Assembly: GCF_001856685.1 (NCBI RefSeq)
Contig: NZ_CP017812.1
Location: 62,001-126,000, forward strand
Source of the DNA: Boudabousia tangfeifanii
GTDB lineage: Bacteria > Actinomycetota > Actinomycetes > Actinomycetales > Actinomycetaceae
Reading direction: 5' to 3'
DNA length: 64,000 bases
Both the position numbers and the translations under genes were made by a program. Positions 1 through 64,000 of this stretch are shown here, in pieces (positions within the stretch are counted from its first letter, which is position 1; every line of letters starts with the position of its first letter). Below the pieces are notes generated by a model, which saw only the letters and a program-made list of their open reading frames with translations, searched no databases and was not told the origin of the DNA.

Positions 1-138
1 CTAGTGATGAACCCAGAAACTTTGGAAGATGAAGAAGACGATCCCGAGTTCCCCTTCGGCCCAGTAGTGACCGATGATGAGATTGAAGATGTTTTTGTTT
101 GGAGTGACAAGGTCAGTATTTACAGCTTCGACAACTAG
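1..138 (+). CDS. 3' end of unknown gene (5' part outside window)
   Basis: The reading frame is open from the first base of the window and ends at TAG 136-138. The visible 45 codons encode a very acidic tail (ETLEDEEDDPEF, then TDDEIEDVFVW) ending in SIYSFDN. There is no signal peptide or membrane segment in the visible part. An in-frame ATG lies at base 7, but no ribosome binding site can be judged, so the gene is treated as truncated by the window edge. I do not recognise the family and assign no function. The gene is convergent with the ABC exporter pair that follows. Confidence 0.5.
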   Translation, partial: LVMNPETLEDEEDDPEFPFGPVVTDDEIEDVFVWSDKVSIYSFDN

Positions 139-214
139 TTCCAGACTCTCCGGCAAAGCTACTTTTTAAGTGGGGTGCGGTTATTGTTGCTGCCCACCGT
201 TTCACAGCTGAGCG

Positions 215-325
215 TGCTGATTGGCTTTGCTGAGCGTTCTACCGGTTAGCCTGCTTACTGGCTTTGCCAAGCGTTCTACCGCTTTGTGTGCCTACTGGCT
301 TTGCCACGCGTTCCAAAGTTTGGCG
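215..325. repeat. Three imperfect 37-bp tandem repeats at the 3' end of the ABC gene
   Basis: Units start at 215, 252 and 289. Each contains a version of TTGGCTTTGC followed by GCGTTC. The third unit is the last 12 codons of the ABC gene (ending NAWQSQ-stop on the minus strand), so the other two look like tandem copies of the gene's 3' end lying just past its stop codon. The copies have drifted, so the duplication is not brand new. Confidence 0.75.
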
Positions 326-2025
326 TAGTAGCGTCCAGCCGCAATCAGTTCCTCGTGGGTCCCGATTTCGGCGATCTGTCCCTGGTGCATGACTGCGACT
401 CGGTCCGCGTCTTGGGCGGTAAACAGGCGGTGCGCAATCATAATCACGGTACGCCCAGCCAGCGCCTTATTCAAAGTGCGTTCGAGCTGGTGAGCACTCG
501 ATGGGTCCATCATCGAGGTGGCTTCGTCCAAAATCACCGTGTGTGGGTCCAACAAAATGAGACGGGCGAGGGCGATTTGCTGTGCTTGGCTTGGGCCCAG
601 GGATTCTTTGGAAGCGCCCACTTCAGTATGCAGCCCCTGCGGCAGGTCCTGCACCCAGTTTGCTTCCACGGTTTTCAGGGCGTCCCACAGTTCGTCCTCG
701 GTCGCATCGGGGCGAGCCAACCACAAATTGTCAGCCAAAGTGCCCGTGAAAATATGGTGTTCTTGGGTAATCAGAGCCACCTGGGAATGCAGGGTCTGTT
801 CGTTCATGTCGAGCATTTCCACCCCGCCGACCTTAATTGCGCCCGAGGTTGGACCATCAATCCCGGCAATCAAGCGAGCCAAGGTGGATTTGCCAGCACC
901 CGAAGTACCCACGATCGCTAGTCGTTCACCCGGCACCAAGTCCAAAGACACATCCCGCAAGACCGGACGGCCTGGCTGGTACTCGAAGGACACGTTCTCG
1001 ATCTGGAGCTGACGATTTGCCGGCTGCTCATCGGTGGGGGTGCGGTCTGGTGGCAACAAGCCCACCCCGAAAATACGCGAGAAAGCCGACCAGGCAATCT
1101 GGGCATTATTCGTCCAGTAAATGGCCGAGGTCATGGGCGCACGCACTTGCAACACATACATGGCAATGGTGGTAACTTCACCGATGGTGATGGTTCCCTT
1201 CGGCACCCCCCAAATCGCCATCAACAGCAGGAAGAAGAGCGGAGAAAGCACCAGCACATTCAAGGCGGCCATCGTCACCGAACGAGTTAGCTGGGCACCG
1301 TTAACCCCTGACCAAACGGTGGTGGCCGCATTCGCGAACTCCTGCTGGCGCAAGTTTTGCAAGTTCAAAGCGGTCAGGGTTTCCGCCTGCTCCGCATTTT
1401 CAGTCACTTGCCCGGTTGGCTCGGTGTTTTCCCAGTTACCGTTGGCCTGGTAAATATGGTTCGCCCTCGAAAGGAACCATTTGAGCAGGTAGTAAACCGG
1501 GAAAGCCGACAAAATCAGCACCCACCCGATCCGAGGGGAGGTCACCATTGCGGTCGTGTAGGTAATAATCAGGGTGAGGAAAATCTGCAGCAGAGTAATG
1601 GCCCCACCAGTAATAAAAGATTGGACACGACGCACGTCATTGGTTACGCGCCCCACCAAGTCGCCAGTTCCCGCAGTTTCCACCACTGAAAGGGGTAAGT
1701 GGGTGACTTCGTAAATCATCTTGTCACGCAAATGCTGGAAGACTCGTTCACCCATAATGCCGGCGCACCATTCACTGAAATAGGTGAAGGCCACGCGCAC
1801 CAAAAGTAGTGCAAACATGCCGACAATAGCCCAGGTGATCCAACGGCGACTGGCTCCCGCCGAAATCGCGTCAAGCGTCTTACCGGTCAAAAGTGGCAGG
1901 ACGGTTGCCGCAATCGTGGCGACCACCTGGCCGGCCATTGCCGCCCACAAGAGCTGGCGGTTATCTTTCGCAATGATTTTGAGTTGGTGGCGAATCTCTG
2001 GCCCATCAGCAACCGGGAGTTTCAT
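292..2025 (-). CDS. ABC exporter half-transporter with intact Walker A/B and degenerate signature
   Basis: This 577-residue protein has an N-terminal exporter membrane domain with about six helices (residues 25-310) and a C-terminal ATPase. Walker A is GTSGAGKST at 373-381, the Q-loop glutamine is near 421, Walker B is VILDEA near 497-502 and the H-loop histidine is near 532. The signature motif is abnormal: LGPSQ near 476 instead of LSGGQ. The start overlaps the stop of the upstream half-transporter by four bases (ATGA) and is preceded by GAGGAGG. The partner has the opposite defects, so the two should form a heterodimeric type IV ABC exporter with one working and one degenerate ATP site, as known for TM287/288 and BmrCD. 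The substrate is unknown; drug or peptide export is possible. Confidence 0.88.
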   Translation of the reverse strand: MKLPVADGPEIRHQLKIIAKDNRQLLWAAMAGQVVATIAATVLPLLTGKTLDAISAGASRRWITWAIVGMFALLLVRVAFTYFSEWCAGIMGERVFQHLRDKMIYEVTHLPLSVVETAGTGDLVGRVTNDVRRVQSFITGGAITLLQIFLTLIITYTTAMVTSPRIGWVLILSAFPVYYLLKWFLSRANHIYQANGNWENTEPTGQVTENAEQAETLTALNLQNLRQQEFANAATTVWSGVNGAQLTRSVTMAALNVLVLSPLFFLLLMAIWGVPKGTITIGEVTTIAMYVLQVRAPMTSAIYWTNNAQIAWSAFSRIFGVGLLPPDRTPTDEQPANRQLQIENVSFEYQPGRPVLRDVSLDLVPGERLAIVGTSGAGKSTLARLIAGIDGPTSGAIKVGGVEMLDMNEQTLHSQVALITQEHHIFTGTLADNLWLARPDATEDELWDALKTVEANWVQDLPQGLHTEVGASKESLGPSQAQQIALARLILLDPHTVILDEATSMMDPSSAHQLERTLNKALAGRTVIMIAHRLFTAQDADRVAVMHQGQIAEIGTHEELIAAGRYYAKLWNAWQSQ

Positions 2026-4091
2026 CGACCCACCTCCTCGTCGTAGTCATTTTCGCTGGGTTTATCGTTCACTTCGCTAGTGGCCTGCTCAATCACCCGG
2101 GCAAAAGCGGCTAGGGCTTGGTCGTTTACTTGGCCGGAGGCAAACTGGCTGGGGGTGCCGCCCCCGAGGGCGTGACCGTCCTCGGCCAGCACCAATACTT
2201 GGTCAACGGTATGAATCAGCAGGGGAGAGGCGGTGGCAATCACGGTGGTGCGCCCGGCACGATTTTGCGCCAAAGACTGCCCGATAGTCGCTTCCGTGTT
2301 GGCATCCTGGGCCGAGGTCGGGTGCGAAAGCAACAACACCGGAGAATCTGCAGCCACTGCGCGCGCCAAAGCTAAACGCTGACGCTGCCCGCCCGAAAGG
2401 TTACGACCCTTTTCCAAAATGCGGCCGTCCAAGCCACCCAAAGAAGTCAAGACGTCATTCGCGTTAGCCACCTCGATGGCCGCCAAAAGCTGGTCATCCC
2501 AGTCGGTCGGCTGGTGATCGGGCAGCAACAAGAACTCACTTTCGGGAGAGCGTTCGATGGCATCCCAGGCGAGCAATTCCGGCAAAGTCAAAGGCGGGTT
2601 CGCCACCGCCTTTCGCCCTAGCAGGGACTTGCGGAGCGAGCCGGCAAACACCCCGGCCTCACCGGAGCTGAAGAGCACCGCGTCGCGCACGCCCTCGATC
2701 GGCAAATCAGCTAGCTTCACCTGCTTGGCTCCGCACAGGTCGCCACCCTGAAGCTGCACTTCGGTGCCGTCCTCGAGACGAGCCAAACGCCGCACCAAAG
2801 CAGTCGAAACTTCCGGATTCTCACAAACCACCGCGGTAATCTGGCCGCCATGCAGTTTGGCGCCACTAGCCATGTCCTGGAAACTCACCGCATTCCAACT
2901 ACTTGGCGACTCCTTGGTGGCCTGGTCAGTCAAATTCGGCTCCACCACAGTCATCTGGCAAATTCGGGCCGCAGCCACCTGCGCTCCCGTAATCACCATG
3001 GCCGCGGTGACGATCGAGTTCACCGAAGACTGCAAATACGTGGACAGCCCGAAGAAAGCCAGCAGGGTGCCCGCGGTCAGCGAACCATTCCAGACCATGT
3101 AGGCACCCACGGCAATAATGGTGGTTTGGAACAAGGCCGGCATCCCGGCTCGCAAGGTGGCCATTAATGCGCGGAAGACCACCACTTTCATGCCTTTTTC
3201 GGTCAGGTCGCGCGAAGCCTCCTGATAGTGGGCGGTGTACTTATCTTCGCCGCCGATACCGCGCAGCACGCGCAAACCCATCACCGCATCGGTCGCCACC
3301 GTGTTTAGCTGGCCGAGGGCGCCACGGGCTTCGTCAGTGCGACGACGCAAGGGCTTAGCGGTAGATGAGACCAGCAAAGTGGCTGCGGGTAAACCCAAAA
3401 GCACTAGCAGACCCAATGGGATCGAGTAGGAGAGCATAATGGCGCCCGAAACCAACATGGTGATTAGCGAGGCGGTTAGCGCCGGAAGAAAGAGCAGAAG
3501 ATCGGCGATCGCACCCGAGTCAACCATAGTTGAAGCCACGAGGTTGCCGGACGAAACTTGTTTCGTCATCGGAATGGCGCGATCAATCGTGCGGCTAGTT
3601 AAGTTAAAGGACTGCCACCAAGACATACGCCAAGCCAGATTCATATTGGCAATCTGATCTAAAGCCCAAGCTAGGCCGATCACGAGCACGTTAATCACCA
3701 GCATCAGGAACCAGAAAGCGAAATTACTGTTAAAGCCTTCCGCAAGGCCATCATTAAGCATCTTGCCCAAGATTAATGGCACGCAAATGCCCGATAGGCG
3801 CATCAAAGTCGAAACAAATAGGGAAAACAAGTATGGCCACTTCTGCATTTTGATTTGTTTCCAAATCAAAGCGCGAGGAGTCTTCGGCAAATCGTAAATA
3901 TCTAGCGGAAGATCAAAACTCTGAGGCACGTTATGCGGAAAACGCATAGTTTTCGGAAGTGCCAGGTTCAGCTTGTCTAAGGCCTTGAGCCAAATAGAAT
4001 CTGCCGGCGCATACAGCTGGGCTCGGCCTGGACGCGAGGGATCAAAAGTTGGTTGGTCGGTTACGTAGGGTGGTTCAAACTTGTTTTTCAT
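2022..4091 (-). CDS. ABC exporter half-transporter with degenerate Walker A/B and intact signature
   Basis: This 689-residue protein begins with an unusual cytoplasmic stretch of about 80 residues, then an exporter membrane domain (about 85-380), then a nucleotide-binding domain. The signature LSGGQRQRLALARA near 565 is canonical. The Walker A region (CENPEVSTA, about 423-431) has lost the glycines and the lysine, Walker B reads VLLLSHP instead of LLLDEP near 585, and the H-loop position is IATAS with no histidine. This is not a pseudogene: the frame is intact, and its healthy signature complements the intact Walker motifs of the next gene. It is first in the pair, with AGGAGG about 13 bases before ATG. 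The pair diverges from metP across a 257-bp AT-rich gap. Confidence 0.87.
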   Translation of the reverse strand: MKNKFEPPYVTDQPTFDPSRPGRAQLYAPADSIWLKALDKLNLALPKTMRFPHNVPQSFDLPLDIYDLPKTPRALIWKQIKMQKWPYLFSLFVSTLMRLSGICVPLILGKMLNDGLAEGFNSNFAFWFLMLVINVLVIGLAWALDQIANMNLAWRMSWWQSFNLTSRTIDRAIPMTKQVSSGNLVASTMVDSGAIADLLLFLPALTASLITMLVSGAIMLSYSIPLGLLVLLGLPAATLLVSSTAKPLRRRTDEARGALGQLNTVATDAVMGLRVLRGIGGEDKYTAHYQEASRDLTEKGMKVVVFRALMATLRAGMPALFQTTIIAVGAYMVWNGSLTAGTLLAFFGLSTYLQSSVNSIVTAAMVITGAQVAAARICQMTVVEPNLTDQATKESPSSWNAVSFQDMASGAKLHGGQITAVVCENPEVSTALVRRLARLEDGTEVQLQGGDLCGAKQVKLADLPIEGVRDAVLFSSGEAGVFAGSLRKSLLGRKAVANPPLTLPELLAWDAIERSPESEFLLLPDHQPTDWDDQLLAAIEVANANDVLTSLGGLDGRILEKGRNLSGGQRQRLALARAVAADSPVLLLSHPTSAQDANTEATIGQSLAQNRAGRTTVIATASPLLIHTVDQVLVLAEDGHALGGGTPSQFASGQVNDQALAAFARVIEQATSEVNDKPSENDYDEEVGR

Positions 4092-4348
4092 CGGCGGTAG
4101 TTGCCCTCCTAGTTGACCCGATTTCCCCTAAATGACCAGTATTTGACTATACACCTATGCACCTTACCCTTCGGTTTCAAAGCCGTGGATAAAAGACAAA
4201 GTACCGATTTTCACATTTATAAACAATTGGGTGTATATTATTGCAAATTTATAACAAAACTTGCGGTTAGCTTTAATTTTTCTCTCTATTTAGTAAAAAC
4301 ATAGTAAACTCACCATTGTTTTCTAGCTCCAATGCAAAGGGAAATACT
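4092..4348. other. AT-rich divergent intergenic region upstream of the ABC pair and metP
   Basis: About 257 bases separate the divergent ABC and metP starts. The right half is very AT-rich and must carry the metP promoter. I could not pick a convincing -35/-10 pair with standard spacing, and I see no riboswitch-like fold. Confidence 0.4.
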
Positions 4349-6115
4349 ATGGATACTACTAAACAAACTACCGAGGCCTCCGCCTCGCGAGAAACCTGGT
4401 CCTCTCAGACTGGGTTCTTGCTCGCAGCGATTGGTTCGGCTATCGGCCTAGGCAATATTTGGCGTTTCCCTGGAATCGCCTACAAGAATGGTGGGGGTGC
4501 CTTCCTCATCCCTTACATCGTGGCACTATTTGCTGCCGGTGTCTCCTTCCTCTTGTTGGACTACGCCCTCGGCCACCGACTTCGTGGTGCGGCCCCAACC
4601 GTATTCCGCCGCATCCACCACCGGGCCGAAATCCTCGGCTGGTTTAAAGTAGCTATCTCCTTCATCATCACCTGCTACTACGCGGTGATTATTGCTTGGG
4701 CGCTACGCTACGCCATCTTCTCCCTAACCTTGGCGTGGGGTGACGATCCCGCCAGCTTCTTCATTAAAGACTTCCTCGGTGGGGGCAACCCATCGCCAGC
4801 CACCGAACTACACTTCAGTCCCGTCTGGGGTGTTTTTGCCCCGTTGCTCATTGTTTGGGTAGTGATCCTCGGGATCGTCGCCCTCGGCGTGCAGCGTGGT
4901 CTAGAAAAGGCCAATAAAGTCGTGATTCCCGCCCTCGTCGTCCTATTCGGCGCAGTGGTAATCCGCGCGGTGACGCTCCCGGGCGCCACCGACGGCTTGA
5001 ACGCCTTCTTCACCCCTAACTGGTCGGCACTATCCGACGGGGGCGTGTGGATTGCAGCCTTCTCGCAGATCTTCTACTCCCTATCCATTGGCTTCGGCAT
5101 CATGGTGACCTACGCTTCCTACTTGCCGCGCCGCACCAACCTCGGCGGCACCGCTTATGTGGCTGCTTTTGCCAACTCCTCCTTCGAAATCCTGGCCGGC
5201 ATTGGCGTGTTCTCCGCCCTCGGCTTCATGGCTTTCAAGCAGGGCGTGGCCATTGGTGACCTCCAAGGCATTACCGGGGTGAGCCTCTCCTTCATCTCCT
5301 TCCCAATGATTATTTCCAAGATGCCCGGTGGCGCCATTTTCGGCTTCCTCTTCTTCACCTCTTTGGTGTTGGCCGGCATGACCTCCCTCATGTCGCTAAT
5401 CCAGGTGGTTTCGGGTGCCTTCCAGGAAAAGTTCAACTGGCGTCCAGTGCGCGCCTCGATCACCATCGGTGTTCCGGCCGCCTTGGTTTCCCTCCTCTTG
5501 TTCTCCACCACCTCGGGCCTAAACACCCTTGACGTGGTAGACAAGTACACCAACGAAATCGGTGTGGTGCTCTGTGCGATCTCCACCGCCGTCCTCGTTA
5601 CCGTGATCCACCCACGCCTCAGCCGGCTCCGTCGCCACATCAACGTCCTTTCCAATGTTCACATTGGCAAGTGGTGGGATTTGATGGTTGGCTTCGTAGT
5701 TCCAGCAGCCCTCTTGTGGATGCTCATCCAAACTGCGGTAAGCTTAATTAAGGATGGCTACGACGCCTATCCTGGCTGGTACACCGCCTGGTTTGGTTGG
5801 GGCGCGATCGTATTCGCTTTGATCAGTGCATACATTCTCACCCTCACCACTTGGCGGCAAGACGTCGACGACTTCACGGTAATGCCATTGCCGTATCGTC
5901 CTCGTGACCGCTATGGACGGATTATCACTTCGGAGCCAAAACTGAAGTTGATTCCAACCGCCCAAAAGAGCGAGGGCGCTCCGGTCGGTGTTCGCGAAGA
6001 AGACGACGAATTTGAATATGGTGATCCGAACGCATACCTAGATAATCAGGTAGGTACCAACGTCGCTGATGGTACAAACACGGGCGTTCAATCGACGGCG
6101 AACGAACGACAATAA
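4349..6115 (+). CDS. metP: NSS-family Na+-dependent amino-acid importer, MetP type
   Basis: This 588-residue protein is a neurotransmitter:sodium symporter family carrier (LeuT fold) with about 12 membrane helices. The family signature in helix 1 is clear: GSAIGLGNIWRFPG, followed by NGGGAFLIPY. A small one-helix subunit (MetS) is encoded two genes downstream, the arrangement known from the Corynebacterium glutamicum MetPS methionine/alanine importer, so methionine or alanine uptake is the likely role. The cytoplasmic tail is acidic and ends with a DPNAYL segment that recurs in the next small protein. ATG 4349 is preferred over an upstream in-frame TTG because AAAGGGA precedes it. The gene starts a three-gene operon. 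Confidence 0.85.
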   Translation: MDTTKQTTEASASRETWSSQTGFLLAAIGSAIGLGNIWRFPGIAYKNGGGAFLIPYIVALFAAGVSFLLLDYALGHRLRGAAPTVFRRIHHRAEILGWFKVAISFIITCYYAVIIAWALRYAIFSLTLAWGDDPASFFIKDFLGGGNPSPATELHFSPVWGVFAPLLIVWVVILGIVALGVQRGLEKANKVVIPALVVLFGAVVIRAVTLPGATDGLNAFFTPNWSALSDGGVWIAAFSQIFYSLSIGFGIMVTYASYLPRRTNLGGTAYVAAFANSSFEILAGIGVFSALGFMAFKQGVAIGDLQGITGVSLSFISFPMIISKMPGGAIFGFLFFTSLVLAGMTSLMSLIQVVSGAFQEKFNWRPVRASITIGVPAALVSLLLFSTTSGLNTLDVVDKYTNEIGVVLCAISTAVLVTVIHPRLSRLRRHINVLSNVHIGKWWDLMVGFVVPAALLWMLIQTAVSLIKDGYDAYPGWYTAWFGWGAIVFALISAYILTLTTWRQDVDDFTVMPLPYRPRDRYGRIITSEPKLKLIPTAQKSEGAPVGVREEDDEFEYGDPNAYLDNQVGTNVADGTNTGVQSTANERQ

Positions 6116-6127
6116 GGAGTGAACATC

Positions 6128-6373
6128 ATGAAAATGTTCCATCTAACAGGCGAAGACGACCACAAGGACGAAAAGCACCACCATGAAGACGAGCGTCCTC
6201 GGAGCCTAGAAGAAGTCGAACGCGACTTCGGCGAAGAGATTGCTCCAGATGGTGATTTCACCGACCCTAACGCGTACATCGAAACTCATATGGGTGGCGT
6301 AGGCGCAGACGGCGGGGCCAGTGAAGTAGCTTGGCAAATGGCTAAAGAACAGAATCGAGGGATGACCAGATGA
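6128..6373 (+). CDS. Small acidic His-rich protein between metP and metS
   Basis: This 81-residue soluble protein has a charged, His-rich N-terminus (EDDHKDEKHHHEDE) and no membrane segment. Its middle contains DPNAYIETHMGGVGADG, which matches the MetP C-terminal tail DPNAYLDNQVGTNVADG in order and spacing, so the two segments are probably related. AAGGAG sits 10 bases before ATG 6128, and the stop overlaps the metS start in an ATGA. The placement suggests an accessory or regulatory partner of the importer, but that is inference. I do not recognise a named family. Confidence 0.7.
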   Translation: MKMFHLTGEDDHKDEKHHHEDERPRSLEEVERDFGEEIAPDGDFTDPNAYIETHMGGVGADGGASEVAWQMAKEQNRGMTR

Positions 6374-6573
6374 CCAGTTCCGCAATTATTATGATGCTAG
6401 TGGCAATGGCTGTGGTTTGGGGCGGACTCGCCTACCACACTTGGTCACTCCGCTTCCGGCCGATCCCGCCTTTAGCTCCCGAGGTAGAAACCTTCATCTC
6501 GGCAGTTGAAGCAGAAGGTGAAAGCGTCGCCAAGGCCGCTGCCAAGCGCGTAAACCAGCGTAAAGGTAAGTAG
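6370..6573 (+). CDS. metS: Small subunit of the methionine/alanine importer, MetS type
   Basis: This 67-residue protein consists of one N-terminal membrane helix (IIMMLVAMAVVWGGLAYHTW) followed by a charged Ala/Lys-rich cytoplasmic tail. It matches the MetS class: small single-helix proteins needed for activity of NSS importers in actinobacteria. Translation is coupled to the preceding gene by a four-base ATGA overlap. A strong terminator follows, closing the metP operon. Confidence 0.82.
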   Translation: MTSSAIIMMLVAMAVVWGGLAYHTWSLRFRPIPPLAPEVETFISAVEAEGESVAKAAAKRVNQRKGK

Positions 6574-6585
6574 CTCCTAGTTTCC

Positions 6586-6624
6586 CTGGTGGGCAGATCT
6601 GGTATTACTGGATCTGCCCACCAG
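6586..6624 (+). terminator. Rho-independent terminator of the metP-metS operon
   Basis: A perfect 14-bp stem (CTGGTGGGCAGATC, 6586-6599, with its complement at 6611-6624) encloses an 11-base loop and is followed by TTTTTA. Confidence 0.92.
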
Positions 6625-6784
6625 TTTTTAGTTTTCTCTCGGTGAAGTTGCTGGAAATATAGCGGATTCTGGCAGCAATTGTGCCGGGGAAAAACGGTTG
6701 AGAGGCAAGCTGGGGCTGACGGATCGCATAACGGTCGTTATGATGTAATCACACGTTTAGATAGTTTCTTTGGAGGTGAAGCAA

Positions 6785-6832
6785 ATGCCAGTCGTTATCC
6801 GCATTGCTTTCACCACCTGTTGTTGTTTTTAG
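6785..6832 (+). CDS. Cysteine-tract leader peptide of the cysK-cysE operon
   Basis: A 15-codon frame with a strong GGAGGTGA binding site encodes MPVVIRIAFTTCCCF. Three consecutive TGT cysteine codons lie just before the stop. It sits about 120 bases upstream of cysK. Small upstream frames ending in Cys tracts are known in mycobacteria to sense cysteinyl-tRNA supply and control downstream sulfur genes by ribosome stalling. The same logic here would raise cysK expression when cysteine is scarce. The leader is far too short for ordinary gene calling. Its function is inferred from position and Cys codons. Confidence 0.8.
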   Translation: MPVVIRIAFTTCCCF

Positions 6833-6954
6833 GGTAGTTGCACCTACGCGCTAGTTCGCGGTGGGCACTGCCCTTTTTCTGTGCGCTTTTCGCACCCACT
6901 TTTTGAACTTTTTCTGATTTTTCCCAACTCTCTACTTGCCTGAAAGGCTAAAAA
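6833..6954 (+). promoter_or_regulatory. Attenuator-like leader between the Cys peptide and cysK
   Basis: This untranslated stretch contains a GTGCG/CGCAC hairpin followed by T-rich runs (CACTTTTTGAACTTTTTC). Just before cysK, GCCTGAAAGGC is a small palindrome that contains the presumed GAAAGG binding site. Either could act as the switch responding to ribosome position on the leader peptide. I could not fold it by computation. Confidence 0.45.
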
Positions 6955-7884
6955 ATGATTAACGCAGCTCAGAATGTCACCGAACTCATTGGCTCCACCC
7001 CATTGGTTAAGCTCAACCGTTTGACCGACCACGAGAATGTTTACGCCAAGGTCGAGTTCTTCAACCCCGGCAGCGCCGTCAAGGATCGTATTGCCGCCGC
7101 TATTGTCGATGCCGCCGAAGAATCCGGTGAGCTTCGCCCCGGGGGCACCATCGTGGAAGCCACCAGTGGGAACACCGGTATTGCCTTGGCCATGGTTGGC
7201 GCTGCCCGCGGCTACCAGGTCGTGATCGCCATGCCGTCCTCGATGTCGAAAGAACGCAAGCAGTTGATGCGTTTCTTTGGCGCCGAACTGATCCTCACTG
7301 ACCCCAAGGAAGGCATGAAGGGTGCGGTAGCGGCCGCCCAAGAAATCGTGACCGAACGAGAAAATGCGGTCCTTGCCTCCCAGTTCGCAAACCCGGCCAA
7401 CCCTGCCATTCACCGCGCCACCACTGCGGAAGAAGTTTGGGATGATACCGAGGGCGCCGTCGACATTTTCATCGCCGGCGTAGGTACCGGCGGCACTGTT
7501 TCCGGTGTTGGTTCCCGCTTGAAGGAACTCAAGCCAGAAGTACAGATTATTGCGGTCGAACCAGCTGAATCCCCGCTACTTTCTGGTGGTCAAGCAGGTC
7601 CTCACGCCATCCAAGGTTTGGGCGCTAACTTCGTGCCAGACAACTACAATGGCGAAGTAGTGGACGAAGTCTTGCAGGTCAAGGGCGAGGACGCCATTAG
7701 TTTCTCGCGTCGCGCTGCCGCCGAAGAAGGCCTCTTGGTAGGCATTTCTGCGGGTGCTGCCTTGGCTGCCGCCGCCCAGGTTGCGGCCCGTCCAGAAAAT
7801 GCAGAAAAGAACATTGTGGTGCTCTTGCCAGACACTGGTGAACGCTACTTGTCGACCGGACTATTTGAGGGATACGACGCCTGA
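6955..7884 (+). CDS. cysK: Cysteine synthase (O-acetylserine sulfhydrylase)
   Basis: This 309-residue PLP enzyme replaces the acetyl group of O-acetylserine with sulfide to give L-cysteine. The PLP lysine is in [11 protein letters not shown] near residue 43, the substrate loop is [10 protein letters not shown], and the phosphate-binding glycines are GTGGTVSG. Length and motifs are normal for CysK. It follows the Cys-tract leader peptide, so it is probably controlled by cysteine supply, and its stop overlaps the cysE start (TGATG), so the two enzymes are translationally coupled and may form the cysteine synthase complex. Confidence 0.95.
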
Positions 7885-8462
7885 TGGGAATGCGCGAGCA
7901 ACTGGCGGAAGATTTAAGCACCGCCATGCGAAGGGACCCGGCTGCCCGCAGTCGGATTGAAGTAGCCTTAACCTACCCTGGGGTTCACGCCCTGTGGATG
8001 CACCGGCTAGCTCACGCCACTTGGTTGGCGAAATTCCCAGGACATCGCATGGTGGCTCGCTTAATCTCCGCCTGCTCGCGCACCCTCACCCTGGTTGATA
8101 TTCACCCAGCCGCCCATCTTGGTCGCCGACTATTCATTGACCACGCCACCGGGGTAGTGATTGGTGAAACCGCCAAAGTGGGCGACGATTGCGTGATTTT
8201 CCACGGGGTTACCCTCGGTGGGGTGGACATGCGCAAAGGCAAGCGTCACCCAACCATCGGTAATCACGTCATGATTGGAGCTGGCGCGAAGGTCCTCGGC
8301 CCGATTTACATTGCCGATGGCGCACGCATTGGCGCTAATGCCGTGGTCGTCAAGGATGTTCCCGAATGCTGCAGTGCCATTGGCATTCCCGCCACCACCA
8401 AGGGGCTATGCGAAGAAAGCCAAGCCTCTGAACTAATCGTCGACCCGACCTTGTTTATCTGA
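7884..8462 (+). CDS. cysE: Serine O-acetyltransferase (short, EpsC-like form)
   Basis: This 192-residue enzyme acetylates serine with acetyl-CoA to make O-acetylserine, the substrate of the preceding CysK. The left-handed beta-helix hexapeptide repeats are visible from [16 protein letters not shown] onward, with catalytic-type histidines in that motif and in [11 protein letters not shown]. The protein lacks the long N-terminal domain of enterobacterial CysE, as usual in Gram-positives. The start overlaps the cysK stop by one base. The gene converges on the MATE exporter gene. Confidence 0.93.
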
Positions 8463-8550
8463 GCCCCCTGTTTGTCTAAGGCATAGGCGATTATCTAGGG
8501 TGGTTGGTGCGCGCTTGATTCGCGCTTAGTTTGCGGTCGCGGTTCGCTTT

Positions 8551-8573
8551 CCGAGGGCGTTTCCCGCCCTCGG
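8551..8573. terminator. Hairpin made from an inverted pair of the dispersed repeat word
   Basis: CCGAGGGCG (8551-8559) and CGCCCTCGG (8565-8573) form a perfect 9-bp stem with a five-base loop between the convergent cysE and MATE genes. No T-run follows on either strand. The arms are the GCCGAGGGCG word found throughout the window. Confidence 0.7.
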
Positions 8574-8583
8574 CCCATGGGAA

Positions 8584-9918
8584 CTACTTGCGCAGCAGGT
8601 CCTTGGCGCCGTAGGTATTTGTCAGGCCGCGAATCCCCATGAATGCGCCACCGATGGCTAGCCACAGCCAGAAGCTGGCCCATGCTGGGCTCAGGGCGGA
8701 GCCGAAGTGGCCAACCAACCAAATAATCGGGGCGTAAACCAGTAAGTTTACGATGGAAGCGATGGCGAGGAAACGAGCTCGGTTCGCCCCAATCAAAACC
8801 CCATCGAGCAAGAAGACGTAGCCGGCCAGCGGCATGCAAGCGCCGATCGCTAGTAAACCTACGGTGGTGGCGAGGCGAACTTGCGGGTCGGTGGTGAAAA
8901 TCCAGGGGAAGAAATAGCTGCCCGCGAAGAAAATCACCAGAATAATGCCGCCCATACGCCAAGCCCAGGTGGCGCAACGACGGAGCACCAGTCGGACTCT
9001 CTCATCACTGCCGGTGCCCAGACCGTGGCCGATCAAGGCTTGCGAAGCTACCGCCAAAGAATCCAGCGCGTAGGTCCCGATGGTGTAAATCGAAGTGACC
9101 GCCTGGTAGGACGAAAGCGTAATTGCTCCAGCTTGAGCCGCCGCCCAAGTGGTCAAAATGATTGCGATTCTCAGGCTGACGGTGCGCGCCACTAGGGGAG
9201 CGCCGGCCTGCCCCACCAGTTTCAAAATCTTGGCCGAGGGCGCAAGGGAAACCCCGCGGGCTTTTGCGCGATGACCAATGATGCTCAAAAGCGCCAAGGC
9301 CATCAAAGTCTGGCTCAGGGAAGTGCCCGCACCCGAGCCGATAATGCCCCAGCCGAGCCCATAAATTAGCACCGCATTAGCCACGGCATTAAAGGCAGTA
9401 CCACTAATGGCTACAATCATTGGGGTGCGAGTATCAAGTAGACCGCGCATTGCCCCAGTTCCGGCTAGCACCAAAAACATGCCGAGGACGCCTGGGGTCG
9501 AAGCGTGAATATACTGCACGGCATATTGGGCGACCGCCTGATTCGGGTCAAACCAGCTAGTAAATAGGGGAGAGCCGAACCACAAGATCGGCATAATGAT
9601 CAGGCCGAGGGCGCCTGCCAACCACAGACCCCCGATTCCTGCAGAAATGGCTTCTTTGGGCTGACCTTCGCCAAGTTTGCGGCTGGCCAGAGCCGTGGTG
9701 GTGTAGGTCAGGAAGATGAAGAGGTAGACCGCGGTCATGACTACCGTCGATCCAAGTGCTAGACCCGCAAGTTGATCGGTACCTAAGTGACCGACCATGG
9801 CCGAATCGGCCATCACCATCAGCGGTTCAGCCAGCATGGCCGCAAAAGCTGGGGCAGTTAATTGCAGGATCTGGCGGTCAACATCGCGAGCGGATTTAGC
9901 GGGAGCGGGGTCAGTCAT
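8584..9918 (-). CDS. MATE-family multidrug/cation antiporter (DinF-like)
   Basis: This 444-residue protein has about 12 membrane helices in two similar halves, typical of the MATE family of Na+ or H+ coupled exporters. The N-terminus AFAAMLAEPLMVMADSAMVGHLG is characteristic of DinF-like members. ATG 9918 is chosen over an upstream in-frame TTG (9978). No binding site precedes the ATG, but TTAGACT lies about ten bases upstream, so a leaderless mRNA is possible. The substrate is unknown. The gene diverges from dnaB across the DnaA-box cluster. Confidence 0.88.
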   Translation of the reverse strand: MTDPAPAKSARDVDRQILQLTAPAFAAMLAEPLMVMADSAMVGHLGTDQLAGLALGSTVVMTAVYLFIFLTYTTTALASRKLGEGQPKEAISAGIGGLWLAGALGLIIMPILWFGSPLFTSWFDPNQAVAQYAVQYIHASTPGVLGMFLVLAGTGAMRGLLDTRTPMIVAISGTAFNAVANAVLIYGLGWGIIGSGAGTSLSQTLMALALLSIIGHRAKARGVSLAPSAKILKLVGQAGAPLVARTVSLRIAIILTTWAAAQAGAITLSSYQAVTSIYTIGTYALDSLAVASQALIGHGLGTGSDERVRLVLRRCATWAWRMGGIILVIFFAGSYFFPWIFTTDPQVRLATTVGLLAIGACMPLAGYVFLLDGVLIGANRARFLAIASIVNLLVYAPIIWLVGHFGSALSPAWASFWLWLAIGGAFMGIRGLTNTYGAKDLLRK

Positions 9919-10042
9919 GCGGACAAGTCTAACAAACCAAGTAGGCCAGAAAATACGACCCAGATAACTATCTGACAAGTAACCTTGAAATGTCTCACTT
10001 TAGGTCAGACATTTATAGACACAGTGTCATTTACCCCCAGGT

Positions 10043-10231
10043 TTATCCACAAGCAATTTTTATCCACAGGGTGTGCATGTGGAGTTTGGGGATAATTTTG
10101 GCTTTATTCGGGGATTTCGCGGAAAAATCTGGGTCGACCTCTGTTATTTTAAAAACGAAACCACAGGTAAGTCCACATGCTTTTCGCGTGTCATCCACAA
10201 GTTATCCCCAGATATCCACAAGTTGTCCACT
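10043..10231. other. Cluster of DnaA boxes upstream of dnaB (origin or DnaA-controlled region)
   Basis: Two perfect TTATCCACA boxes lie at 10043-10051 and 10060-10068. Near-matches are TGGGGATAA (minus strand, 10087-10095), TCATCCACA (10191-10199), TTATCCCCA (10202-10210), ATATCCACA (10212-10220) and TTGTCCACT (10223-10231). Seven boxes in 190 bases is far above chance, and an AT-rich run (GTTATTTTAAAAAC) lies inside the cluster. dnaA and dnaN are not in the window, so it may be an origin part, a DnaA-titrating site or a regulatory region for dnaB. Confidence 0.75.
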
Positions 10232-10439
10232 TTGGGGAAATTCTTTGATTAGACGAATGAATTGAATCCGGAGATAATCAGCCTAATAAGCAACCCGAAA
10301 GCCCTCATTTGGCTTTAAACTTTGACCCCGGGAAAATGTGTTTTCGGCCTATTTTGTTACGGGCTAAGAGAACAAATGAACCAGGGTCGCAAAATGCTGA
10401 CAAAATAATAAGCACTCATTTAAAGCCTTGGAGGAGCCC

Positions 10440-11813
10440 ATGTCTGAAGAAGCCGATTACGATCGCCAGTTACCGTCCGATTTGGATGCGGAAGAATCGG
10501 TGCTTGGAGCTCTGCTCCTTTCTAAGGACATTTTTGCCGAGGTCGACCCGATCTTGCGCGAAGACGACTTCTATCGGGTCAACCATGCTCTGATCTACCA
10601 GACAATTCGCAACCTTTACGCTGACGAACAGCCAGTAGATATGGTGACCGTAGCGGCCGAGCTAGGTAAGCAAGGCCAGCTTAAGCGTGTCGGTGGCGCT
10701 AACTTCCTAGCCACCTTGGCGGCTAAGGTTCCCACTGCCGCGCACGCCCCTTACTATGCTGAGATTGTGCGGGAGCGCGCTATTTTGCGTCGTTTGGTCG
10801 AGGCCGGCACTAGGGTGGTGCAGTTGGGCTATGCCGATGATGGTCGCGATGTAGACGACCTCGTCAATTTTGCCCAAAAAGAGATCATGGAAGTCTCGAA
10901 TCGAGAAGTGGGCACCGACTATGTGCCAATCTCTGAGGTGCTCGAACCCACTATCGAGTCGATTGAAAAGCTAGCTAAGGGTGGCGCATCCGAGGGCGAT
11001 GTCCCGACAGGCTTCGTCGACCTCGATCGGGTTACTAATGGTCTGCACCCTGGCCAGATGATTATTGTGGCTGGACGTCCGGCAATGGGTAAATCCACCT
11101 TGGCGATCGACTTCTGCCGTTCCGCGGCCATCCACCACAAGATTCCGGCAGTCGTTTTCAGTTTGGAAATGGGGCGTGAAGAAATCATGCGCCGCATTTT
11201 GTCGGCAGAGAGTGGGGTGCTGCTCAGCAAGCTGAACACTGGTGACATGGAGCCTCAGGACTGGAAGAAAGTCGCTCGAGTCATGGGCTCTTTGCAAGAA
11301 GCTCCCTTCTATATTGATGATTCGCCGAACTTGACCATTAACGAGATCCGCACCAAGGCTCGGCGTCTAAAGCAGCAAAATAATCTTGGGCTGATCGCGA
11401 TTGACTACCTGCAGTTGATGACTTCAGGCAAGAAGGTAGAGTCTCGTCAGCAAGAAGTTTCTGAATTCTCTCGTGCCCTAAAACTTTTGGCGAAGGATCT
11501 ACAGGTACCGGTGATTGCTGCCGCTCAGCTGAACCGTGGTCCTGAACAACGTACTGATAAACGCCCCATGATGGCTGACCTACGTGAATCCGGCTCGCTA
11601 GAACAGGATGCTGACGTCATCATGTTGTTGCACCGTCCTTCCTATTTCCAAAAGGAAGATCGTCCTGGCGAAGCAGATATTATTGTGGCAAAACACCGTA
11701 ATGGTGAAACCGGTACTGTCAAGGTTGCTTTCCAAGGCCACTTCTCACGCTTTGCTAACTTGAAGGAATCCACCGAGGGCGCTCCTGCCGGCGGGCCAAC
11801 TACTGAGTTCTAA
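10440..11813 (+). CDS. dnaB: Replicative DNA helicase DnaB
   Basis: This 457-residue hexameric helicase unwinds DNA at the replication fork. The N-terminal domain starts with LPSDLDAEESVLGALLL. The RecA-type core has Walker A GRPAMGKST, the SLEMG motif, the Walker B-like IAIDYLQLM and a C-terminal HRPSYFQKED segment. No intein interrupts it. ATG 10440 is chosen because GGAGGAG precedes it by a few bases; an in-frame TTG at 10428 overlaps that site. The neighbours are a DnaA-box cluster upstream and a box pair downstream. The usual actinobacterial neighbours (rpsF-ssb-rpsR-rplI) are not adjacent inside the window. Confidence 0.97.
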   Translation: MSEEADYDRQLPSDLDAEESVLGALLLSKDIFAEVDPILREDDFYRVNHALIYQTIRNLYADEQPVDMVTVAAELGKQGQLKRVGGANFLATLAAKVPTAAHAPYYAEIVRERAILRRLVEAGTRVVQLGYADDGRDVDDLVNFAQKEIMEVSNREVGTDYVPISEVLEPTIESIEKLAKGGASEGDVPTGFVDLDRVTNGLHPGQMIIVAGRPAMGKSTLAIDFCRSAAIHHKIPAVVFSLEMGREEIMRRILSAESGVLLSKLNTGDMEPQDWKKVARVMGSLQEAPFYIDDSPNLTINEIRTKARRLKQQNNLGLIAIDYLQLMTSGKKVESRQQEVSEFSRALKLLAKDLQVPVIAAAQLNRGPEQRTDKRPMMADLRESGSLEQDADVIMLLHRPSYFQKEDRPGEADIIVAKHRNGETGTVKVAFQGHFSRFANLKESTEGAPAGGPTTEF

Positions 11814-12349
11814 AGGTTTAATCTGTCCTTTACGGTGGTCGTAAATAATCGTAATGAATTGGTTTTAAAGACTAAAAAACACTTTGGGATTCATTGCTGA
11901 CGCAATTTAGCTTGGCATTATAAATCTCAATCCAATTTTCGCAATTTTTCTGTTTTCTCTACCTGAAATTTACTTTGGGACTAAAGTCTTTGGTGATTTG
12001 ACTAAACATGCAATGGTGTGCTTTAAAAATGCAATATACAAGAATGTATCCATTTTTGTGCTTCAAATCACTTTATTTTAGATATTTAGGCTTTTCTCAA
12101 GTTTTCAAAATTGTTGAGAATGCTAGTAATCGTTGAAATTGTGGGAATTAATAACCGTTTAGAAAATATATACACAACTGTATATTTTTCTTTGGCATAA
12201 TAAATCCACAAGATTATCCACAAATTTGAAAAATATTAAGTTGCGTTGAATTAATTCTGGTTTTATGGTTCAAAGTGTGCATTGTGCGACAGGAAATCTG
12301 TTGTCTTGTTCACATAGTAAGAATTTAAAATCGAGGAATTGGTTGTTCT
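11814..12349. other. Long AT-rich intergenic region with two DnaA boxes
   Basis: These 536 bases between dnaB and the pilus adhesin hold no convincing gene. The AT content is much higher than the neighbours. AAATCCACA (12202-12210) and a perfect TTATCCACA (12214-12222) sit next to each other, preceded by an AT-only run around 12160-12190. GGCATAATAAA near 12195 could be a -10 element for the pilus operon. GAGGAA precedes the adhesin start. Confidence 0.55.
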
Positions 12350-15300
12350 ATGAAAGACACGAAAAAGGCTTCGCGCCGTTCATTAGTGAATTTTGCAGCC
12401 ATTGGTTCGACGGTAGCGGTTGCCCTAGCCATGCTGGTGCCCACCTACTTTGGCCTTGGAGCAAACGCTCGTACTGCAACTGCGGTCGAGGGTGTAGAAC
12501 TAACCGTTCCCGATATTTCGATGGCAGTATCCAACCCACGTATTGCTAATGATCCAGAAAAGGGTGTTGAGATTACCAGAGACGGTTGTTTGCGTACCGG
12601 TCTTGGGATCGAACATCGCACGACCGAAACTGTCTGGAATGGTCAAAATAATTGGCTGGATTCCTATGAGCGTTGGCTAACTGCCACGCCAAACAATCGT
12701 CCGACTGAGTGGAGTTATGTGGCTCGTGGTAAGGAGCCGATTTATCCCTTGCCGCGTTGTCCGCAGTATATGGATCTGAACAAACAGACTTCGCTTGGTA
12801 TTCAACCAAATAATCCTGGACGAGTAACTGCCGGTAAGCCCTTCGTTCTGGGTCGTATTCGCCACAACAACATTGAAGTTAGCTACCTTGTAAACGGTAT
12901 GGACAACACCTTCAAGTACTTGCGTGCGAACTTCAAAATGCGCCTTGGAGACAAGGAAGATATCTTCCCTTGGACTCAGTTCGAAACCTTCAATGAAAAG
13001 GTTATCGGTAACCCACCGAATGAAACAGTCTTGTACACCTGTGAGCTAGGTAGTGTCGCACCAGATGGTTCTGGGCGTGGTAAAGGTAAAGTTGATCCGC
13101 TGCAGAAACACTGTTCAGATGACATCTTGACTCTAAGCAAAACTGTTTCAGATAAACTTTCGATTGTTGAAAACGGCGTCAAATATGACCTAAATGTTCG
13201 TGGCTTCGTGGAAGCTGGCCCAGATGGTCAGTGCCCAGAAGATCCTGCTCTATCTGATAACAAGAGCAAGTTCATTACTGCGGAAAAGAAAGATACCATC
13301 GCATGTATCTACGCTTCATTCGATGAGGAACGTCCTGTAAAGATCGCTAAGCAGGTCGAACGTGATGGTAATGCAGCTGTCCAAATCCCTTCCGTAAACT
13401 TTACTAAGGATATCCCCGGTTTATGGGAAACTGCCTATGATACTTTGACTCCAAGCGGTTGGGGCGAAGCTGGTAAGGCCGTCTCAGATCGAATCATTAA
13501 CGTTGTTCCCAACGGTGAAAACATTAAGGTTAAAGAAGAGCGATTGGTGCCAGCACGTCGTGGCGACGATGGTGATGGTTGGCAGCTAGAAGCGATTAAA
13601 TGTACCGACGGTGTTGGCCAAGAGATTCCGATTCCAGCCGACAAAATTGATCTTGACAAAGGCACTATTGACCTCAGTGCTATTCCTGCCGCCAAGAGCG
13701 CCGCTGCGATCCCAGTTACCTGTACTTTCGTGAACCGTTACCGGACAACCACTCCGCCGCCACGACTAACCATCATTAAGAAGGTGGTCGGTGGTAGTGC
13801 CCAACCCAGCGACTGGACTTTCGTAGCTGAATTGCAACCTCGTAGCGCTGACTATGTGTTGCACTCGGGCGAAACCAAGGAAATTGCCCCAGGTGCCTAC
13901 ATTCTTAACGAATATGAAGGCCCAGATGGGTATGAGCAATTCGGCGACTGGGAATGTGTCAGCGACGAGGGCAATGGTCGACTAGAAAAGCCTAACCGAG
14001 TAATCCTCGATAACGGCGACCACCTGACTTGTACTATCACAAATAAGTTGAAGGCCTCCGATCTAGTGCTTGAAAAGAAGCTCACTGGTGATCGAGCTGG
14101 ACTTAAACCAGATGCACGCTTCAAGATTCACTACACCTGTACTGGTGACGAACTATCGACGCCACTTAAGGGCGTTGCTGAACTTGCCGTAGATGAAACC
14201 AAGACTGTTTCAGACGTGCCACTTGGTTCAGTGTGTACCGTGGAAGAAGAACCACCAACCGCAGACATGCTAAATGGTCCGCTTTACCAGTGGAACCCAT
14301 ACACGGTAACACGCGATGGTGACTACGAAATGCGTCGTGCCCGCACCTCCGTATTCGGTGGTGGAGCCTACTACACCAAGGTGTACGAAGGTTCTAACAA
14401 GGTTACCGTCACCAACTCGATCCGTTCTGGTTCGCAAGTAACCTTGGAAAAGCGCATCCTAGACTCCAATGGTCGCGAAATCGCCAGTACCGATGAGCGC
14501 TTTGGTGCTCAGAACTGGATGTTAAAGTACTCCGATGCTCTAAGCCGTCACGCGGCGAGTGCTGATGACGATGAAGCACACCGCACTTGGATGGTTGAAC
14601 CAGGCAAGTTCACCATTTCAGAAGCTGGTTTGACTGAGACTGCAAAGCTCTTTACTCAGAAGTCCGTAAACTGTGAAGTACAGCGATCTGGCGAATCTGA
14701 CTACTCGCCACTTCCGGCCAATCCAACCGGTGATTACACCATTAACAGTGGTGAAAAAGTTAAGTGTGTATTCGTAAACCAGTTGCGCGCTCCGAAGTTG
14801 GTATTGACCAAGCAAGTTACTGGGGCAGGTACCGAAGTTCCTGGTGGCGATCGCAACGACTGGCGTCTAATCGCACGCCTCGACGGTAGCCGTTTGGCCC
14901 GTTTGGATGGCACTGGTCAGGTACAGGGAACTGTTAACGCTGGTACCTACCAACTATCTGAAACTGCGGCATCTCGTTACGATGACCTTTCGGCCTTCAC
15001 CCGTGGTGAATGGCAATGTAAGCGCATCGAAATGGAACGCAATACTCTAGGCGATGCAGCCCCAGATCCCGATCAGCCACTACAGGGTTTCCCTCGCGCT
15101 GTTGAAGTTCAAAATGCCGAAGGTGGGAACGGAACCCTTCAAGTTGATGAAGGTTATGACTACTCTTGTGTCATCGTCAACACCATGCGTAACACCTCTT
15201 TCGTGATTGAAAAGGTAGTCACTGGTGAAAAAGCAGGTTTGGTTGACCCTGATACCACCTTCAACATCAGCTACCGCTGTACCAGTGATGTTCTTCCCGC

Positions 15301-18300
15301 ACCACTGACCGGCACAGCAACCTTGGCAGATGGCGATACCAAGCGAGTAGATAACGTTCCAGTTGGTGCCAACTGTGTGGTCAGCGAAGCAAAGCCTGCA
15401 ACCGAACTACTAGTAGACAGCTCCTACCGTTGGGCAGACCCCGTAATCTCGCCAGCACCACTAACTGTGGCCATGGGCGGCGAAAACAAGGTGACTGTCA
15501 CCAACCGAATTGATCGTGATCGGGGCACCTTGCGACTAGTAAAGGTACTCCTTGACACCAATGGTCAAGAAGTTGAAAGCGTTGGCCGGGTAACCCCATA
15601 CACCTGGATCTTGACTGCCAGCCGCACCGACTCGAGTGATGTCGTTACTGGTCGTACCGGGGTTGAAGGTACCGTACCTGCTGGACGCTACACCCTTTCC
15701 GAAAATGACCGAGGTCGTGCCCCCGGCTTTAGCCAAGTTGGTGTCAGCTGTGTTAAGAACCTAGGTAACGGTCGCACTGAACCGACTGGTTCAGGTACCT
15801 CGGTTGACGTCGCCAATGGTGATGACATCACTTGTACTTTCCGTAACCAGCGTGACGGTGGTTCCATTACTCTCCTCAAGAAGGTAGTGGGTGAAGGCAA
15901 ACTTGAGCCTCGTGAAACATGGACCCTAGAAGCACGTCAACTGGGCTCGGTTAACCCTGAAGTTTCCGGAAAACACGGTGTCAAGGGCACCAACCTTCCA
16001 ACCGGAACTTACCGACTGAACGAAACTCCAGATAATGTACCTGGTTATGTGCTCGTTAACTGGCAATGTCAGAATGCGGACGGAATCCCAGTTCAACTCG
16101 GAATCGGTAACTCTTTTGAACTACAAAAGGGTGACGATATCACCTGTACGGCAACCAACCGCCGTACCGAAGGCCCAGCTTTCAACGTAAAGAAAGAAGC
16201 TGCACAAGACGAAGTAACCGTTAACGTAGCAGAAAAGACTTTCGTAGCTACCTACAATGTGACGATTGAAAACAAGGGAACTGTGGCAGAAATGCCTGGC
16301 GACCTCACTGAACGTCCAAAGTTCCCGAATGGCTTCAATATCACCAACGTAGAAATTAGCCGTGATGGGCAAGCTCTTCCAGCCACCTCTCGTGATGGGG
16401 TCTGGACTGTTACTAGCGAAACCTTGGGTGAGATGCAGCCACAGGCCAAGCAGGTACTAAAGGTAACTATTACCGGTACTGTTGACCTTGAAAAAGCAAA
16501 GCAACTAACCCCAGCCGATCTAGTTTGCCAAAACGTTCGACCTGGTGACCTAAATAGCGCTACCGGCGGTTACAACCGAGTAGAACTATCAACCGAAAAG
16601 CCTGGCGAAGATGGCGACAATGACGCATGTGAACCAATCAAGCCGAAGTTCTCGGTCAGCAAGAGCACCGGTGAAAGCCCAGATGCTCCGATGGTTAACG
16701 TCGTCAACAATAATGATGGCACCTACACTGCAATCTACTCAGTCGTAGTACGCAATGATTCCCTAGTCCCTGGTGAAATCCCAGTTATCCGAGATACCCC
16801 AACCTTCCCCGCAGGGGCTGAGATCAAGTCGGTTGAATTCTCATCCGAAGGCAAGACCTCAGTGCCGCTACCTCAAGAACGGGACCTAATCAAGGTAGCT
16901 CGCACCTCGACTGAGCTAAAGGGACTCGAAAGCAAGGTTTACACAGTCAAGTACGTGCTCTCATTCGGCCCAGCAGCTAACAAGCTCACCCAAGAAGCAT
17001 TCACTTGTAAGACAACCGATACTTTTGAAACTGAAAACCCATCCGGTTTCTTCAACAAGGTTGTCCTCGAAGGTGACAATGTTGCCGATCGTACCGATGA
17101 CAATATTGCCTGTGAAAACTTGCCACCTGTGTGGGAAGTAGCTAAGCGTGACACCGACGCTACCTCAGTGGTGCCGCCGGCTGAAGGACCGGTTGAACTC
17201 CCGTACACCGTGACGGTTTACAACCGAAACCCATATGCTGCCACCCCAACCGGCTTGCTAGATTTGATGACTCCACCAGCTGGATACGCCATCGAATCAG
17301 TGAAGGTAGTAAACCCTGAAGGCATCACCTTCACTCCAGCACAGCCCGCAGAGGATCCTGCAGGAACCTATCGTTTCAATATCAACGGTGTTGGTCAGAT
17401 TGCTGGTAATGGCGAACTTGAAATCAACGTCATCATCAACGCTGTGGTCAAAGATAAGGAAAAGGTTGAAAAGCTAACTCCCGCTGACCTAGTCTGTAAG
17501 GACGCAAACCCGCCAACAGATACCGACAAGACCGCAATGTTCAACCAGGTCTTGGTTGATAACGAACCAGGTGACAAACTCACCGACAACCAAGCATGTA
17601 TCTCCTTGTCCCCAGCCTTCAAGCTACGCAAGGAAAACGTTGAGGAATCGCCGGTAGTTGACGGAAACACCATTACCGTTAAATATCGTGTGGTTGTCTC
17701 GAACACCACCGGTGTTAAGGGCGCGGTCCCAACCATCACTGATACCCCTAACTTCGGTAAGGGCTTCGTCCCAACGAATGCTCGAGTAGACGGACAAACT
17801 GTCCCGGTAACTACTGATGAAACTACCGGCCAGTTGAAGTTTGAACTACCAACCGAACAAGATGGACAGATCATGCTAGAACCAGGACAAGAAAAGTCTT
17901 GGCTAGTCGAAATGGATGTCAATATTGACCCAGCAGTTCCAAACTTCAGTGCCGAAAATGGCATCTGTGAAGGAAAGGCAGGCGAAGGTTTCACCCCAGC
18001 CAAGGGTCTATACAATAAGGTTTCTTTCAACGACGCCCCAGATGGTGACGGCGAAGCTAACAATGAAGCCTGCCAGAACTTGACTCCGAAACTATCCGTC
18101 AAGAAGACCAATGCGGCAGACGAAAACGGTGCTCAGCCAAACGGGGGTAGCGCCAGCTACGACCCAGAAACTGACACCTACACCTCCGCATACGTCGTAA
18201 CCTTGCAAAACGAATCGATTATTCCGACTCGAAATACTGCAGATGTCATTGATGTCAACACTTTCCCAGCTGGCGTCAAACTACTCGAAGTCACCGTGGC

Positions 18301-19591
18301 GGAAAACGGTGGAGCTCCAAGCGAGAACCGCCTTGAAGAACTACAAGAAAATGGCAAGTTGTTGCTACAAGCAGCAAACACTAGCCAGGTGCTTGCAGGT
18401 AAGGGCACCGGAGAAACTCCAGCTGCCGGCTCCTTCGTCAAGTACACCGTGACCTACAAGTATCAAGTAGACACTGCAGACAAGTCATACGACGAAACCA
18501 AGTTTGTGTGTGCTGCCGACCAAAACTACGACACCGCTAACCCAAGTGGTCTCGTGAACAAGGTCAACATGGAAGCCGATTCCGATGGCACCACCAATAA
18601 CTACGCTTGTCAGAACCTCACCCCACGTTTGCGGATCCAAAAAGATATCACCACAAACGGCGGTGAAAGCGGAGAAAACCAAACCTTCGAAGTCATCTAC
18701 GACATCAAGGTAACTAATGATGGCGACCTACCAGGTGACACTGGAGTACTCACTGATACTCCAAAGTTTGCCCCAGGCCTGATCATCAACTCCGTAGAAA
18801 AGGGTGAAGCTGGAAAGAACGGCGAATTCGTCTTCACTAAGACTGAAATCGGCGCTGATGGAAACATCCCACTGAGCAACGGTCTAGTGATCAAACCAGG
18901 CGAAAACAACGCCAAGTACTTCAAGCTCCGCTTCAATGTCACCTTGGACCCCTCGGTCCCAGAGTACAACGAAGAAGCCCTAGCCTGTGAAGCCAACAAT
19001 GAAACCGTTTACACCCCGGCAAAGGGTCTGTTCAACCGTGTCAACATGGACCTGCAAAAGGATTCAGATGGCGCCAAGAACAACGTAGCGTGTGGACCGG
19101 TAAACCCAGGCGCTGGCAAGAAGGTCGTAAAGATCATCAAGCAGGGTCAAGAAGGCAACCTAGATGGTGCCGAATTCGCCCTCTACCCGGTTGACCCATC
19201 CACCCCGGATGCTAAACCACTCGAAAACGGGGTCACCCGCGGCGCCGCAGTTGGCGAGTTCGTCACTGCCGCCCTCGACCTCAACAAAGACTACTGGCTA
19301 GTAGAAACCAAGGCGCCTTACGGGCACCTGCTACTAGCAAAACCCGTCAAGTTCCACCTCGGTCCCGAAGGGATCGTAACGGACAACGAGATCGCTACCG
19401 GAGCGATCACCGTGACGGTCAGTAACGCGGAAAACGGTCCTACCATCACCGTAACCGACTTGGAAGCAGGTCAACTGCCCAAGTCTGGTGGGATCGGCCA
19501 ACTTCCGTACGTTTTGGTGACACTCCTACTGCTAGGTGCAGCCGGAGCAATCCAATTCACTTCATCCCGCAGGCGGCGAGAGCTAGTCTGA
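12350..19591 (+). CDS. Giant LPXTG-anchored pilus tip adhesin (FimQ/FimB/SpaA-like)
   Basis: This 2413-residue surface protein has a signal peptide (about 1-42), a unique head (about 45-465), seven prealbumin-like repeats (about 470-1275) that start with patterns such as LTIIKKVVGG and end in patterns such as CTITNKL, then six longer DUF11-like repeats (about 1275-2250), each with a Cys pair. A final SpaA-type domain carries an E-box, YWLVETKAPYGH. The end is LPKSG (about 2376), a hydrophobic helix and RRRR, a sortase sorting signal. The paired Lys and Asn positions in the first repeat class suggest isopeptide bonds. Order before a major pilin and a class C sortase matches Actinomyces fimbrial operons. 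The gene is unusually long for a tip subunit and holds no copy of the window-wide GCCGAGG(A/G)CG word. Confidence 0.9.
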   Translation: MKDTKKASRRSLVNFAAIGSTVAVALAMLVPTYFGLGANARTATAVEGVELTVPDISMAVSNPRIANDPEKGVEITRDGCLRTGLGIEHRTTETVWNGQNNWLDSYERWLTATPNNRPTEWSYVARGKEPIYPLPRCPQYMDLNKQTSLGIQPNNPGRVTAGKPFVLGRIRHNNIEVSYLVNGMDNTFKYLRANFKMRLGDKEDIFPWTQFETFNEKVIGNPPNETVLYTCELGSVAPDGSGRGKGKVDPLQKHCSDDILTLSKTVSDKLSIVENGVKYDLNVRGFVEAGPDGQCPEDPALSDNKSKFITAEKKDTIACIYASFDEERPVKIAKQVERDGNAAVQIPSVNFTKDIPGLWETAYDTLTPSGWGEAGKAVSDRIINVVPNGENIKVKEERLVPARRGDDGDGWQLEAIKCTDGVGQEIPIPADKIDLDKGTIDLSAIPAAKSAAAIPVTCTFVNRYRTTTPPPRLTIIKKVVGGSAQPSDWTFVAELQPRSADYVLHSGETKEIAPGAYILNEYEGPDGYEQFGDWECVSDEGNGRLEKPNRVILDNGDHLTCTITNKLKASDLVLEKKLTGDRAGLKPDARFKIHYTCTGDELSTPLKGVAELAVDETKTVSDVPLGSVCTVEEEPPTADMLNGPLYQWNPYTVTRDGDYEMRRARTSVFGGGAYYTKVYEGSNKVTVTNSIRSGSQVTLEKRILDSNGREIASTDERFGAQNWMLKYSDALSRHAASADDDEAHRTWMVEPGKFTISEAGLTETAKLFTQKSVNCEVQRSGESDYSPLPANPTGDYTINSGEKVKCVFVNQLRAPKLVLTKQVTGAGTEVPGGDRNDWRLIARLDGSRLARLDGTGQVQGTVNAGTYQLSETAASRYDDLSAFTRGEWQCKRIEMERNTLGDAAPDPDQPLQGFPRAVEVQNAEGGNGTLQVDEGYDYSCVIVNTMRNTSFVIEKVVTGEKAGLVDPDTTFNISYRCTSDVLPAPLTGTATLADGDTKRVDNVPVGANCVVSEAKPATELLVDSSYRWADPVISPAPLTVAMGGENKVTVTNRIDRDRGTLRLVKVLLDTNGQEVESVGRVTPYTWILTASRTDSSDVVTGRTGVEGTVPAGRYTLSENDRGRAPGFSQVGVSCVKNLGNGRTEPTGSGTSVDVANGDDITCTFRNQRDGGSITLLKKVVGEGKLEPRETWTLEARQLGSVNPEVSGKHGVKGTNLPTGTYRLNETPDNVPGYVLVNWQCQNADGIPVQLGIGNSFELQKGDDITCTATNRRTEGPAFNVKKEAAQDEVTVNVAEKTFVATYNVTIENKGTVAEMPGDLTERPKFPNGFNITNVEISRDGQALPATSRDGVWTVTSETLGEMQPQAKQVLKVTITGTVDLEKAKQLTPADLVCQNVRPGDLNSATGGYNRVELSTEKPGEDGDNDACEPIKPKFSVSKSTGESPDAPMVNVVNNNDGTYTAIYSVVVRNDSLVPGEIPVIRDTPTFPAGAEIKSVEFSSEGKTSVPLPQERDLIKVARTSTELKGLESKVYTVKYVLSFGPAANKLTQEAFTCKTTDTFETENPSGFFNKVVLEGDNVADRTDDNIACENLPPVWEVAKRDTDATSVVPPAEGPVELPYTVTVYNRNPYAATPTGLLDLMTPPAGYAIESVKVVNPEGITFTPAQPAEDPAGTYRFNINGVGQIAGNGELEINVIINAVVKDKEKVEKLTPADLVCKDANPPTDTDKTAMFNQVLVDNEPGDKLTDNQACISLSPAFKLRKENVEESPVVDGNTITVKYRVVVSNTTGVKGAVPTITDTPNFGKGFVPTNARVDGQTVPVTTDETTGQLKFELPTEQDGQIMLEPGQEKSWLVEMDVNIDPAVPNFSAENGICEGKAGEGFTPAKGLYNKVSFNDAPDGDGEANNEACQNLTPKLSVKKTNAADENGAQPNGGSASYDPETDTYTSAYVVTLQNESIIPTRNTADVIDVNTFPAGVKLLEVTVAENGGAPSENRLEELQENGKLLLQAANTSQVLAGKGTGETPAAGSFVKYTVTYKYQVDTADKSYDETKFVCAADQNYDTANPSGLVNKVNMEADSDGTTNNYACQNLTPRLRIQKDITTNGGESGENQTFEVIYDIKVTNDGDLPGDTGVLTDTPKFAPGLIINSVEKGEAGKNGEFVFTKTEIGADGNIPLSNGLVIKPGENNAKYFKLRFNVTLDPSVPEYNEEALACEANNETVYTPAKGLFNRVNMDLQKDSDGAKNNVACGPVNPGAGKKVVKIIKQGQEGNLDGAEFALYPVDPSTPDAKPLENGVTRGAAVGEFVTAALDLNKDYWLVETKAPYGHLLLAKPVKFHLGPEGIVTDNEIATGAITVTVSNAENGPTITVTDLEAGQLPKSGGIGQLPYVLVTLLLLGAAGAIQFTSSRRRRELV

Positions 19592-19604
19592 GGCGTTGAA
19601 AGGC

Positions 19605-19622
19605 GACTCAGATTAGTGAGTC
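19605..19622 (+). other. Small hairpin between the two pilin genes
   Basis: GACTCA and TGAGTC flank a six-base loop. It lacks a T-run and could be a processing or attenuation point that sets the ratio of adhesin to major pilin mRNA. Confidence 0.35.
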
Positions 19623-19658
19623 ACCCCCTGTAAATGACAATTTCACATGGAGACACTG

Positions 19659-21443
19659 ATGAAAAACAAATTTGTACACGCGGGCCTAGGAGCATTCAGT
19701 GCTGCCGCCCTGCTGGGTGGAGCCTTGGTTCCCGCTGCAGCCATCGCAGCCCCTGGCGATTACGACGACTCGGTTAATGCTGTTAACCCAGAAGCCCTCA
19801 GCGTTATCGACGACGCTAAGGACGGTCAGGCATCGCTAACCATCCACAAGTACGAGCAGCCTGAAACCCCAACCGGTCTACCAAACGACGGTATGCCACT
19901 AAAGGCTGACGCCCTCTCGGCTCTAACCGCACTTGAAGGCATCAAGTTCAAGATCCAGCGCGTATCTGACATTGACCTCAAGACCCAGGCCGGCTGGGAA
20001 CGTGCAGCCGCCCTCGGCAAGCAGGCCAAGAGCGAAGGCGCTGAAGCTGTAGCCAAGACCCTTTCCTTCGACGAAGCTAAGGAAGGCTTGACCGCCGCTG
20101 ACGGCTCCCTCTCCTTCTCCTCCCTTCCATTCGGTTTGTACTACGTCACCGAAGATTTGGCTGGTTCCACCAACCCTAAGGCAGCTCAGGTAACCCCAGC
20201 CGCCCCATTCTTCTTGACCGTACCGTTGACCAACACCCAGCAGCTCAACAACTGGGTATACGACGTACACACCTACCCGAAGAACTCTTTCTCCGAAGCT
20301 GAAAAGTCCGTTCAGGACGATGGCGCCCCAGCAGTTGGTGACACCCTCACCTACACCGTTAAGGGCAACATTCCTAAGCTCGGCACCTACGAAGTCGAAG
20401 TTGATGGCGAAAAGGTAACCAAGGACTACACCCTTGCTAACTACCAGATCGTTGATCCTTTGGACGCACGCCTCGGCTACGTTGAAGACTCCGTCAAGGT
20501 CACCTTGGAAGGCGCCGAAGGCGTTAACCTAGAAAAGGGCACCGATTGGGAAGTTGGTGTCTACAAGCCAGAAGATGGCAAGACCTACGTCACCGTAGAA
20601 TTCACCGAAGCTGGTCGCGCTAAGCTCGTTGCCGCCCGCAACGCCGGCACCGCAGCCACCAAGGTAGTTGTCAAGCTTGACGCCGTAGTTAACTCCCTCG
20701 GCGCTGACGGCAACATCCCGAACACCGCTGTTTTGATCCCGAACCAGCCAAGCAACCCTTGGGACAAGGATCGTGGCCCAGGCCAGCCAGGCACCCCACC
20801 TCCAGGCATCCCAACCAACACCGTAGTTTCTAAGTACGGCCGCGTGGAAATCAACAAGGTTGACTCCAACGACGACACCAAGAAGCTACAGGGTGCAGAA
20901 TTCCAGGTGAAGCGTTGTAAGGTCGCCAATGACGCCATTGACGCCATGAACGTCAGCCCAGAAACCGCCTTCCGTCTCGACACCCCAGTCGAAGCAATGG
21001 AAGAATCCGCTCTCGAAGTTGGCAAGAAGGGTGCAGACCGCAAGTCCACCTTCGTCACCGCCGAAAACGGTAAGGTTCTCATCGACGGCTTGCAGCACAA
21101 CGACTGGCGCAACGACTCGAAGGAAACTGAAGGTCAGATCGACCTTAAGGATCCAGCATCGTACGGCGACTACAACGCCTACTGCTTGATCGAAACCAAG
21201 GCTCCAGAAGGCTACGAACTTCTGGCCAAGCCAATCCCATTCTTGGTCACCGATCGCACCATGAACGGCACCGAGAATGCCACCTTGCCGGTCACCATCA
21301 AGAACGTCAAGACCAACAACGGCTTCAACCTACCAGTAACCGGTGGTGAAGGCATCGCCCTTCTCGTCACCGCTGGTGGCTTGCTAGTTGCTGGTGGCGC
21401 ACTGGTTGCACTTCGCAATCGTCGCAACAAGGCAGAAGCCTGA
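19659..21443 (+). CDS. Major pilin subunit, LPXTG-anchored (FimA/FimP/SpaH type)
   Basis: This 594-residue protein is the shaft subunit of a sortase-assembled pilus. It has a signal peptide ending near PAAAIAA, the pilin motif WVYDVHTYPKNS with its crosslinking lysine near residue 207, the E-box CLIETKAPEGYELLAKP near 507, and the sorting signal LPVTGGEG near 557 with a hydrophobic helix and RNRRNK tail. The pilin motif closely resembles that of Actinomyces fimbriae. The lysine is joined by the class C sortase to the LPVTG threonine of the next subunit. ATG 19659 has GGAGA at proper spacing; the upstream ATG 19647 lacks a site. Strong codon bias suggests high expression. Confidence 0.95.
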   Translation: MKNKFVHAGLGAFSAAALLGGALVPAAAIAAPGDYDDSVNAVNPEALSVIDDAKDGQASLTIHKYEQPETPTGLPNDGMPLKADALSALTALEGIKFKIQRVSDIDLKTQAGWERAAALGKQAKSEGAEAVAKTLSFDEAKEGLTAADGSLSFSSLPFGLYYVTEDLAGSTNPKAAQVTPAAPFFLTVPLTNTQQLNNWVYDVHTYPKNSFSEAEKSVQDDGAPAVGDTLTYTVKGNIPKLGTYEVEVDGEKVTKDYTLANYQIVDPLDARLGYVEDSVKVTLEGAEGVNLEKGTDWEVGVYKPEDGKTYVTVEFTEAGRAKLVAARNAGTAATKVVVKLDAVVNSLGADGNIPNTAVLIPNQPSNPWDKDRGPGQPGTPPPGIPTNTVVSKYGRVEINKVDSNDDTKKLQGAEFQVKRCKVANDAIDAMNVSPETAFRLDTPVEAMEESALEVGKKGADRKSTFVTAENGKVLIDGLQHNDWRNDSKETEGQIDLKDPASYGDYNAYCLIETKAPEGYELLAKPIPFLVTDRTMNGTENATLPVTIKNVKTNNGFNLPVTGGEGIALLVTAGGLLVAGGALVALRNRRNKAEA

Positions 21444-21492
21444 AAAGACCAAACTAAAGAAGAGCAATAAGCCCTCCTTTAGTTAGCAGATT

Positions 21493-21532
21493 TGAATAGC
21501 CCGCCGGCGCCGCACCGCTGGCGGGCTATTCA
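21493..21532 (+). terminator. Hairpin terminator after the major pilin gene
   Basis: TGAATAGCCCGCC (21493-21505) pairs with 21520-21532, extended inward by three pairs including a G-T wobble. No T-run follows. It may reduce read-through into the sortase gene. Confidence 0.75.
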
Positions 21533-21625
21533 ATTACCACCTTTGCCACACGCAAACTAACTGCCGCGAAAGTGCCAAAGGCACATTAAAATAAGACAGG
21601 TACGTCCAGCCTAGAGGAGTAGAAC

Positions 21626-24600
21626 ATGAGTGAAAACACCGAACCAACGAAGGCTTCGGCAACTCCCTCACGCAGCCTAGACGAAATCGATGCCATTCTG
21701 GCGCAGATGGCTGGATCAACCCGCTCTTATGCTCGCGAAGCCTTCCAAGCCAAAACCACTAAAACCGACAGCCCAAAAAGCAGTCCAAAAACCGCCGCAA
21801 GTAGCTCCAAAAGTGCTCCAAACGCTAAAGGAAATAGTGCCAGCGGGCAGCCGGTAACGTCAGCACTCAGCACCCAAACGACCGCGCCCACAAGCTACCC
21901 AACCAGCGCAACACCACCAGCTTCTGGAGCACCACAAACGCCAAGTGCCCAAGCAAAACCAGTAAATGCTGAAACTACTAGCGTTTCCCCGACTACTTTA
22001 AAACCGACACAACCAAGTCCCGTCGCAGCTCCGCTGACCACCACCGGTAGCAATGAGAGTATCTACTCAATACTCTCGACTGCTACTTCTGCCGGCAAAA
22101 ACCCAGAATCACCTAAACCGCACCCCTGGGCGACTTCACGTCACGAGCCGGTAATCTCCGCAAGTAGTCCAGCACGAGCCACTTCATTCTTCAGTACCCG
22201 ACCGCAAAACACAGGAACTACTGAACCAAAAGCGGAAGAAAACTACGACTCCTTCGCCACCCGTCTTCCCGAAGGATCTTCGGAAACAGGTACGGAAAAA
22301 AGCTCCGAAGTCCCAGAGCCAACAGTTATGGGGCCAGCAGGAGCTACTGAATCCGAAGCTACCCCGACAACTGGCCCAGCAGGAGCATCCGCTGAAACTA
22401 CCGCTGCAGTTGGCGGCCCGGCAGGAGCAGCCACCGTCCAACCCGTAGACGACAATGGGGCAGTAGCAAACGAAACAGCTACCAGCCATCCTGCTACCAC
22501 TGCTTCAGAAACAACCTCAGCCCCCGTAGCAAGCACCACGAGCGCGGCTCACCCGACCTCGACACCGGCGGCCACCGCACCGACCATGGCCGCAGCTACT
22601 GGGGTGCCAATCGCGGCAGTAACCACCGCAGCAACCCGCAGGCTCCTCGAGCGACTAGCGCAAGACTCGCCCTTACCGCTCGACTATCAGCCAACTCTCA
22701 GCTTTACTCCGCCAACTTCAAGCTCGGAGACGGCATCAGGCGAAGTAGATCCAGAAGCAATCACTTCTCCCTTCGGGCTACCACTCAATGTCCCACACAC
22801 CACCAGCACCATCCCGACAGCACCGGCTCCTCAGTCCACCGAAACCGGCCTCGGTCAAGACAGTGAAGTTGGGGAAAAGTCAGCCGAGGTCGACCTCGGA
22901 CAAACAGATGCCAGTGCAGAAAAACAAAGCGGCCTACTATCGGTACAGCCCACCGAAATTGATGGGCACGAAGAATACCCACTCCCGCTAACCGAGGACG
23001 GGGCAGTCCACGAGCCCGCTCCCGACGACGAATACGAACCACCCACCCCAGTAAGCTTTGGAGCAGTTGGGGAAAGCCTCGAACATGCTCCTCAACCAGA
23101 AGTGGCCGCCCAAGACCAGGGACTTATTCCTGAAAGCGGGACCTACGCTTGGGAAATCGGTGAAGACCTCGATGACCTCCAAGGCGCCAACCGCGAATCC
23201 GATACCATGCCAGGTGGGGCCAAGGCGGCAGCCGGTGGGCTGGCAGGAACCACCACAGGTGTACTTGCCGAGTCTGGTGAAGCCGCAGCTGCCCAGGGCA
23301 CTGCTGCCGAGGCCGGTCCAACCCCACTCGGTACGACCCCAGTCGGTGCAACCTCGCCCGGCACTACCCATGGTGCCGGTCAAGCACCCGGCTCAGCCGC
23401 CGGCCAAGTATCAGGCACAGCCGCCGGCCAAGCACCCGGCACAGCCACCGGTCAGAGCGAAAGCGTAAATGCGGATGCACTTGGACAAACTTTCGAAGCT
23501 GCCCCGGCCCCAGGTGAAACTGCTGGCATGCCCGGACCTGAAGCAGAGCCGGGAGAAGCCGGTGAAGTAGCCGCGACCGGTGAACAGCCAGCCACTACGT
23601 CGCACGGTCAGGCAAGCACAGGGGAGGTTGCCACCGACTCGGATGGTAAACCATTACCCCCATGGGCCCCAACCACCGCTGCAGTCGCCGCCGGAGCAGC
23701 CACCGCGGCCGAACTACCCACCGCAGAAAATGCCTCAGCGGCAGTGGCCGCACCGCCGGCACCGCCCTCGGCCCAGCCAACTAAACCAACTAAGGCAAGC
23801 AAGCGGCAAGCAAAGAAGGCTGCGAAACTAGCGGCAAAGCAGGCCGCCGCGAAACTGGGAACAAAACCAGCCAGAAAGCGCACTTGGAAAGACCGTTTCA
23901 TGAGTGCCCTGCCGGTCATCCTCGTGCTAATTGGGGTAATGGTGCTGCTCTACCCGGTAGTTTCCACCATGCAGAATGATGCTCGACAGCAACAGATCGC
24001 CAACGAGTACAAGGTAGAAACCCAGGCTGCCGGCCCCGACAAACTTGGCGAACAGCTTGAACATGCCAAAAAGTACAACTCGGAACTGTACTCCAAGCCG
24101 ATTCTGGACCCCTGGTTGAACCGCGTCAGCCCAGATACGCCGCAATACCAGGAGTACCTCTCACAGCTCAACATGACGCCAGTGATGGGACGCATTTCCA
24201 TCCCCAAGATCCACCTCAATCTACCGATCTACCACGGCACTAGCGTCCAAACCCTTCAGCAGGGCGTCGGCCACCTCTTCGGCACCAGCCTCCCCATTGG
24301 TGGCACCTCCACCCACGCGGTGCTTACCGGGCACTCCGCCCTCGGTACTGCCACCCTGTTCGACAACCTGCCTGAACTAAAGCCCGGTGACGAGTTCTTC
24401 ATCAACGTCCTCGGTCAGGCCTACAAGTACCAGGTCAAGAACACTAAAGTGGTGCTCCCAGACCAAACCGAAGACCTCGAACGCGTGCCCGGGGCTGACC
24501 TAATCACCCTGATTACCTGTACTCCATACGGCGTTAACACGCACCGACTGTTGGTCACCGGCCAGCGCGTCGCCATCGACCCGGTCAAGGCGCAGGCAGA

Positions 24601-24748
24601 AGAAGCCGCTTCGCTCCCAGCGCCAATGCCCACCTGGATGTACCTGATCATTTGGGCCGCCTCCATCATCGTGGCCGTCACCTTCGGCCTGCTGCTCTGG
24701 GGCTTCATTAAGAAGCGACGCAAGCAAAAAGCCGTCAAAGCCTCATAG
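21626..24748 (+). CDS. srtC: Class C pilus sortase with a very long disordered N-terminal extension
   Basis: The last 290 of 1040 residues form a class C sortase: a membrane helix (SALPVILVLIGVMVLLYPV, about 760-780), the lid motif DPW in ILDPWLN, catalytic His in LTGHSAL (about 902), Cys in LITCTPYG (about 964) and Arg in NTHRLLVTG (about 974), then a second membrane helix and a basic tail. It should polymerise the two preceding pilins. The first 750 residues are low-complexity Ala/Pro/Thr/Glu with short repeats such as GPAGA and GTAAGQAPG. This part precedes the first membrane helix and has no signal peptide, so it is predicted to be cytoplasmic. Class C sortases are normally about 300-400 residues. 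GAGGAG precedes ATG. The frame is intact across the junction. Confidence 0.92.
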   Translation: MSENTEPTKASATPSRSLDEIDAILAQMAGSTRSYAREAFQAKTTKTDSPKSSPKTAASSSKSAPNAKGNSASGQPVTSALSTQTTAPTSYPTSATPPASGAPQTPSAQAKPVNAETTSVSPTTLKPTQPSPVAAPLTTTGSNESIYSILSTATSAGKNPESPKPHPWATSRHEPVISASSPARATSFFSTRPQNTGTTEPKAEENYDSFATRLPEGSSETGTEKSSEVPEPTVMGPAGATESEATPTTGPAGASAETTAAVGGPAGAATVQPVDDNGAVANETATSHPATTASETTSAPVASTTSAAHPTSTPAATAPTMAAATGVPIAAVTTAATRRLLERLAQDSPLPLDYQPTLSFTPPTSSSETASGEVDPEAITSPFGLPLNVPHTTSTIPTAPAPQSTETGLGQDSEVGEKSAEVDLGQTDASAEKQSGLLSVQPTEIDGHEEYPLPLTEDGAVHEPAPDDEYEPPTPVSFGAVGESLEHAPQPEVAAQDQGLIPESGTYAWEIGEDLDDLQGANRESDTMPGGAKAAAGGLAGTTTGVLAESGEAAAAQGTAAEAGPTPLGTTPVGATSPGTTHGAGQAPGSAAGQVSGTAAGQAPGTATGQSESVNADALGQTFEAAPAPGETAGMPGPEAEPGEAGEVAATGEQPATTSHGQASTGEVATDSDGKPLPPWAPTTAAVAAGAATAAELPTAENASAAVAAPPAPPSAQPTKPTKASKRQAKKAAKLAAKQAAAKLGTKPARKRTWKDRFMSALPVILVLIGVMVLLYPVVSTMQNDARQQQIANEYKVETQAAGPDKLGEQLEHAKKYNSELYSKPILDPWLNRVSPDTPQYQEYLSQLNMTPVMGRISIPKIHLNLPIYHGTSVQTLQQGVGHLFGTSLPIGGTSTHAVLTGHSALGTATLFDNLPELKPGDEFFINVLGQAYKYQVKNTKVVLPDQTEDLERVPGADLITLITCTPYGVNTHRLLVTGQRVAIDPVKAQAEEAASLPAPMPTWMYLIIWAASIIVAVTFGLLLWGFIKKRRKQKAVKAS

Positions 24749-24767
24749 CTGGACGGCAAACAAAACT

Positions 24768-24816
24768 AACGGTTAGTGGCCGAGGACGAATCCAACGTCC
24801 TCGGCCACTAACCGTT
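24768..24816. terminator. Bidirectional 21-bp hairpin containing paired copies of the repeat word
   Basis: A perfect 21-bp stem (24768-24788 with 24796-24816, loop AATCCAA) lies between the convergent sortase and kinase genes. Its centre is GCCGAGGACG facing CGTCCTCGGC, the 10-bp word dispersed through the window. Confidence 0.92.
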
Positions 24817-24860
24817 TCAGAATATTTATCGCGCTCGCTAGAACATTGCGCTCGCTGGAA

Positions 24861-26162
24861 CTAGAAGTTCAGGGCGATGCGGTGCGCGTTGGCCCCTGGG
24901 CGGGTGACCAGCATCTTGGCGTTATCGGCCTCAGTCGGGAACTCTTCCCGGTAGGCCTCCAACCAACGCTCAGCAAAGGCATCCGCTTCCTGGGTAGGCA
25001 CGAGTGCCCAAACGGAACCGCCGAAGCCGGCACCGAAAGCGGAAGCAGCAGCTGCGCCCTGCTCCTTGGCCAAACGAGCCAAAGCGCGGGTTGCAGGCAC
25101 CTGGTTGCCAAGGCCGTGGTCGGTCCAGTGCTGGGAAAGTTCCACCACGCGGCCAAACTCTTCAATGTCGCCCGCTTCGAGGGCGTCACCGGCGGCAGGC
25201 ACCAGCTCGTAGCTTTCAATCAAGAACTGTTCGAGACGCTTACGCAAGTAGCCGTCTTCGCCGACGATCTCACGGATCTGGTCGGCGGCCTCGTCACTGG
25301 AGTTGACCGCATCGGCCAAGAACAGGTCGCTACGGCCAGTCTTTTCATTCCACATGGCGAGGATGTCGCGGGTCGACTGGGAAGCGCGGTTGTAGTCCTC
25401 TAGGGCAGCACCGGTCTTTTCCGCCAAAACACCCGAAACGGCCACCACGAAGGAGTAGTCGGCGGGGAATGGCACGACGCGTTCGCGACGAACCGGGCAG
25501 AAAGAGTACTGCACCAACGCGTCAGTTTCACCGCACATCATGGCGGTATGATCCTCGGAACCACCGAAAGTACCAACGCCCTTGTGGCCGGCCAGCTCCT
25601 TGAAGCTCATGCCGTTTTCGTTGCAGGCAAGGTAGGCGGCAAACTCTTCCGGGCTAGCAATATTGCGACGGAAAGCGTCGGAGGATTCCACCCCGGAAAG
25701 GTCCATCAAGCAGCGAGCTAAGCCTACCACCATGGCCGAGGACGAACTCATGCCCGAAGCCAACGGCAAAGTGGTAGAAACTTCGATGTCAGCACCCTTG
25801 ATCTGGCCAGGGAAGTTAGCCACGAGGCGAGAGACAACGGCGGCCGCATAGCCGGCCCAGTGGCCCCCACCGTAACCATCAATCTGGTCGGACAAAGGCA
25901 AAGCCACCGGCTCATCAACGGCGTCGGAAGAAACCCGAACGACGTCTTCGCCATTGGCGCGAGCCTGGAAGGTAATGCCGAGCGAAGCAGCAGCCAGCAA
26001 GGAACGGCCACCAGCATAGTCGGTGTGCTTACCCAAAACCTCAATACGGCCAGGCACGAACCAAGAAACGGCCTGAGCGGGGGTGGGCAGAGCGGTAGAG
26101 GCTAGTTCAGCCGGCACCTCTTTGGTAGCAAATGGGGCGGCAGCGCTGTCCATTCCGGTCAC
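24861..26162 (-). CDS. GHMP sugar kinase, galactokinase-like
   Basis: This 433-residue protein has the three GHMP kinase motifs: PGRIEVLGKHTDYAGG near the start, the ATP loop LPLASGMSSSSA, and GAGFGGSVWALV near the end. It most resembles galactokinases, which make galactose 1-phosphate from ATP and galactose. The GKHTDYAGG form differs from the GEHTDYNGG of classical GalK, so another sugar is possible. The start overlaps the stop of a nucleotidyltransferase (ATGA), suggesting a two-step route from a free sugar to an NDP-sugar. No galT or galE is nearby. I leave the symbol empty for that reason. Confidence 0.8.
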   Translation of the reverse strand: MTGMDSAAAPFATKEVPAELASTALPTPAQAVSWFVPGRIEVLGKHTDYAGGRSLLAAASLGITFQARANGEDVVRVSSDAVDEPVALPLSDQIDGYGGGHWAGYAAAVVSRLVANFPGQIKGADIEVSTTLPLASGMSSSSAMVVGLARCLMDLSGVESSDAFRRNIASPEEFAAYLACNENGMSFKELAGHKGVGTFGGSEDHTAMMCGETDALVQYSFCPVRRERVVPFPADYSFVVAVSGVLAEKTGAALEDYNRASQSTRDILAMWNEKTGRSDLFLADAVNSSDEAADQIREIVGEDGYLRKRLEQFLIESYELVPAAGDALEAGDIEEFGRVVELSQHWTDHGLGNQVPATRALARLAKEQGAAAASAFGAGFGGSVWALVPTQEADAFAERWLEAYREEFPTEADNAKMLVTRPGANAHRIALNF

Positions 26163-26971
26163 AGTTCCACCTCCACGTTCTCCAAAGCAGCCTTCACGGC
26201 CGCAATGTCAGTACGGCGAGACATGTCGAGGACGCCCTCGGCCACGTCAACTACCTGGAAGTTGGTGCCATGATCGATTGCGTAACGGACTGCGTCAGCG
26301 AGTTCGTATTCGCCGCGGATGGAAGGTTCGATGGCTTCACAGGCGGCAAAAATAGGCTGGGTGAAACGCCAAGCGTTCATGGAGATGGGGGCATCGCCCA
26401 TCTTTTCCATGGTTTCGGGGTCTGGCTTCTCGACAATGTCGATCATGTTGCCATCCTCGGCCACGTCCAAAACGGCGAAGGCGGCAACGCGGTCGGCTGG
26501 AATATTGGACTTTTCAACCAGCGGGCCACGCTCATAACCGAGGACGCCCGCACCATCGAGCTGCGCCAACTTGGTTAGGGCGGCAGCTGAATAGTAGTTG
26601 TCGGAGTTAACCACAATGAAGGGGTCTTCGCCAGCGAATTCCTTTACGGCTTCCACCGCGTTGGCGGTGCCGAGAGGCTTCTCCTGAATAGCGAAGTGGA
26701 TCTTGACGCGCTTGGCATCCAAGTTCCCGTAGTGGTCACGCATAATGTCGTGTTCTGGGCCAATTACCAAGCAAACGTCGGTGACACCAGCGTCGGCCAG
26801 AGCGCTGATGACATAGTCGAGGAAGGGGCGACCGACATCGATCATGCCCTTAACCCCGGCGGCGGCTGCTTTTTGCTGAGCGGCACTGAGTTCGGTACCT
26901 GCGGCTTCTTCGCGCATACGAGTTCCGAGACCACGTGCCAAAATTACTGCTTTATTAGTTGCACAAGTCAT
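26159..26971 (-). CDS. Sugar-1-phosphate nucleotidyltransferase
   Basis: This 270-residue protein carries the nucleotidyltransferase fold. The start AVILARGLGTRM is the GxGTRM nucleotide-binding loop, EKPLGTANAV and the metal-site DNYYSAAA segment follow, and IVEKPDPE is typical of the family. It should activate a sugar 1-phosphate to an NDP-sugar, using the product of the kinase whose start overlaps its stop. ATG 26971 has no binding site, but TATTAT lies seven bases before it, so the mRNA may be leaderless. The sugar and nucleotide cannot be told from the sequence. Confidence 0.82.
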   Translation of the reverse strand: MTCATNKAVILARGLGTRMREEAAGTELSAAQQKAAAAGVKGMIDVGRPFLDYVISALADAGVTDVCLVIGPEHDIMRDHYGNLDAKRVKIHFAIQEKPLGTANAVEAVKEFAGEDPFIVVNSDNYYSAAALTKLAQLDGAGVLGYERGPLVEKSNIPADRVAAFAVLDVAEDGNMIDIVEKPDPETMEKMGDAPISMNAWRFTQPIFAACEAIEPSIRGEYELADAVRYAIDHGTNFQVVDVAEGVLDMSRRTDIAAVKAALENVEVEL

Positions 26972-27129
26972 ACGTTGAATAATATCGGTTTTTGGCTCAC
27001 TTTGCGGGGTGGAAGCCACAATTTTTTAGTTTTGTAACCTTTCGGGGGTTAAACTGTGGACAACTAGTAACGGTTTCTTGCTGGCCGAGGACGAGCGTCC
27101 CAGACCAGCCCACGAGGAAGGGAAAGCTT

Positions 27130-28107
27130 TTGACCACCGGACTTAATGTTGGCGAGCGCGCCCAAGTACCTGCAGCCCTGACGATCGCAGGAAATGCCTC
27201 ATCAGGTGCGGGCGGCATGCCGGTGGATTTGAAAACTTTCCACCAGCTTGGGGTTTTCGGCATGGCCGCTTTGACCACGCTGGTTTCTTTCGACGTGACC
27301 GCGGGGAATGCAACCCGGCAGGTGATTGACCCGCAGGTGATTATCGATCAGATTCGCTCCAGCCTGACCAACGCCGACATTTCAGCCATCAAACTGGGGA
27401 TGATTCCTACTCCGCAGACCATCCAGGCGGTCCACCAGGCCTTGGCCGAAGCCAAGATTTTTCCGCCTGCCAGGTCCGCGAGTGAGCTCGGAGTTTCGGA
27501 CCAGCTCGAAGGTGCGGGGGCGTTGTCGTCCGCCCAGGCGGAGGGGGATGAAGCGTTGTCGCCCGCCCAAGCGGAGGGGACTGGGGCCCAGGTGGTGCGT
27601 TCGGATGCTCCGGCGGTGGTGGTTGATCCCGTGTTGGTGTGTAAGGCCAACGAGTTTGCCCCCGAAACTGTTGCTGACATGGTGAATCTGCTTTTGCCGG
27701 GGGCCACTGTGGTTACTCCGAACCTGCCCGAAGCTCAGTTCTTGGCACAAATGGAAATCCGCAGCCTCGACGACTTGGATGAGGCGGCCCGCAAGATTGG
27801 CTCCCTCGGCCCGAAACATGTCCTAGTTAAGGGGGGTGCCCGACTGGAACTTCCTGGCGAGGTCGTTGACAGCTGGTATGACAGCGAAACTGGGCAGATC
27901 ACTCACCTCAGTTCGCCGCTATACCAGGGGGCACTTTTGAATGGTGCCGGCTGTACTTTGGCCGCTGCCATCACCGCTTATTTGGCCAAGGGGTCCGAGG
28001 CCGCCGAAGCAATTCGGCTCGGTCGCGAGTTCGTGGCCACCGGTTTCGCTCACCCTTTCAAGCTGCACTTGCCCAACGATGCCCTCTGGACTGGGCCGGC
28101 CAAATAG
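27130..28107 (+). CDS. Pyridoxine/hydroxymethylpyrimidine kinase (PdxK/ThiD type) with an insertion
   Basis: This 325-residue ribokinase-fold enzyme phosphorylates vitamin B6 or the thiamine pyrimidine. Family motifs are TIAGNASSGAGGMPVDLKTF, GVFGMAALTTLVS, DPVLVCKANE, TPNLPEA, VKGGARL and LNGAGCTLAAAI. The VCKANE form resembles Bacillus PdxK more than classical ThiD. About 45 extra low-complexity residues (about 116-160) contain a tandem repeat of ALSxAQAEG. TTG 27130 is preferred because AGGAAGGGA precedes it; the longer frame from 26992 runs through the upstream gene's promoter area. It is divergent from the nucleotidyltransferase. Confidence 0.82.
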   Translation: MTTGLNVGERAQVPAALTIAGNASSGAGGMPVDLKTFHQLGVFGMAALTTLVSFDVTAGNATRQVIDPQVIIDQIRSSLTNADISAIKLGMIPTPQTIQAVHQALAEAKIFPPARSASELGVSDQLEGAGALSSAQAEGDEALSPAQAEGTGAQVVRSDAPAVVVDPVLVCKANEFAPETVADMVNLLLPGATVVTPNLPEAQFLAQMEIRSLDDLDEAARKIGSLGPKHVLVKGGARLELPGEVVDSWYDSETGQITHLSSPLYQGALLNGAGCTLAAAITAYLAKGSEAAEAIRLGREFVATGFAHPFKLHLPNDALWTGPAK

Positions 28108-28462
28108 TCAGCCGCTGAAACGGGGATTATCTGCGCTAAAAATTAGGGTTGCTTGTGTGAAAGTGGATGGTATTCCTAGGATGGGGGTACTAAATAGCCA
28201 CCACCTTCTCGTGTTTCTCGTTAGTTTTCAAGGCTTAACGGGACCGAAACGATGAGGATTTTCGAGGGTTAGGTACGTGTAATTCCGACTCGTGGCTACT
28301 CATTTAATAAATAACTAAATCAAAACTGCCGTTAGGTATTCACTTATTGATTAAATGAATACCTAACGGTTTTTTCTGATAACTTATTACATATGTGAAG
28401 AGAGATCGCATTTTCGAATTTTTTATACTTTTTCGTGATAGCGCAGGTTTTGAGGTTTTCCA
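28108..28462. other. Intergenic region between the PdxK-type kinase and fic
   Basis: These 355 bases hold no convincing gene. I see only the terminator listed separately, and AT-rich DNA around 28376-28440 that may carry the fic promoter. Confidence 0.4.
28329..28369 (+). terminator. Rho-independent terminator upstream of fic
   Basis: A perfect 14-bp stem (CCGTTAGGTATTCA with its complement at 28356-28369) encloses a 13-base loop and is followed by six T. Confidence 0.9.
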
Positions 28463-29785
28463 GTGGGAATAAAGATTGAACGGGAGTGGACTTCCAGATT
28501 TGAATCGGGAAGTCGACGTCAGCGTGCTAGTGGCACCTACTGGGCTTATCAGCCTTGCACATTATCGGATTGTGCTTTTGCCTTACCGAAAGAGCTCTCT
28601 TTGAGGATTGCGAACTGTGAAACGCAGATCCGGGATCTTTTGAGCGATCAAAAAGTTTTAGCTGATCTTAGTGGGGTTAACCGTTTCTTGTTGCGTAGTG
28701 AAGCTATTGCTTCCAGTCAGATTGAAGGGGTCGCTCCGGCAGCTAGAAGAGTCGCTTTGGCGGAGCTAAATCAACTGTTTGGGGCCAAAGCGAAGGTTTC
28801 TGAGGAAGCCGAGTTGGTGGCTAGAAATCTGACAACGGTAAAAAATGCCACAATAGAGTTGGCCAGTGCTCCAGAAATTACTTGGGAGGCTATTGAGTCT
28901 CTTGAGAAAGCGTTGTTAGATGATGAAAATATCGGGCTGCGCCAAGTACAAAACTGGGTAGGGGGTAGCTCTTATAACCCTTTAGAGGCCGAGTATGTGC
29001 CGCCTATTCCGGAAAGTTTGCCGGAACTTTGTGGAGATCTGGTGGACTATTTGAATGGGGCTTCCCATTCGGCTTTAGTTCAGGCTGCTTTGGTTCATGC
29101 TCAGTTTGAAACCATTCATCCATTTGTTGATGGCAATGGTCGAATCGGTCGAGCCTTAATCCAGACAGTTCTGGTTCGAAGGGGTCTTACGCCCTCGGCA
29201 GTTTTGCCGATCAGCCAGATTCTATCGACTTGGCGAGAACGCTATTCTCAGGCGCTTAACGATTTTCGGGTCGAGGGCGAATGTAACTCGACTGAACAGC
29301 AGACTGCGATTGTTTCTTGGCTGATTTTTTTCATTTCTGTTTGTGAAAAAGCTGTGGAGTTGGCTCAGGAGTTAGGCGAGCAGTTGTTGGAATTGCGGCA
29401 AGGTTGGGAGGCGCAGCTTGAGCAGTATTTGGCGAAACAACCTCGGCAGAAAACTTTGCGCCATGATTCAGCTACCGCCATCATTTTGCGAGGCATGAGC
29501 GCCACCCCTGTGATGACTGTCAGAAGTGCCGCCCAGATTTATGGTTTGAGTGAGAGTTCGGCTAAACGAGCGCTCGATATGCTGTGTGACGCCGGGATTT
29601 TGGCGGTTAGTGGTGAGGGTAGCACCAAGGGTCGGAAGGGGAGTACCGATTTCTTCCGGAATGATGATTTGCTGAACTTGCTCACGCTAAACGAGCGTCG
29701 CTATGCTTCAACCCAATTTAATACGCAAATATCCAAGCCAAACCGTTCGACTCCAGCGCCTTTAAGTCGGCCTAGCGAAGCTTAG
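28463..29785 (+). CDS. Class II Fic AMPylase-type protein with C-terminal winged helix
   Basis: This 440-residue protein has an N-terminal inhibitory helix with SSQIEG (the (S/T)xxxE(G/N) motif of class II Fic proteins), then the catalytic Fic motif HPFVDGNGRIGR near residues 218-229, which is fully canonical. Fic enzymes transfer AMP or similar groups to target proteins. The C-terminal part (about 345-410) looks like a winged-helix DNA-binding domain, as in many stand-alone bacterial Fic regulators, which may AMPylate themselves or DNA gyrase-like targets. The start is GTG. No antitoxin gene is adjacent, consistent with inhibition in cis. The target is unknown. Confidence 0.88.
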   Translation: MGIKIEREWTSRFESGSRRQRASGTYWAYQPCTLSDCAFALPKELSLRIANCETQIRDLLSDQKVLADLSGVNRFLLRSEAIASSQIEGVAPAARRVALAELNQLFGAKAKVSEEAELVARNLTTVKNATIELASAPEITWEAIESLEKALLDDENIGLRQVQNWVGGSSYNPLEAEYVPPIPESLPELCGDLVDYLNGASHSALVQAALVHAQFETIHPFVDGNGRIGRALIQTVLVRRGLTPSAVLPISQILSTWRERYSQALNDFRVEGECNSTEQQTAIVSWLIFFISVCEKAVELAQELGEQLLELRQGWEAQLEQYLAKQPRQKTLRHDSATAIILRGMSATPVMTVRSAAQIYGLSESSAKRALDMLCDAGILAVSGEGSTKGRKGSTDFFRNDDLLNLLTLNERRYASTQFNTQISKPNRSTPAPLSRPSEA

Positions 29786-29881
29786 TTAGGGATGGAAAGC
29801 CCGTTGCCTTTGCCAAGGTGAATTTGGCTTATTGAGGGGACTGGGGTCGAGGTTAAAGGGAGCTGAGGGTAGTAACCAGCT

Positions 29882-29918
29882 GGTTAGGGCAACCACTTGT
29901 TTGTGGGTTGCTCTAACC
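29882..29918. terminator. Terminator between convergent fic and the aminopeptidase gene
   Basis: GGTTAGGGCAACC (29882-29894) pairs with 29906-29918 through 13 pairs with one wobble. It can serve both flanking genes. Confidence 0.75.
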
Positions 29919-29926
29919 TGAAAGTG

Positions 29927-31240
29927 TTAGCGGGAGAGTTCGAGCAGCTGGCCGAGGATTTCGGCGCCAGCGGTCCCGATCCCGGAGTGCTGGTACTTGC
30001 TGGTGACGTAGCGTTCAATTCCAGCGGTTTTTACCCACTTGAGGGATGGTTCGACTGGCACGAAAATGTCGTCGAAGTAGATGGCGGCAGCTCCCGGAAT
30101 CTGGTTGGCAGCCAACTGCTGGGGCAGGTATAGCGGTGGCCAGTTGGTGTACTGGGCGAGGGCGTTTGCGACCTCGGCCAACGGGGTCAATGCCGGATCT
30201 TCCTCAAACATCCAGGGGTAAATGTGTTCGCCGGTTAGGAAGAATGGCTCGTCTTTGGCGAGCGGGTTTGCGTCCTCGGCAAAACCGGCAACTTCACGAG
30301 AGATGCGGTGTGCCGCCCAATTGGTGGCTTGTCCTTCGAGTGCGGGGGTTGCGCCGGCATAAATCGTTTCGTGCATGAGCGCGTACAGGGGAGTGCGGGC
30401 CATGGAAACTTCGCCGCCCACCTGCGCCAAGAAATCGGGGCGCAAACGGGTGGTGCCGCCCAAAGTGGTGAACGGGTTCTCGAACATGAGGCGCAAGTGC
30501 ATAAAGCCGGTATCGCGTCCCAAATTGATGCCAACCGTGCGCAGGCGACGGGCCGAAAGACGCTCGCCAGTGGGTAGGAGCTCCTCATGATCTTCGAGGT
30601 GTGCACAAACTCGACGGATCATCGCTTCGGTTTCGGGGAAGCGACGATTGAACTGCTCGTGACGGAAACGCAGCTTGTCGTAGGTCAGACGGTAAATATC
30701 ATCCGCGCTGGTATCCAAAGCGGGAGTGCCACCGGTCAGCAAAACCCGTTCGATTGCCTGCGGGTAGTACGACAGGTAGGTGGTGATACAAAAACCGCCG
30801 TACGACTGGCCAAACAGGGTCCACTTTTCATCCGGGCACAACTCGGCGCGGAAGGCCTCAGCGTCTGCCACAATCTGGTCGGTGCGTAGCAAACGCAAGT
30901 ACTGCAACTGCTGTTCGATATTACCGAGGGCGTTAATCTGTGGGGCCGCCAACGGAGTCGAAGCGCCGGTGCCACGCTGATCGAGCAACAACACCCGGTA
31001 GTCCTTGAGTAGACGACCTAACCAGCCGCCCTCAGGGTTAATGGGACGCGGAGAAGCACATCCGGGACCACCCTGGAAGAAAACCAAATAGGGTAGCTTT
31101 TCGCCACCGTCACGCACGACCTCACGGGCAAACACTTCCAGTGTGCCCAGCCCATTGTCTGGATTTTGGTGATCCCAAGGCAGGTTCAGGACGTGGTCGC
31201 GGTAGGTAAAATCGCCATTCTTCCAAGTGTTTGTTTCCAT
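29927..31240 (-). CDS. Prolyl aminopeptidase / S33-family alpha/beta hydrolase
   Basis: This 437-residue protein has an alpha/beta-hydrolase fold. The oxyanion segment is FFQGGPGCASPR, DQRGTGAST follows, and the nucleophile serine is in LFGQSYGGFC. These match proline iminopeptidases, which remove N-terminal proline from peptides. A C-terminal Asp (DDIFVPVE) and His (QHSGIG) probably complete the triad. ATG 31240 follows the nrdF stop by one base, so translation is likely coupled to nrdF; a longer in-frame start lies inside nrdF. The functional link to nrdF is not obvious. Confidence 0.85.
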   Translation of the reverse strand: METNTWKNGDFTYRDHVLNLPWDHQNPDNGLGTLEVFAREVVRDGGEKLPYLVFFQGGPGCASPRPINPEGGWLGRLLKDYRVLLLDQRGTGASTPLAAPQINALGNIEQQLQYLRLLRTDQIVADAEAFRAELCPDEKWTLFGQSYGGFCITTYLSYYPQAIERVLLTGGTPALDTSADDIYRLTYDKLRFRHEQFNRRFPETEAMIRRVCAHLEDHEELLPTGERLSARRLRTVGINLGRDTGFMHLRLMFENPFTTLGGTTRLRPDFLAQVGGEVSMARTPLYALMHETIYAGATPALEGQATNWAAHRISREVAGFAEDANPLAKDEPFFLTGEHIYPWMFEEDPALTPLAEVANALAQYTNWPPLYLPQQLAANQIPGAAAIYFDDIFVPVEPSLKWVKTAGIERYVTSKYQHSGIGTAGAEILGQLLELSR

Positions 31241-31241
31241 G

Positions 31242-32210
<969 letters not shown>

Positions 32211-32319
32211 TCACCTTTCGTGGTCTATTTATGCCCTCTATTGTTCCACAAGGTGGCGCCGAAGCCCATGCCAACTACCCCAAAATACTCAAAATGCGAA
32301 ACCAAGAAAAGCAGCCTGT

Positions 32320-32394
32320 TTGTATCAAATGTACATTTTCTTTGATACATCTCTTGACACAAAAATATTTTTGTACTAACTTAGTTGTGTCAAA
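32320..32394. promoter_or_regulatory. Operator with four TTTGT(A/G)TCAAA half-sites
   Basis: Two inverted repeats lie head to tail: TGTATCAAA (32321-32329) facing TTTGATACA (32341-32349), and TTGACACAA (32354-32362) facing TTGTGTCAA (32385-32393). All four arms are versions of one half-site. The second pair overlaps the -35 element and lies just past the -10. The likely binder is the GntR protein encoded in the operon, as autoregulation is usual in that family. Confidence 0.7.
32354..32382 (+). promoter_or_regulatory. Sigma-70 type promoter of the membrane protein/GntR operon
   Basis: A consensus TTGACA (32354-32359) is separated by 17 bases from TAACTT (32377-32382). Transcription would start near 32389, about 35 bases before the first ATG. 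Confidence 0.75.
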
Positions 32395-32423
32395 AGGTTT
32401 TGGGTTCAACTAAGGAGTACAAA

Positions 32424-33638
32424 ATGAACCTAGTAAATGTAGAATCTGCTTTCGATATCATCGGAGCAGCTGGTTTCGTTGTTCCAGTTCTGGCGATCTT
32501 GGCATGGTTCGCTTTCCGCCGCCTAACCTTGGGTCGTCCAGTTCCTTCGTACGAGTTCCGTCAAACCTCAGCAACTGTGATCACCCCTGGGGTGGCTTTA
32601 ATCTTTGCCGGTTTGTCTGGTGCCATTATGTTTGGTGTGGGCACCATGCCTGATGAGGCTGGCGCTGGTTATGATCGCGGCTTCGGTTTCACCTACAACC
32701 AAGGCATGCTGTTCCTAATGGCTTCTGCTTGGGTTGGCCTTGTGGGCCTGTACCTAGCTGATCGCCTCTTGTTTGAAACGGTTTTCCGTAATCACACAGG
32801 TGGCCAGCGGATGGCTGACCTGCAAGAACGTAAGCCCACCGACCTGCTCCCACCGGGCGGTTTGGTAGTGATGGCCGGCTTTACCGTACTAGCTACCGCT
32901 GGTTTTGCGCTATTGCAGTCGATGCTACCTGATACCGCTGGTGTGTTGGTTAGCGTTTGGGTCTACTTCTTGGTCACTTTGGCTTTGGCTGCTGCCGCAT
33001 GCTTCTACGCCTTGCATCACCTAGCTAATCGTCTTCCCTATGTTTCTTTGAATCCCCGCGGTGACTTGGCTGCTCGTCGGATGACCGCCTTGCGTTACGC
33101 CATCGGCTGGGTTTGGGGCTGCGCTTTTGTCCTACTCAGTGTTTTCCAGGCCATGTACTCGATGAAGCTGGCCACCTGGACTGCCACCGCAATGATCGCC
33201 ACCATGGTTTTGGCTTTGGCTGCTTCGGTTTGGTTGTTCTTGCAGGCCCGCCGGGTTGGTGGCGGCCGGGTTAGCGCCCACCTAGAGGACGTCCTCGAAA
33301 AGGATTACAGCGGTGTTCGGACTGAAGATGGTCGACTCTTGAAAGAACAGAGCGTCTTCGCCCGCATGGAAGCTATCGACATGTCTCATGGTATGACCAC
33401 CCTGTTTGGGGATGCCGGTGGCCCAGGCTTCGGCGACTTCCCCGAGGACGGTGACGACGAGCCTCAGGCCAAGCGTCGCTCCAAGGACCAGAAGAATGAC
33501 GGTCGCAAGCGCAATGATGACGAGCCGGTAGTCGACAAGTTCGATAACCGCACAGTGCTGGCCGAGGACGGTACCTATCGCACCGAAGGTGAAGGCGAAG
33601 CCGACGAGGCCGAAATCGAAAGCCAGGCACGAAAATGA
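32424..33638 (+). CDS. Polytopic membrane protein of unknown function (first paralog)
   Basis: This 404-residue protein has about six to seven membrane helices in its first 300 residues, then a charged cytoplasmic tail (about 310-404). Strong conserved-looking stretches are FRRLTLGRPVPSYEFRQ, GLYLADRLLFETVFRN, DLLPPGGLVVMA, GDLAARRMTALRYAIGW and TLFGDAGGPGFGDF. All of these recur in the third gene of the operon, so the two are paralogs. I do not recognise the family, and there is no ATPase nearby. TAAGGAG precedes ATG 32424. The stop overlaps the GntR start (ATGA). Confidence 0.75.
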   Translation: MNLVNVESAFDIIGAAGFVVPVLAILAWFAFRRLTLGRPVPSYEFRQTSATVITPGVALIFAGLSGAIMFGVGTMPDEAGAGYDRGFGFTYNQGMLFLMASAWVGLVGLYLADRLLFETVFRNHTGGQRMADLQERKPTDLLPPGGLVVMAGFTVLATAGFALLQSMLPDTAGVLVSVWVYFLVTLALAAAACFYALHHLANRLPYVSLNPRGDLAARRMTALRYAIGWVWGCAFVLLSVFQAMYSMKLATWTATAMIATMVLALAASVWLFLQARRVGGGRVSAHLEDVLEKDYSGVRTEDGRLLKEQSVFARMEAIDMSHGMTTLFGDAGGPGFGDFPEDGDDEPQAKRRSKDQKNDGRKRNDDEPVVDKFDNRTVLAEDGTYRTEGEGEADEAEIESQARK

Positions 33639-34177
33639 GCGCCGCCGACTTTGTTATCGAGATTGATTACAGCTCGCCCCTAAGGCCATTCGACCAGGTG
33701 CGCAGTCAACTCGCGGTAGCGATTCGTTCCGGGCAGTTGCCCGCCGGCTTCAAGTTGCCCACTGTGCGTACTCTCGCCTCACGGCTAGAAATCGCTAACG
33801 GAACTGTGCAGCGCGCCTACCAGGATCTTGAAGCCGCGGGGCTGACTCGTTCGGAAGGCCGACGAGGCACTTTCGTAGCCGACCGTCTGCCTGCACTCGC
33901 CCCTTGGGAAAAGGCGGTGGATGTGGTGGCAGCGGCTCGAGGAACCGAAGAAAAGTCGGAGACTCGAGTAGATGAAGTCCAACTGGTGGCACGCGAAGCT
34001 GAAAATATGGCAGATGTGCCAGCCGAGGACGCCCGCCCTCGAAACGCTGAAACGGAAGAGAAAACCTCTTTGCCGCAGCACCTGAGCCTGCAGATTGAAG
34101 CGCTCATGGCCGCAGCCAAAGCGGAGGGGATTAACCCAGCCGCACTAATCGGCCAGATCAAAAAGATCAGTCACTAG
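33635..34177 (+). CDS. GntR-family transcriptional regulator (YtrA-like, short form)
   Basis: This 180-residue protein has an N-terminal GntR winged helix: RPFDQVRSQLAVAIRSGQL, then LPTVRTLASRLEIANGTVQR and a wing ending EGRRGTFVA (about 12-85). The C-terminal part is short, with no large effector domain, as in YtrA-type regulators that often control membrane transport genes in their own operon. It lies between two paralogous membrane-protein genes and overlaps the first by four bases. The inverted repeats at the operon promoter are its likely operator. Confidence 0.88.
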   Translation: MSAADFVIEIDYSSPLRPFDQVRSQLAVAIRSGQLPAGFKLPTVRTLASRLEIANGTVQRAYQDLEAAGLTRSEGRRGTFVADRLPALAPWEKAVDVVAAARGTEEKSETRVDEVQLVAREAENMADVPAEDARPRNAETEEKTSLPQHLSLQIEALMAAAKAEGINPAALIGQIKKISH

Positions 34178-34186
34178 GGGTTAAAA

Positions 34187-35455
34187 ATGAACTTCGATAA
34201 ATTGACTGATGTGGTTGATTCACTAGACGCTGTTGGGTTTTTACTCCCGCTGCTGGTGATTCTTGCCTGGTTTGGGTGGCGTCGTTTCACCCTAGGGAAG
34301 ACAGTGCCCTCCTACGAGTTTCGTCAGGTCACGGCCACTGTGATCACCCCGCTAATTGGGTTATTCTTCGCCATGCTTTTTGGGGCGCTTACTTTCCGTT
34401 TTGGCACCTTGCCGGACGCCAATGGCGACCTAGTAAAAATGGGGTTTGCGTTTAACACTAACGAGGGAGCGCTCTTCGCGGTGGCTTCCATGTGGATGGG
34501 GCTTGTCGGCTTCTACTTGGCGGATCGGTTACTTTTTGAAACAGTTTTCCGGAACTTTAGTGGTAGCCGCCGGTCCACCGATTTGCGCGAACGCAAAGTG
34601 GCTGATCTGCTCCCGCCGGGTGGTTTGGCGTTCATGGCATTGTTCGCCTTGCTTTCCTTGGCATGCTTCGTGAGCTTGCAGGCCTTTCTTCCAGGGACTT
34701 CACGGGTGATTGTTTGGGCGTGGATCTACTATCTAGTGGCTTTCGCTTTAGCGGCGGTCACCTGCTATTACACTCTGCTTCACTTGGTGAACCGTTTGCC
34801 GTCGGTAACGTTGAATGCTCGTGGTGACTTGGCTGCCCGGCGGATGACCGCTCTGCGTTATGCGATTGGCTGGATTTGGGGTTGTGTCCTGGTCATGTTG
34901 GCAGCGTTTCAAACGTTTTATGGTTTGCAGTTAACTGATGCGGGCGTGGCACGATCGGCAATGCTGGTTAGTGTGGTGTTGGCGCTGGCTACCTCGGTTT
35001 GGCTGTTCTGGCAGGCGCGTCGCATCGGCGGTGGGCGAGTCAGTGCTCGCCTGGAAGATGTGCTCGAAAAAGACTATGCGGGTGTTAGGACTTCTGGTGG
35101 GAATCGCTTGAAGGAACAGACCGTTTTCGCTCGGTTGCAAACCTTGGATATTAGTCATGGTTTGACCACTTTGTTTGGGGACGCGGGCGGCCCTGGGTTT
35201 GGTGATTTTGACGAGGACGATGAGCCTGAACGTCAACCGAAACGCCAGACACAGGGTAAGGACCGAGGTCGAGATAACGGTCGGGCCGACGATGAGAGCC
35301 GGCCAACGGGTGACGGCGAGGCCCAGGGTCGTGGCAAGGCCCAGGGTGAAAGTCGAACCGATGGTCGAAAGCGGGGCACGGTGCATAAGCAGCAACTGCC
35401 ACCGGTCGGGGAAGAGGAGATCGTCCTCGACCAGATCAAAAATGTCAGTCACTAG
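34187..35455 (+). CDS. Polytopic membrane protein of unknown function (second paralog)
   Basis: This 422-residue protein aligns along its length with the first gene of the operon, sharing FRRFTLG-like (RRFTLGKTVPSYEFRQV), FYLADRLLFETVFRN, LLPPGGLAFMALF, GDLAARRMTALRYAIGWIWGC and LTTLFGDAGGPGFGDF. It therefore arose by duplication and now flanks the regulator. The tail (about 345-422) is longer and more basic (RQPKRQTQGKDRGRD). Two related subunits suggest a heteromer, but this is inference. It starts nine bases after the GntR stop. Confidence 0.75.
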   Translation: MNFDKLTDVVDSLDAVGFLLPLLVILAWFGWRRFTLGKTVPSYEFRQVTATVITPLIGLFFAMLFGALTFRFGTLPDANGDLVKMGFAFNTNEGALFAVASMWMGLVGFYLADRLLFETVFRNFSGSRRSTDLRERKVADLLPPGGLAFMALFALLSLACFVSLQAFLPGTSRVIVWAWIYYLVAFALAAVTCYYTLLHLVNRLPSVTLNARGDLAARRMTALRYAIGWIWGCVLVMLAAFQTFYGLQLTDAGVARSAMLVSVVLALATSVWLFWQARRIGGGRVSARLEDVLEKDYAGVRTSGGNRLKEQTVFARLQTLDISHGLTTLFGDAGGPGFGDFDEDDEPERQPKRQTQGKDRGRDNGRADDESRPTGDGEAQGRGKAQGESRTDGRKRGTVHKQQLPPVGEEEIVLDQIKNVSH

Positions 35456-35511
35456 CTGGCGTTGAAAGCTTAGGTTACGAGGTGCACTCCTGACCTTCGT
35501 GGCCAAAAAAG

Positions 35512-35611
35512 CCTGACGGGCTAGTGAGTTCCGAGGTTTTTGAGCAGACCAGCCTAATGGGCTAGCCAGCTCTGAAGCTTTTTGAGCAAACCAGCCTGGC
35601 GGGGTAGAAAG
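35512..35611. repeat. About 2.4 copies of a 41-42 bp tandem repeat
   Basis: Units start at 35512, 35553 and 35595 (the third is partial). Each begins CCTNNNGGG(C/G)TAG and contains TTTTTGAGCA(G/A)ACCAG. The array lies after the second membrane-protein gene and before the shared terminator. Confidence 0.8.
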
Positions 35612-35634
35612 TTAATAAACTCCTACAATCCGGT

Positions 35635-35672
35635 AAGTGGTGGGATGGAACAATAGTTCTGTCCCACCACTT
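35635..35672. terminator. Bidirectional terminator between the GntR operon and the ABC operon
   Basis: A 17-bp stem with two G-T pairs (35635-35651 with 35656-35672, four-base loop) is followed by TTTGTAT on the plus strand. Operons converge here. Confidence 0.9.
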
Positions 35673-35726
35673 TTGTATAAGGTCAGCACCGGTCAGAAAT
35701 AAGCAATCAGCGGCTCAGACCGACGG

Positions 35727-36461
35727 TTAACCGACGATCAGCCCGTCTTGCATTCGGATCGTCCCTTGCATTTTGTCAGCTACCTGCGGATCGTGGGTGG
35801 CTACCAGCAGTGTTACTCCCAGATAGTCATGCAGTTCGGAAAGAAGCGCAATAATCTCGTTGGCGTTTTGCGAGTCGAGATTACCGGTGGGTTCATCCGC
35901 TAACACCAGTTTCGGTTCATTGACCAAAGCACGAGCAATCGCCACACGCTGCTGTTGCCCACCCGACAGTTCGGTGGGTAAACTTTCGGCTCGATCGGCT
36001 AGGCCAACAAAATCCAACAGGGCCATGGCTCGTTCTTGACGTTCCGCTTTCGCTTGGCGTCCCACCAACGGGAGCGCCACGTTTGCCACTAGCGGCAGCG
36101 TGTCAATTAGGTGAAACTGCTGGAAAATAAAACCGATGCTGGCCCGGTAATCAGCGCCGGCATTGCCTTTGAGTTCATGTACTTTGGTGTCGCCCACCCG
36201 GATTTCGCCCTCGGTAGGTAAATCGAAAGCCCCCAAAAGTTGGAGCAAAGTTGACTTACCGCAACCACTCGGGCCCATCAGGGCCAAAGCGGCACCCGCT
36301 GGGACTGTTAAATCGATGCCACGCAAAGCCGGGATTTCCACTTTGGACTTGGTTAAATAAGACTTTTTAAGCCCAGAAACCGCTAAATCAAGCCCTTTAT
36401 CGGTGGTTTCACGTGAAACATTTTCTGATTGCCGGCGGCGCCTTGAGATTCTTGATTCCAT
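35727..36461 (-). CDS. ABC transporter ATPase of the MacB/LolD type
   Basis: This 244-residue ATPase has Walker [11 protein letters not shown]-loop FIFQQFHLI, signature [15 protein letters not shown], Walker [13 protein letters not shown] and the H-loop in VATHDPQ. The DEPTGNLDS sequence is typical of ATPases serving FtsX/MacB-fold permeases. The first 25 residues are a basic extension ([11 protein letters not shown]). It is last in a three-gene operon and starts four bases after the small permease. Such type VII systems use ATP to do mechanical work across the membrane, such as export or signalling, rather than importing solutes. Confidence 0.9.
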
Positions 36462-36465
36462 GATG

Positions 36466-37095
36466 TTATTCCCGTACTAGTTGCGATGAAATTTGATGCG
36501 AAAGCTGCCAGTTGGTAATGAAAGTAGCTAAGGCTAGTCCTACCAGCAAGGTGATTCCCAGCCCAATGCCAGCTAAGAGGAGGAACGTGTCGGCACCTGC
36601 TTGCCACCAAAGGGGAAAAATAGCAGCGACGAGGGTGCCTAATAGATATCCCCAAAGGAGCGGATAAATCGCGCTAGCAAGATTCGCCAGCCAGATTTTC
36701 GCCTTGGGCCAGCCGATCGCTCGTAAAGTGGCGTAAATGCTGGCATCCTCGAGTACTCCCAACCACATGGTCACTCCCACGGAAACTGCGGCTAGCACTG
36801 CCAAGACAGCGGCGGCAATCAGATCAGCACTGCGCACTTGTAGGGAAACAAGTTGGCCGAGGACGGTGTCGGCCAGCTGCCCCGAAAACTGCCATTGGAT
36901 CCACGCCAAGGAAAGCAGGGTAGCGGTGGCGACGAGGACCGAAATTAGGGCGGCGGCAAGGCGCCCACGCCGGCGGCGGGCACGTGATAAACCCACGCCC
37001 GCAGGGCCAGAAAGCCTTAGTCTGCTGGGCTTTGCGCTACCGGATTTTGGGTTGGCCAGGTTGGTACGTGCGGTGATTTTGGGGTTGGTACTCAT
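36466..37095 (-). CDS. Small FtsX-fold permease without ectodomain
   Basis: This 209-residue protein has a basic N-terminus, then about four membrane helices (starting LAAALISVLVATATLLSLAWI). The segment ATLRAIGWPKAKIWLANLASAIY is typical of the FtsX domain, where the coupling helix contacts the ATPase. It lacks the extracellular domain usual between helix 1 and 2. ATG 37095 overlaps the stop of the large permease by four bases. It is probably one half of a heterodimeric permease. Confidence 0.8.
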   Translation of the reverse strand: MSTNPKITARTNLANPKSGSAKPSRLRLSGPAGVGLSRARRRRGRLAAALISVLVATATLLSLAWIQWQFSGQLADTVLGQLVSLQVRSADLIAAAVLAVLAAVSVGVTMWLGVLEDASIYATLRAIGWPKAKIWLANLASAIYPLLWGYLLGTLVAAIFPLWWQAGADTFLLLAGIGLGITLLVGLALATFITNWQLSHQISSQLVRE

Positions 37096-39455
37096 GAAGC
37101 TAGCGCCTCCCTTGGGGTTTGTTGCGAAAGCTTGCGGGTGCCTAGCCAAGCGGCAACTACGGTTACCAAAATAGCGATCGGCAGGGTCAGGAGTGGCTGG
37201 TACCAAGGCCAGCCAAGTTTTAGGAAGGCTCCCAACAGGTAGGTGATGCCAAGGCCAAGCAAGCCCGCCAATGCGCCCACGGTAGTAACCTCGGCAATGA
37301 GGGCTCGACGAATGCTACTGCTAGTCCAACCGATGGCCAGCAGCACCCCGATCTGGTGTTTTTTCGCGCCAACCAAAGCACTGGCCGCAATCGTAGTGGT
37401 TAGTAGCGCGGAGAGCAGAATCAGCGCGAAGATTACTAGCGACTTTTGGTCGATAGCTTTGACAATCTGGGTGCTGGTGCCCTTTTTGGTCCAGTTCTCG
37501 GTCAAAGTCAGGGCGGGTAGCTTGCCGTTGGCGGGAAGTTTAATGGTCTGGGGGCTGGGGGAGCCGCCGGCCATAATGTCGACCTCCAAGCCGGTCAGAT
37601 TCTGGATTTGTTCGCCCACAACCCGCAGTTTTTCAATGTTTTCGGGACTGTACTGGTCGATGTCTTTGACACGCACGCGGATTGCGCTGATGGGCGCCTT
37701 GGCCAGTTCTGGTTTGGTTTTCTGCAGTAGGCTCACCATCCCATCCAAGGTGGTGAGGATAGCTGGCGGGGTGGAGAGGTAACCGGTGGGGTTCAAGTTT
37801 GGTTGCAACGGCTGATTGCCGAGGGCGTCTCGACTGGCTTGGTCGGCTCCCACCGGCAGTTCGGTGCGGTAGGTGCCCAACGGGGTCGGGGAGAGGCTGG
37901 CTGGGTTTTGCCCAGCCGTGGGGGTGGGCTCCCCGCCCTCGGTCGTCCCAGTTCCACCCTGGGTGTTCGGTTCCGTGTTGGTTTTGTCGTTGGGGCTGGC
38001 GGCTAGTTTGTTGGGGTCGAAAATGCCGACGGGCATGAAGTCGATGGTGCGGCTTTCGTCGGTGGGTAAGGCAATTTCGGTGATTTCGCGGTAGTTCTCG
38101 TCATGGTCGGAGGGAACGATCTGAGTTTCGTCGCTGTTGTATTTTTGCCCGCTTCCTTGTGGGGTTACTTTCCAGTCGGTTCCCTCGGCAGTTAGGGGCA
38201 GCGTTCCGGTGCGCACAAGTTTATTGACTGCGATTAGTGGTTCTCTGACCCGTCGTTTGAACGTGGCCGCCTCAATTTGGTCGGCAGGGGTTTCGGGCCA
38301 GGAACTGACAATGGCGGCAATGGTGTTTTGCCAGATGTCTTGGAAAGTGTACTGGTAGTTTTGACTATTTTCGGCTGGCGCTTGGGTAATAGTTTCCGCT
38401 AATGGGTTCTGGGTCGGATCAGTGTTGGGAGCCTGGGTGTTTTTGACGAATCGGTCCGCCAGGTCGGTTCCGAGCGATTCCACTTTAGTGTTGACGTTCA
38501 GGTCCACGGGTCCAAGATGGTTAGAGAGTAAGATTGGCAGCACATTCTTGCGGGTAAAGGCCACGGTAAACCCAGGGTTTTCTGCACCTTGACCCTTGTT
38601 TCCGTTGCCATTTTCGGGAGTGGCTCCCGGGTCTAGTCGGCGAAAATCAGCGCTGACACTAACTTCGCTGGCGCCGTCGCTAGGGCGTAGGTTTCTGCCG
38701 GTAACGATCGCCTGGTTGAGATTGACGAGTTGTGCTTCAGCTTTCGGGTCGATTGCGGTAATACCAAGGGGGACTTCTAGCAAGTTGCTGATTAGTTCGT
38801 TGTGGCCCGGGAACTGATTGGTGCAGGGTGAGATTTGTTTTTCCGCTTCAGCTCGGTGACCCATCACGAAGATTGGCAGATTTTGGTATCCCCAAGGGCT
38901 GAGGCGTGCCGGTTCGCCCTCGGTCAGCGTTTCTTCGCAAAGTTCACCATTCGTATCGAGCGGTTGTGGGGTGAAGTAGGTGTAAAACGGGCCGGCGGGG
39001 ATTTCGCGTTTTGCGCCCTGGTTGGCGGTAAGAGTCGTGGTGTATCTGACGAGCTGTCGCTGGCTAGGCGGTAGTTGCTGGGTAATGTCGATGCTGGGGA
39101 GCAGGTTGATGGGCAGGTAGCCGATGGTGGCGACGGGGGCCGCGACCTCTACCAGCCCGAGACTGCGCACTTGGGACAGTTGCTCCATGGTGATGCCCCC
39201 GTAAATATGGTTTAGAAAGTTGGGGGTTACCAAGTTTTGTTGGGTTTCGAGGTCGGTGCGGCTTCCGGTGGGACGAAGCAGTAGATCGAAGCTGCCACGC
39301 CAATTTTGCTGGATCGTTTCACCGACCTCGAGCCGATTTTTATTGACCGAGGACGTGAGCAGCAGGAACGACGGCACCGCCAGAAAAACCGCCACAAAGA
39401 CAGCCAGTAGGCGGCGCCAATCATGGCGGATACTATTGCGAATAAAATCGTTCAT
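37092..39455 (-). CDS. Large FtsX/MacB-fold permease with big extracellular domain
   Basis: This 787-residue protein starts with one helix (LLAVFVAVFLAVPSFLLLTSS), followed by an extracellular domain of about 600 residues, then three helices in the last 150 residues. The last part contains GAKKHQIGVLLAIGWTSSSIRRALIAE, the FtsX coupling signature. The extracellular part has a disordered Thr/Pro/Gly linker (about 490-530). This is the standard type VII layout. It is first in the operon, with AGGAA before ATG. The exported substrate or partner is unknown. Confidence 0.85.
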   Translation of the reverse strand: MNDFIRNSIRHDWRRLLAVFVAVFLAVPSFLLLTSSVNKNRLEVGETIQQNWRGSFDLLLRPTGSRTDLETQQNLVTPNFLNHIYGGITMEQLSQVRSLGLVEVAAPVATIGYLPINLLPSIDITQQLPPSQRQLVRYTTTLTANQGAKREIPAGPFYTYFTPQPLDTNGELCEETLTEGEPARLSPWGYQNLPIFVMGHRAEAEKQISPCTNQFPGHNELISNLLEVPLGITAIDPKAEAQLVNLNQAIVTGRNLRPSDGASEVSVSADFRRLDPGATPENGNGNKGQGAENPGFTVAFTRKNVLPILLSNHLGPVDLNVNTKVESLGTDLADRFVKNTQAPNTDPTQNPLAETITQAPAENSQNYQYTFQDIWQNTIAAIVSSWPETPADQIEAATFKRRVREPLIAVNKLVRTGTLPLTAEGTDWKVTPQGSGQKYNSDETQIVPSDHDENYREITEIALPTDESRTIDFMPVGIFDPNKLAASPNDKTNTEPNTQGGTGTTEGGEPTPTAGQNPASLSPTPLGTYRTELPVGADQASRDALGNQPLQPNLNPTGYLSTPPAILTTLDGMVSLLQKTKPELAKAPISAIRVRVKDIDQYSPENIEKLRVVGEQIQNLTGLEVDIMAGGSPSPQTIKLPANGKLPALTLTENWTKKGTSTQIVKAIDQKSLVIFALILLSALLTTTIAASALVGAKKHQIGVLLAIGWTSSSIRRALIAEVTTVGALAGLLGLGITYLLGAFLKLGWPWYQPLLTLPIAILVTVVAAWLGTRKLSQQTPREALAS

Positions 39456-39759
39456 AGTTCCTGTGACCCCCGACTCGGTAGTGTGTTGTGAGTTATTTTA
39501 ACAAAATGGGGGGGTGAGGAAAATGCTTTGAATTTGGGGTGCGTTAAGGCAAGGTTGGCGCGCCGTGTGGGGCGTGCGCCGGTGCAGGCGTGCATTAGGC
39601 CTGGAACAGGATTTTGGCAGTATGGCTTGTCTCCGGCGGGTGCGTCCTGCCTCCGTCTTCCAGCCTCGCCCTGGGCGTGGGACTGGACCGTATCGGTATG
39701 GCTTGTGGTCGCTAGTGTGCTCTGCCCCCGGCTCCCGGCCTCGCCCTCGGCCTTTGAGC
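39456..39759. other. Intergenic region with a 76-bp imperfect tandem duplication
   Basis: No gene is seen in these 304 GC-rich bases. Two related stretches begin with TATGGCTTGT at 39621 and 39697 and end in GCCTCGCCCT(G/C)GGC-like sequence. The second ends in the CGCCCTCGGC word (39742-39751). The region separates a divergent-looking upstream edge (permease start) from the glycosyltransferase 3' end. Confidence 0.55.
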
Positions 39760-41715
39760 CTAGAACATGATGGTTTCGAGGTTTTTCCCGTAGGCGACGA
39801 TTTGACCGTTGCGGAGTACTTCTTCGTCGCTGATGTTCCAGGTGTGGTTGTGGGTGGAGCGGCGGCGGAGGAAGTTGAAGCGGTCGGTGGAGTAGATGCG
39901 TCCGCCGGCGTTGCCGATGTTGGTTAGGAAGGCGGTGTCTTCGCCGGTGGTGCGGTTTTCGAAGGGGTGGGCGAGGGCGGTTTCGCGGGTGGTTACTAGG
40001 GTGGGGCCGGCGAGGAAGTGGGTGTAGCGGTGTTCGCGCTCGGGGCTGATTAGGGCGGTGGCGTCGAGTGATTCGAGGTGGGCGTAGTGGGCTTGTTTGC
40101 CTACGATTTGGGCGCCGGAGTAGTTTAGTGCGTGGATTTGGTCGGTCAGGTAGTGGGGGCCGTACCAGTCGTCGTCGTCGATTTTGGCGATGTAGGTGCC
40201 GTCGGCTGCTTCGATGAGCTGGTTGAGGCAGGTGCCAAGGCTGTTGTTGGGGTCGCCGGTGAGGATGATGGTGTTTTCTAGGCCGAGGTCGCGTGCGCGG
40301 GCTTCGAGGTCGTTGGGGGCTTCAAAGCCGTGGGTGAGTAGGCACAGTTGTACTGGGAGGCCATCGATGCCGTTCATGTCGGCCACGGTTTTGAGAATGT
40401 GGTCGATTTGTTCGGGGCGGATGGTAGAGACGATCGCGCTGGCGGTGGGCCTTGGGGTGGGAGCGGTTTGTAGGCCGATGGTGGTCAGGATGGTTTCGGC
40501 GCGGTGGGAGTAGGTGTGTTCGTTCCAAATACGCCTAGCGGCTAGGTGGTTCATGCGATCACGCAAAAGGGGTGAGCCCACCAGGGCGCGCAGCATGGTG
40601 CCAGCTTCTTCGCGGTCGTTAACGACTGCGAGTTCGGTTTCGGGAAAGAAATTTCGAATGGCTGCGGAGGGGGTGGAGACCACGCTGGTGTTGCATGCGA
40701 GGATTTCGAAGATGCGACGGGCGCACATGGAGGGGGAGTCGGTAACCGAGTTGACGTTGAGGAAGACCTTGTAGGCACGGTAGGCACTGAGCATGCGCTG
40801 GTAGTCCACTGAGCCGATGACTCGCTTATCGAGTGGTTCTGGGAATTGGTAGCGCGGGTCGCCAGTGCCCATTTCTCGCGAGTAGATTTCCAAGCCGGTG
40901 TCCATTTTGGCGGACACGTCATCGGCACCGCCAAGGAGAATGTCCATTTGGGCGCGGCGCTCGGGGAACTTGTGGGTGAAGTAGGTGCCGGCGAAGGCAA
41001 TATCGCGTGAGGCGTAGCCTTTTTCGGGGCGTACCGGATTGTGAATTTGTGGCTGTGCCGCAAACGGTAACGGGTAGACTCGGTCGTGCCCGAGGTCGGT
41101 CTGGTAGCGGGGGATGCAGTTCGAATCGGTAGTAAAAACGTGGTCGAACAGGCGGGCGGTTTCAATGAAATCGTCGTAGTGGGCGGGATCTTCCTTATTC
41201 CAAAAAACAGTCGGAATCTGCCGCTCGTGGCAGGCAGCCAACAGGTTGCGGAGTTTGTCCCAGGGTTTGCCCGATAGGCCATAACGCCACTGATCATTAT
41301 TGCCGTGCCAAGCCGACTCAATCAGCACAAAGTCCAGCTTTTCGGTTTCTAACTGTTCCGGCCAAGTATTCGGGCCGAGGGCGACCTGCTCCCACTCAGG
41401 CGCAAAACAAGAAGTCGTAAACGCATCCATAATCACCCCAACCTTCAGCGGGCGACGAGCGCCCTCGGTTGTTTCAGTCGGCCAAGGACCAAGCGAACGC
41501 ACAAAATCGGGGCCAAGCGGCTGGCCACTACGAGTGGTTTTGGTGCGCGCGAAAGGGTTGAGCTTATGGGTGCGCGGGGCAATCACCATCGGCTGGAAAG
41601 CTTGCAGGGCAGAACGACGATTGTGCTCCCTCACCTGGGCGAGGCCGCCCTTCCGAAAATGCCAAAGGGTCTTCCGAGCGGTCGCTAACCGCGCCTGCAA
41701 ATCAAACTTAGCCAT
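39760..41715 (-). CDS. Two-domain glycosyltransferase (CgeB-like plus GT-A family 2-like)
   Basis: This 651-residue protein has an N-terminal CgeB/YkvP-type GT-B domain (about 70-420) with segments such as VFLNVNSVTDSPSMCARRIFEILAC and VSTPSAAIRNFFPE, where a family-1-like sugar-nucleotide site is expected. The C-terminal domain (about 430-640) is GT-A-like with YIAKIDDDDWYGPHYL near 515, a DXD-type metal site. It probably builds a surface glycan, but donor and acceptor are unknown. ATG 41715 is a choice: a longer start at 41763 is possible and neither has a clear binding site. The gene stands alone. Confidence 0.8.
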   Translation of the reverse strand: MAKFDLQARLATARKTLWHFRKGGLAQVREHNRRSALQAFQPMVIAPRTHKLNPFARTKTTRSGQPLGPDFVRSLGPWPTETTEGARRPLKVGVIMDAFTTSCFAPEWEQVALGPNTWPEQLETEKLDFVLIESAWHGNNDQWRYGLSGKPWDKLRNLLAACHERQIPTVFWNKEDPAHYDDFIETARLFDHVFTTDSNCIPRYQTDLGHDRVYPLPFAAQPQIHNPVRPEKGYASRDIAFAGTYFTHKFPERRAQMDILLGGADDVSAKMDTGLEIYSREMGTGDPRYQFPEPLDKRVIGSVDYQRMLSAYRAYKVFLNVNSVTDSPSMCARRIFEILACNTSVVSTPSAAIRNFFPETELAVVNDREEAGTMLRALVGSPLLRDRMNHLAARRIWNEHTYSHRAETILTTIGLQTAPTPRPTASAIVSTIRPEQIDHILKTVADMNGIDGLPVQLCLLTHGFEAPNDLEARARDLGLENTIILTGDPNNSLGTCLNQLIEAADGTYIAKIDDDDWYGPHYLTDQIHALNYSGAQIVGKQAHYAHLESLDATALISPEREHRYTHFLAGPTLVTTRETALAHPFENRTTGEDTAFLTNIGNAGGRIYSTDRFNFLRRRSTHNHTWNISDEEVLRNGQIVAYGKNLETIMF

Positions 41716-41881
41716 GAAGGATATTCTAGCTGGTCTCCATTTAGGAGGGGTGAGAATCATCATTTCTAGTAGCTAATGTACGAAACATACTGAAAGTGCA
41801 AAAGTTGGACAATAAATGCTCGTTAGAAATATATGAGTATACTTTGTTGTGAAAGTTACAATTTGTTAAGGGGTAGTAACT

Positions 41882-42922
41882 ATGGTCGATGAGGCTACTA
41901 AAGTTCTAAATGCCAAGATTGCTGAACTTCTAGCGAATGCTGGAGTAGGGGAAATAGATTATGACAAATTGGGGAAGTACATCTACGCCTATTATGACCC
42001 ACGTGATTGGAGAGAGTGTATTCGTCATAATGCCTCTGAAAGTGAATTACTGAAAACAGAGTCTCTTTCTATTCCTATTCCTATCTACATTGGAAAAGGT
42101 GTTAGGAAACGAGTACTGAGGCACATTAGTGAGAGTCTGTCTCAAGAAGCTGGTATGGAGACGGGAAAGCAACGTAAGTTACTAGACCTTTTCAAAGATC
42201 CTGGCTATCCAGATATTCGCTTTTTAGCAGCACGACTTGAAGGCACTGAAGATCCTGATACGACTGCTAGGGTTGTAGAAACTTCGTTCATCTCAATGTT
42301 CGGAAAAGAATCAAATGGCAAGACTGAGCGCGAAGATTTTGATCAGAGGATGGGACTACCAAGGCTTCTAAGTAATATAGCGGGATCTTCCACTGCAGTG
42401 ATTAGTGGCTCGTTGAACTATATGTATTCTGAGTTTCGAAAAGAAGCACCCTTAGTTGATCTGCGCGATCTTGCGGAGAGGCTTGTGGAAGAATATGAGC
42501 TTGATGATTGGATTCCAATTACAATTACAGGATCGATGTCACCTCATGCAAATGTTGAGCAGTTAAAAGAAATTACCTGTTGTTGGTGGCCAGAACATTC
42601 ATTCCGCTCTTTAATAGGAAAGCGATTCTTAGTGCTTGGGCATAGCGCTTCAGATTTCACCAACATTCAACTAGACGATGGCACCGAAACTTCAGCTGTT
42701 GTTGTGCGTTCGGCTTTCATTGTTGATAGCGATTGGTGGGACGAAGTCGAATACTACATTTGTGATAGTGACAGAATTTCGTTCTATCATTCTGCAACCT
42801 TCAATCCCGGTTTATGGAAAGATGCGGTCGGCTCTCGAGTGTCGCATTGGACAAAACAATTACAAAGGCAGTCCAAGATATCAACTGAACCACGGGGAGT
42901 AAAAATGCTCGAAACTCGATAA
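41882..42922 (+). CDS. GIY-YIG nuclease-like protein (LEM-3/Ankle1-type)
   Basis: This 346-residue protein has a divergent GIY-YIG domain at residues 33-140. YIYAYYDPR stands for the GIY strand, PIPIYIGKGVRKRVLRH for the YIG strand with the following Arg and His, and a Glu in ARVVETSFISMFG (near 133) for the metal ligand. The YxYYDPR...YIGKG form matches the LEM-3-like subfamily. The rest (about 150-346) is not recognised. It is AT-rich compared with its neighbours, and forms a pair with the next gene. A role in DNA cleavage, possibly defence, is inferred. TATACT at 41838-41843 is a likely -10. Confidence 0.7.
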   Translation: MVDEATKVLNAKIAELLANAGVGEIDYDKLGKYIYAYYDPRDWRECIRHNASESELLKTESLSIPIPIYIGKGVRKRVLRHISESLSQEAGMETGKQRKLLDLFKDPGYPDIRFLAARLEGTEDPDTTARVVETSFISMFGKESNGKTEREDFDQRMGLPRLLSNIAGSSTAVISGSLNYMYSEFRKEAPLVDLRDLAERLVEEYELDDWIPITITGSMSPHANVEQLKEITCCWWPEHSFRSLIGKRFLVLGHSASDFTNIQLDDGTETSAVVVRSAFIVDSDWWDEVEYYICDSDRISFYHSATFNPGLWKDAVGSRVSHWTKQLQRQSKISTEPRGVKMLETR

Positions 42923-43026
42923 AGGTTGGATTGAAATAGCTGCCATCCAACTGAGTGGGGTTAAAGAAAAACGCTGACAATCGGTCCGCCAGCATAAACC
43001 GGTTCTGACTTGTAGGGAGTTTTAAA

Positions 43027-44226
43027 TTGGCATCTCCAGTGTGTCATTTTTGTAAAAGCTTAGAGAAAGCATCCGTATATTTAAGTTCAAAGCGGAAAAA
43101 AGTAAAGCGTCAGGAAAAAAATGGTGGCATTCCTCAGACCAGTTTAGGACTTGATATTTGTTGCTGGTCTATTAGATCTTTATTGCTTTTGTTCGCATCA
43201 CTTTTGTTTTGGCGATGGTTTATGGGTAGTGGTTCAGATCCCAAGGCTGTTAGCACTGCAGCTATCAGTACTACCGGTGGATTGGGTGGTGTTATTTATT
43301 TGGTGCAGCGTTATCGTGATATCCAGATGAAAGAACGAATGGAGAAGATCGAACTCGATAAATTGCCTCATTTGCGTTATCAGGAAGCAGTTGAGCTATT
43401 GAGTTCTGATAATGTGCTTTCTCGGATAAGTGCGGTGTTGAAACTCGAATATTTGGCAAACGAGCGATTAGCAGCTGATAAAAACTGTCCAATGCCTCAG
43501 CAGATTGTGAATATCCTATGCGCGTATCTGAGGAACTCATCTTCGTTTGAAATTTATGCTCCCATAACGGAGTTTAGTCGAAAACGATTGAAACAACTGA
43601 GAAAAGAGAAGAGTGCGATCTTAAACTTTGATTTTGAAAAATGGCCTGATGAGCTTAGTGCAGAATGTGATCAGACTGTGCAACAAACGATTGTGCAAGT
43701 CATCGCGAATAATACAAGACCGAGAATTATTAATGAGGCTAAGACTGGTGGAAAAGATGAAAAAACAGGGGAAGGGAATGGCGCTTCCGTTGAGGAAGAG
43801 AAAGGAAAGTGGTCATCTTTAAATTTTGATTTACACGAAACTGTCTTTGCTTGTCCACTCCACTGGGAAAACTGTGTTTTTGAAGGAAAAGTAGAGTTTT
43901 GGGGTGCCATATTTCGTCGTTCTGTTTATTTCACAAACATAGTTTTTAATGATGTGAACTTTAATGGTTGTACATTTTTCGGACGTTTTATTATTTCGAA
44001 CGCGAAGCTTGTTAACGCTACTTTTCAAGGAAAAGGAAAATTTATTAAGTGGCATCCCGATATCAAAGGCGCAGAGAACACTAAAGATTTTTCTGCAGCT
44101 ATTAGTGAGAGAGTGTCTAATAGTGATTGCAAGGTCAATTACGATGAAGATGCAGTTGAAAAACCCTTGCTTTATCGAGATGCCAAATCAATCTTCAAGA
44201 ATTTTACTGATAAACAGCAGCAATAA
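43027..44226 (+). CDS. Membrane protein with pentapeptide-like repeats
   Basis: This 399-residue protein has two N-terminal membrane helices (LLLLFASLLFWRWF and STAAISTTGGLGGVIYLV, about 45-95), a helical middle with PHLRYQEAVELLSS and SRISAVLKLEYLA, and a C-terminal stretch of pentapeptide-like repeats (about 275-340: NCVFEGKVEFWGAIF, NIVFNDVNFNGCTFFG). Two-helix pentapeptide proteins are common and mostly uncharacterised. The start is TTG with AGGGAG before it. It has the same low GC and lack of the dispersed word as the GIY-YIG gene, 104 bases upstream. Confidence 0.7.
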   Translation: MASPVCHFCKSLEKASVYLSSKRKKVKRQEKNGGIPQTSLGLDICCWSIRSLLLLFASLLFWRWFMGSGSDPKAVSTAAISTTGGLGGVIYLVQRYRDIQMKERMEKIELDKLPHLRYQEAVELLSSDNVLSRISAVLKLEYLANERLAADKNCPMPQQIVNILCAYLRNSSSFEIYAPITEFSRKRLKQLRKEKSAILNFDFEKWPDELSAECDQTVQQTIVQVIANNTRPRIINEAKTGGKDEKTGEGNGASVEEEKGKWSSLNFDLHETVFACPLHWENCVFEGKVEFWGAIFRRSVYFTNIVFNDVNFNGCTFFGRFIISNAKLVNATFQGKGKFIKWHPDIKGAENTKDFSAAISERVSNSDCKVNYDEDAVEKPLLYRDAKSIFKNFTDKQQQ

Positions 44227-44356
44227 TGCTGAGTATTTTATAGACAATTGGAAAAGTGAATTCGAGGATGACAAAAGTTAAATCTGCAGCCTCATACATT
44301 TGTTACTAATTTGAGGGTTCCGCTGAGTGGTTTTTAGTGTTAGAGCTCGTAAACCC

Positions 44357-45292
44357 TTACCCCGGCTCGAAATCGATGCCGTCTGGGAGCTTGCGCAGCG
44401 ATTTGAAACTGGTACCGCCCTCGGCTAGCAGCACGGGGAAGACACGGACGCTGATTTTGGTGCTGGTGGGCACGTAGCGCATCCAGTGCAGGAAGTTGAG
44501 CCGGGCGGCGGCATCCTCGTCCCAAGACCTGGCGACCCGAGCCAGATCGTCACTCAAATCTCCGCCACCTTCTGCGGTTTGTTGCTGGATCCGACGGGCT
44601 CGGCGAGTAATCATCCGGAAATACTGCTCAAATGCACTAGCGAAAGCCAGCTGCTGCTTGTTATCGGTACAAAAAACGAGGGCGAAACCCAGGCGATCCG
44701 CCTCCAAAAATGCGTCCCGCAACTGCTGGCCCCGCGCAGCCACCTGCGGATCTTTCAACGTGTTTGCCACACAGACCGCGTGGAAAGTAGACGAGAACTT
44801 TTGCAGAATATTCGCCCGCTCCAAATGCTTCGCGTTCGGGTGCACATTCGGGCGCCCTTCCAGCTCCACCGACGAGTAGTTTTTCAACTCGCACAGCCAA
44901 AGGGCCCGCTCGCTTGCCACCTGCTCGCTCGGGCCCTTGCCGCCCTCGGCTTGCTGGGGGCGTAGCGCCACCACGTCGACCCGTTTGTGATGCAAGCGCG
45001 CCCCCAAAGGGTCGTTGCCCTGCAAGTGCGGATTCGCTGCCTCCAAGTGCAGGCGACGCACCAGGTCAGGCGGGGAACCGGCGCGAGCATGCTTTTCTCG
45101 CAAAGTGCTGGCAGTGTCGAAGCCCAACTGCAGGTCCTTCGCGCCAATGCGCTGCCCAGTCGCCTTATCCAGCGGGGAACCATCGAATTCCATCAGCGCC
45201 CACGAGCGGTTATAGGTGATGCGGAACCGGTCCATCACCACCGTCTGCTTCTCGTGGGGAAGCTCCCACCCGTTGCCTTGCTCGCCCATCAT
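44357..45292 (-). CDS. Predicted PD-(D/E)XK nuclease-like partner of the ATPase
   Basis: This 311-residue protein has RVDVVAL (Asp 106) and LWLCELKNY (Glu 135, Lys 137). The D-X28-ExK spacing and the hydrophobic strand around ELK suit a PD-(D/E)XK nuclease core. The remaining parts are not recognised. The ATG at 45292 lies one base after the ATPase stop, so the genes are translationally coupled. A longer in-frame extension overlaps the ATPase and is only a shadow. Similar ATPase-nuclease pairs occur in phage defence (Septu, Gabija, PARIS), but this pair matches none that I can name. Confidence 0.65.
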   Translation of the reverse strand: MMGEQGNGWELPHEKQTVVMDRFRITYNRSWALMEFDGSPLDKATGQRIGAKDLQLGFDTASTLREKHARAGSPPDLVRRLHLEAANPHLQGNDPLGARLHHKRVDVVALRPQQAEGGKGPSEQVASERALWLCELKNYSSVELEGRPNVHPNAKHLERANILQKFSSTFHAVCVANTLKDPQVAARGQQLRDAFLEADRLGFALVFCTDNKQQLAFASAFEQYFRMITRRARRIQQQTAEGGGDLSDDLARVARSWDEDAAARLNFLHWMRYVPTSTKISVRVFPVLLAEGGTSFKSLRKLPDGIDFEPG

Positions 45293-45293
45293 G

Positions 45294-46418
45294 TCACCGC
45301 AAATAGCGCGAAGCCTGCTCCAACTCGGCATCCAGCGAAGCGATCGACTCGAGGTCGTCCAAAGTGTCGAAAGCCGCCAGCTCGACGCCAGAATCCCCGC
45401 CCTCGGCCAGCGACCTTTCCAAGGAAACATAGCGGATCGGCACCCGAGATTGGGACGAAAGCAAATCCAGTTCCCGCAACACAAACAGCGAATGCGTGGA
45501 GACGAAAAGTTGCGTGCCGCCCTCGGCCAGGAAGAACAGAGCGCGGCACAGGGCCTGCAGGGCTGACGGGTTCAAGTTCGCCTCCGGTTCATCCCAAAAC
45601 AGGCACGAGCCCGGGCCCACGGCCCCATTCAGAATCAGTTGCGCCAGCGAGGCCAGTTTGCGCATCCCCTCCGCCACCAGCGGCATCTCCGTCTGACCGG
45701 TCGGGGTCGACAAGAAAAACTCGCCAGTTTCGCCTTGGGTCACCCGACCACCCAGCACACCTTCCAGCTCTGTCAAGGCTTTGTCAGCCGAGGACGAGGG
45801 CGAGGGCGGGTTAGCCAATGCGCGCGCACTCAAAGCTTTTGCCGCGTCAGTCCAAGTCTGCGGAAACGGCAACGGCACCTGCTTTAGAGCGTCCAAGAAA
45901 CCAGGCAGGAAAGAGATCACCTCTTGCGAAGGCAAATACACCGGGGAAGTAGCCGGCGAGAAGGGCGGGACTGAGGTTACCGATAATGGGGGAGTCTGTG
46001 GTGTGGCTGGAATGGTGAATGCCAAGCTTTGAAAGTCTCGGGCGGCGGCTAGAGGTGCCTTTTGGTTGCTATCGCCGGTGGTGGTGTGTGGCGCTTCTGG
46101 CGTGAAATCAAGCTGGATCTGAGCAGAGTCGGTACCCTCATGGCGACTGACCAAGCGGGACAGTTCCCCACCCGTGGGGCGACAAACCGACACTAGTTTC
46201 TGCGCTAGACAGTCAGCCAGTTGTTCTGGCTGCAGGTCGGGGCAAGACAAGGCGGTTGCTGAGGCGTACAGAAGTTTTAAGAACAGTGATTTGCCCATCG
46301 CGTTATTGCCAACCAACACGTTTAGGGCGGGGGAGAAGCAAGCCGTGGTTTCGCCGAATGGGCCGTAGTTTGCCAGGGTGATTTGAGCCAGTTTTGATTT
46401 AGTTTGATCGGTTCCCAT
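45294..46418 (-). CDS. OLD/AAA_15-type ATPase of a two-gene module
   Basis: This 374-residue protein begins with the ABC/SMC-like ATPase start LAQITLANYGPFG, and Walker A is GNNAMGKS (37-44). Near the C-terminus Walker B is CLFWDEPEANLNP (272-284) and FVSTHS (His 309) is the switch histidine. There is no TOPRIM domain or coiled-coil arm, so it is smaller than OLD nucleases. The start ATG 46418 has AGGAG at proper spacing. It is followed by a coupled nuclease-like gene. The role is probably sensing or activating the partner, as in ATPase-effector defence modules; this is inference. Confidence 0.75.
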   Translation of the reverse strand: MGTDQTKSKLAQITLANYGPFGETTACFSPALNVLVGNNAMGKSLFLKLLYASATALSCPDLQPEQLADCLAQKLVSVCRPTGGELSRLVSRHEGTDSAQIQLDFTPEAPHTTTGDSNQKAPLAAARDFQSLAFTIPATPQTPPLSVTSVPPFSPATSPVYLPSQEVISFLPGFLDALKQVPLPFPQTWTDAAKALSARALANPPSPSSSADKALTELEGVLGGRVTQGETGEFFLSTPTGQTEMPLVAEGMRKLASLAQLILNGAVGPGSCLFWDEPEANLNPSALQALCRALFFLAEGGTQLFVSTHSLFVLRELDLLSSQSRVPIRYVSLERSLAEGGDSGVELAAFDTLDDLESIASLDAELEQASRYLR

Positions 46419-46530
46419 GGTTATCAACTCCTGGTTACAGAATGGCGGCAACTATGCTGCAGTTAGCAACCATCCTAGCAGGGCTTTGTTCGCTCAGGTG
46501 CCAGTGGGTTCCAAAAAGGGTAGATAGAAA

Positions 46531-46562
46531 AGTGTCGCCCCACCAAACGGTGGGGCGACACT
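46531..46562 (-). terminator. Terminator after the 954-residue SLH protein gene
   Basis: A perfect 14-bp stem (AGTGTCGCCCCACC with its complement, four-base loop) is followed on the minus strand by TTTTCTAT. Confidence 0.93.
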
Positions 46563-46582
46563 AGTGTCTAGCTAAACTTGGC

Positions 46583-49447
46583 TCAGCAGGCTGGCTTGGC
46601 CTTGTTGTTTAGTAGGCGGTAGATGAATGCCACCATGGCGTCACGGTTGACATTATTTAATGGGCGGTAGGTCTTATCTGCCCAACCGGTGGAGACACCG
46701 GAGGCCCAGATCCAACGCATTGCTTTGCCGTGCAAGCCGTTAACGTTAACGTCCTTAAGCGGAACCTTAACGCCATCAAGCTTAAGTTTGGCTGGCTGTA
46801 CTTCTGGGGAGACAACGCTTGGGAACTTTTCAGCAAAGCGCATCAAGAAGGCAGCCATAGCGTCGCGAGTAACCATTTGGTTCGGACGGAAGGTCTTATC
46901 TGCCCAACCGGTCGAGATACCAGAATCCTTCATCCACGCGATCTGCTTCATGAATGGGTGGTTAGCTGGAACATCCTTGAAGCCAGTCTCATTTGCTTTG
47001 AAAGCTGGCTTGCCCGCTAGGCGGTAAAGGAACGCGGCCATATCTTGGCGCTTGGTGCCGTTTAGTGGGCGGAAGGTGTTGTCTGCCCAACCAGTGGTGA
47101 TGCCATTGGCCCGTGCCCAGTAAACTTCAGGCGACAACCACTCGGAAAGTGGGACGTCTTTGAACAAGCGAGCCTTAACCTTAGGAGCCTTCTCTGCCTT
47201 CATCGGGAAGCACTGATTAGTAGGAGCTGGTTTATTTGGCTTTGGTGCCGGCTTTACCGGTTTTGGTGCGGGTTTGACTGGCTTTGGTGTTGGTTTAACT
47301 GGAGTAGGTTTTGGCGTAGGCTTGACCGGTTTCGGCGTGGGCTTGACCGGTGTTGGCTTCACCGGTACCGGCTTGGGCTTTGGAACCGGTTTGACTGGTT
47401 TCGGTGCGGGTTTGACTGGCTTTGGTGCCGGCTTTACCGGTTTTGGTGCGGGTTTGACTGGCTTTGGTGTTGGTTTAACTGGAGTAGGTTTTGGCGTAGG
47501 CTTGACCGGTTTCGGCGTGGGCTTGACCGGTGTTGGCTTCACCGGTACCGGCTTGGGCTTTGGAACCGGTTTGACTGGTTTCGGTGCGGGTTTGACTGGC
47601 TTTGGTGCCGGCTTTACCGGTTTTGGTGCGGGTTTGACTGGCTTTGGTGTTGGTTTAACCGGAGTAGGTTTCGGCGTGGGCTTGACCGGTGTTGGCTTCA
47701 CCGGTACCGGCTTGGGCTTTGGAACCGGTTTGACTGGTTTCGGTGCAGGCTTGACTGGCTTTGGTGCTGGCTTAACCGGTTTCGGTGCGGGCTTGGGAGC
47801 CGGCTTTGGTGCCGGCTTAACCGGTGCGGGTTTTGGAGCCGGTTTGACTGGCTTGGGTGCTGGCTTTACCGGTGCCGGTTTAACTGGAACCGGCTTCGGC
47901 TTAGGCGCTGGCTTGGGAACCGGCTTTGGCTTCGGCTTCGGTTTGATAATTGTGGTGTCTTTGGTCTGCTGGCCGAGGTCGTTTTCAGCCACAATCCGAA
48001 CTTGGTCGCCTTCCTTCACGTTGAACTTTGCCAGATCAACCTTCCAGTTTGCTTTCGGAGTGTAACCGGTAACCATTGGCCAGCCCTGGTTTGGATCAAC
48101 ATTTGTTAGCATTGTCCACTCACCGGCAGGGCGTCCTCGGTCGGCAGAGGTTTGCTTGACATAAACCTTAAACTTGGTGCCCGCGGTGCCCTGCAAAGCA
48201 ACCTGTAGCTTCGTGTTTTCCAACTGAGCTGGCAGGTCAATGTTTGGTGCTTTGAAAGTCTTCAAGTGGTTGAAGATCTTCACTGGGTAGATGAAATCTC
48301 CCTTAGTGGTCGGCATTTTGACCATGATTGTTCGGACTTCATCATCGGCAAGTGGTGACTCCAGATTGAGCTGTTTTGTGGTGACATGTCCAATCAAGCC
48401 AGGGTAACCCATATGGTTTTGAGGGGTGCCATCAGCTACATGATCTTGGGCGGTGATGTCGTTGCGGGTGTCTTGCCCAGTAAAGTCTGAGAATACTGCC
48501 TGCTGGTCAACCTTTACCTCTACCTCACTGAGGTAGGGCGGTTTGGTTGGTTTGGCGGTGTCTACGTTTAATGACCAGCGTTGAAGTTCCTCATTTTCGT
48601 CAAAACCTGGCAAGAATTTTTGCGGGAAGTAACCTGCAGTTGGCCAACTGTAGTAAGTGGGACGTGGCCGGTTGTCGTTGTACATCGATTTGTAGCTTTG
48701 GTAGGCGTCAATCCAGTCTTCGCCATTAACCGCGTTGCTAGGTAGCGTCAATGCTGCCGCAGTGCTCTGCTGGTCTAACTTATTCCAATTGCCTTCGATG
48801 TTTTTGGTATTCCAAGAAGTGATACCAACAGCGCTATTTGCCAGTGTGGGCGAGAGCATCTGCATGCGGTGACCCACGATAGTGTTGTTATCGCCGGTAT
48901 CTCCAAGCAAACCCAAAACGTGCTTTGAGGAGTTACCCAACGGTTGAAGCGGGGTGCTCAGGTCGCTGGTCCAAAAACCCATGTTTGCAAAAGCAAGAAC
49001 CCCAAGGTTGGTGGCTCTGGCCCCGCCCTCGGTGCGACAAGGGAAAGCCTCCTCAGGAACCAAGCCGTGAGAGATCTGGCCAGCTTGGGTCATCGAGTAA
49101 GACGCTGCCTGCAAGTCTTCCCAAGCGGGACTGTCTTCGGGGAGCTGACCCACCGACTCAAACTTAAGCAACTTTCGAGCCAAGTTCCAGGCAGTAAAAA
49201 AGTCTTCTCGGTCCGGTTGGGCTGCAACCCCTGGGTATTCACAGCCCGAAGTTGGGATGATCTTTTCCATCGGGCGAGTTAGTTGGTTGAGTTCATCTAG
49301 CACGCCCTGTGCTTCGCTCGCAGTATTGAGGTCGGGTAGTACCTTCCGCCCGGCCGCTTGGGCAGTCATTGGTGCCAAGCCGGGCAGGCAAGTTCCTGCC
49401 AGCGCCAAGGCGGCACTCAAAGCAATTAAATGTTTGCTGTTTTTCAT
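46583..49447 (-). CDS. SLH surface protein with CAP domain and Lys-Pro repeat spacer
   Basis: This 954-residue secreted protein has a signal peptide (1-32), a CAP/SCP-like region (about 60-250; GQISHG and [14 protein letters not shown]), an Ig-like stretch ending in [12 protein letters not shown], a Lys/Pro-rich spacer (about 496-744) and three C-terminal SLH domains (745-954; [33 protein letters not shown]). SLH domains bind pyruvylated cell-wall polymer, so the protein is wall-attached without sortase. The spacer is coded by exact 180-bp DNA repeats. AAGGAAAA precedes ATG. The next gene upstream encodes a protein of the same layout. Confidence 0.9.
47251..47760 (-). repeat. 180-bp tandem DNA repeats coding the Lys-Pro spacer
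   Basis: GCTTTACCGG followed by TTTTGGTGCG recurs at 47251, 47431 and 47611. The first two units are identical as far as I can read; the third is shortened by 30 bases. The period of 60 codons keeps the frame. The near identity implies recent expansion and a length that may vary between strains. Confidence 0.9.
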
Positions 49448-49512
49448 GAGGGTTTTTCCTTGGATTTAGTTGGCAGGCCCGGGTAGCCTGCCACGGTTGG
49501 GATCTTAAAAGA

Positions 49513-49561
49513 CTGGCCGAGGACGCCCGGTGGGTGGAACCGGGGTGGCGTCCTCGGCCAG
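49513..49561 (-). terminator. Terminator built from paired copies of the repeat word
   Basis: A 15-bp stem, CTGGCCGAGGACGCC (49513-49527) with 49547-49561, encloses a 19-base loop that has its own small stem. It lies just after the stop of the 670-residue SLH protein gene. The arms contain the 10-bp word in inverted orientation. Confidence 0.85.
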
Positions 49562-49567
49562 CAAGAC

Positions 49568-51580
49568 TTACTTAATCGTGACTACCTTGTTGTCCTTGAG
49601 GTGATTGCGTTGCAAGCGGTACAAGAAGGCAATCATGGCATCACGGTGAACCGGCTCCAATGGGCGGTAGGTGCGAGTGTTACCTTTATCGGCAAAACCG
49701 GTAGTGATCTTGGCGCGTTCGAGCCAGCGAATCTGGTTGATGAAGTAGTCACCCGAAATGTCCTTCAGTCGGCTCGGGGTGGTCTTCAAGAATGGCAAAG
49801 TCACCATTTCCGGCTGGACTCGGTTCGGGAACTGCTTGGCGAAACGGAACATGAAAGCTGCCATGGCGTTACGGGCAATCGGTGAACGCGGTTCAAAATA
49901 GCGCTTACCGTTCCGGACCCAACCAGTGGTGATCTTGTTCGAGTAACCCCAGTAAATAGCCTTAAACCACGGGCTGTTGCGAGGCACATCCGCGAACGGG
50001 GATGTATTCGGCAGTTTCACCTCAGGTGAGCCGGCCATCCGGTACAAGAAAGCCATTACCGCGAGGCGCTCCACGTTTGCCAGTGGGCGGAAAGTCTTAT
50101 CAGGGTAACCGGTGGTAATACCGTTTACCTTCGCTTCGTTAATCTCGGAGTAGAACAGGTCTTTTGGAGCCAAATCCTTGAAGTTGGACTTCCCCTTCCA
50201 ATTGCTAGTAACCAACACTACTTCACGCGGCTGCACCAGCACAATCCCTCGATCATGCATGCCGAGGTCGTTCTCCGCGACCAGTTTCACCAGGTCGCCA
50301 GCTTTCAAACCGTAGCCGTTGAGATCGAGGTTGAAATCGGGACGATCACTGTAGGTAGTGACTTTCAGCCACTGGTCTGCCTCTTTACCCAACTTGGTTA
50401 AGAGTTCCCAGTCGCCCTTCGCGCCCCGTTTCACGAATGCGCGCACCTGAGTGCCTGGGGTAGCTCGCAAATGGAACTTCAAATTGTCGGCGGCACGCTT
50501 GTAACCCACATGCCACTTTGGTGCCTCAAAAGTCTTAAGGTTCTCAAACACCTTCACGGGGTAAACGAAAGTGCCCTTGTTAGTCGGGAACTTCGCTAAG
50601 AAAGTTTTGACAATGTCTGTATTCAGCTTTTCGGGAAGACGAAGAGCCTCAGTCCTCACGTGGGAAACTTGTGAACTCGCGCTCGACATGTACTGGGAAT
50701 CGATAGGTTTCGCTTCTTTTTGATTAACCGCAACGGTACGGAAACTATTGCCGCTCAATTCTTTCAAGGAGGTAGGCTGATTCATCTTTAGTCCGGTGGC
50801 GTCCCAACCGGATTTGGTTGAGATGCTCCAACCGCTAGTCATCAGGTTCTTAGGAATATATCCCGGTGCTGGCCAAAACACTGGATTTTTAAATGGAACG
50901 GAATAATCTAAGTCGGCCGCTCCGGGTAGGGTTCCCAAAGTGCTGACCTTGTTAACCACTCCGAAAGTGGTCTTCTTAATGGCTGGATTTAGCATGTTAA
51001 GGCGGTGACCCACACTTGGGTGGCCGTAATCGTGCATATAGTCGATAAGAACGTCAGCTGGACCGTAATGCCCGGCAGCAATATTGGAACTACCAGTTGC
51101 TTCCACCCCACCAGGAGTGCGGCATTTAAAGTCTTTTGCCGGATCTAGACCGTGAGAAATAGTGCCACTAATCGACATGGAAAAAGCGCCTTCCTGTGCA
51201 CCACGCCATCTAGCATCGTTACTTGGGGCACCAACCAAAGTAGGAACACCAGCCATGGAACGGATTGCGTTCCAAGTCTCGATCATTCGGGTCTTATCTC
51301 TTTCGTCAAGCTTCGGAGCGGTGCCGCAGCGAGTGCTATTAGTTTTAGTTTCAAAACCATACTTTGAGAGTTTTTGAATCGTTTCTTGTGAGCGTTCTGC
51401 TTTTTCTGGACGCAACTTGTCTGACTGGTAGTTGATCCCTTTGGGCACAATGCTAAAAGTTGCAGGATTTTCTTCAACGGGATCTGCGGCACTAGCGATT
51501 GGAGTAAATCCAACGGTTGCGAGCATGGCAAGCGCGACTGCGCTGATCCCAAACTTACGAACTGAGGTTGATTTCGACAT
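49568..51580 (-). CDS. SLH surface protein with CAP domain
   Basis: This 670-residue protein has a signal peptide ending near PIASA, a CAP/SCP-like domain (about 85-230; GTISHGLDP, then DYGHPSVGHRLNMLNP), an Ig-like segment ending in VKLVAENDLGMHD, and three C-terminal SLH domains (about 465-670; VNGITTGYPDKTFRP, KITTGWVRN, KITTGFADK). It shares its order with the following gene's product, but has no Lys-Pro spacer. CAP proteins in bacteria are mostly of unknown role. AGGAGGAG precedes ATG by eight bases. Confidence 0.9.
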   Translation of the reverse strand: MSKSTSVRKFGISAVALAMLATVGFTPIASAADPVEENPATFSIVPKGINYQSDKLRPEKAERSQETIQKLSKYGFETKTNSTRCGTAPKLDERDKTRMIETWNAIRSMAGVPTLVGAPSNDARWRGAQEGAFSMSISGTISHGLDPAKDFKCRTPGGVEATGSSNIAAGHYGPADVLIDYMHDYGHPSVGHRLNMLNPAIKKTTFGVVNKVSTLGTLPGAADLDYSVPFKNPVFWPAPGYIPKNLMTSGWSISTKSGWDATGLKMNQPTSLKELSGNSFRTVAVNQKEAKPIDSQYMSSASSQVSHVRTEALRLPEKLNTDIVKTFLAKFPTNKGTFVYPVKVFENLKTFEAPKWHVGYKRAADNLKFHLRATPGTQVRAFVKRGAKGDWELLTKLGKEADQWLKVTTYSDRPDFNLDLNGYGLKAGDLVKLVAENDLGMHDRGIVLVQPREVVLVTSNWKGKSNFKDLAPKDLFYSEINEAKVNGITTGYPDKTFRPLANVERLAVMAFLYRMAGSPEVKLPNTSPFADVPRNSPWFKAIYWGYSNKITTGWVRNGKRYFEPRSPIARNAMAAFMFRFAKQFPNRVQPEMVTLPFLKTTPSRLKDISGDYFINQIRWLERAKITTGFADKGNTRTYRPLEPVHRDAMIAFLYRLQRNHLKDNKVVTIK

Positions 51581-51866
51581 AGCAGCTCCTCCTGTGATCG
51601 TTGATCCAAGGTCATATTATCCGTGAACGCGCACACACGCATGCAGAACTGATTGCACAAAGGGAAAAATGCTCTGACTACCCGTTTTCATCCTCACTAC
51701 CGAGGGCGAGGAAGGGCCGAAAGTCCTCAGAGATTTTAACCAAGTTGGTGGTTGAAGCTATTATCCTCGGTAAACAAAATTGAGTGGCGGGTTTGCCGGA
51801 GGAAAATAAGTGGTGGGCAGTTCTTGCTCGAAACTGCCCACCGATGGTTAATAAATGATCACTTGC
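51581..51866. other. Intergenic region between SLH genes
   Basis: These 286 bases hold the promoter of the 670-residue SLH gene on the right part of the minus strand and the terminator of the LRR gene. CCGAGGGCG at 51700-51708 is a copy of the dispersed word. No gene is seen. Confidence 0.45.
51812..51842 (-). terminator. Terminator after the first SLH-LRR gene
   Basis: GGTGGGCAGTT (51812-51822) pairs with 51832-51842 across a nine-base loop. ACTTATTTT follows on the minus strand. Confidence 0.85.
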
Positions 51867-53582
51867 TTAGACGTGCTGACCGCCCCATAAAATGTGCAAG
51901 TACTTGTAGTTGGTTTTAACTACTGGCTTGAGTTTCAGGTAGTTTCGTGAAACATCAAGTGTTTGAAGTGAAGGGAACACAAGGGTTGGCAGGCGACGAA
52001 GTTTATTGTCGGCCATTTCCAGCCTCTTCAATCTTGGTAGGTTGATGCTTCGAGTATCTACTGTGCGAATTTGGTTGCCGGTCAGGTAAAGGTATTCAAG
52101 GGAACCAGAGCGAAGACCGCTAAAGCTGGTCAACTGATTGCGCTGTAAACCTAGCGTCTTTAGGTTCCGAGGAAGACGCGCATTAGCGACATTCCGGATC
52201 GGATTGTCAGTGAAATATGCTTTTTCAAGTGATGGCATCGCACTAATATCCGGCAGGCGAGATAGCTTATTGTCAGTTAGGTAGAGCCCGCGCAACTTCG
52301 GCAGGTTGAGCTTCGGCAGGGAGCTAATGCTGGCCCCATCGATCTTGAAGTGTTCAAGCTTTGGTGCTTTGAAGGCTTCAACCTTTGTTAGTGGTAGCCG
52401 CTTAAGGGTGATGTACGAGCGATGAATATCAAAGTCTTTCAAATTCGGTGCATAGAAAGCGGGAACTTTAGCCACTGGGTAGGGGTGACCGTTCATATCC
52501 GTCAAATACAGTTTTTCTAACTTTGGTAGATGCTTAATGTTCGGGAAGGGGTGAACCTTCTTATCGTTGTAGTATGCCGATAGTTGTAGCAACTTCAGGC
52601 TACTGAGTTTCAGGACAAAATCGTTGCTAACTTCGTGCTTATCGCTCACCCGGAGCCGCAATTTGGTGAGGTTCTTGTACTGGTTTAGAGCAGCTGCAGT
52701 GTCAACGTTTAGCGGCAATGGACGATTGCAATTGATTTCGTCAGGGGAGCTCCGGCAGCTTTGCTTTAACCAGTTTTTTCCTTTAGCTAGATTGGCCTTC
52801 CGCGGTGGGATATTTACTAGTTTGTTGTTTTGTAGGCGGTAGAGGAAGGCGGCCATGGCGTCGCGGTGGATGGGGGTGACTGGACGGTAGTAGCGTTTGC
52901 CGTTGCTTCCTGGCCAGCCGGTGGAGATTAGGGTGCGGCGTAGCCATTCCATTTCTTTGGCGAAGTCGGTGCCTTTGGTGACGTCAGCGAAGACTGTGCC
53001 TGAGGGGTTGAAGTTTTTGGTTACGGATCGTACTGCTTTGGATACTTTGGCTGGGTATTTGCCTGCGAAGCGGTAGATGAAGGCGGCCATGGCGTCGCGG
53101 TTTACTGGCCCGTCTGGGTTGAAGTAGCGTTTGCCATCTCGTACCCAGCCGGTGGTGATGCCAGTTGAGGCCATCCAGGAGATTTGCTGGTAGAAGGGGT
53201 GGTTGGTTGGTACGTCAGCGAATTTGGAGGTGGCTGGTGCTTGGTAGTTTTTGATGCCAGCCATGCGGTAGAGGAAGGCTGCCATGGCTTGGCGTTCGAT
53301 GTTGATTAGGGGGCGGTAGGCGCGTTGGTTGTTTCCTGCGGGCCAGCCGGTGGAGATGCCTTTGTCTGCTAGCCAGGCCATTTCTCCTGAGAGGAACATG
53401 TTTGCTGGTACGTCAACGAATTTGCCGCCACGAGCTTTGGCTGAGGCAACAACGATTTTGGTTGCTGCCTGGGCTGCAGGGACGCTGTTTTCGCCAGTAA
53501 CCATGGGGGTAAGGGCGGGGAGTAGACCTGAGATTGCTAAACCGGTCGTAGCAGCAATAGCCACCAAACTACGCGAACGCAT
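51867..53582 (-). CDS. SLH-leucine-rich-repeat surface protein (first copy)
   Basis: This 571-residue protein has a signal peptide (about 1-40), three N-terminal SLH domains (about 45-255; ISTGWPAGNNQRAYRPL, ITTGWVRDGKRYFNP, ISTGWPGSNGKRYYRP), then an LRR domain (about 290-571) with repeats such as LPKLRGLYLTDNKLSRLPDI and GSLEYLYLTGNQIRTVD. SLH anchors it to the wall and LRRs probably bind a partner, as in internalins. ATG 53582 has GGAGG a few bases upstream. Its SLH part is almost identical at DNA level to the next gene, while the LRR part differs. Confidence 0.9.
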   Translation of the reverse strand: MRSRSLVAIAATTGLAISGLLPALTPMVTGENSVPAAQAATKIVVASAKARGGKFVDVPANMFLSGEMAWLADKGISTGWPAGNNQRAYRPLINIERQAMAAFLYRMAGIKNYQAPATSKFADVPTNHPFYQQISWMASTGITTGWVRDGKRYFNPDGPVNRDAMAAFIYRFAGKYPAKVSKAVRSVTKNFNPSGTVFADVTKGTDFAKEMEWLRRTLISTGWPGSNGKRYYRPVTPIHRDAMAAFLYRLQNNKLVNIPPRKANLAKGKNWLKQSCRSSPDEINCNRPLPLNVDTAAALNQYKNLTKLRLRVSDKHEVSNDFVLKLSSLKLLQLSAYYNDKKVHPFPNIKHLPKLEKLYLTDMNGHPYPVAKVPAFYAPNLKDFDIHRSYITLKRLPLTKVEAFKAPKLEHFKIDGASISSLPKLNLPKLRGLYLTDNKLSRLPDISAMPSLEKAYFTDNPIRNVANARLPRNLKTLGLQRNQLTSFSGLRSGSLEYLYLTGNQIRTVDTRSINLPRLKRLEMADNKLRRLPTLVFPSLQTLDVSRNYLKLKPVVKTNYKYLHILWGGQHV

Positions 53583-53597
53583 AAAAACCTCCAACAT
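52817..53597. repeat. 781-bp near-identical direct repeat, copy 1
   Basis: The SLH-coding part of this gene plus the first bases upstream of the start match 54958-55738 at a constant offset of 2141 with no insertion or deletion. I counted about 15 mismatches by eye. Confidence 0.9.
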
Positions 53598-53713
53598 CAT
53601 CGTTTAGAAATGAACGCATTTGCATCAAGCGTTTTAAATTAATTTAACACGGTGTTCAATTTAGTACTTTTACTATTTAGAGTGCTCGAGTAGTACGACC
53701 AAAGATTTTATAG

Positions 53714-53754
53714 TTTTGGGCCGGATAAGAGAACGGTTCTTATCCGGCCCAAAA
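53714..53754 (-). terminator. Terminator after the second SLH-LRR gene
   Basis: TTTTGGGCCGGATAAGA (53714-53730) pairs perfectly with 53738-53754, a 17-bp stem with a seven-base loop. It separates the two LRR genes into single transcripts. Confidence 0.9.
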
Positions 53755-53788
53755 CGTTCAGAAAACTACCTGAAAGTATCGTTTAGTA

Positions 53789-55723
53789 TCATGGACGTTG
53801 ATTGTCGATGTAGATGTCGAACCACCTATTGTTTGTGTAAACAACTGGCTTCTTCTTTAAACGATTCTTTTCTAGGTGGAGATACTCGAGCGATGGTAGA
53901 TAAAGATCAGGCAAGGCCTTGATCTCATTGTTAGAAGCATCAAGTCTTTTTAGCGACGGGAGGCCGTTAGCTGGAAGCGTTGTTAGGAAGTTGTTACTGA
54001 CTTCTAACTTTTCAAGTGATCGCAAATTCAATGATTTGATGGTCTTGAGATTAGCTTCCTCAGCTGTAAGAACTTTTAATCTAGGTAGTGACAAAGTTGA
54101 GCCATTGATTGTTGTCAGATTACTTTCCTTTAGCTCTAGTTTCTCTAGGAAGTTGGCCGAAAGCTTTTCAAGCGTGGTTATTTCGGTGCCGTTTAAATAT
54201 AGTTCCTTGAGGTATGCAGGAATTTTAGGGTTTGCAAACGATTTGATCGGGTTGTACGACAAATTAAGGGTTTCTAGTGCTGTCATACCGCGAAGATCTG
54301 GTGCTTGTGAGAGTAGGTTTTTTTTGAGCGAAAGGTAAGTTAATTTTGGCAAGCTTAGGCGGGCAAAACTACTGATCTGGTTGTGGCTCAAAGAGAGCGT
54401 TTTAAGGTTTGGCGCTTTAAATGCTGCAATTTTCTTGATGTAGCCACCATCTAGGTCAAGGAATTTAAGCTTTGGGGCATTGAACGCTGGAACCTCTGTT
54501 ACTCGATAACCGTAGTCATCAGCGTTCGAAAGGTCGAGAGTTTCAAGAGATGGTAGATAATTGATGTTCGGGAAAGGACGTGCGATCCAATCATCCTTCT
54601 CGGAATAAATCTCCAGGCTTTGAAGTTTGGGCAGTTTCAATACGAAGTCTTTTGAGGAATCATGTTCAACGTGTGAGGTCAATCTGAGTTCCTGTAAATC
54701 AGTGTATTCGTTGAAAGCCGCTGCCGTGTGCTCGTTCAGTGGCATTGAGTCGTCGCAGACAATTTTGGTTGGAGTGATTGTTGAGCAAGAATCCGAAATC
54801 CATTTTGCCCCAATATCTGGATTGCCCTTTTTGAAAACCGGCTTCGGCTTTACTGGCTTTGGCTTTGGTTTCGCCGGTGCTGGCTTTGGCTTTGGTTTCG
54901 CCGGTGCTGGTTTCGGCTTGGCGGGAGCTGGCTTTGGTTTGGCAGCTGGGGCGGTCTCTAGTTTGTTGTTTTGTAGGCGGTAGAGGAAGGCGGCCATGGC
55001 GTCGCGGTGGATTGGGGTGACTGGACGGTAGTAGCGTTTGCCGTTGCTTCCTGGCCAGCCGGTGGAGATTAGGGTGCGGCGTAGCCATTCCATTTCTTTT
55101 GCGAAGTCGGTGCCTTTGGTGACGTCGGCGAAGACTTTTCCTGAGGGGTTGAAGTTTTTGGTTACGGATCGTACTGCTTTGGATACTTTGGCTGGGTATT
55201 TGCCTGCGAAGCGGTAGATGAAGGCGGCCATGGCGTCGCGGTTTACTGGGCCGTCTGGGTTGAAGTAGCGTTTGCCATCTCGTACCCAGCCGGTGGTGAT
55301 GCCAGTTGAGGCCATCCAGGAGATTTGCTGGTAGAAGGGGTGGTTGGTTGGTACGTCAGCGAATTTGGAGGTGGCTGGTGCTTGGTAGTTTTTGATGCCG
55401 GCCATGCGGTAGAGGAAGGCTGCCATGGCTTGGCGTTCGATGTTGATTAGGGGGCGGTAGGCGCGTTGGTTGTTTCCTGCGGGCCAGCCGGTGGAGATGC
55501 CTTTGTCTGCTAGCCAGGCCATTTCTCCTGAGAGGAACATGTTTGCTGGTACGTCAACGAATTTGCCGCCACGTGGTTTTGCTGAGGCAACTACGATTTT
55601 GGTTGCTGCTTGGGCTGCAGGGACGTTGTTTTCGCCAGTAACCATGGGGGTAAGGGCGGGGAGTAGACCTGAGATTGCTAAACCGGTGGTAGCAGCGATG
55701 GCCACCAAACTACGCGAACGCAT
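53789..55723 (-). CDS. SLH-leucine-rich-repeat surface protein (second copy)
   Basis: This 644-residue protein repeats the layout of its neighbour: signal peptide, three SLH domains (about 45-255) that differ from the neighbour by only a few residues (for example SGKVF against SGTVF), a Lys-Pro linker (about 258-300; AKPKPAPAKPKPAP), then an LRR domain (about 325-644; LPKLTYLSLKKNLLSQAPDL). The LRR domain is clearly different in sequence from that of the first copy. ATG 55723 has GGAGG upstream. The same promoter-proximal bases precede both genes, so they should be expressed alike. Confidence 0.9.
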   Translation of the reverse strand: MRSRSLVAIAATTGLAISGLLPALTPMVTGENNVPAAQAATKIVVASAKPRGGKFVDVPANMFLSGEMAWLADKGISTGWPAGNNQRAYRPLINIERQAMAAFLYRMAGIKNYQAPATSKFADVPTNHPFYQQISWMASTGITTGWVRDGKRYFNPDGPVNRDAMAAFIYRFAGKYPAKVSKAVRSVTKNFNPSGKVFADVTKGTDFAKEMEWLRRTLISTGWPGSNGKRYYRPVTPIHRDAMAAFLYRLQNNKLETAPAAKPKPAPAKPKPAPAKPKPKPAPAKPKPKPVKPKPVFKKGNPDIGAKWISDSCSTITPTKIVCDDSMPLNEHTAAAFNEYTDLQELRLTSHVEHDSSKDFVLKLPKLQSLEIYSEKDDWIARPFPNINYLPSLETLDLSNADDYGYRVTEVPAFNAPKLKFLDLDGGYIKKIAAFKAPNLKTLSLSHNQISSFARLSLPKLTYLSLKKNLLSQAPDLRGMTALETLNLSYNPIKSFANPKIPAYLKELYLNGTEITTLEKLSANFLEKLELKESNLTTINGSTLSLPRLKVLTAEEANLKTIKSLNLRSLEKLEVSNNFLTTLPANGLPSLKRLDASNNEIKALPDLYLPSLEYLHLEKNRLKKKPVVYTNNRWFDIYIDNQRP

Positions 55724-55738
55724 AAAAACCTCCAACAT
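54958..55738. repeat. 781-bp near-identical direct repeat, copy 2
   Basis: Partner of the repeat at 52817-53597. Direct orientation means recombination between the copies would delete about 2.1 kb and leave one hybrid gene; gene conversion could also swap SLH parts. Confidence 0.9.
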
Positions 55739-55845
55739 ATTTGGAAAGAATAAGTTTAAAAAAGAGTGACTCGCAAAATTGTTGCGTTAATCAATCTTTC
55801 AAGAGAAACTATACCCTCCATCACATTGGACGCAAGTGAAAACTA

Positions 55846-57552
55846 TTAGCTAACTTTAGACTTGGTACTATTCTCATTGTTTTTCACTAGTACTTTGCCA
55901 CCTTTGATACTCACTTTTCCGATCTCAAAACTCAACGCTGTAACATCAGGATTGACAAACAGAATTTGGGCGACAAAATCGCCATCTTTTAATCCATTGA
56001 GGCTTTGTGCTTGGGCTCGTAGAGTACTGAAATAGGATTTGCTCATGCTCTTCGATATGTTGATTTGCGAACCTAATTCTCGCCCTCGATCTAGCAAACC
56101 TAAGGGGAAGGTGAATACTGATTCGGACTTAGTCTCGCGCAAAACCAAATACATGTGCGCGTCGCCCCAGCCTGTTACTGTAGTGCCGATCGGAGCAAAC
56201 CAACCTTGAGTTAAGATCCCAGCCCCCTTCTCGTCGCTGAATATGTCAACTCGAAGGAATGCTCCCTCGGACGGCTGAAGGGATTTAAGATCAACTCGAC
56301 TAATCGAGGTCCCAGACTCGCTTCCCTTGACCGTCAAAAGTTGTCCATCCTGTAACTGGTGGAAAAAGAGGGGACGCTTCGTTACCAAAGCAGTGTTAAC
56401 TTTCGTCCCGTTCGGTAGTACCAATTCAACCTGGCACTCACTTTGTCCCATCGGGAAAGCAGATAATGGGTATCCCTTCTTGCCGGGGCTAACCGTTAAG
56501 GCACACTGGTAATCCACAAAAGTGTCTTGCACGTAGCGGCGGGAAATTTGTTTATCGATCAGCTTTCCCATGCCGATACGTGTAGTTTTACCGTCGCTGC
56601 TCTTAACCAGTAAAGTGCGGTTAAGATCCGCATAACGTTTTTGCTCATAGCCGCGCAGCAAAGTAACCATTTCCAGTTCAACCTGGTTCGTGGTCGGCAC
56701 AGTACTACATTTCTCGAGGACGGCCACGCCCTCGTTACGCTTCCGCTGAGAAGAAATCGCCTTCTGATTTTGGGTTTGATAAGTAGTCGAAACCCCGAAA
56801 GTAGGGTAGAGGCCATCCGCAGTTAGCTGGAATAGGGCCAGTAGAGCCGGAATGTTGTATGGGGTAACATCAATATGCTCGGTGATCAGCGGTGAATCGG
56901 TAACAATCAAATTGAAGTTCGGCAGCATTTCCAAAAGAGGTAATACTGGACGAATCTCATCAGAGAGCTGCGGATCGGCATGCGAACTAAACACATACAG
57001 ATGCGTGGCAGATTTAGAATGGCTCAAAATGCAATCAGGCATAATGTCGTCGTAGTCGTCCTGCTGCTTTTGCTGATCAGCCTCGGCAGAACCCATGAAG
57101 TCATAGACCTTAGGCCAGTATTTTTTGGCATAGGTGCCAATAAAGAACTGAGGGACTGTAGCTACTACAGCGCCAACGCAATGACGCAAACCGTAATAAA
57201 TAGCTGCTGTGCCGCCCTTTGAAAACCCAGAATAGGTTAGATTCTCATAGTTTAAGCCGAGCTCTTGACGAACTTGGTTAATAAAGTCGTCAATAATGTC
57301 TCGCGGCGAGAATTTGCCATCTTCTAACAGATAGTAGGTGTTCTGGTTTTCAGTGCCGAACTCGTCAAAAATCCACAAAATATTGGAACGAATCGGAGAA
57401 ATTGCATCACCGCCAAAATCCAGTGTTCCTTTAGTGCGGAAACCGGAGAAAATCACCAGAAGATTTGCGCGATCTGACTGGCCACGCTGAAAACGGTACT
57501 TCAAAGAATAGTTGTTTTTCTGGTAGGTGTTAATACCCGATTTTAACAGCAC
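55846..57552 (-). CDS. Alpha/beta-hydrolase fold protein, Asp2-like
   Basis: This 568-residue protein has a hydrolase fold in the first 250 residues. LLVIFSGFRTKG starts the core and NLTYSGFSKGGTAAIYYG holds the nucleophile serine; HIDVTPYNIP may hold the final His. The second half (about 290-568) is beta-rich and not recognised. There is no signal peptide. The layout recalls Asp2, the acetyltransferase-like accessory Sec component acting on glycosylated adhesins, but no SecA2/SecY2 genes are here. GTG start with AGGAG eight bases before. It diverges from a wall-polymer gene pair. Confidence 0.6.
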   Translation of the reverse strand: MLLKSGINTYQKNNYSLKYRFQRGQSDRANLLVIFSGFRTKGTLDFGGDAISPIRSNILWIFDEFGTENQNTYYLLEDGKFSPRDIIDDFINQVRQELGLNYENLTYSGFSKGGTAAIYYGLRHCVGAVVATVPQFFIGTYAKKYWPKVYDFMGSAEADQQKQQDDYDDIMPDCILSHSKSATHLYVFSSHADPQLSDEIRPVLPLLEMLPNFNLIVTDSPLITEHIDVTPYNIPALLALFQLTADGLYPTFGVSTTYQTQNQKAISSQRKRNEGVAVLEKCSTVPTTNQVELEMVTLLRGYEQKRYADLNRTLLVKSSDGKTTRIGMGKLIDKQISRRYVQDTFVDYQCALTVSPGKKGYPLSAFPMGQSECQVELVLPNGTKVNTALVTKRPLFFHQLQDGQLLTVKGSESGTSISRVDLKSLQPSEGAFLRVDIFSDEKGAGILTQGWFAPIGTTVTGWGDAHMYLVLRETKSESVFTFPLGLLDRGRELGSQINISKSMSKSYFSTLRAQAQSLNGLKDGDFVAQILFVNPDVTALSFEIGKVSIKGGKVLVKNNENSTKSKVS

Positions 57553-57722
57553 TGTCTCTCCTGACTAAAAAGTTTAATAGCGCAATCTAAAGCAAGCCTA
57601 GCACATGGATTTTTTGTCGATAACTTTTGTTATTAGATGAAAGTAATTGCAAGAATATTCCTTGCAAATGTACAGGTTTATCTAGTATCTATTCGTCCCA
57701 ATGCGATAGGATGGAGCGGGTA

Positions 57723-59168
57723 ATGGAAATCTACTGTAAGGGGGCTGTGATTTTGTCGCCAAGTAAGTCCCTATCTTTATCCAGTAGAGAGCTTATTAAG
57801 TTTGCTCAACAGTATTTGTCATCACATCCAAATCCAGAGCTAGGCTCTCCTCAAATGGCGGTCACTAATTGGATCGAATCACAGCTTCTACCTTTCTACC
57901 AGGCAGGCGAAAAAACTCTCGATGAAGCCGTTGCGCAAAAAATCATTGCGGTATTTATTGAACTTGCGGTAGGAAATTCTCGAAATATTGATCTCTCCCA
58001 AGAGCCCACAATTGCAGAGAATATTACCAACTTTGATATTCTTTACTTCCTTTTCTTCGTGCATCAAGTACCACTAGAAGCCCTAAACGCCGCCTTTTAC
58101 TCTGGTCGAACATTTGCCCAAGAACTTGCGGCCTTGCCAGAGGTTCGACGCTATCTGGCGAGCGGGCACTTAACAGCTCAAGGTTTGCATGATGCTGGTG
58201 TTGCTCTGAGCGTGCTTCTCATGCGCGCCACGAATAACCAGAATTATTTGGCGGATTTACCCACCCCAATTGCTCAATTACTTGACTTGATGCAAACACG
58301 GCTCGAACAACACGTACAAGATTCCCTGTGGTTAGCGCTTTCTGGTTCCTTTGAACTCGAAACCTTGGACCAGATGGTGCCAGTTGTGCAGCTTTGGCCA
58401 GCTAGTCGAGTAGACCTTTCATTGGTACTTACCTTTATTTGTCGACAAGCAATGTTCTTTGCCTGCCGTTACCAATTCGACACCAGCAGAGAGTTTTTGA
58501 GTTTTGCCCAGAATTTAAATCGTTTAGCAAAATCTTCTGAAAAACTATTGCAGGAAAATCCGGCGTATCAAGTTTGTGAAGCTATTTCTGAATTCGCCTC
58601 TCGAGACGAGGTCGCACCTAACTTTCCTGAGTGGGGAGAAAAGTTTATTCCTACCCCTTTAAAGCCAATTAAAACTCAGAATTTTTCTGCTCTCGCGGAT
58701 GCCATCAAACAACTAGCTGTGGGAAGTAAAGGAGTTTTTAAATCTCCCGCCGCTAAGGTAGTACTCTGGCTAGGTGAAATGGCAGAGTGCTTTGAAAAAC
58801 CTGGAAATCGCTCTTCGGCTTTCGGGATTGATCTACGATTAGCACAACTACATCTGTTAATGCGCATGAATCGTTATAATCACGCAGCACGAATAACCTT
58901 ATTCATTCAACGACTTTGCGCTAATCAGCCAGATGCAACATGGTATTTAGAACGTGCTCTTCCAGCGATTCTTACTATGAATAGTTGGGCACATAATGTT
59001 GGTGGGGAAAACTTCATTGACACCGGAGTTATGTTTCAGTTTAAACAGAACCTGAACAAACAGCAGTTTAGGGAATTAAACGAAGCGTTAGCGTCCTCGG
59101 CAAGTGAACCACCGCTTAACATTAATTTAGAACTTAGCGACCGACAGCTGGTAGGTGAGTGGTCATGA
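57723..59168 (+). CDS. Unknown helical protein coupled to a glycerophosphotransferase gene
   Basis: This 481-residue protein has no signal peptide and no clear membrane helix. It looks mostly alpha-helical, with Leu-rich segments such as FDILYFLFFVHQVPLEALNAA. I do not recognise it. Its stop overlaps the start of a large wall-polymer transferase (ATGA), and the gene upstream diverges into an Asp2-like hydrolase. The context suggests a cytoplasmic helper in glycopolymer or glycoprotein assembly. ATG 57723 is preferred since GGAG precedes it by seven bases; the frame opens at 57627. Confidence 0.65.
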   Translation: MEIYCKGAVILSPSKSLSLSSRELIKFAQQYLSSHPNPELGSPQMAVTNWIESQLLPFYQAGEKTLDEAVAQKIIAVFIELAVGNSRNIDLSQEPTIAENITNFDILYFLFFVHQVPLEALNAAFYSGRTFAQELAALPEVRRYLASGHLTAQGLHDAGVALSVLLMRATNNQNYLADLPTPIAQLLDLMQTRLEQHVQDSLWLALSGSFELETLDQMVPVVQLWPASRVDLSLVLTFICRQAMFFACRYQFDTSREFLSFAQNLNRLAKSSEKLLQENPAYQVCEAISEFASRDEVAPNFPEWGEKFIPTPLKPIKTQNFSALADAIKQLAVGSKGVFKSPAAKVVLWLGEMAECFEKPGNRSSAFGIDLRLAQLHLLMRMNRYNHAARITLFIQRLCANQPDATWYLERALPAILTMNSWAHNVGGENFIDTGVMFQFKQNLNKQQFRELNEALASSASEPPLNINLELSDRQLVGEWS

Positions 59169-61822
59169 GTTCAAACCATTACTTATTTTCGGTTCTGATC
59201 GCTACCTACAATGTTTCAGATTACATAAAGGCGTTCCTTAAAAGCCTTGAATGGCAATCTATCGCCCCATCTAAAGTCCAATATATTTTTGTCGACGATT
59301 GCTCCCCAGATGATTCTGGCGAGATTGCCCGAAAATGGTGCGAAAAACATGATAATGCAGTCTATGTGAAATCGTCGCAAAACGCTGGCCCCGCCAACGC
59401 TAGAAATCTTGGTTTGGAAGTGGCCACCGGTAAATGGATCACCGCCGCGGATCCTGATGACATTCTTGACCGAGACTACTTCGCAAATGTGGAGAGGATT
59501 CTTCATCAGGCGGACAACCTTGATGATATTGCCATGGTGTCGACACGAGTGCTGGTGTTGAATGACGAAACTGGGGTATTTAAAGACAACCATCCATTAG
59601 GATTCAAGTTCCGCAATGGTGATCGCCTAGTTTCGCTCGTTGAAGATCCCTATGCGATCCAGCTTGGAGCCACCGCTTTTATGCGCCGAGACCGGATTGA
59701 AGAACTCGGCTTGCGTTATCGCACTGACATTAAACCCACTTTCGAGGACGCACACCTGCTTTCACTTTACCTTTTGTCATTTGATGAACCGGTAATGGCT
59801 TTAGCGTCCTCGGCCCTTTACTACTACCGTAAGCGATCAAATAATTCGTCGCTGGTGCAGTCAGGTTGGGCAAGGCGAGAAAAATACACGACCCTGTTTG
59901 AAAACGGCTATTTAGACTTAACCAAGCATGCCCTGGAGCAAAAAGACAAGCTTCCTGATTGGGTGATTGCCCTTCTACTCTACGAACTTGTTTGGTATTT
60001 CCAAGAAGAAATGGCTATGCGTTCCAAAACAGCCTGGGTCAGCGAAGATCCTGAACTTAAGGCACGCTTTTTGAATAACGTTGCCCAGATTTTTGCGCTG
60101 ATTCCACCGAAAAAACTTCTGGAGTTTAAGATTCAGAATGTTCGTTGGGTGGTTCGTGAATCTCTGTTTATGTACTACTACGGGGAACGTTTTGGGGGTG
60201 CCCGGTTATACGAGTGGGGTGCTTCGAAAACTGCGAGAAGCTATACCTTGATGATGAAGGATTTCGACTGTAACGAGTTGGCGTTCTTCGTTGATGGAAG
60301 GCAAGTCCATCCGGAGATGAGTGTCTGTTCTCGGTACTTCTTTGGGGAGCGTTTTGCTTTTGAAGTAAGCTTCGACTTGCCGCTTGGCGAGACCGCCATT
60401 TTCTATCGAGGACGAATGGTGTCCAAATTGCAGGTTACAGTTCGCAAACCCGTGAGAGTCCTCAGCGAAAAACACTTCCTCCAAGGTCAAGCAGCACTTT
60501 CCCAAGGTCGTCGCGATCTAGACGTAAAGAAGAAAATCCGCCGGGAAGTTAAATCTTTAACTACTCGAACTTCAATGAGCCAACTGGCATGGCAACGTGC
60601 TCGTGCACAAATGGCGCTAAAGCTCAAACCTTCAAAAATTGATGATCACGAAGGCTTAATTCGGAACCGTGTTCGGGCCTTAGCTGCTTCTGAAAAATTT
60701 CAAGAAAAGTATGCTGGCTGCTGGTTGGTTATGGATCGGCCCATGTCCGCTTCTGATAATGGTGAGCATCTATACAGGTATTTGTTGAACGAGCGTCCAG
60801 ACATCAACGCCTACTTTATTTTGGACCCAACAGCTGCAGCATGGCCGAGGCTGGCAGCAGAAGGCTTTAAACTGTTGGCGTTTGGTAGTGATGAGGCCAT
60901 GGCCGCATTCTTGGTAGCTAAAGCGATGCTGTCATCCGACGCGATTGAAGCTTGCATGTATCCAGCTCCACGAAGAATTTTCAAGCATTCAGTGCCCTTC
61001 TTCTTTTTACAACACGGCATCACCGGTAATGATATTTCCCGCTGGCTTAACGATAAGCGTTTTTCTGGTTTCATCTGTGGAGCTAAAGCTGAATACGACT
61101 ATCTGTCCTCGGTCGATAGCCCGTTTACTTTCAAGAACGATGTACTGGTCAATCTGGGATTTGCCCGTTTTGATGCGCTACCTGATGCAACTGGACATGA
61201 CTTGAGCAGCAAACCATTGCTAATAATGCCCACCTGGCGAGGTAATCTAACTGACGAGCTTAAACAGATTACTGACCCTAGTCTTCGGCGAACATACTTT
61301 ACTAACACCGAGTTTTATCGTAAGTGGCACGAGCTATTGTCTTCTCCCAAGCTCCGCACGATTACTCATAATAAGGCAGGCGGCATTATCTTCGTGCTGC
61401 ATCCAAACCTGGCACAGTTCAAGGATATACTTTCCCTACCCGAGGGTACAGTGATAGCTGACCTGAGTAAGGATGACTTCCAAGAGATCTTATTAAATTC
61501 GTGCGCACTATTAACTGACTACTCGTCTACTGCTTTTGACGCCGCATATACGGGACGAGCTATTTTCTATTACCGTTTTGATGAAGACACGATTTTTAGT
61601 GGAGAAAATAATTTCCGCCGAGGATGGTACGAACCAGAAGAAAATGGTCTTGGTCCAGTTGCTTTGAATCCAAATCAAATGCTCGATTTGTTAGATAAAT
61701 GCGCCAACCGCCGTTGGCAGCCAGATTTACGTTATCGCAAGCGTCGTCGCCGCTTCTTTGGGCAGATTGATAACCATAATTCTCAACGAATCGTCGAATT
61801 CGTGGAAAAACAGTTGCCATAA
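59165..61822 (+). CDS. Fused family 2 glycosyltransferase / glycerophosphotransferase
   Basis: This 885-residue enzyme joins two wall-polymer activities. The N-terminus (about 1-230) is a GT2 domain: SVLIATYNVSDYIKAFL, then FVDDCSPDDSG, NAGPANARNLGL and TAADPDDILD as the DXD region. The C-terminal part (about 510-880) is a TagB/TagF-like glycerophosphotransferase: FFFLQHGITGND, MPTWRGNL, FVLHPNLAQF and the hallmark LLTDYSSTAFDAA near 783. This suggests a poly(glycerol-phosphate)-type or phosphate-linked polymer. Such fused enzymes are known in teichoic-acid and capsule clusters. It overlaps the unknown gene by four bases. ATG 59165 is chosen over GTG 59159. Confidence 0.88.
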   Translation: MSSNHYLFSVLIATYNVSDYIKAFLKSLEWQSIAPSKVQYIFVDDCSPDDSGEIARKWCEKHDNAVYVKSSQNAGPANARNLGLEVATGKWITAADPDDILDRDYFANVERILHQADNLDDIAMVSTRVLVLNDETGVFKDNHPLGFKFRNGDRLVSLVEDPYAIQLGATAFMRRDRIEELGLRYRTDIKPTFEDAHLLSLYLLSFDEPVMALASSALYYYRKRSNNSSLVQSGWARREKYTTLFENGYLDLTKHALEQKDKLPDWVIALLLYELVWYFQEEMAMRSKTAWVSEDPELKARFLNNVAQIFALIPPKKLLEFKIQNVRWVVRESLFMYYYGERFGGARLYEWGASKTARSYTLMMKDFDCNELAFFVDGRQVHPEMSVCSRYFFGERFAFEVSFDLPLGETAIFYRGRMVSKLQVTVRKPVRVLSEKHFLQGQAALSQGRRDLDVKKKIRREVKSLTTRTSMSQLAWQRARAQMALKLKPSKIDDHEGLIRNRVRALAASEKFQEKYAGCWLVMDRPMSASDNGEHLYRYLLNERPDINAYFILDPTAAAWPRLAAEGFKLLAFGSDEAMAAFLVAKAMLSSDAIEACMYPAPRRIFKHSVPFFFLQHGITGNDISRWLNDKRFSGFICGAKAEYDYLSSVDSPFTFKNDVLVNLGFARFDALPDATGHDLSSKPLLIMPTWRGNLTDELKQITDPSLRRTYFTNTEFYRKWHELLSSPKLRTITHNKAGGIIFVLHPNLAQFKDILSLPEGTVIADLSKDDFQEILLNSCALLTDYSSTAFDAAYTGRAIFYYRFDEDTIFSGENNFRRGWYEPEENGLGPVALNPNQMLDLLDKCANRRWQPDLRYRKRRRRFFGQIDNHNSQRIVEFVEKQLP

Positions 61823-61859
61823 AAGGTCAACTAGTTGGTTAGTTGTGCCTAAAAAAGGC

Positions 61860-61897
61860 GCTCTTCTGCTCCAATGAAACTATCAGATCAGAAGAGC
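61860..61897. terminator. Terminator between convergent genes
   Basis: GCTCTTCTG (61860-61868) pairs with CAGAAGAGC (61889-61897). A T-rich stretch follows on the plus strand at 61905. Confidence 0.65.
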
Positions 61898-61910
61898 CAA
61901 TAAGTTGATT

Positions 61911-64000
61911 TTAGGACTCGTTCAGGGGAGAGCGGCGAATGCGACTACGGCTAGGAAGATTTAATCTTCTAGATGCAGTAGTTTCTACCTCACTTAGTTC
62001 ACCTGAGGTTGCTTTTTCTGCCTGCTCTGCGCTTGCTGCTTTTAGATCTTCGCTCACATTACTCGGAGTGAAAGCTTCTGATTCCGATCGTTCTGTTTGA
62101 GTCGGAATCATCGAGGAAGACAACCGTTGGGATGAAGTAACTTCGGTCGACTTTGCCTCGGAAGCTGACTCGGTATTATCCTGATTCGTCTGCTGGACTC
62201 TAGCGTCCTCGGAGCGTGTTATTTGTTTGCTAGGAAGCGCTTGTGGAGTCCCGCCAACATTAGTTGCTGTTGGCTGGGGTGCTAACGGACGGGGACCAAC
62301 CGGACGAGGCATACCGAGGCGAGGGGCACCCATACGCGGATCTGCGGGATTCATACCTGGGCGAGGACGAGGCATGCGCGGATCTGCTGGATTCATGCCC
62401 GGGCGAGGACGAGGCAATGGTGATCCATCAGGACCTACTGGTGGACGTGGTCCTCTTGGTGGCATAGGTGGCCGAGCCCCATTTCCTTGCTGTGGTCCGG
62501 ACATTGGACGAGGCGCATTGCCTGGTCGTGGGCCAGAAGCTGGGCGTGGTCCCATTCCTCCTTGAGGTGGCATTGGCCGGCCTTGTGGACGAGGACCATT
62601 AGCCGGACGAGGACCATTAGCCGGACGAGGACCCATGTGCGGTTCTCTGGGGCCATCTGGACGATTTGGTGCGCCCTGTGGACGTGGCATTGGCCGGCCG
62701 GGTTGGCCGTAAGTAGGCTGGCCTGGGCGCGGTTGAGGTTGGCCTTGCGGTCTTGGTCCCCTAGGTGGAACTGATGGAGCCGTCCCAGTTGGTGGCATTG
62801 TGTGTCGAGAGCCAGCTGGTGGCACTGGGGGACGAGGAGCTGTCGGGGGTTTAGGCAAACTAGTCTGGGCTAGACTTTCGTGCGAGTCGTGCGGCTTCGT
62901 AACTAAACCGCTAGGCTGCTGATCTGGAGTAGATTCTCCAGTGGATTCGAGGAGTGTTTCCTTGGACTTCGCTAATCCAAGACTCGAGTCCGTTGAACTG
63001 TCTGTCGATGAGGACGAATCTGTCTTATTTTCCGGCTTTGGCGAGCGACGCACTGGCGGTGCCGGTGGGGCTGGAATGAATGGTCGATTTGGAGCTTGGG
63101 AGAGCAATGGTTCGCGCTTGGATTCTTTAGGCTCGTCAGTAACTTCGCCCTCGGCCAGTTTAGCCAGTTGTTCTTCTGCAGATATTTTCTTAACTGTCGC
63201 CTCAGTTTTGCTCGGCTGTGCTGGTGAAGTAGTCTCGGGAATAGTTTCTGCGACTACGGCTTGTTGGCTAGGTTCCTCACCCTTTTCAACTTCGGTTGTT
63301 TTAACTTCGCTCGAAACTTCCGTAGCAAGTACTTCAGTGTCTAATGACTTGACATCTGTCGGAGTGTTTTCGTCCAGATTCTTGTTTAGATCTGCCTTAT
63401 CGTCAGCTAGATCTTCTTGTTGTGCTTCATCCTGCTTTTGCTCTAATACAGGAGTCTTTGAGGTAACTTGCTGCTCAACTTCTTCTGCAGCAATCTCAGG
63501 CTTCTCAGTTGTTGGTTTGGGGGCAAGCGTAATGATCTCATCAAATTCTGCGTCTGCGCGTTTGATGGCATCTTCACTAAGTGAATCTGCACTGCCGATG
63601 GTCCCTAGAGGAGTCGTTTTCGCGAAAGTGTTTTCTTGTCGACGTCCCTGACGGCGTGAGCGCTTGGGAATGTAGAAATCTGGTTCCTCTTCTTCAACGA
63701 TTTCTTTTTGTTTGGGTTCGTTGGAAGTGGGCAGTAAGGGCAGCAACTCGTATTTATCTTCCTGTCCTTCTTCTTTGTAGACGAGAAGACGAGTTAAGCT
63801 AGCGGTTTGCCGCGCTAGGTCAGCGTTGACGCCGATAACGTGCACATCGTAGATTCCAGAATCTAGGATGCTTAGATCTACGCCTTTACTGTGCATGTCG
63901 CAGTAGTAGGATTTAACCGCCGAGGTCGGAATGTTGGTGCCTTTGGTCAGTTCTTTAGTTCGATCCAGCATGCCTACGCGAGTAGCAATGGTTTCAGTAC
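61911..64000 (-). CDS. Proline/arginine-rich disordered protein, cut by the window edge
   Basis: The frame is open to the end of the window, so the true start may lie outside; the first internal ATG is at 63971. From that ATG the protein has 686 residues. A small folded part (about 1-70; ELTKGTNIPTSAVKSYYCD, then GIYDVHVIGVNADLARQ) is followed by an acidic, Glu/Thr-rich region and then a long Pro/Gly/Arg-rich stretch (about 390-570) with repeats such as RPRPGMNPADPRM and GPRPANGPRPANG. There is no signal peptide or membrane helix. The tail is basic (RRLNLPSRSRIRRSP). I do not recognise the family. Confidence 0.65.
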   Translation of the reverse strand, partial: TETIATRVGMLDRTKELTKGTNIPTSAVKSYYCDMHSKGVDLSILDSGIYDVHVIGVNADLARQTASLTRLLVYKEEGQEDKYELLPLLPTSNEPKQKEIVEEEEPDFYIPKRSRRQGRRQENTFAKTTPLGTIGSADSLSEDAIKRADAEFDEIITLAPKPTTEKPEIAAEEVEQQVTSKTPVLEQKQDEAQQEDLADDKADLNKNLDENTPTDVKSLDTEVLATEVSSEVKTTEVEKGEEPSQQAVVAETIPETTSPAQPSKTEATVKKISAEEQLAKLAEGEVTDEPKESKREPLLSQAPNRPFIPAPPAPPVRRSPKPENKTDSSSSTDSSTDSSLGLAKSKETLLESTGESTPDQQPSGLVTKPHDSHESLAQTSLPKPPTAPRPPVPPAGSRHTMPPTGTAPSVPPRGPRPQGQPQPRPGQPTYGQPGRPMPRPQGAPNRPDGPREPHMGPRPANGPRPANGPRPQGRPMPPQGGMGPRPASGPRPGNAPRPMSGPQQGNGARPPMPPRGPRPPVGPDGSPLPRPRPGMNPADPRMPRPRPGMNPADPRMGAPRLGMPRPVGPRPLAPQPTATNVGGTPQALPSKQITRSEDARVQQTNQDNTESASEAKSTEVTSSQRLSSSMIPTQTERSESEAFTPSNVSEDLKAASAEQAEKATSGELSEVETTASRRLNLPSRSRIRRSPLNES

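Follow-up and report, generated by a model that had tools for sequence, protein, structure and literature searches.

An eight-base word dispersed through the genome of Boudabousia tangfeifanii as a candidate self-recognition signal of the DNA-uptake kind

The closest described counterparts of the word considered here are the uptake words, the DUS of Neisseriaceae and the USS of Pasteurellaceae, the latter with AT-rich flanks. Both groups are Gram-negative, and the uptake words in the literature cited here come from these two. Genomes with a DUS or USS carry thousands of copies, and the DUS has dialects that keep an invariant core between genera of Neisseriaceae (PMC3630211). Furthermore, inverted pairs of the DUS are reported at terminators (PMC3630211), and its local scarcity is a sign of genomic islands (PMC7371117). 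For the Haemophilus and gonococcal words, over-representation falls with the number of mismatches when base composition is the null, and an earlier remark cited in the same paper describes single mismatches as unexpectedly rare relative to perfect copies (PMC1939737). Another very abundant word is HIP1 (GCGATCGC) of the cyanobacteria, whose function is unsettled and whose internal sequences are recognised by two orphan methyltransferases (PMC4390886). Chi and KOPS, too, are short and over-represented, and DNA motors read them. Our searches of the open-licence PMC literature listed no paper describing a word of this kind in Actinomycetota, and we know of no natural transformation in this family.

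A sequence-only reading of one stretch of the B. tangfeifanii genome (the window, 64,000 nucleotides in all) had drawn attention to a dispersed ten-mer, GCCGAGG(A/G)CG. All 32 of the coordinates it listed are correct, although the list overlooked two sites (Table 1). The window contains 34 copies, compared with a mean of 0.32 and a largest value of 2 in 100 dinucleotide-preserving shuffles. The over-representation therefore stands, but the restriction of the eighth base to A or G does not, as all four bases occupy this free position in the 246 copies of GCCGAGGNCG in our 464-kb sample (A 68, C 45, G 81, T 52). Nor is the ten-mer the unit: the strict core is CGAGGNCG, a non-palindromic word of eight letters, with the GC ahead of it a preference rather than a strict feature. 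This core has 117 copies in the window, of which the 34 ten-mers are a subset. A soft extension, TGCTGGC, sits on its 5' side, giving a full form of about TGCTGGCCGAGGNCG. The inverted pairs in hairpins that had been claimed are indeed present in the window.

Table 1. Ten-mer sites and convergent pairs in the window
Feature	Position	Strand	Basis or remark
GCCGAGGACG	2177..2186	-	pattern count
GCCGAGGGCG	3312..3321	+	pattern count
GCCGAGGGCG	4564..4573	-	pattern count
GCCGAGGGCG	4879..4888	-	pattern count
GCCGAGGGCG	5215..5224	-	pattern count
Convergent pair, CCGAGGGCG 8551 / GCCGAGGGCG 8565	8551..8574	+ / -	between two 3' gene ends
GCCGAGGGCG	9233..9242	+	pattern count
GCCGAGGACG	9481..9490	+	pattern count
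GCCGAGGGCG	9604..9613	+	pattern count
GCCGAGGGCG	20009..20018	-	pattern count
GCCGAGGGCG	23763..23772	-	pattern count
Convergent GCCGAGGACG pair, 24779 / 24796	24779..24805	+ / -	perfect hairpin, two converging genes either side
GCCGAGGACG	25735..25744	+	pattern count; absent from earlier list
GCCGAGGGCG	26233..26242	-	pattern count; absent from earlier list
GCCGAGGACG	27084..27093	+	pattern count
GCCGAGGGCG	29190..29199	-	pattern count
GCCGAGGACG	30271..30280	-	pattern count
GCCGAGGACG	33561..33570	+	pattern count
GCCGAGGACG	34022..34031	+	pattern count
GCCGAGGACG	36856..36865	+	pattern count
GCCGAGGGCG	37818..37827	+	pattern count
GCCGAGGGCG	39742..39751	-	pattern count
GCCGAGGGCG	41374..41383	+	pattern count
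GCCGAGGGCG	44416..44425	-	pattern count
GCCGAGGGCG	44941..44950	-	pattern count
GCCGAGGGCG	45398..45407	-	pattern count
GCCGAGGGCG	45518..45527	-	pattern count
GCCGAGGACG	45787..45796	+	pattern count
Convergent GCCGAGGACG pair, 49516 / 49549	49516..49558	+ / -	23 bases between words; downstream of minus-strand gene 49568-51580
GCCGAGGACG	59092..59101	-	pattern count
GCCGAGGACG	59805..59814	-	pattern count
GCCGAGGGCG	63146..63155	-	pattern count

Across the 2.2 Mb genome of B. tangfeifanii (G000), CGAGGNCG occurs at 3,299 sites, or one per 670 bp. A de novo search ranked it first of 16,384 gapped words, and its enrichment over synonymous-codon shuffles is about 5-fold. It stays first in both G000 and the relative G008 in a wider search of 43 word shapes in 16 genomes, which used one third of the G000 genes and 4 shuffles. 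GCCGAGGRCG is found 633 times genome-wide (313 forward, 320 reverse), whereas its reversed pattern has 14 copies. Most tests on B. tangfeifanii use the 464-kb sample of its 2.2 Mb genome; those on relatives use 20-140 kb each, with genes called by a simple ORF scorer that misses some, comEC and tadA among them. The 17 intergenic word pairs within 25 bp of each other in G000 comprise 12 convergent, 5 direct and 0 divergent pairs; the samples from G008, G001 and G002, which are smaller, had no convergent intergenic pairs.

The word is present in relatives; one selection of these kept 80 of 594 and may lack near records. Among the 34 family genomes sampled, CGAGGNCG is the first-ranked word in 8, and CGACGNCG, which is one base different and is favoured by some related genera, in 14. 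CGAGGNCG ranks first in other genera (G008, G029, G057, G080 and G071). In the wider search G003 places CGAGGNNG first and CGAGGNCG next, GAGGGCG takes first place in G014, and CGAGGNCG is not among the 12 top words listed for G002; genomes of the CGACGNCG group frequently give CGNCGNCG or ACGACGNC an equal or higher score. CGACGNCG is mildly raised in other high-GC actinobacteria too. A ComEC tree with 29 rows has long branches and good support for 13 of its 26 inner branches; on it the dialect labels are clustered, yet not in single clades. Label G requires 4 changes and label C 6, and of 500 shuffles 5 and 13, respectively, gave numbers as low as these.

Within the sample, the word is specific to host DNA. 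The two stretches with the lowest word ratios are prophage on annotation, and in these two stretches codon shuffles give a ratio of 1.1, compared with 5.5 in host genes. Their genic words number 16, where codon shuffling predicts 14.5 and the host ratio would give 80; the prophage boundary in L090 (base 3600) was fixed after annotation. The ten-mer is absent across 52.7 kb around one prophage, where 15 are expected, and the third-lowest stretch, L095, has a word ratio of 2.9. This non-enrichment would be expected of any process that slowly builds up words in resident DNA, and not of uptake alone.

The sequence-only reading had proposed a search for com and pil genes, and ComEA, ComEC, DprA and a Tad-type pilus locus were all found. 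ComEA has a match in all 101 family genomes, and ComEC and DprA are matched in 55 of 55. The Tad-type locus of B. tangfeifanii, at 186.9-191.5 kb of G000, has a T2SSE-type ATPase, a DUF4244 protein and small pilin-like proteins, with a match to TadE and a weak one to T2SSF; true PilT was not found, with 0 of 55 family genomes above the curated cut-off. Relatives that lack the word have ComEA and ComEC just as universally, so that carrying competence genes is not a discriminating feature, and no correlation between the word and these universal genes could be obtained among the family genomes.

We consider it somewhat probable that CGAGGNCG serves across the genome as a self-recognition word, of the kind known from DNA uptake, and we infer uptake as the force behind it and a surface DNA-binding protein as its reader. 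In this model, cells would preferentially take up or keep free DNA carrying CGAGGNCG, by way of ComEA, ComEC and a competence pilus of the Tad/Flp type. Once inside, this DNA would recombine with the chromosome, so that copies of the word would accumulate by biased transfer over evolutionary time, on both strands of resident DNA, in genes and in gaps, and not in recently arrived phages. Related genera would use CGAGGNCG or a word one base different. A more specific version can be offered only tentatively: an uptake self-word of Actinomycetota that works through a Tad-type rather than a type IVa pilus and has genus dialects one base apart, and of which one variant in B. tangfeifanii is in addition oriented by replication and thus marks both self and strand. 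The leading-strand orientation of this variant, CCGCCCTCGG, is not predicted by plain uptake.

Compared with the DUS of Neisseriaceae, the likeness to uptake words that had been claimed holds in part. Thousands of copies in genes and gaps and inverted intergenic pairs are shared (PMC3630211), as is local scarcity in foreign DNA, here the lack of enrichment in prophage, there in genomic islands (PMC7371117); the related words of sister genera may correspond to the DUS dialects (PMC3630211). Density also agrees, and so, for the word as a whole, does strand symmetry. Unlike the DUS, CGAGGNCG belongs to an actinobacterial family without PilT above the cut-off, and it has an internal free base; its depleted single-mismatch neighbours and its one replication-oriented variant depart from the uptake pattern. 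With the USS, which comprises two 9-base types differing in few bases (PMC12616744), the word shares a short core, but its soft extension is on the 5' side, and phylum and machinery differ.

The main rival, which we regard as possible but unlikely, is that the word is a binding site for a chromosome-organising or maintenance protein, selected to be dense on both strands in the manner of HIP1. The word is dense in all sequence contexts, its strict core with a free base resembles a protein site, and its near-misses are depleted: single-mismatch neighbours of CGAGGNCG number 1416 against 1788 expected in G000 (ratio 0.79), with a ratio of 0.90 in G008; the ratio for CGACGNCG is 1.09-1.39 in four CGACGNCG genomes, mostly from the third base. 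Moreover, CCGCCCTCGG hints at contact with chromosome processes, and in HIP1 there is already one abundant word whose function is debated (PMC4390886). However, HIP1 is palindromic and CGAGGNCG is not, and this explanation comes without a candidate protein. The words are clustered rather than evenly spaced (gap CV 1.34; 2-kb-bin variance/mean 1.8, prophage stretches included), and it is for uptake words that inverted pairs and genus dialects have been described (PMC3630211).

That the word signals recombination or translocation, as a Chi site for an enzyme of the RecBCD/AdnAB type or as a KOPS for FtsK, is improbable and, for the whole word, largely refuted. With dnaA located at the contig start, the whole word is on the leading strand at 366 of 734 sites, showing no overall replication-strand bias. 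The strand test suggested by the sequence-only reading thus finds symmetry in the whole word but not in the ten-mer itself, where GCCGAGGRCG is leading at 57 of 149 sample sites (its A and G counts by strand over 0-478 kb being a manual tally). Two observations favour such a signal. In full sites, which base stands at N varies with the strand, and CCGCCCTCGG, picked post hoc as the most extreme variant, has about 150 of its 171 sites on the leading strand (about 88%, setting the terminus half way and taking the 19 listed reverse places as the lowest of 90), with about 100 of 120 outside the discovery sample. Yet CCGCCCTCGG is not polar in G008 (27 same-strand and 32 opposite-strand pairs), and its density in the sample drops toward the terminus rather than rising, in counts without codon correction. 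The word itself thins out from origin to terminus (19, 16 and 11 per 10 kb), but this gradient was gone after codon correction (rho 0.15, p 0.51). GGGGGAG, a separate word with a polar distribution in G000 and mainly same-strand copies in many relatives, is a better KOPS candidate than CCGCCCTCGG. The Chi- and KOPS-like roles raised earlier are therefore disfavoured for the whole word by its symmetry, and a RecBCD-Chi role also by RecC (PF04257), which was not found in G000 or in seven other word-bearing genomes (G001-G003, G008, G014, G029 and G054).

An origin of the word as a mere side effect, whether of codon or codon-pair usage or of a bias in mutation or repair, is highly improbable, and is refuted at the sensitivity of the counts given here. 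Its commonest genic frames are xxC GAG GNC G or the complement, and many order-level genomes hold hundreds of GCCGAGGRCG copies; we rejected the high counts in high-GC relatives as the same phenomenon because codon shuffles explain those of G005 and G052, and because G040 has 190 copies of CGAGGNCG where 163 are expected. In B. tangfeifanii, by contrast, 40 synonymous-codon shuffles predict 60 sense and 71 antisense words in genes where 328 and 329 occur, and about 9 genic ten-mers in 464 kb where there are 121, so that the composition effect against which the sequence-only reading had set its claim does not account for the counts. The word is enriched in all six reading frames, in line with the several frames and both strands first described, and non-coding DNA holds 76 words against 6.7 expected under a Markov-3 model. 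Control words, one reversed and two permuted, have codon-shuffle ratios of 0.9-1.2, and the resident prophage keeps its low ratio despite a higher GC (0.563 versus a comparison value of 0.523). The word is a property of the DNA itself. Least probable of all is a short dispersed mobile repeat of the REP kind, which the convergent hairpin pairs and one small tandem array (L093, about 1399-1494, period about 29 bp) might recall, but which we reject because the flanks are not conserved, carrying almost no information past about 7 bases on the 5' side, and most sample copies of CCGAGGNCG are inside genes (377 versus 53 intergenic).

If the uptake reading is true, such words would have a further origin in a Gram-positive family in which no retraction ATPase of type IVa pili is recognised, and self-selective DNA uptake would evolve repeatedly, with different pili. 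Many members of the family would then be suggested to be naturally transformable, and the word would be a tool to detect recently acquired DNA in these genomes. If the force is not uptake, a strict eight-base word at this density points to an abundant DNA-reading process in the group.

The ten-mer GCCGAGGRCG, described in the sequence-only reading as dispersed through the window, occurs there 34 times against 0.32 in shuffles; all 32 coordinates first listed proved correct and two further copies had been missed. The single-contig Boudabousia tangfeifanii chromosome (2,207,832 bases, with the window at 62001-126000) carries 633 copies, split 313/320 between the forward and reverse strands, against 14 of the reversed pattern as a control, making the signal stronger than claimed. 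The word is real, but its restriction to A or G at base 8 did not hold. In a 464-kb sample, made up of the window and 20 further stretches of 20 kb at even spacing, base 8 of the full site GCCGAGGNCG is unconstrained (A 68, C 45, G 81, T 52). Conservation is near-absolute at positions 3–7, 9 and 10, where each substitution yields 1–20 copies against 246 for the intact site; bases 1 and 2 are a preference rather than strict. The strict core is CGAGGNCG, preceded 5' by a soft extension, TGCTGGC; no conservation was seen directly 3' of it. Genome-wide the core occurs 3,299 times (reversed control, 469). In the sample it far outscores every other XXXXXNXX-type word among the 16,384 ranked (657 versus 132 expected, z 45), the second-ranked (z 18) overlapping its reverse complement.

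Codon habit, already doubted in the sequence-only reading, is ruled out as the source of the core. Shuffling synonymous codons inside each gene of the sample gave 60 sense and 71 antisense copies against 328 and 329 observed, with observed/shuffled ratios near 1 for reversed and permuted control words. Every one of the six frames shows the core enriched, by 2.4- to 7-fold, and so does non-coding DNA (76 copies versus 6.7 expected). When this ratio was computed for all 21 stretches, blind to annotation, it was lowest in L104 (1.27; 1,725–1,745 kb) and L090 (2.05; 255–275 kb), followed by L095 (2.89). Annotation of the lowest two revealed capsid, portal and terminase genes in L104 and, in L090, a host purL-like gene followed by two recombinases, amidase, tail, tape-measure and capsid genes. 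L104, and L090 from about 3.7 kb on, are two prophages, brought to light by the word's lack of enrichment in them. Their pooled genes (L090 taken from base 3600) hold 16 copies versus 14.5 by codon shuffle, where 80 would be expected at the host ratio; host genes hold 641 versus 116. From 257,748 to 310,438 the ten-mer is found on neither strand (15 expected). GC content cannot explain this difference between phage and host, because phage DNA has the higher value (0.563 versus 0.523 in the host), and the null model appears sound, given the phage ratio of 1.1. L104 also encodes a ParB-like/DNA methyltransferase protein and has an S-adenosylmethionine synthetase match among its genes.

Gapped words were also ranked in 34 genomes of the family, probably Actinomycetaceae, with 20–464 kb sampled from each. 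The core ranks first in eight (B. tangfeifanii, G002, G003, G008, G029, G057, G080 and G071; 93 versus 8 expected in G029), CGACGNCG in 14 and neither in 12, although G001, G014 and G054 among the last still give the core z 4.0–5.3. Neither ranked first in seven genomes from the order's other families; in the other-family genomes G091 and G109, CGACGNCG reached z 5.1 and 6.1. A one-base dialect between relatives is likely rather than proven. CGACGNCG is firm in G039, G034 and G026 (ratios 3.5–5.4, several frames and non-coding DNA), but it is weak in high-GC genomes (median z 2.0 over 78 named actinobacterial loci, the highest 6.0 in a Rhodococcoides locus), G039 and G034, among others, have raised counts of CGNCGNCG taken as a whole, and a broader set of word shapes shifts the ranks of weaker-case genomes. 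The 78 loci, three of them Actinomyces, are the 80 kept from 594 relatives minus two shorter than 6 kb. Separately, overlapping words in the first 100 kb of G008 C1 (L124–L128; GGATGACCCCCG n=73, CCGCGTGGGCGG n=37) suggest an extended repeat or array, which may be CRISPR-like. A 100-kb sample of G001 (L109–L113) contains repeated words such as AACAATTGTGCA (n=9) and CGACTGTGCACC (n=11). GGACGAGGG, which may be a variant form of the word, is present there 23 times, against an expectation of 1.3.

The left end of the contig lies near the origin, since it opens with a dnaA-like gene, and the terminus was taken as half way round. Strand bias, raised in the sequence-only reading, is absent from the core as a whole (366 of 734 sample sites leading); for the ten-mer the count is 57 of 149. 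The inverted pairs reported there are confirmed: among 17 intergenic pairs no more than 25 bp apart in the sample, 12 are convergent, five direct and none divergent. Five of the convergent pairs lie between two 3' gene ends, four beside one 3' end and three between two 5' ends; none was found in smaller samples of G008, G001 and G002. A small tandem array around the word (period about 29 bases) lies between called genes at about 1399–1494 of L093.

Features of the window discussed in the text
Feature	Window position	Strand	Basis
SpaA/DUF5979 protein, 2413 aa	12350-24748 (cluster)		domain matches
Gram-positive pilin	12350-24748 (cluster)		domain match
1040-aa protein with sortase domain	12350-24748 (cluster)		domain match
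Three genes	49568-55738		internalin-like leucine-rich-repeat matches in two
Convergent pair	8551-8574		adjoins 3' gene end
Convergent pair	24779-24805		adjoins 3' gene end
Convergent pair	49516-49558		adjoins 3' gene end

The strand of GCCGAGGNCG sites in the sample varies with N (leading/lagging: C 38/7, G 17/64, A 40/28, T 33/19). CCGAGGGCGG is found once leading and 50 times lagging, CCGAGG(C/T)CGT 25 and 2 times, and most remaining variants are close to even. CCGCCCTCGG, the complement of CCGAGGGCGG, occurs 81 times forward and 90 reverse genome-wide. Of these 171 sites about 150 are leading, and outside the sample the figure is about 100 of 120. Within the sample this preference holds whether sites are sense (23), antisense (15) or intergenic (12); it is absent in G008 (27 same-strand versus 32 opposite-strand pairs). 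A hand count of the ten-mer over 0–478 kb (leading A 50/G 35, lagging A 37/G 63) ran in the same direction as the sample, more mildly. To account for the orientation of CCGCCCTCGG, a second factor may read this variant, or the variant may be disfavored where it would face the replication fork. Another word, GGGGGAG, is a candidate KOPS-like word: it is strongly leading-strand biased in the sample (71 to 4; TGGGGGAG, 41 to 1), with no gradient toward the terminus seen there, and mostly same-strand inside 20-kb stretches of many relatives (G002 38/0, G028 35/0, G092 38/0), the pattern being weaker or absent in G001, G003, G006 and G080.

Competence genes, to which an uptake role directs attention, are present. 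ComEA matched in 101 of 101 family genomes and ComEC and DprA in 55 of 55 (in G031 DprA is a weak fragment only), whereas PilT exceeded the cut-off in none of the 55, compared with 15 of 34 others in the order. ComEA, ComEC and DprA are common to word-bearing and word-free members alike and do not discriminate between them. B. tangfeifanii has a Tad-like locus with a T2SSE-type ATPase, DUF4244, TadE and a T2SSF match below cut-off; transformation of Micrococcus luteus is reported to require tad genes (PMC4322843). RecC was not found in B. tangfeifanii, G001–G003, G008, G014, G029 or G054. The window also holds a sortase-type pilus cluster (Table), in which the 9 kb of the SpaA/DUF5979 and pilin genes contain three core words where codon shuffling predicts 1.3, and the 3.1 kb of the sortase-domain gene contain nine where it predicts 1.2. 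The three genes at 49568-55738 carry one in about 6 kb, the expectation being likewise very low (0.3).

The main rival explanation is that the word would serve a chromosome-binding role of some kind. In its favor, single-mismatch neighbors of the core are depleted in B. tangfeifanii (1416 versus 1788 expected) and G008 (402 versus 445), unlike the Haemophilus and gonococcus uptake words, for which PMC1939737 reports an excess; in four CGACGNCG genomes the ratio is 1.09–1.39. The uptake reading first proposed is partly supported: the word resembles the Neisseriaceae (DUS) and Pasteurellaceae (USS) words in most features tested. We describe it as DUS/USS-like without classing it as either, because near-misses are not in excess and a part for the word in uptake is a prediction. 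Among the open-licence papers listed by literature searches, none was seen to describe a comparable word in Actinomycetota. On balance, the best reading, to which we give somewhat better than even chances, is that the word would act as an uptake-type self-word.
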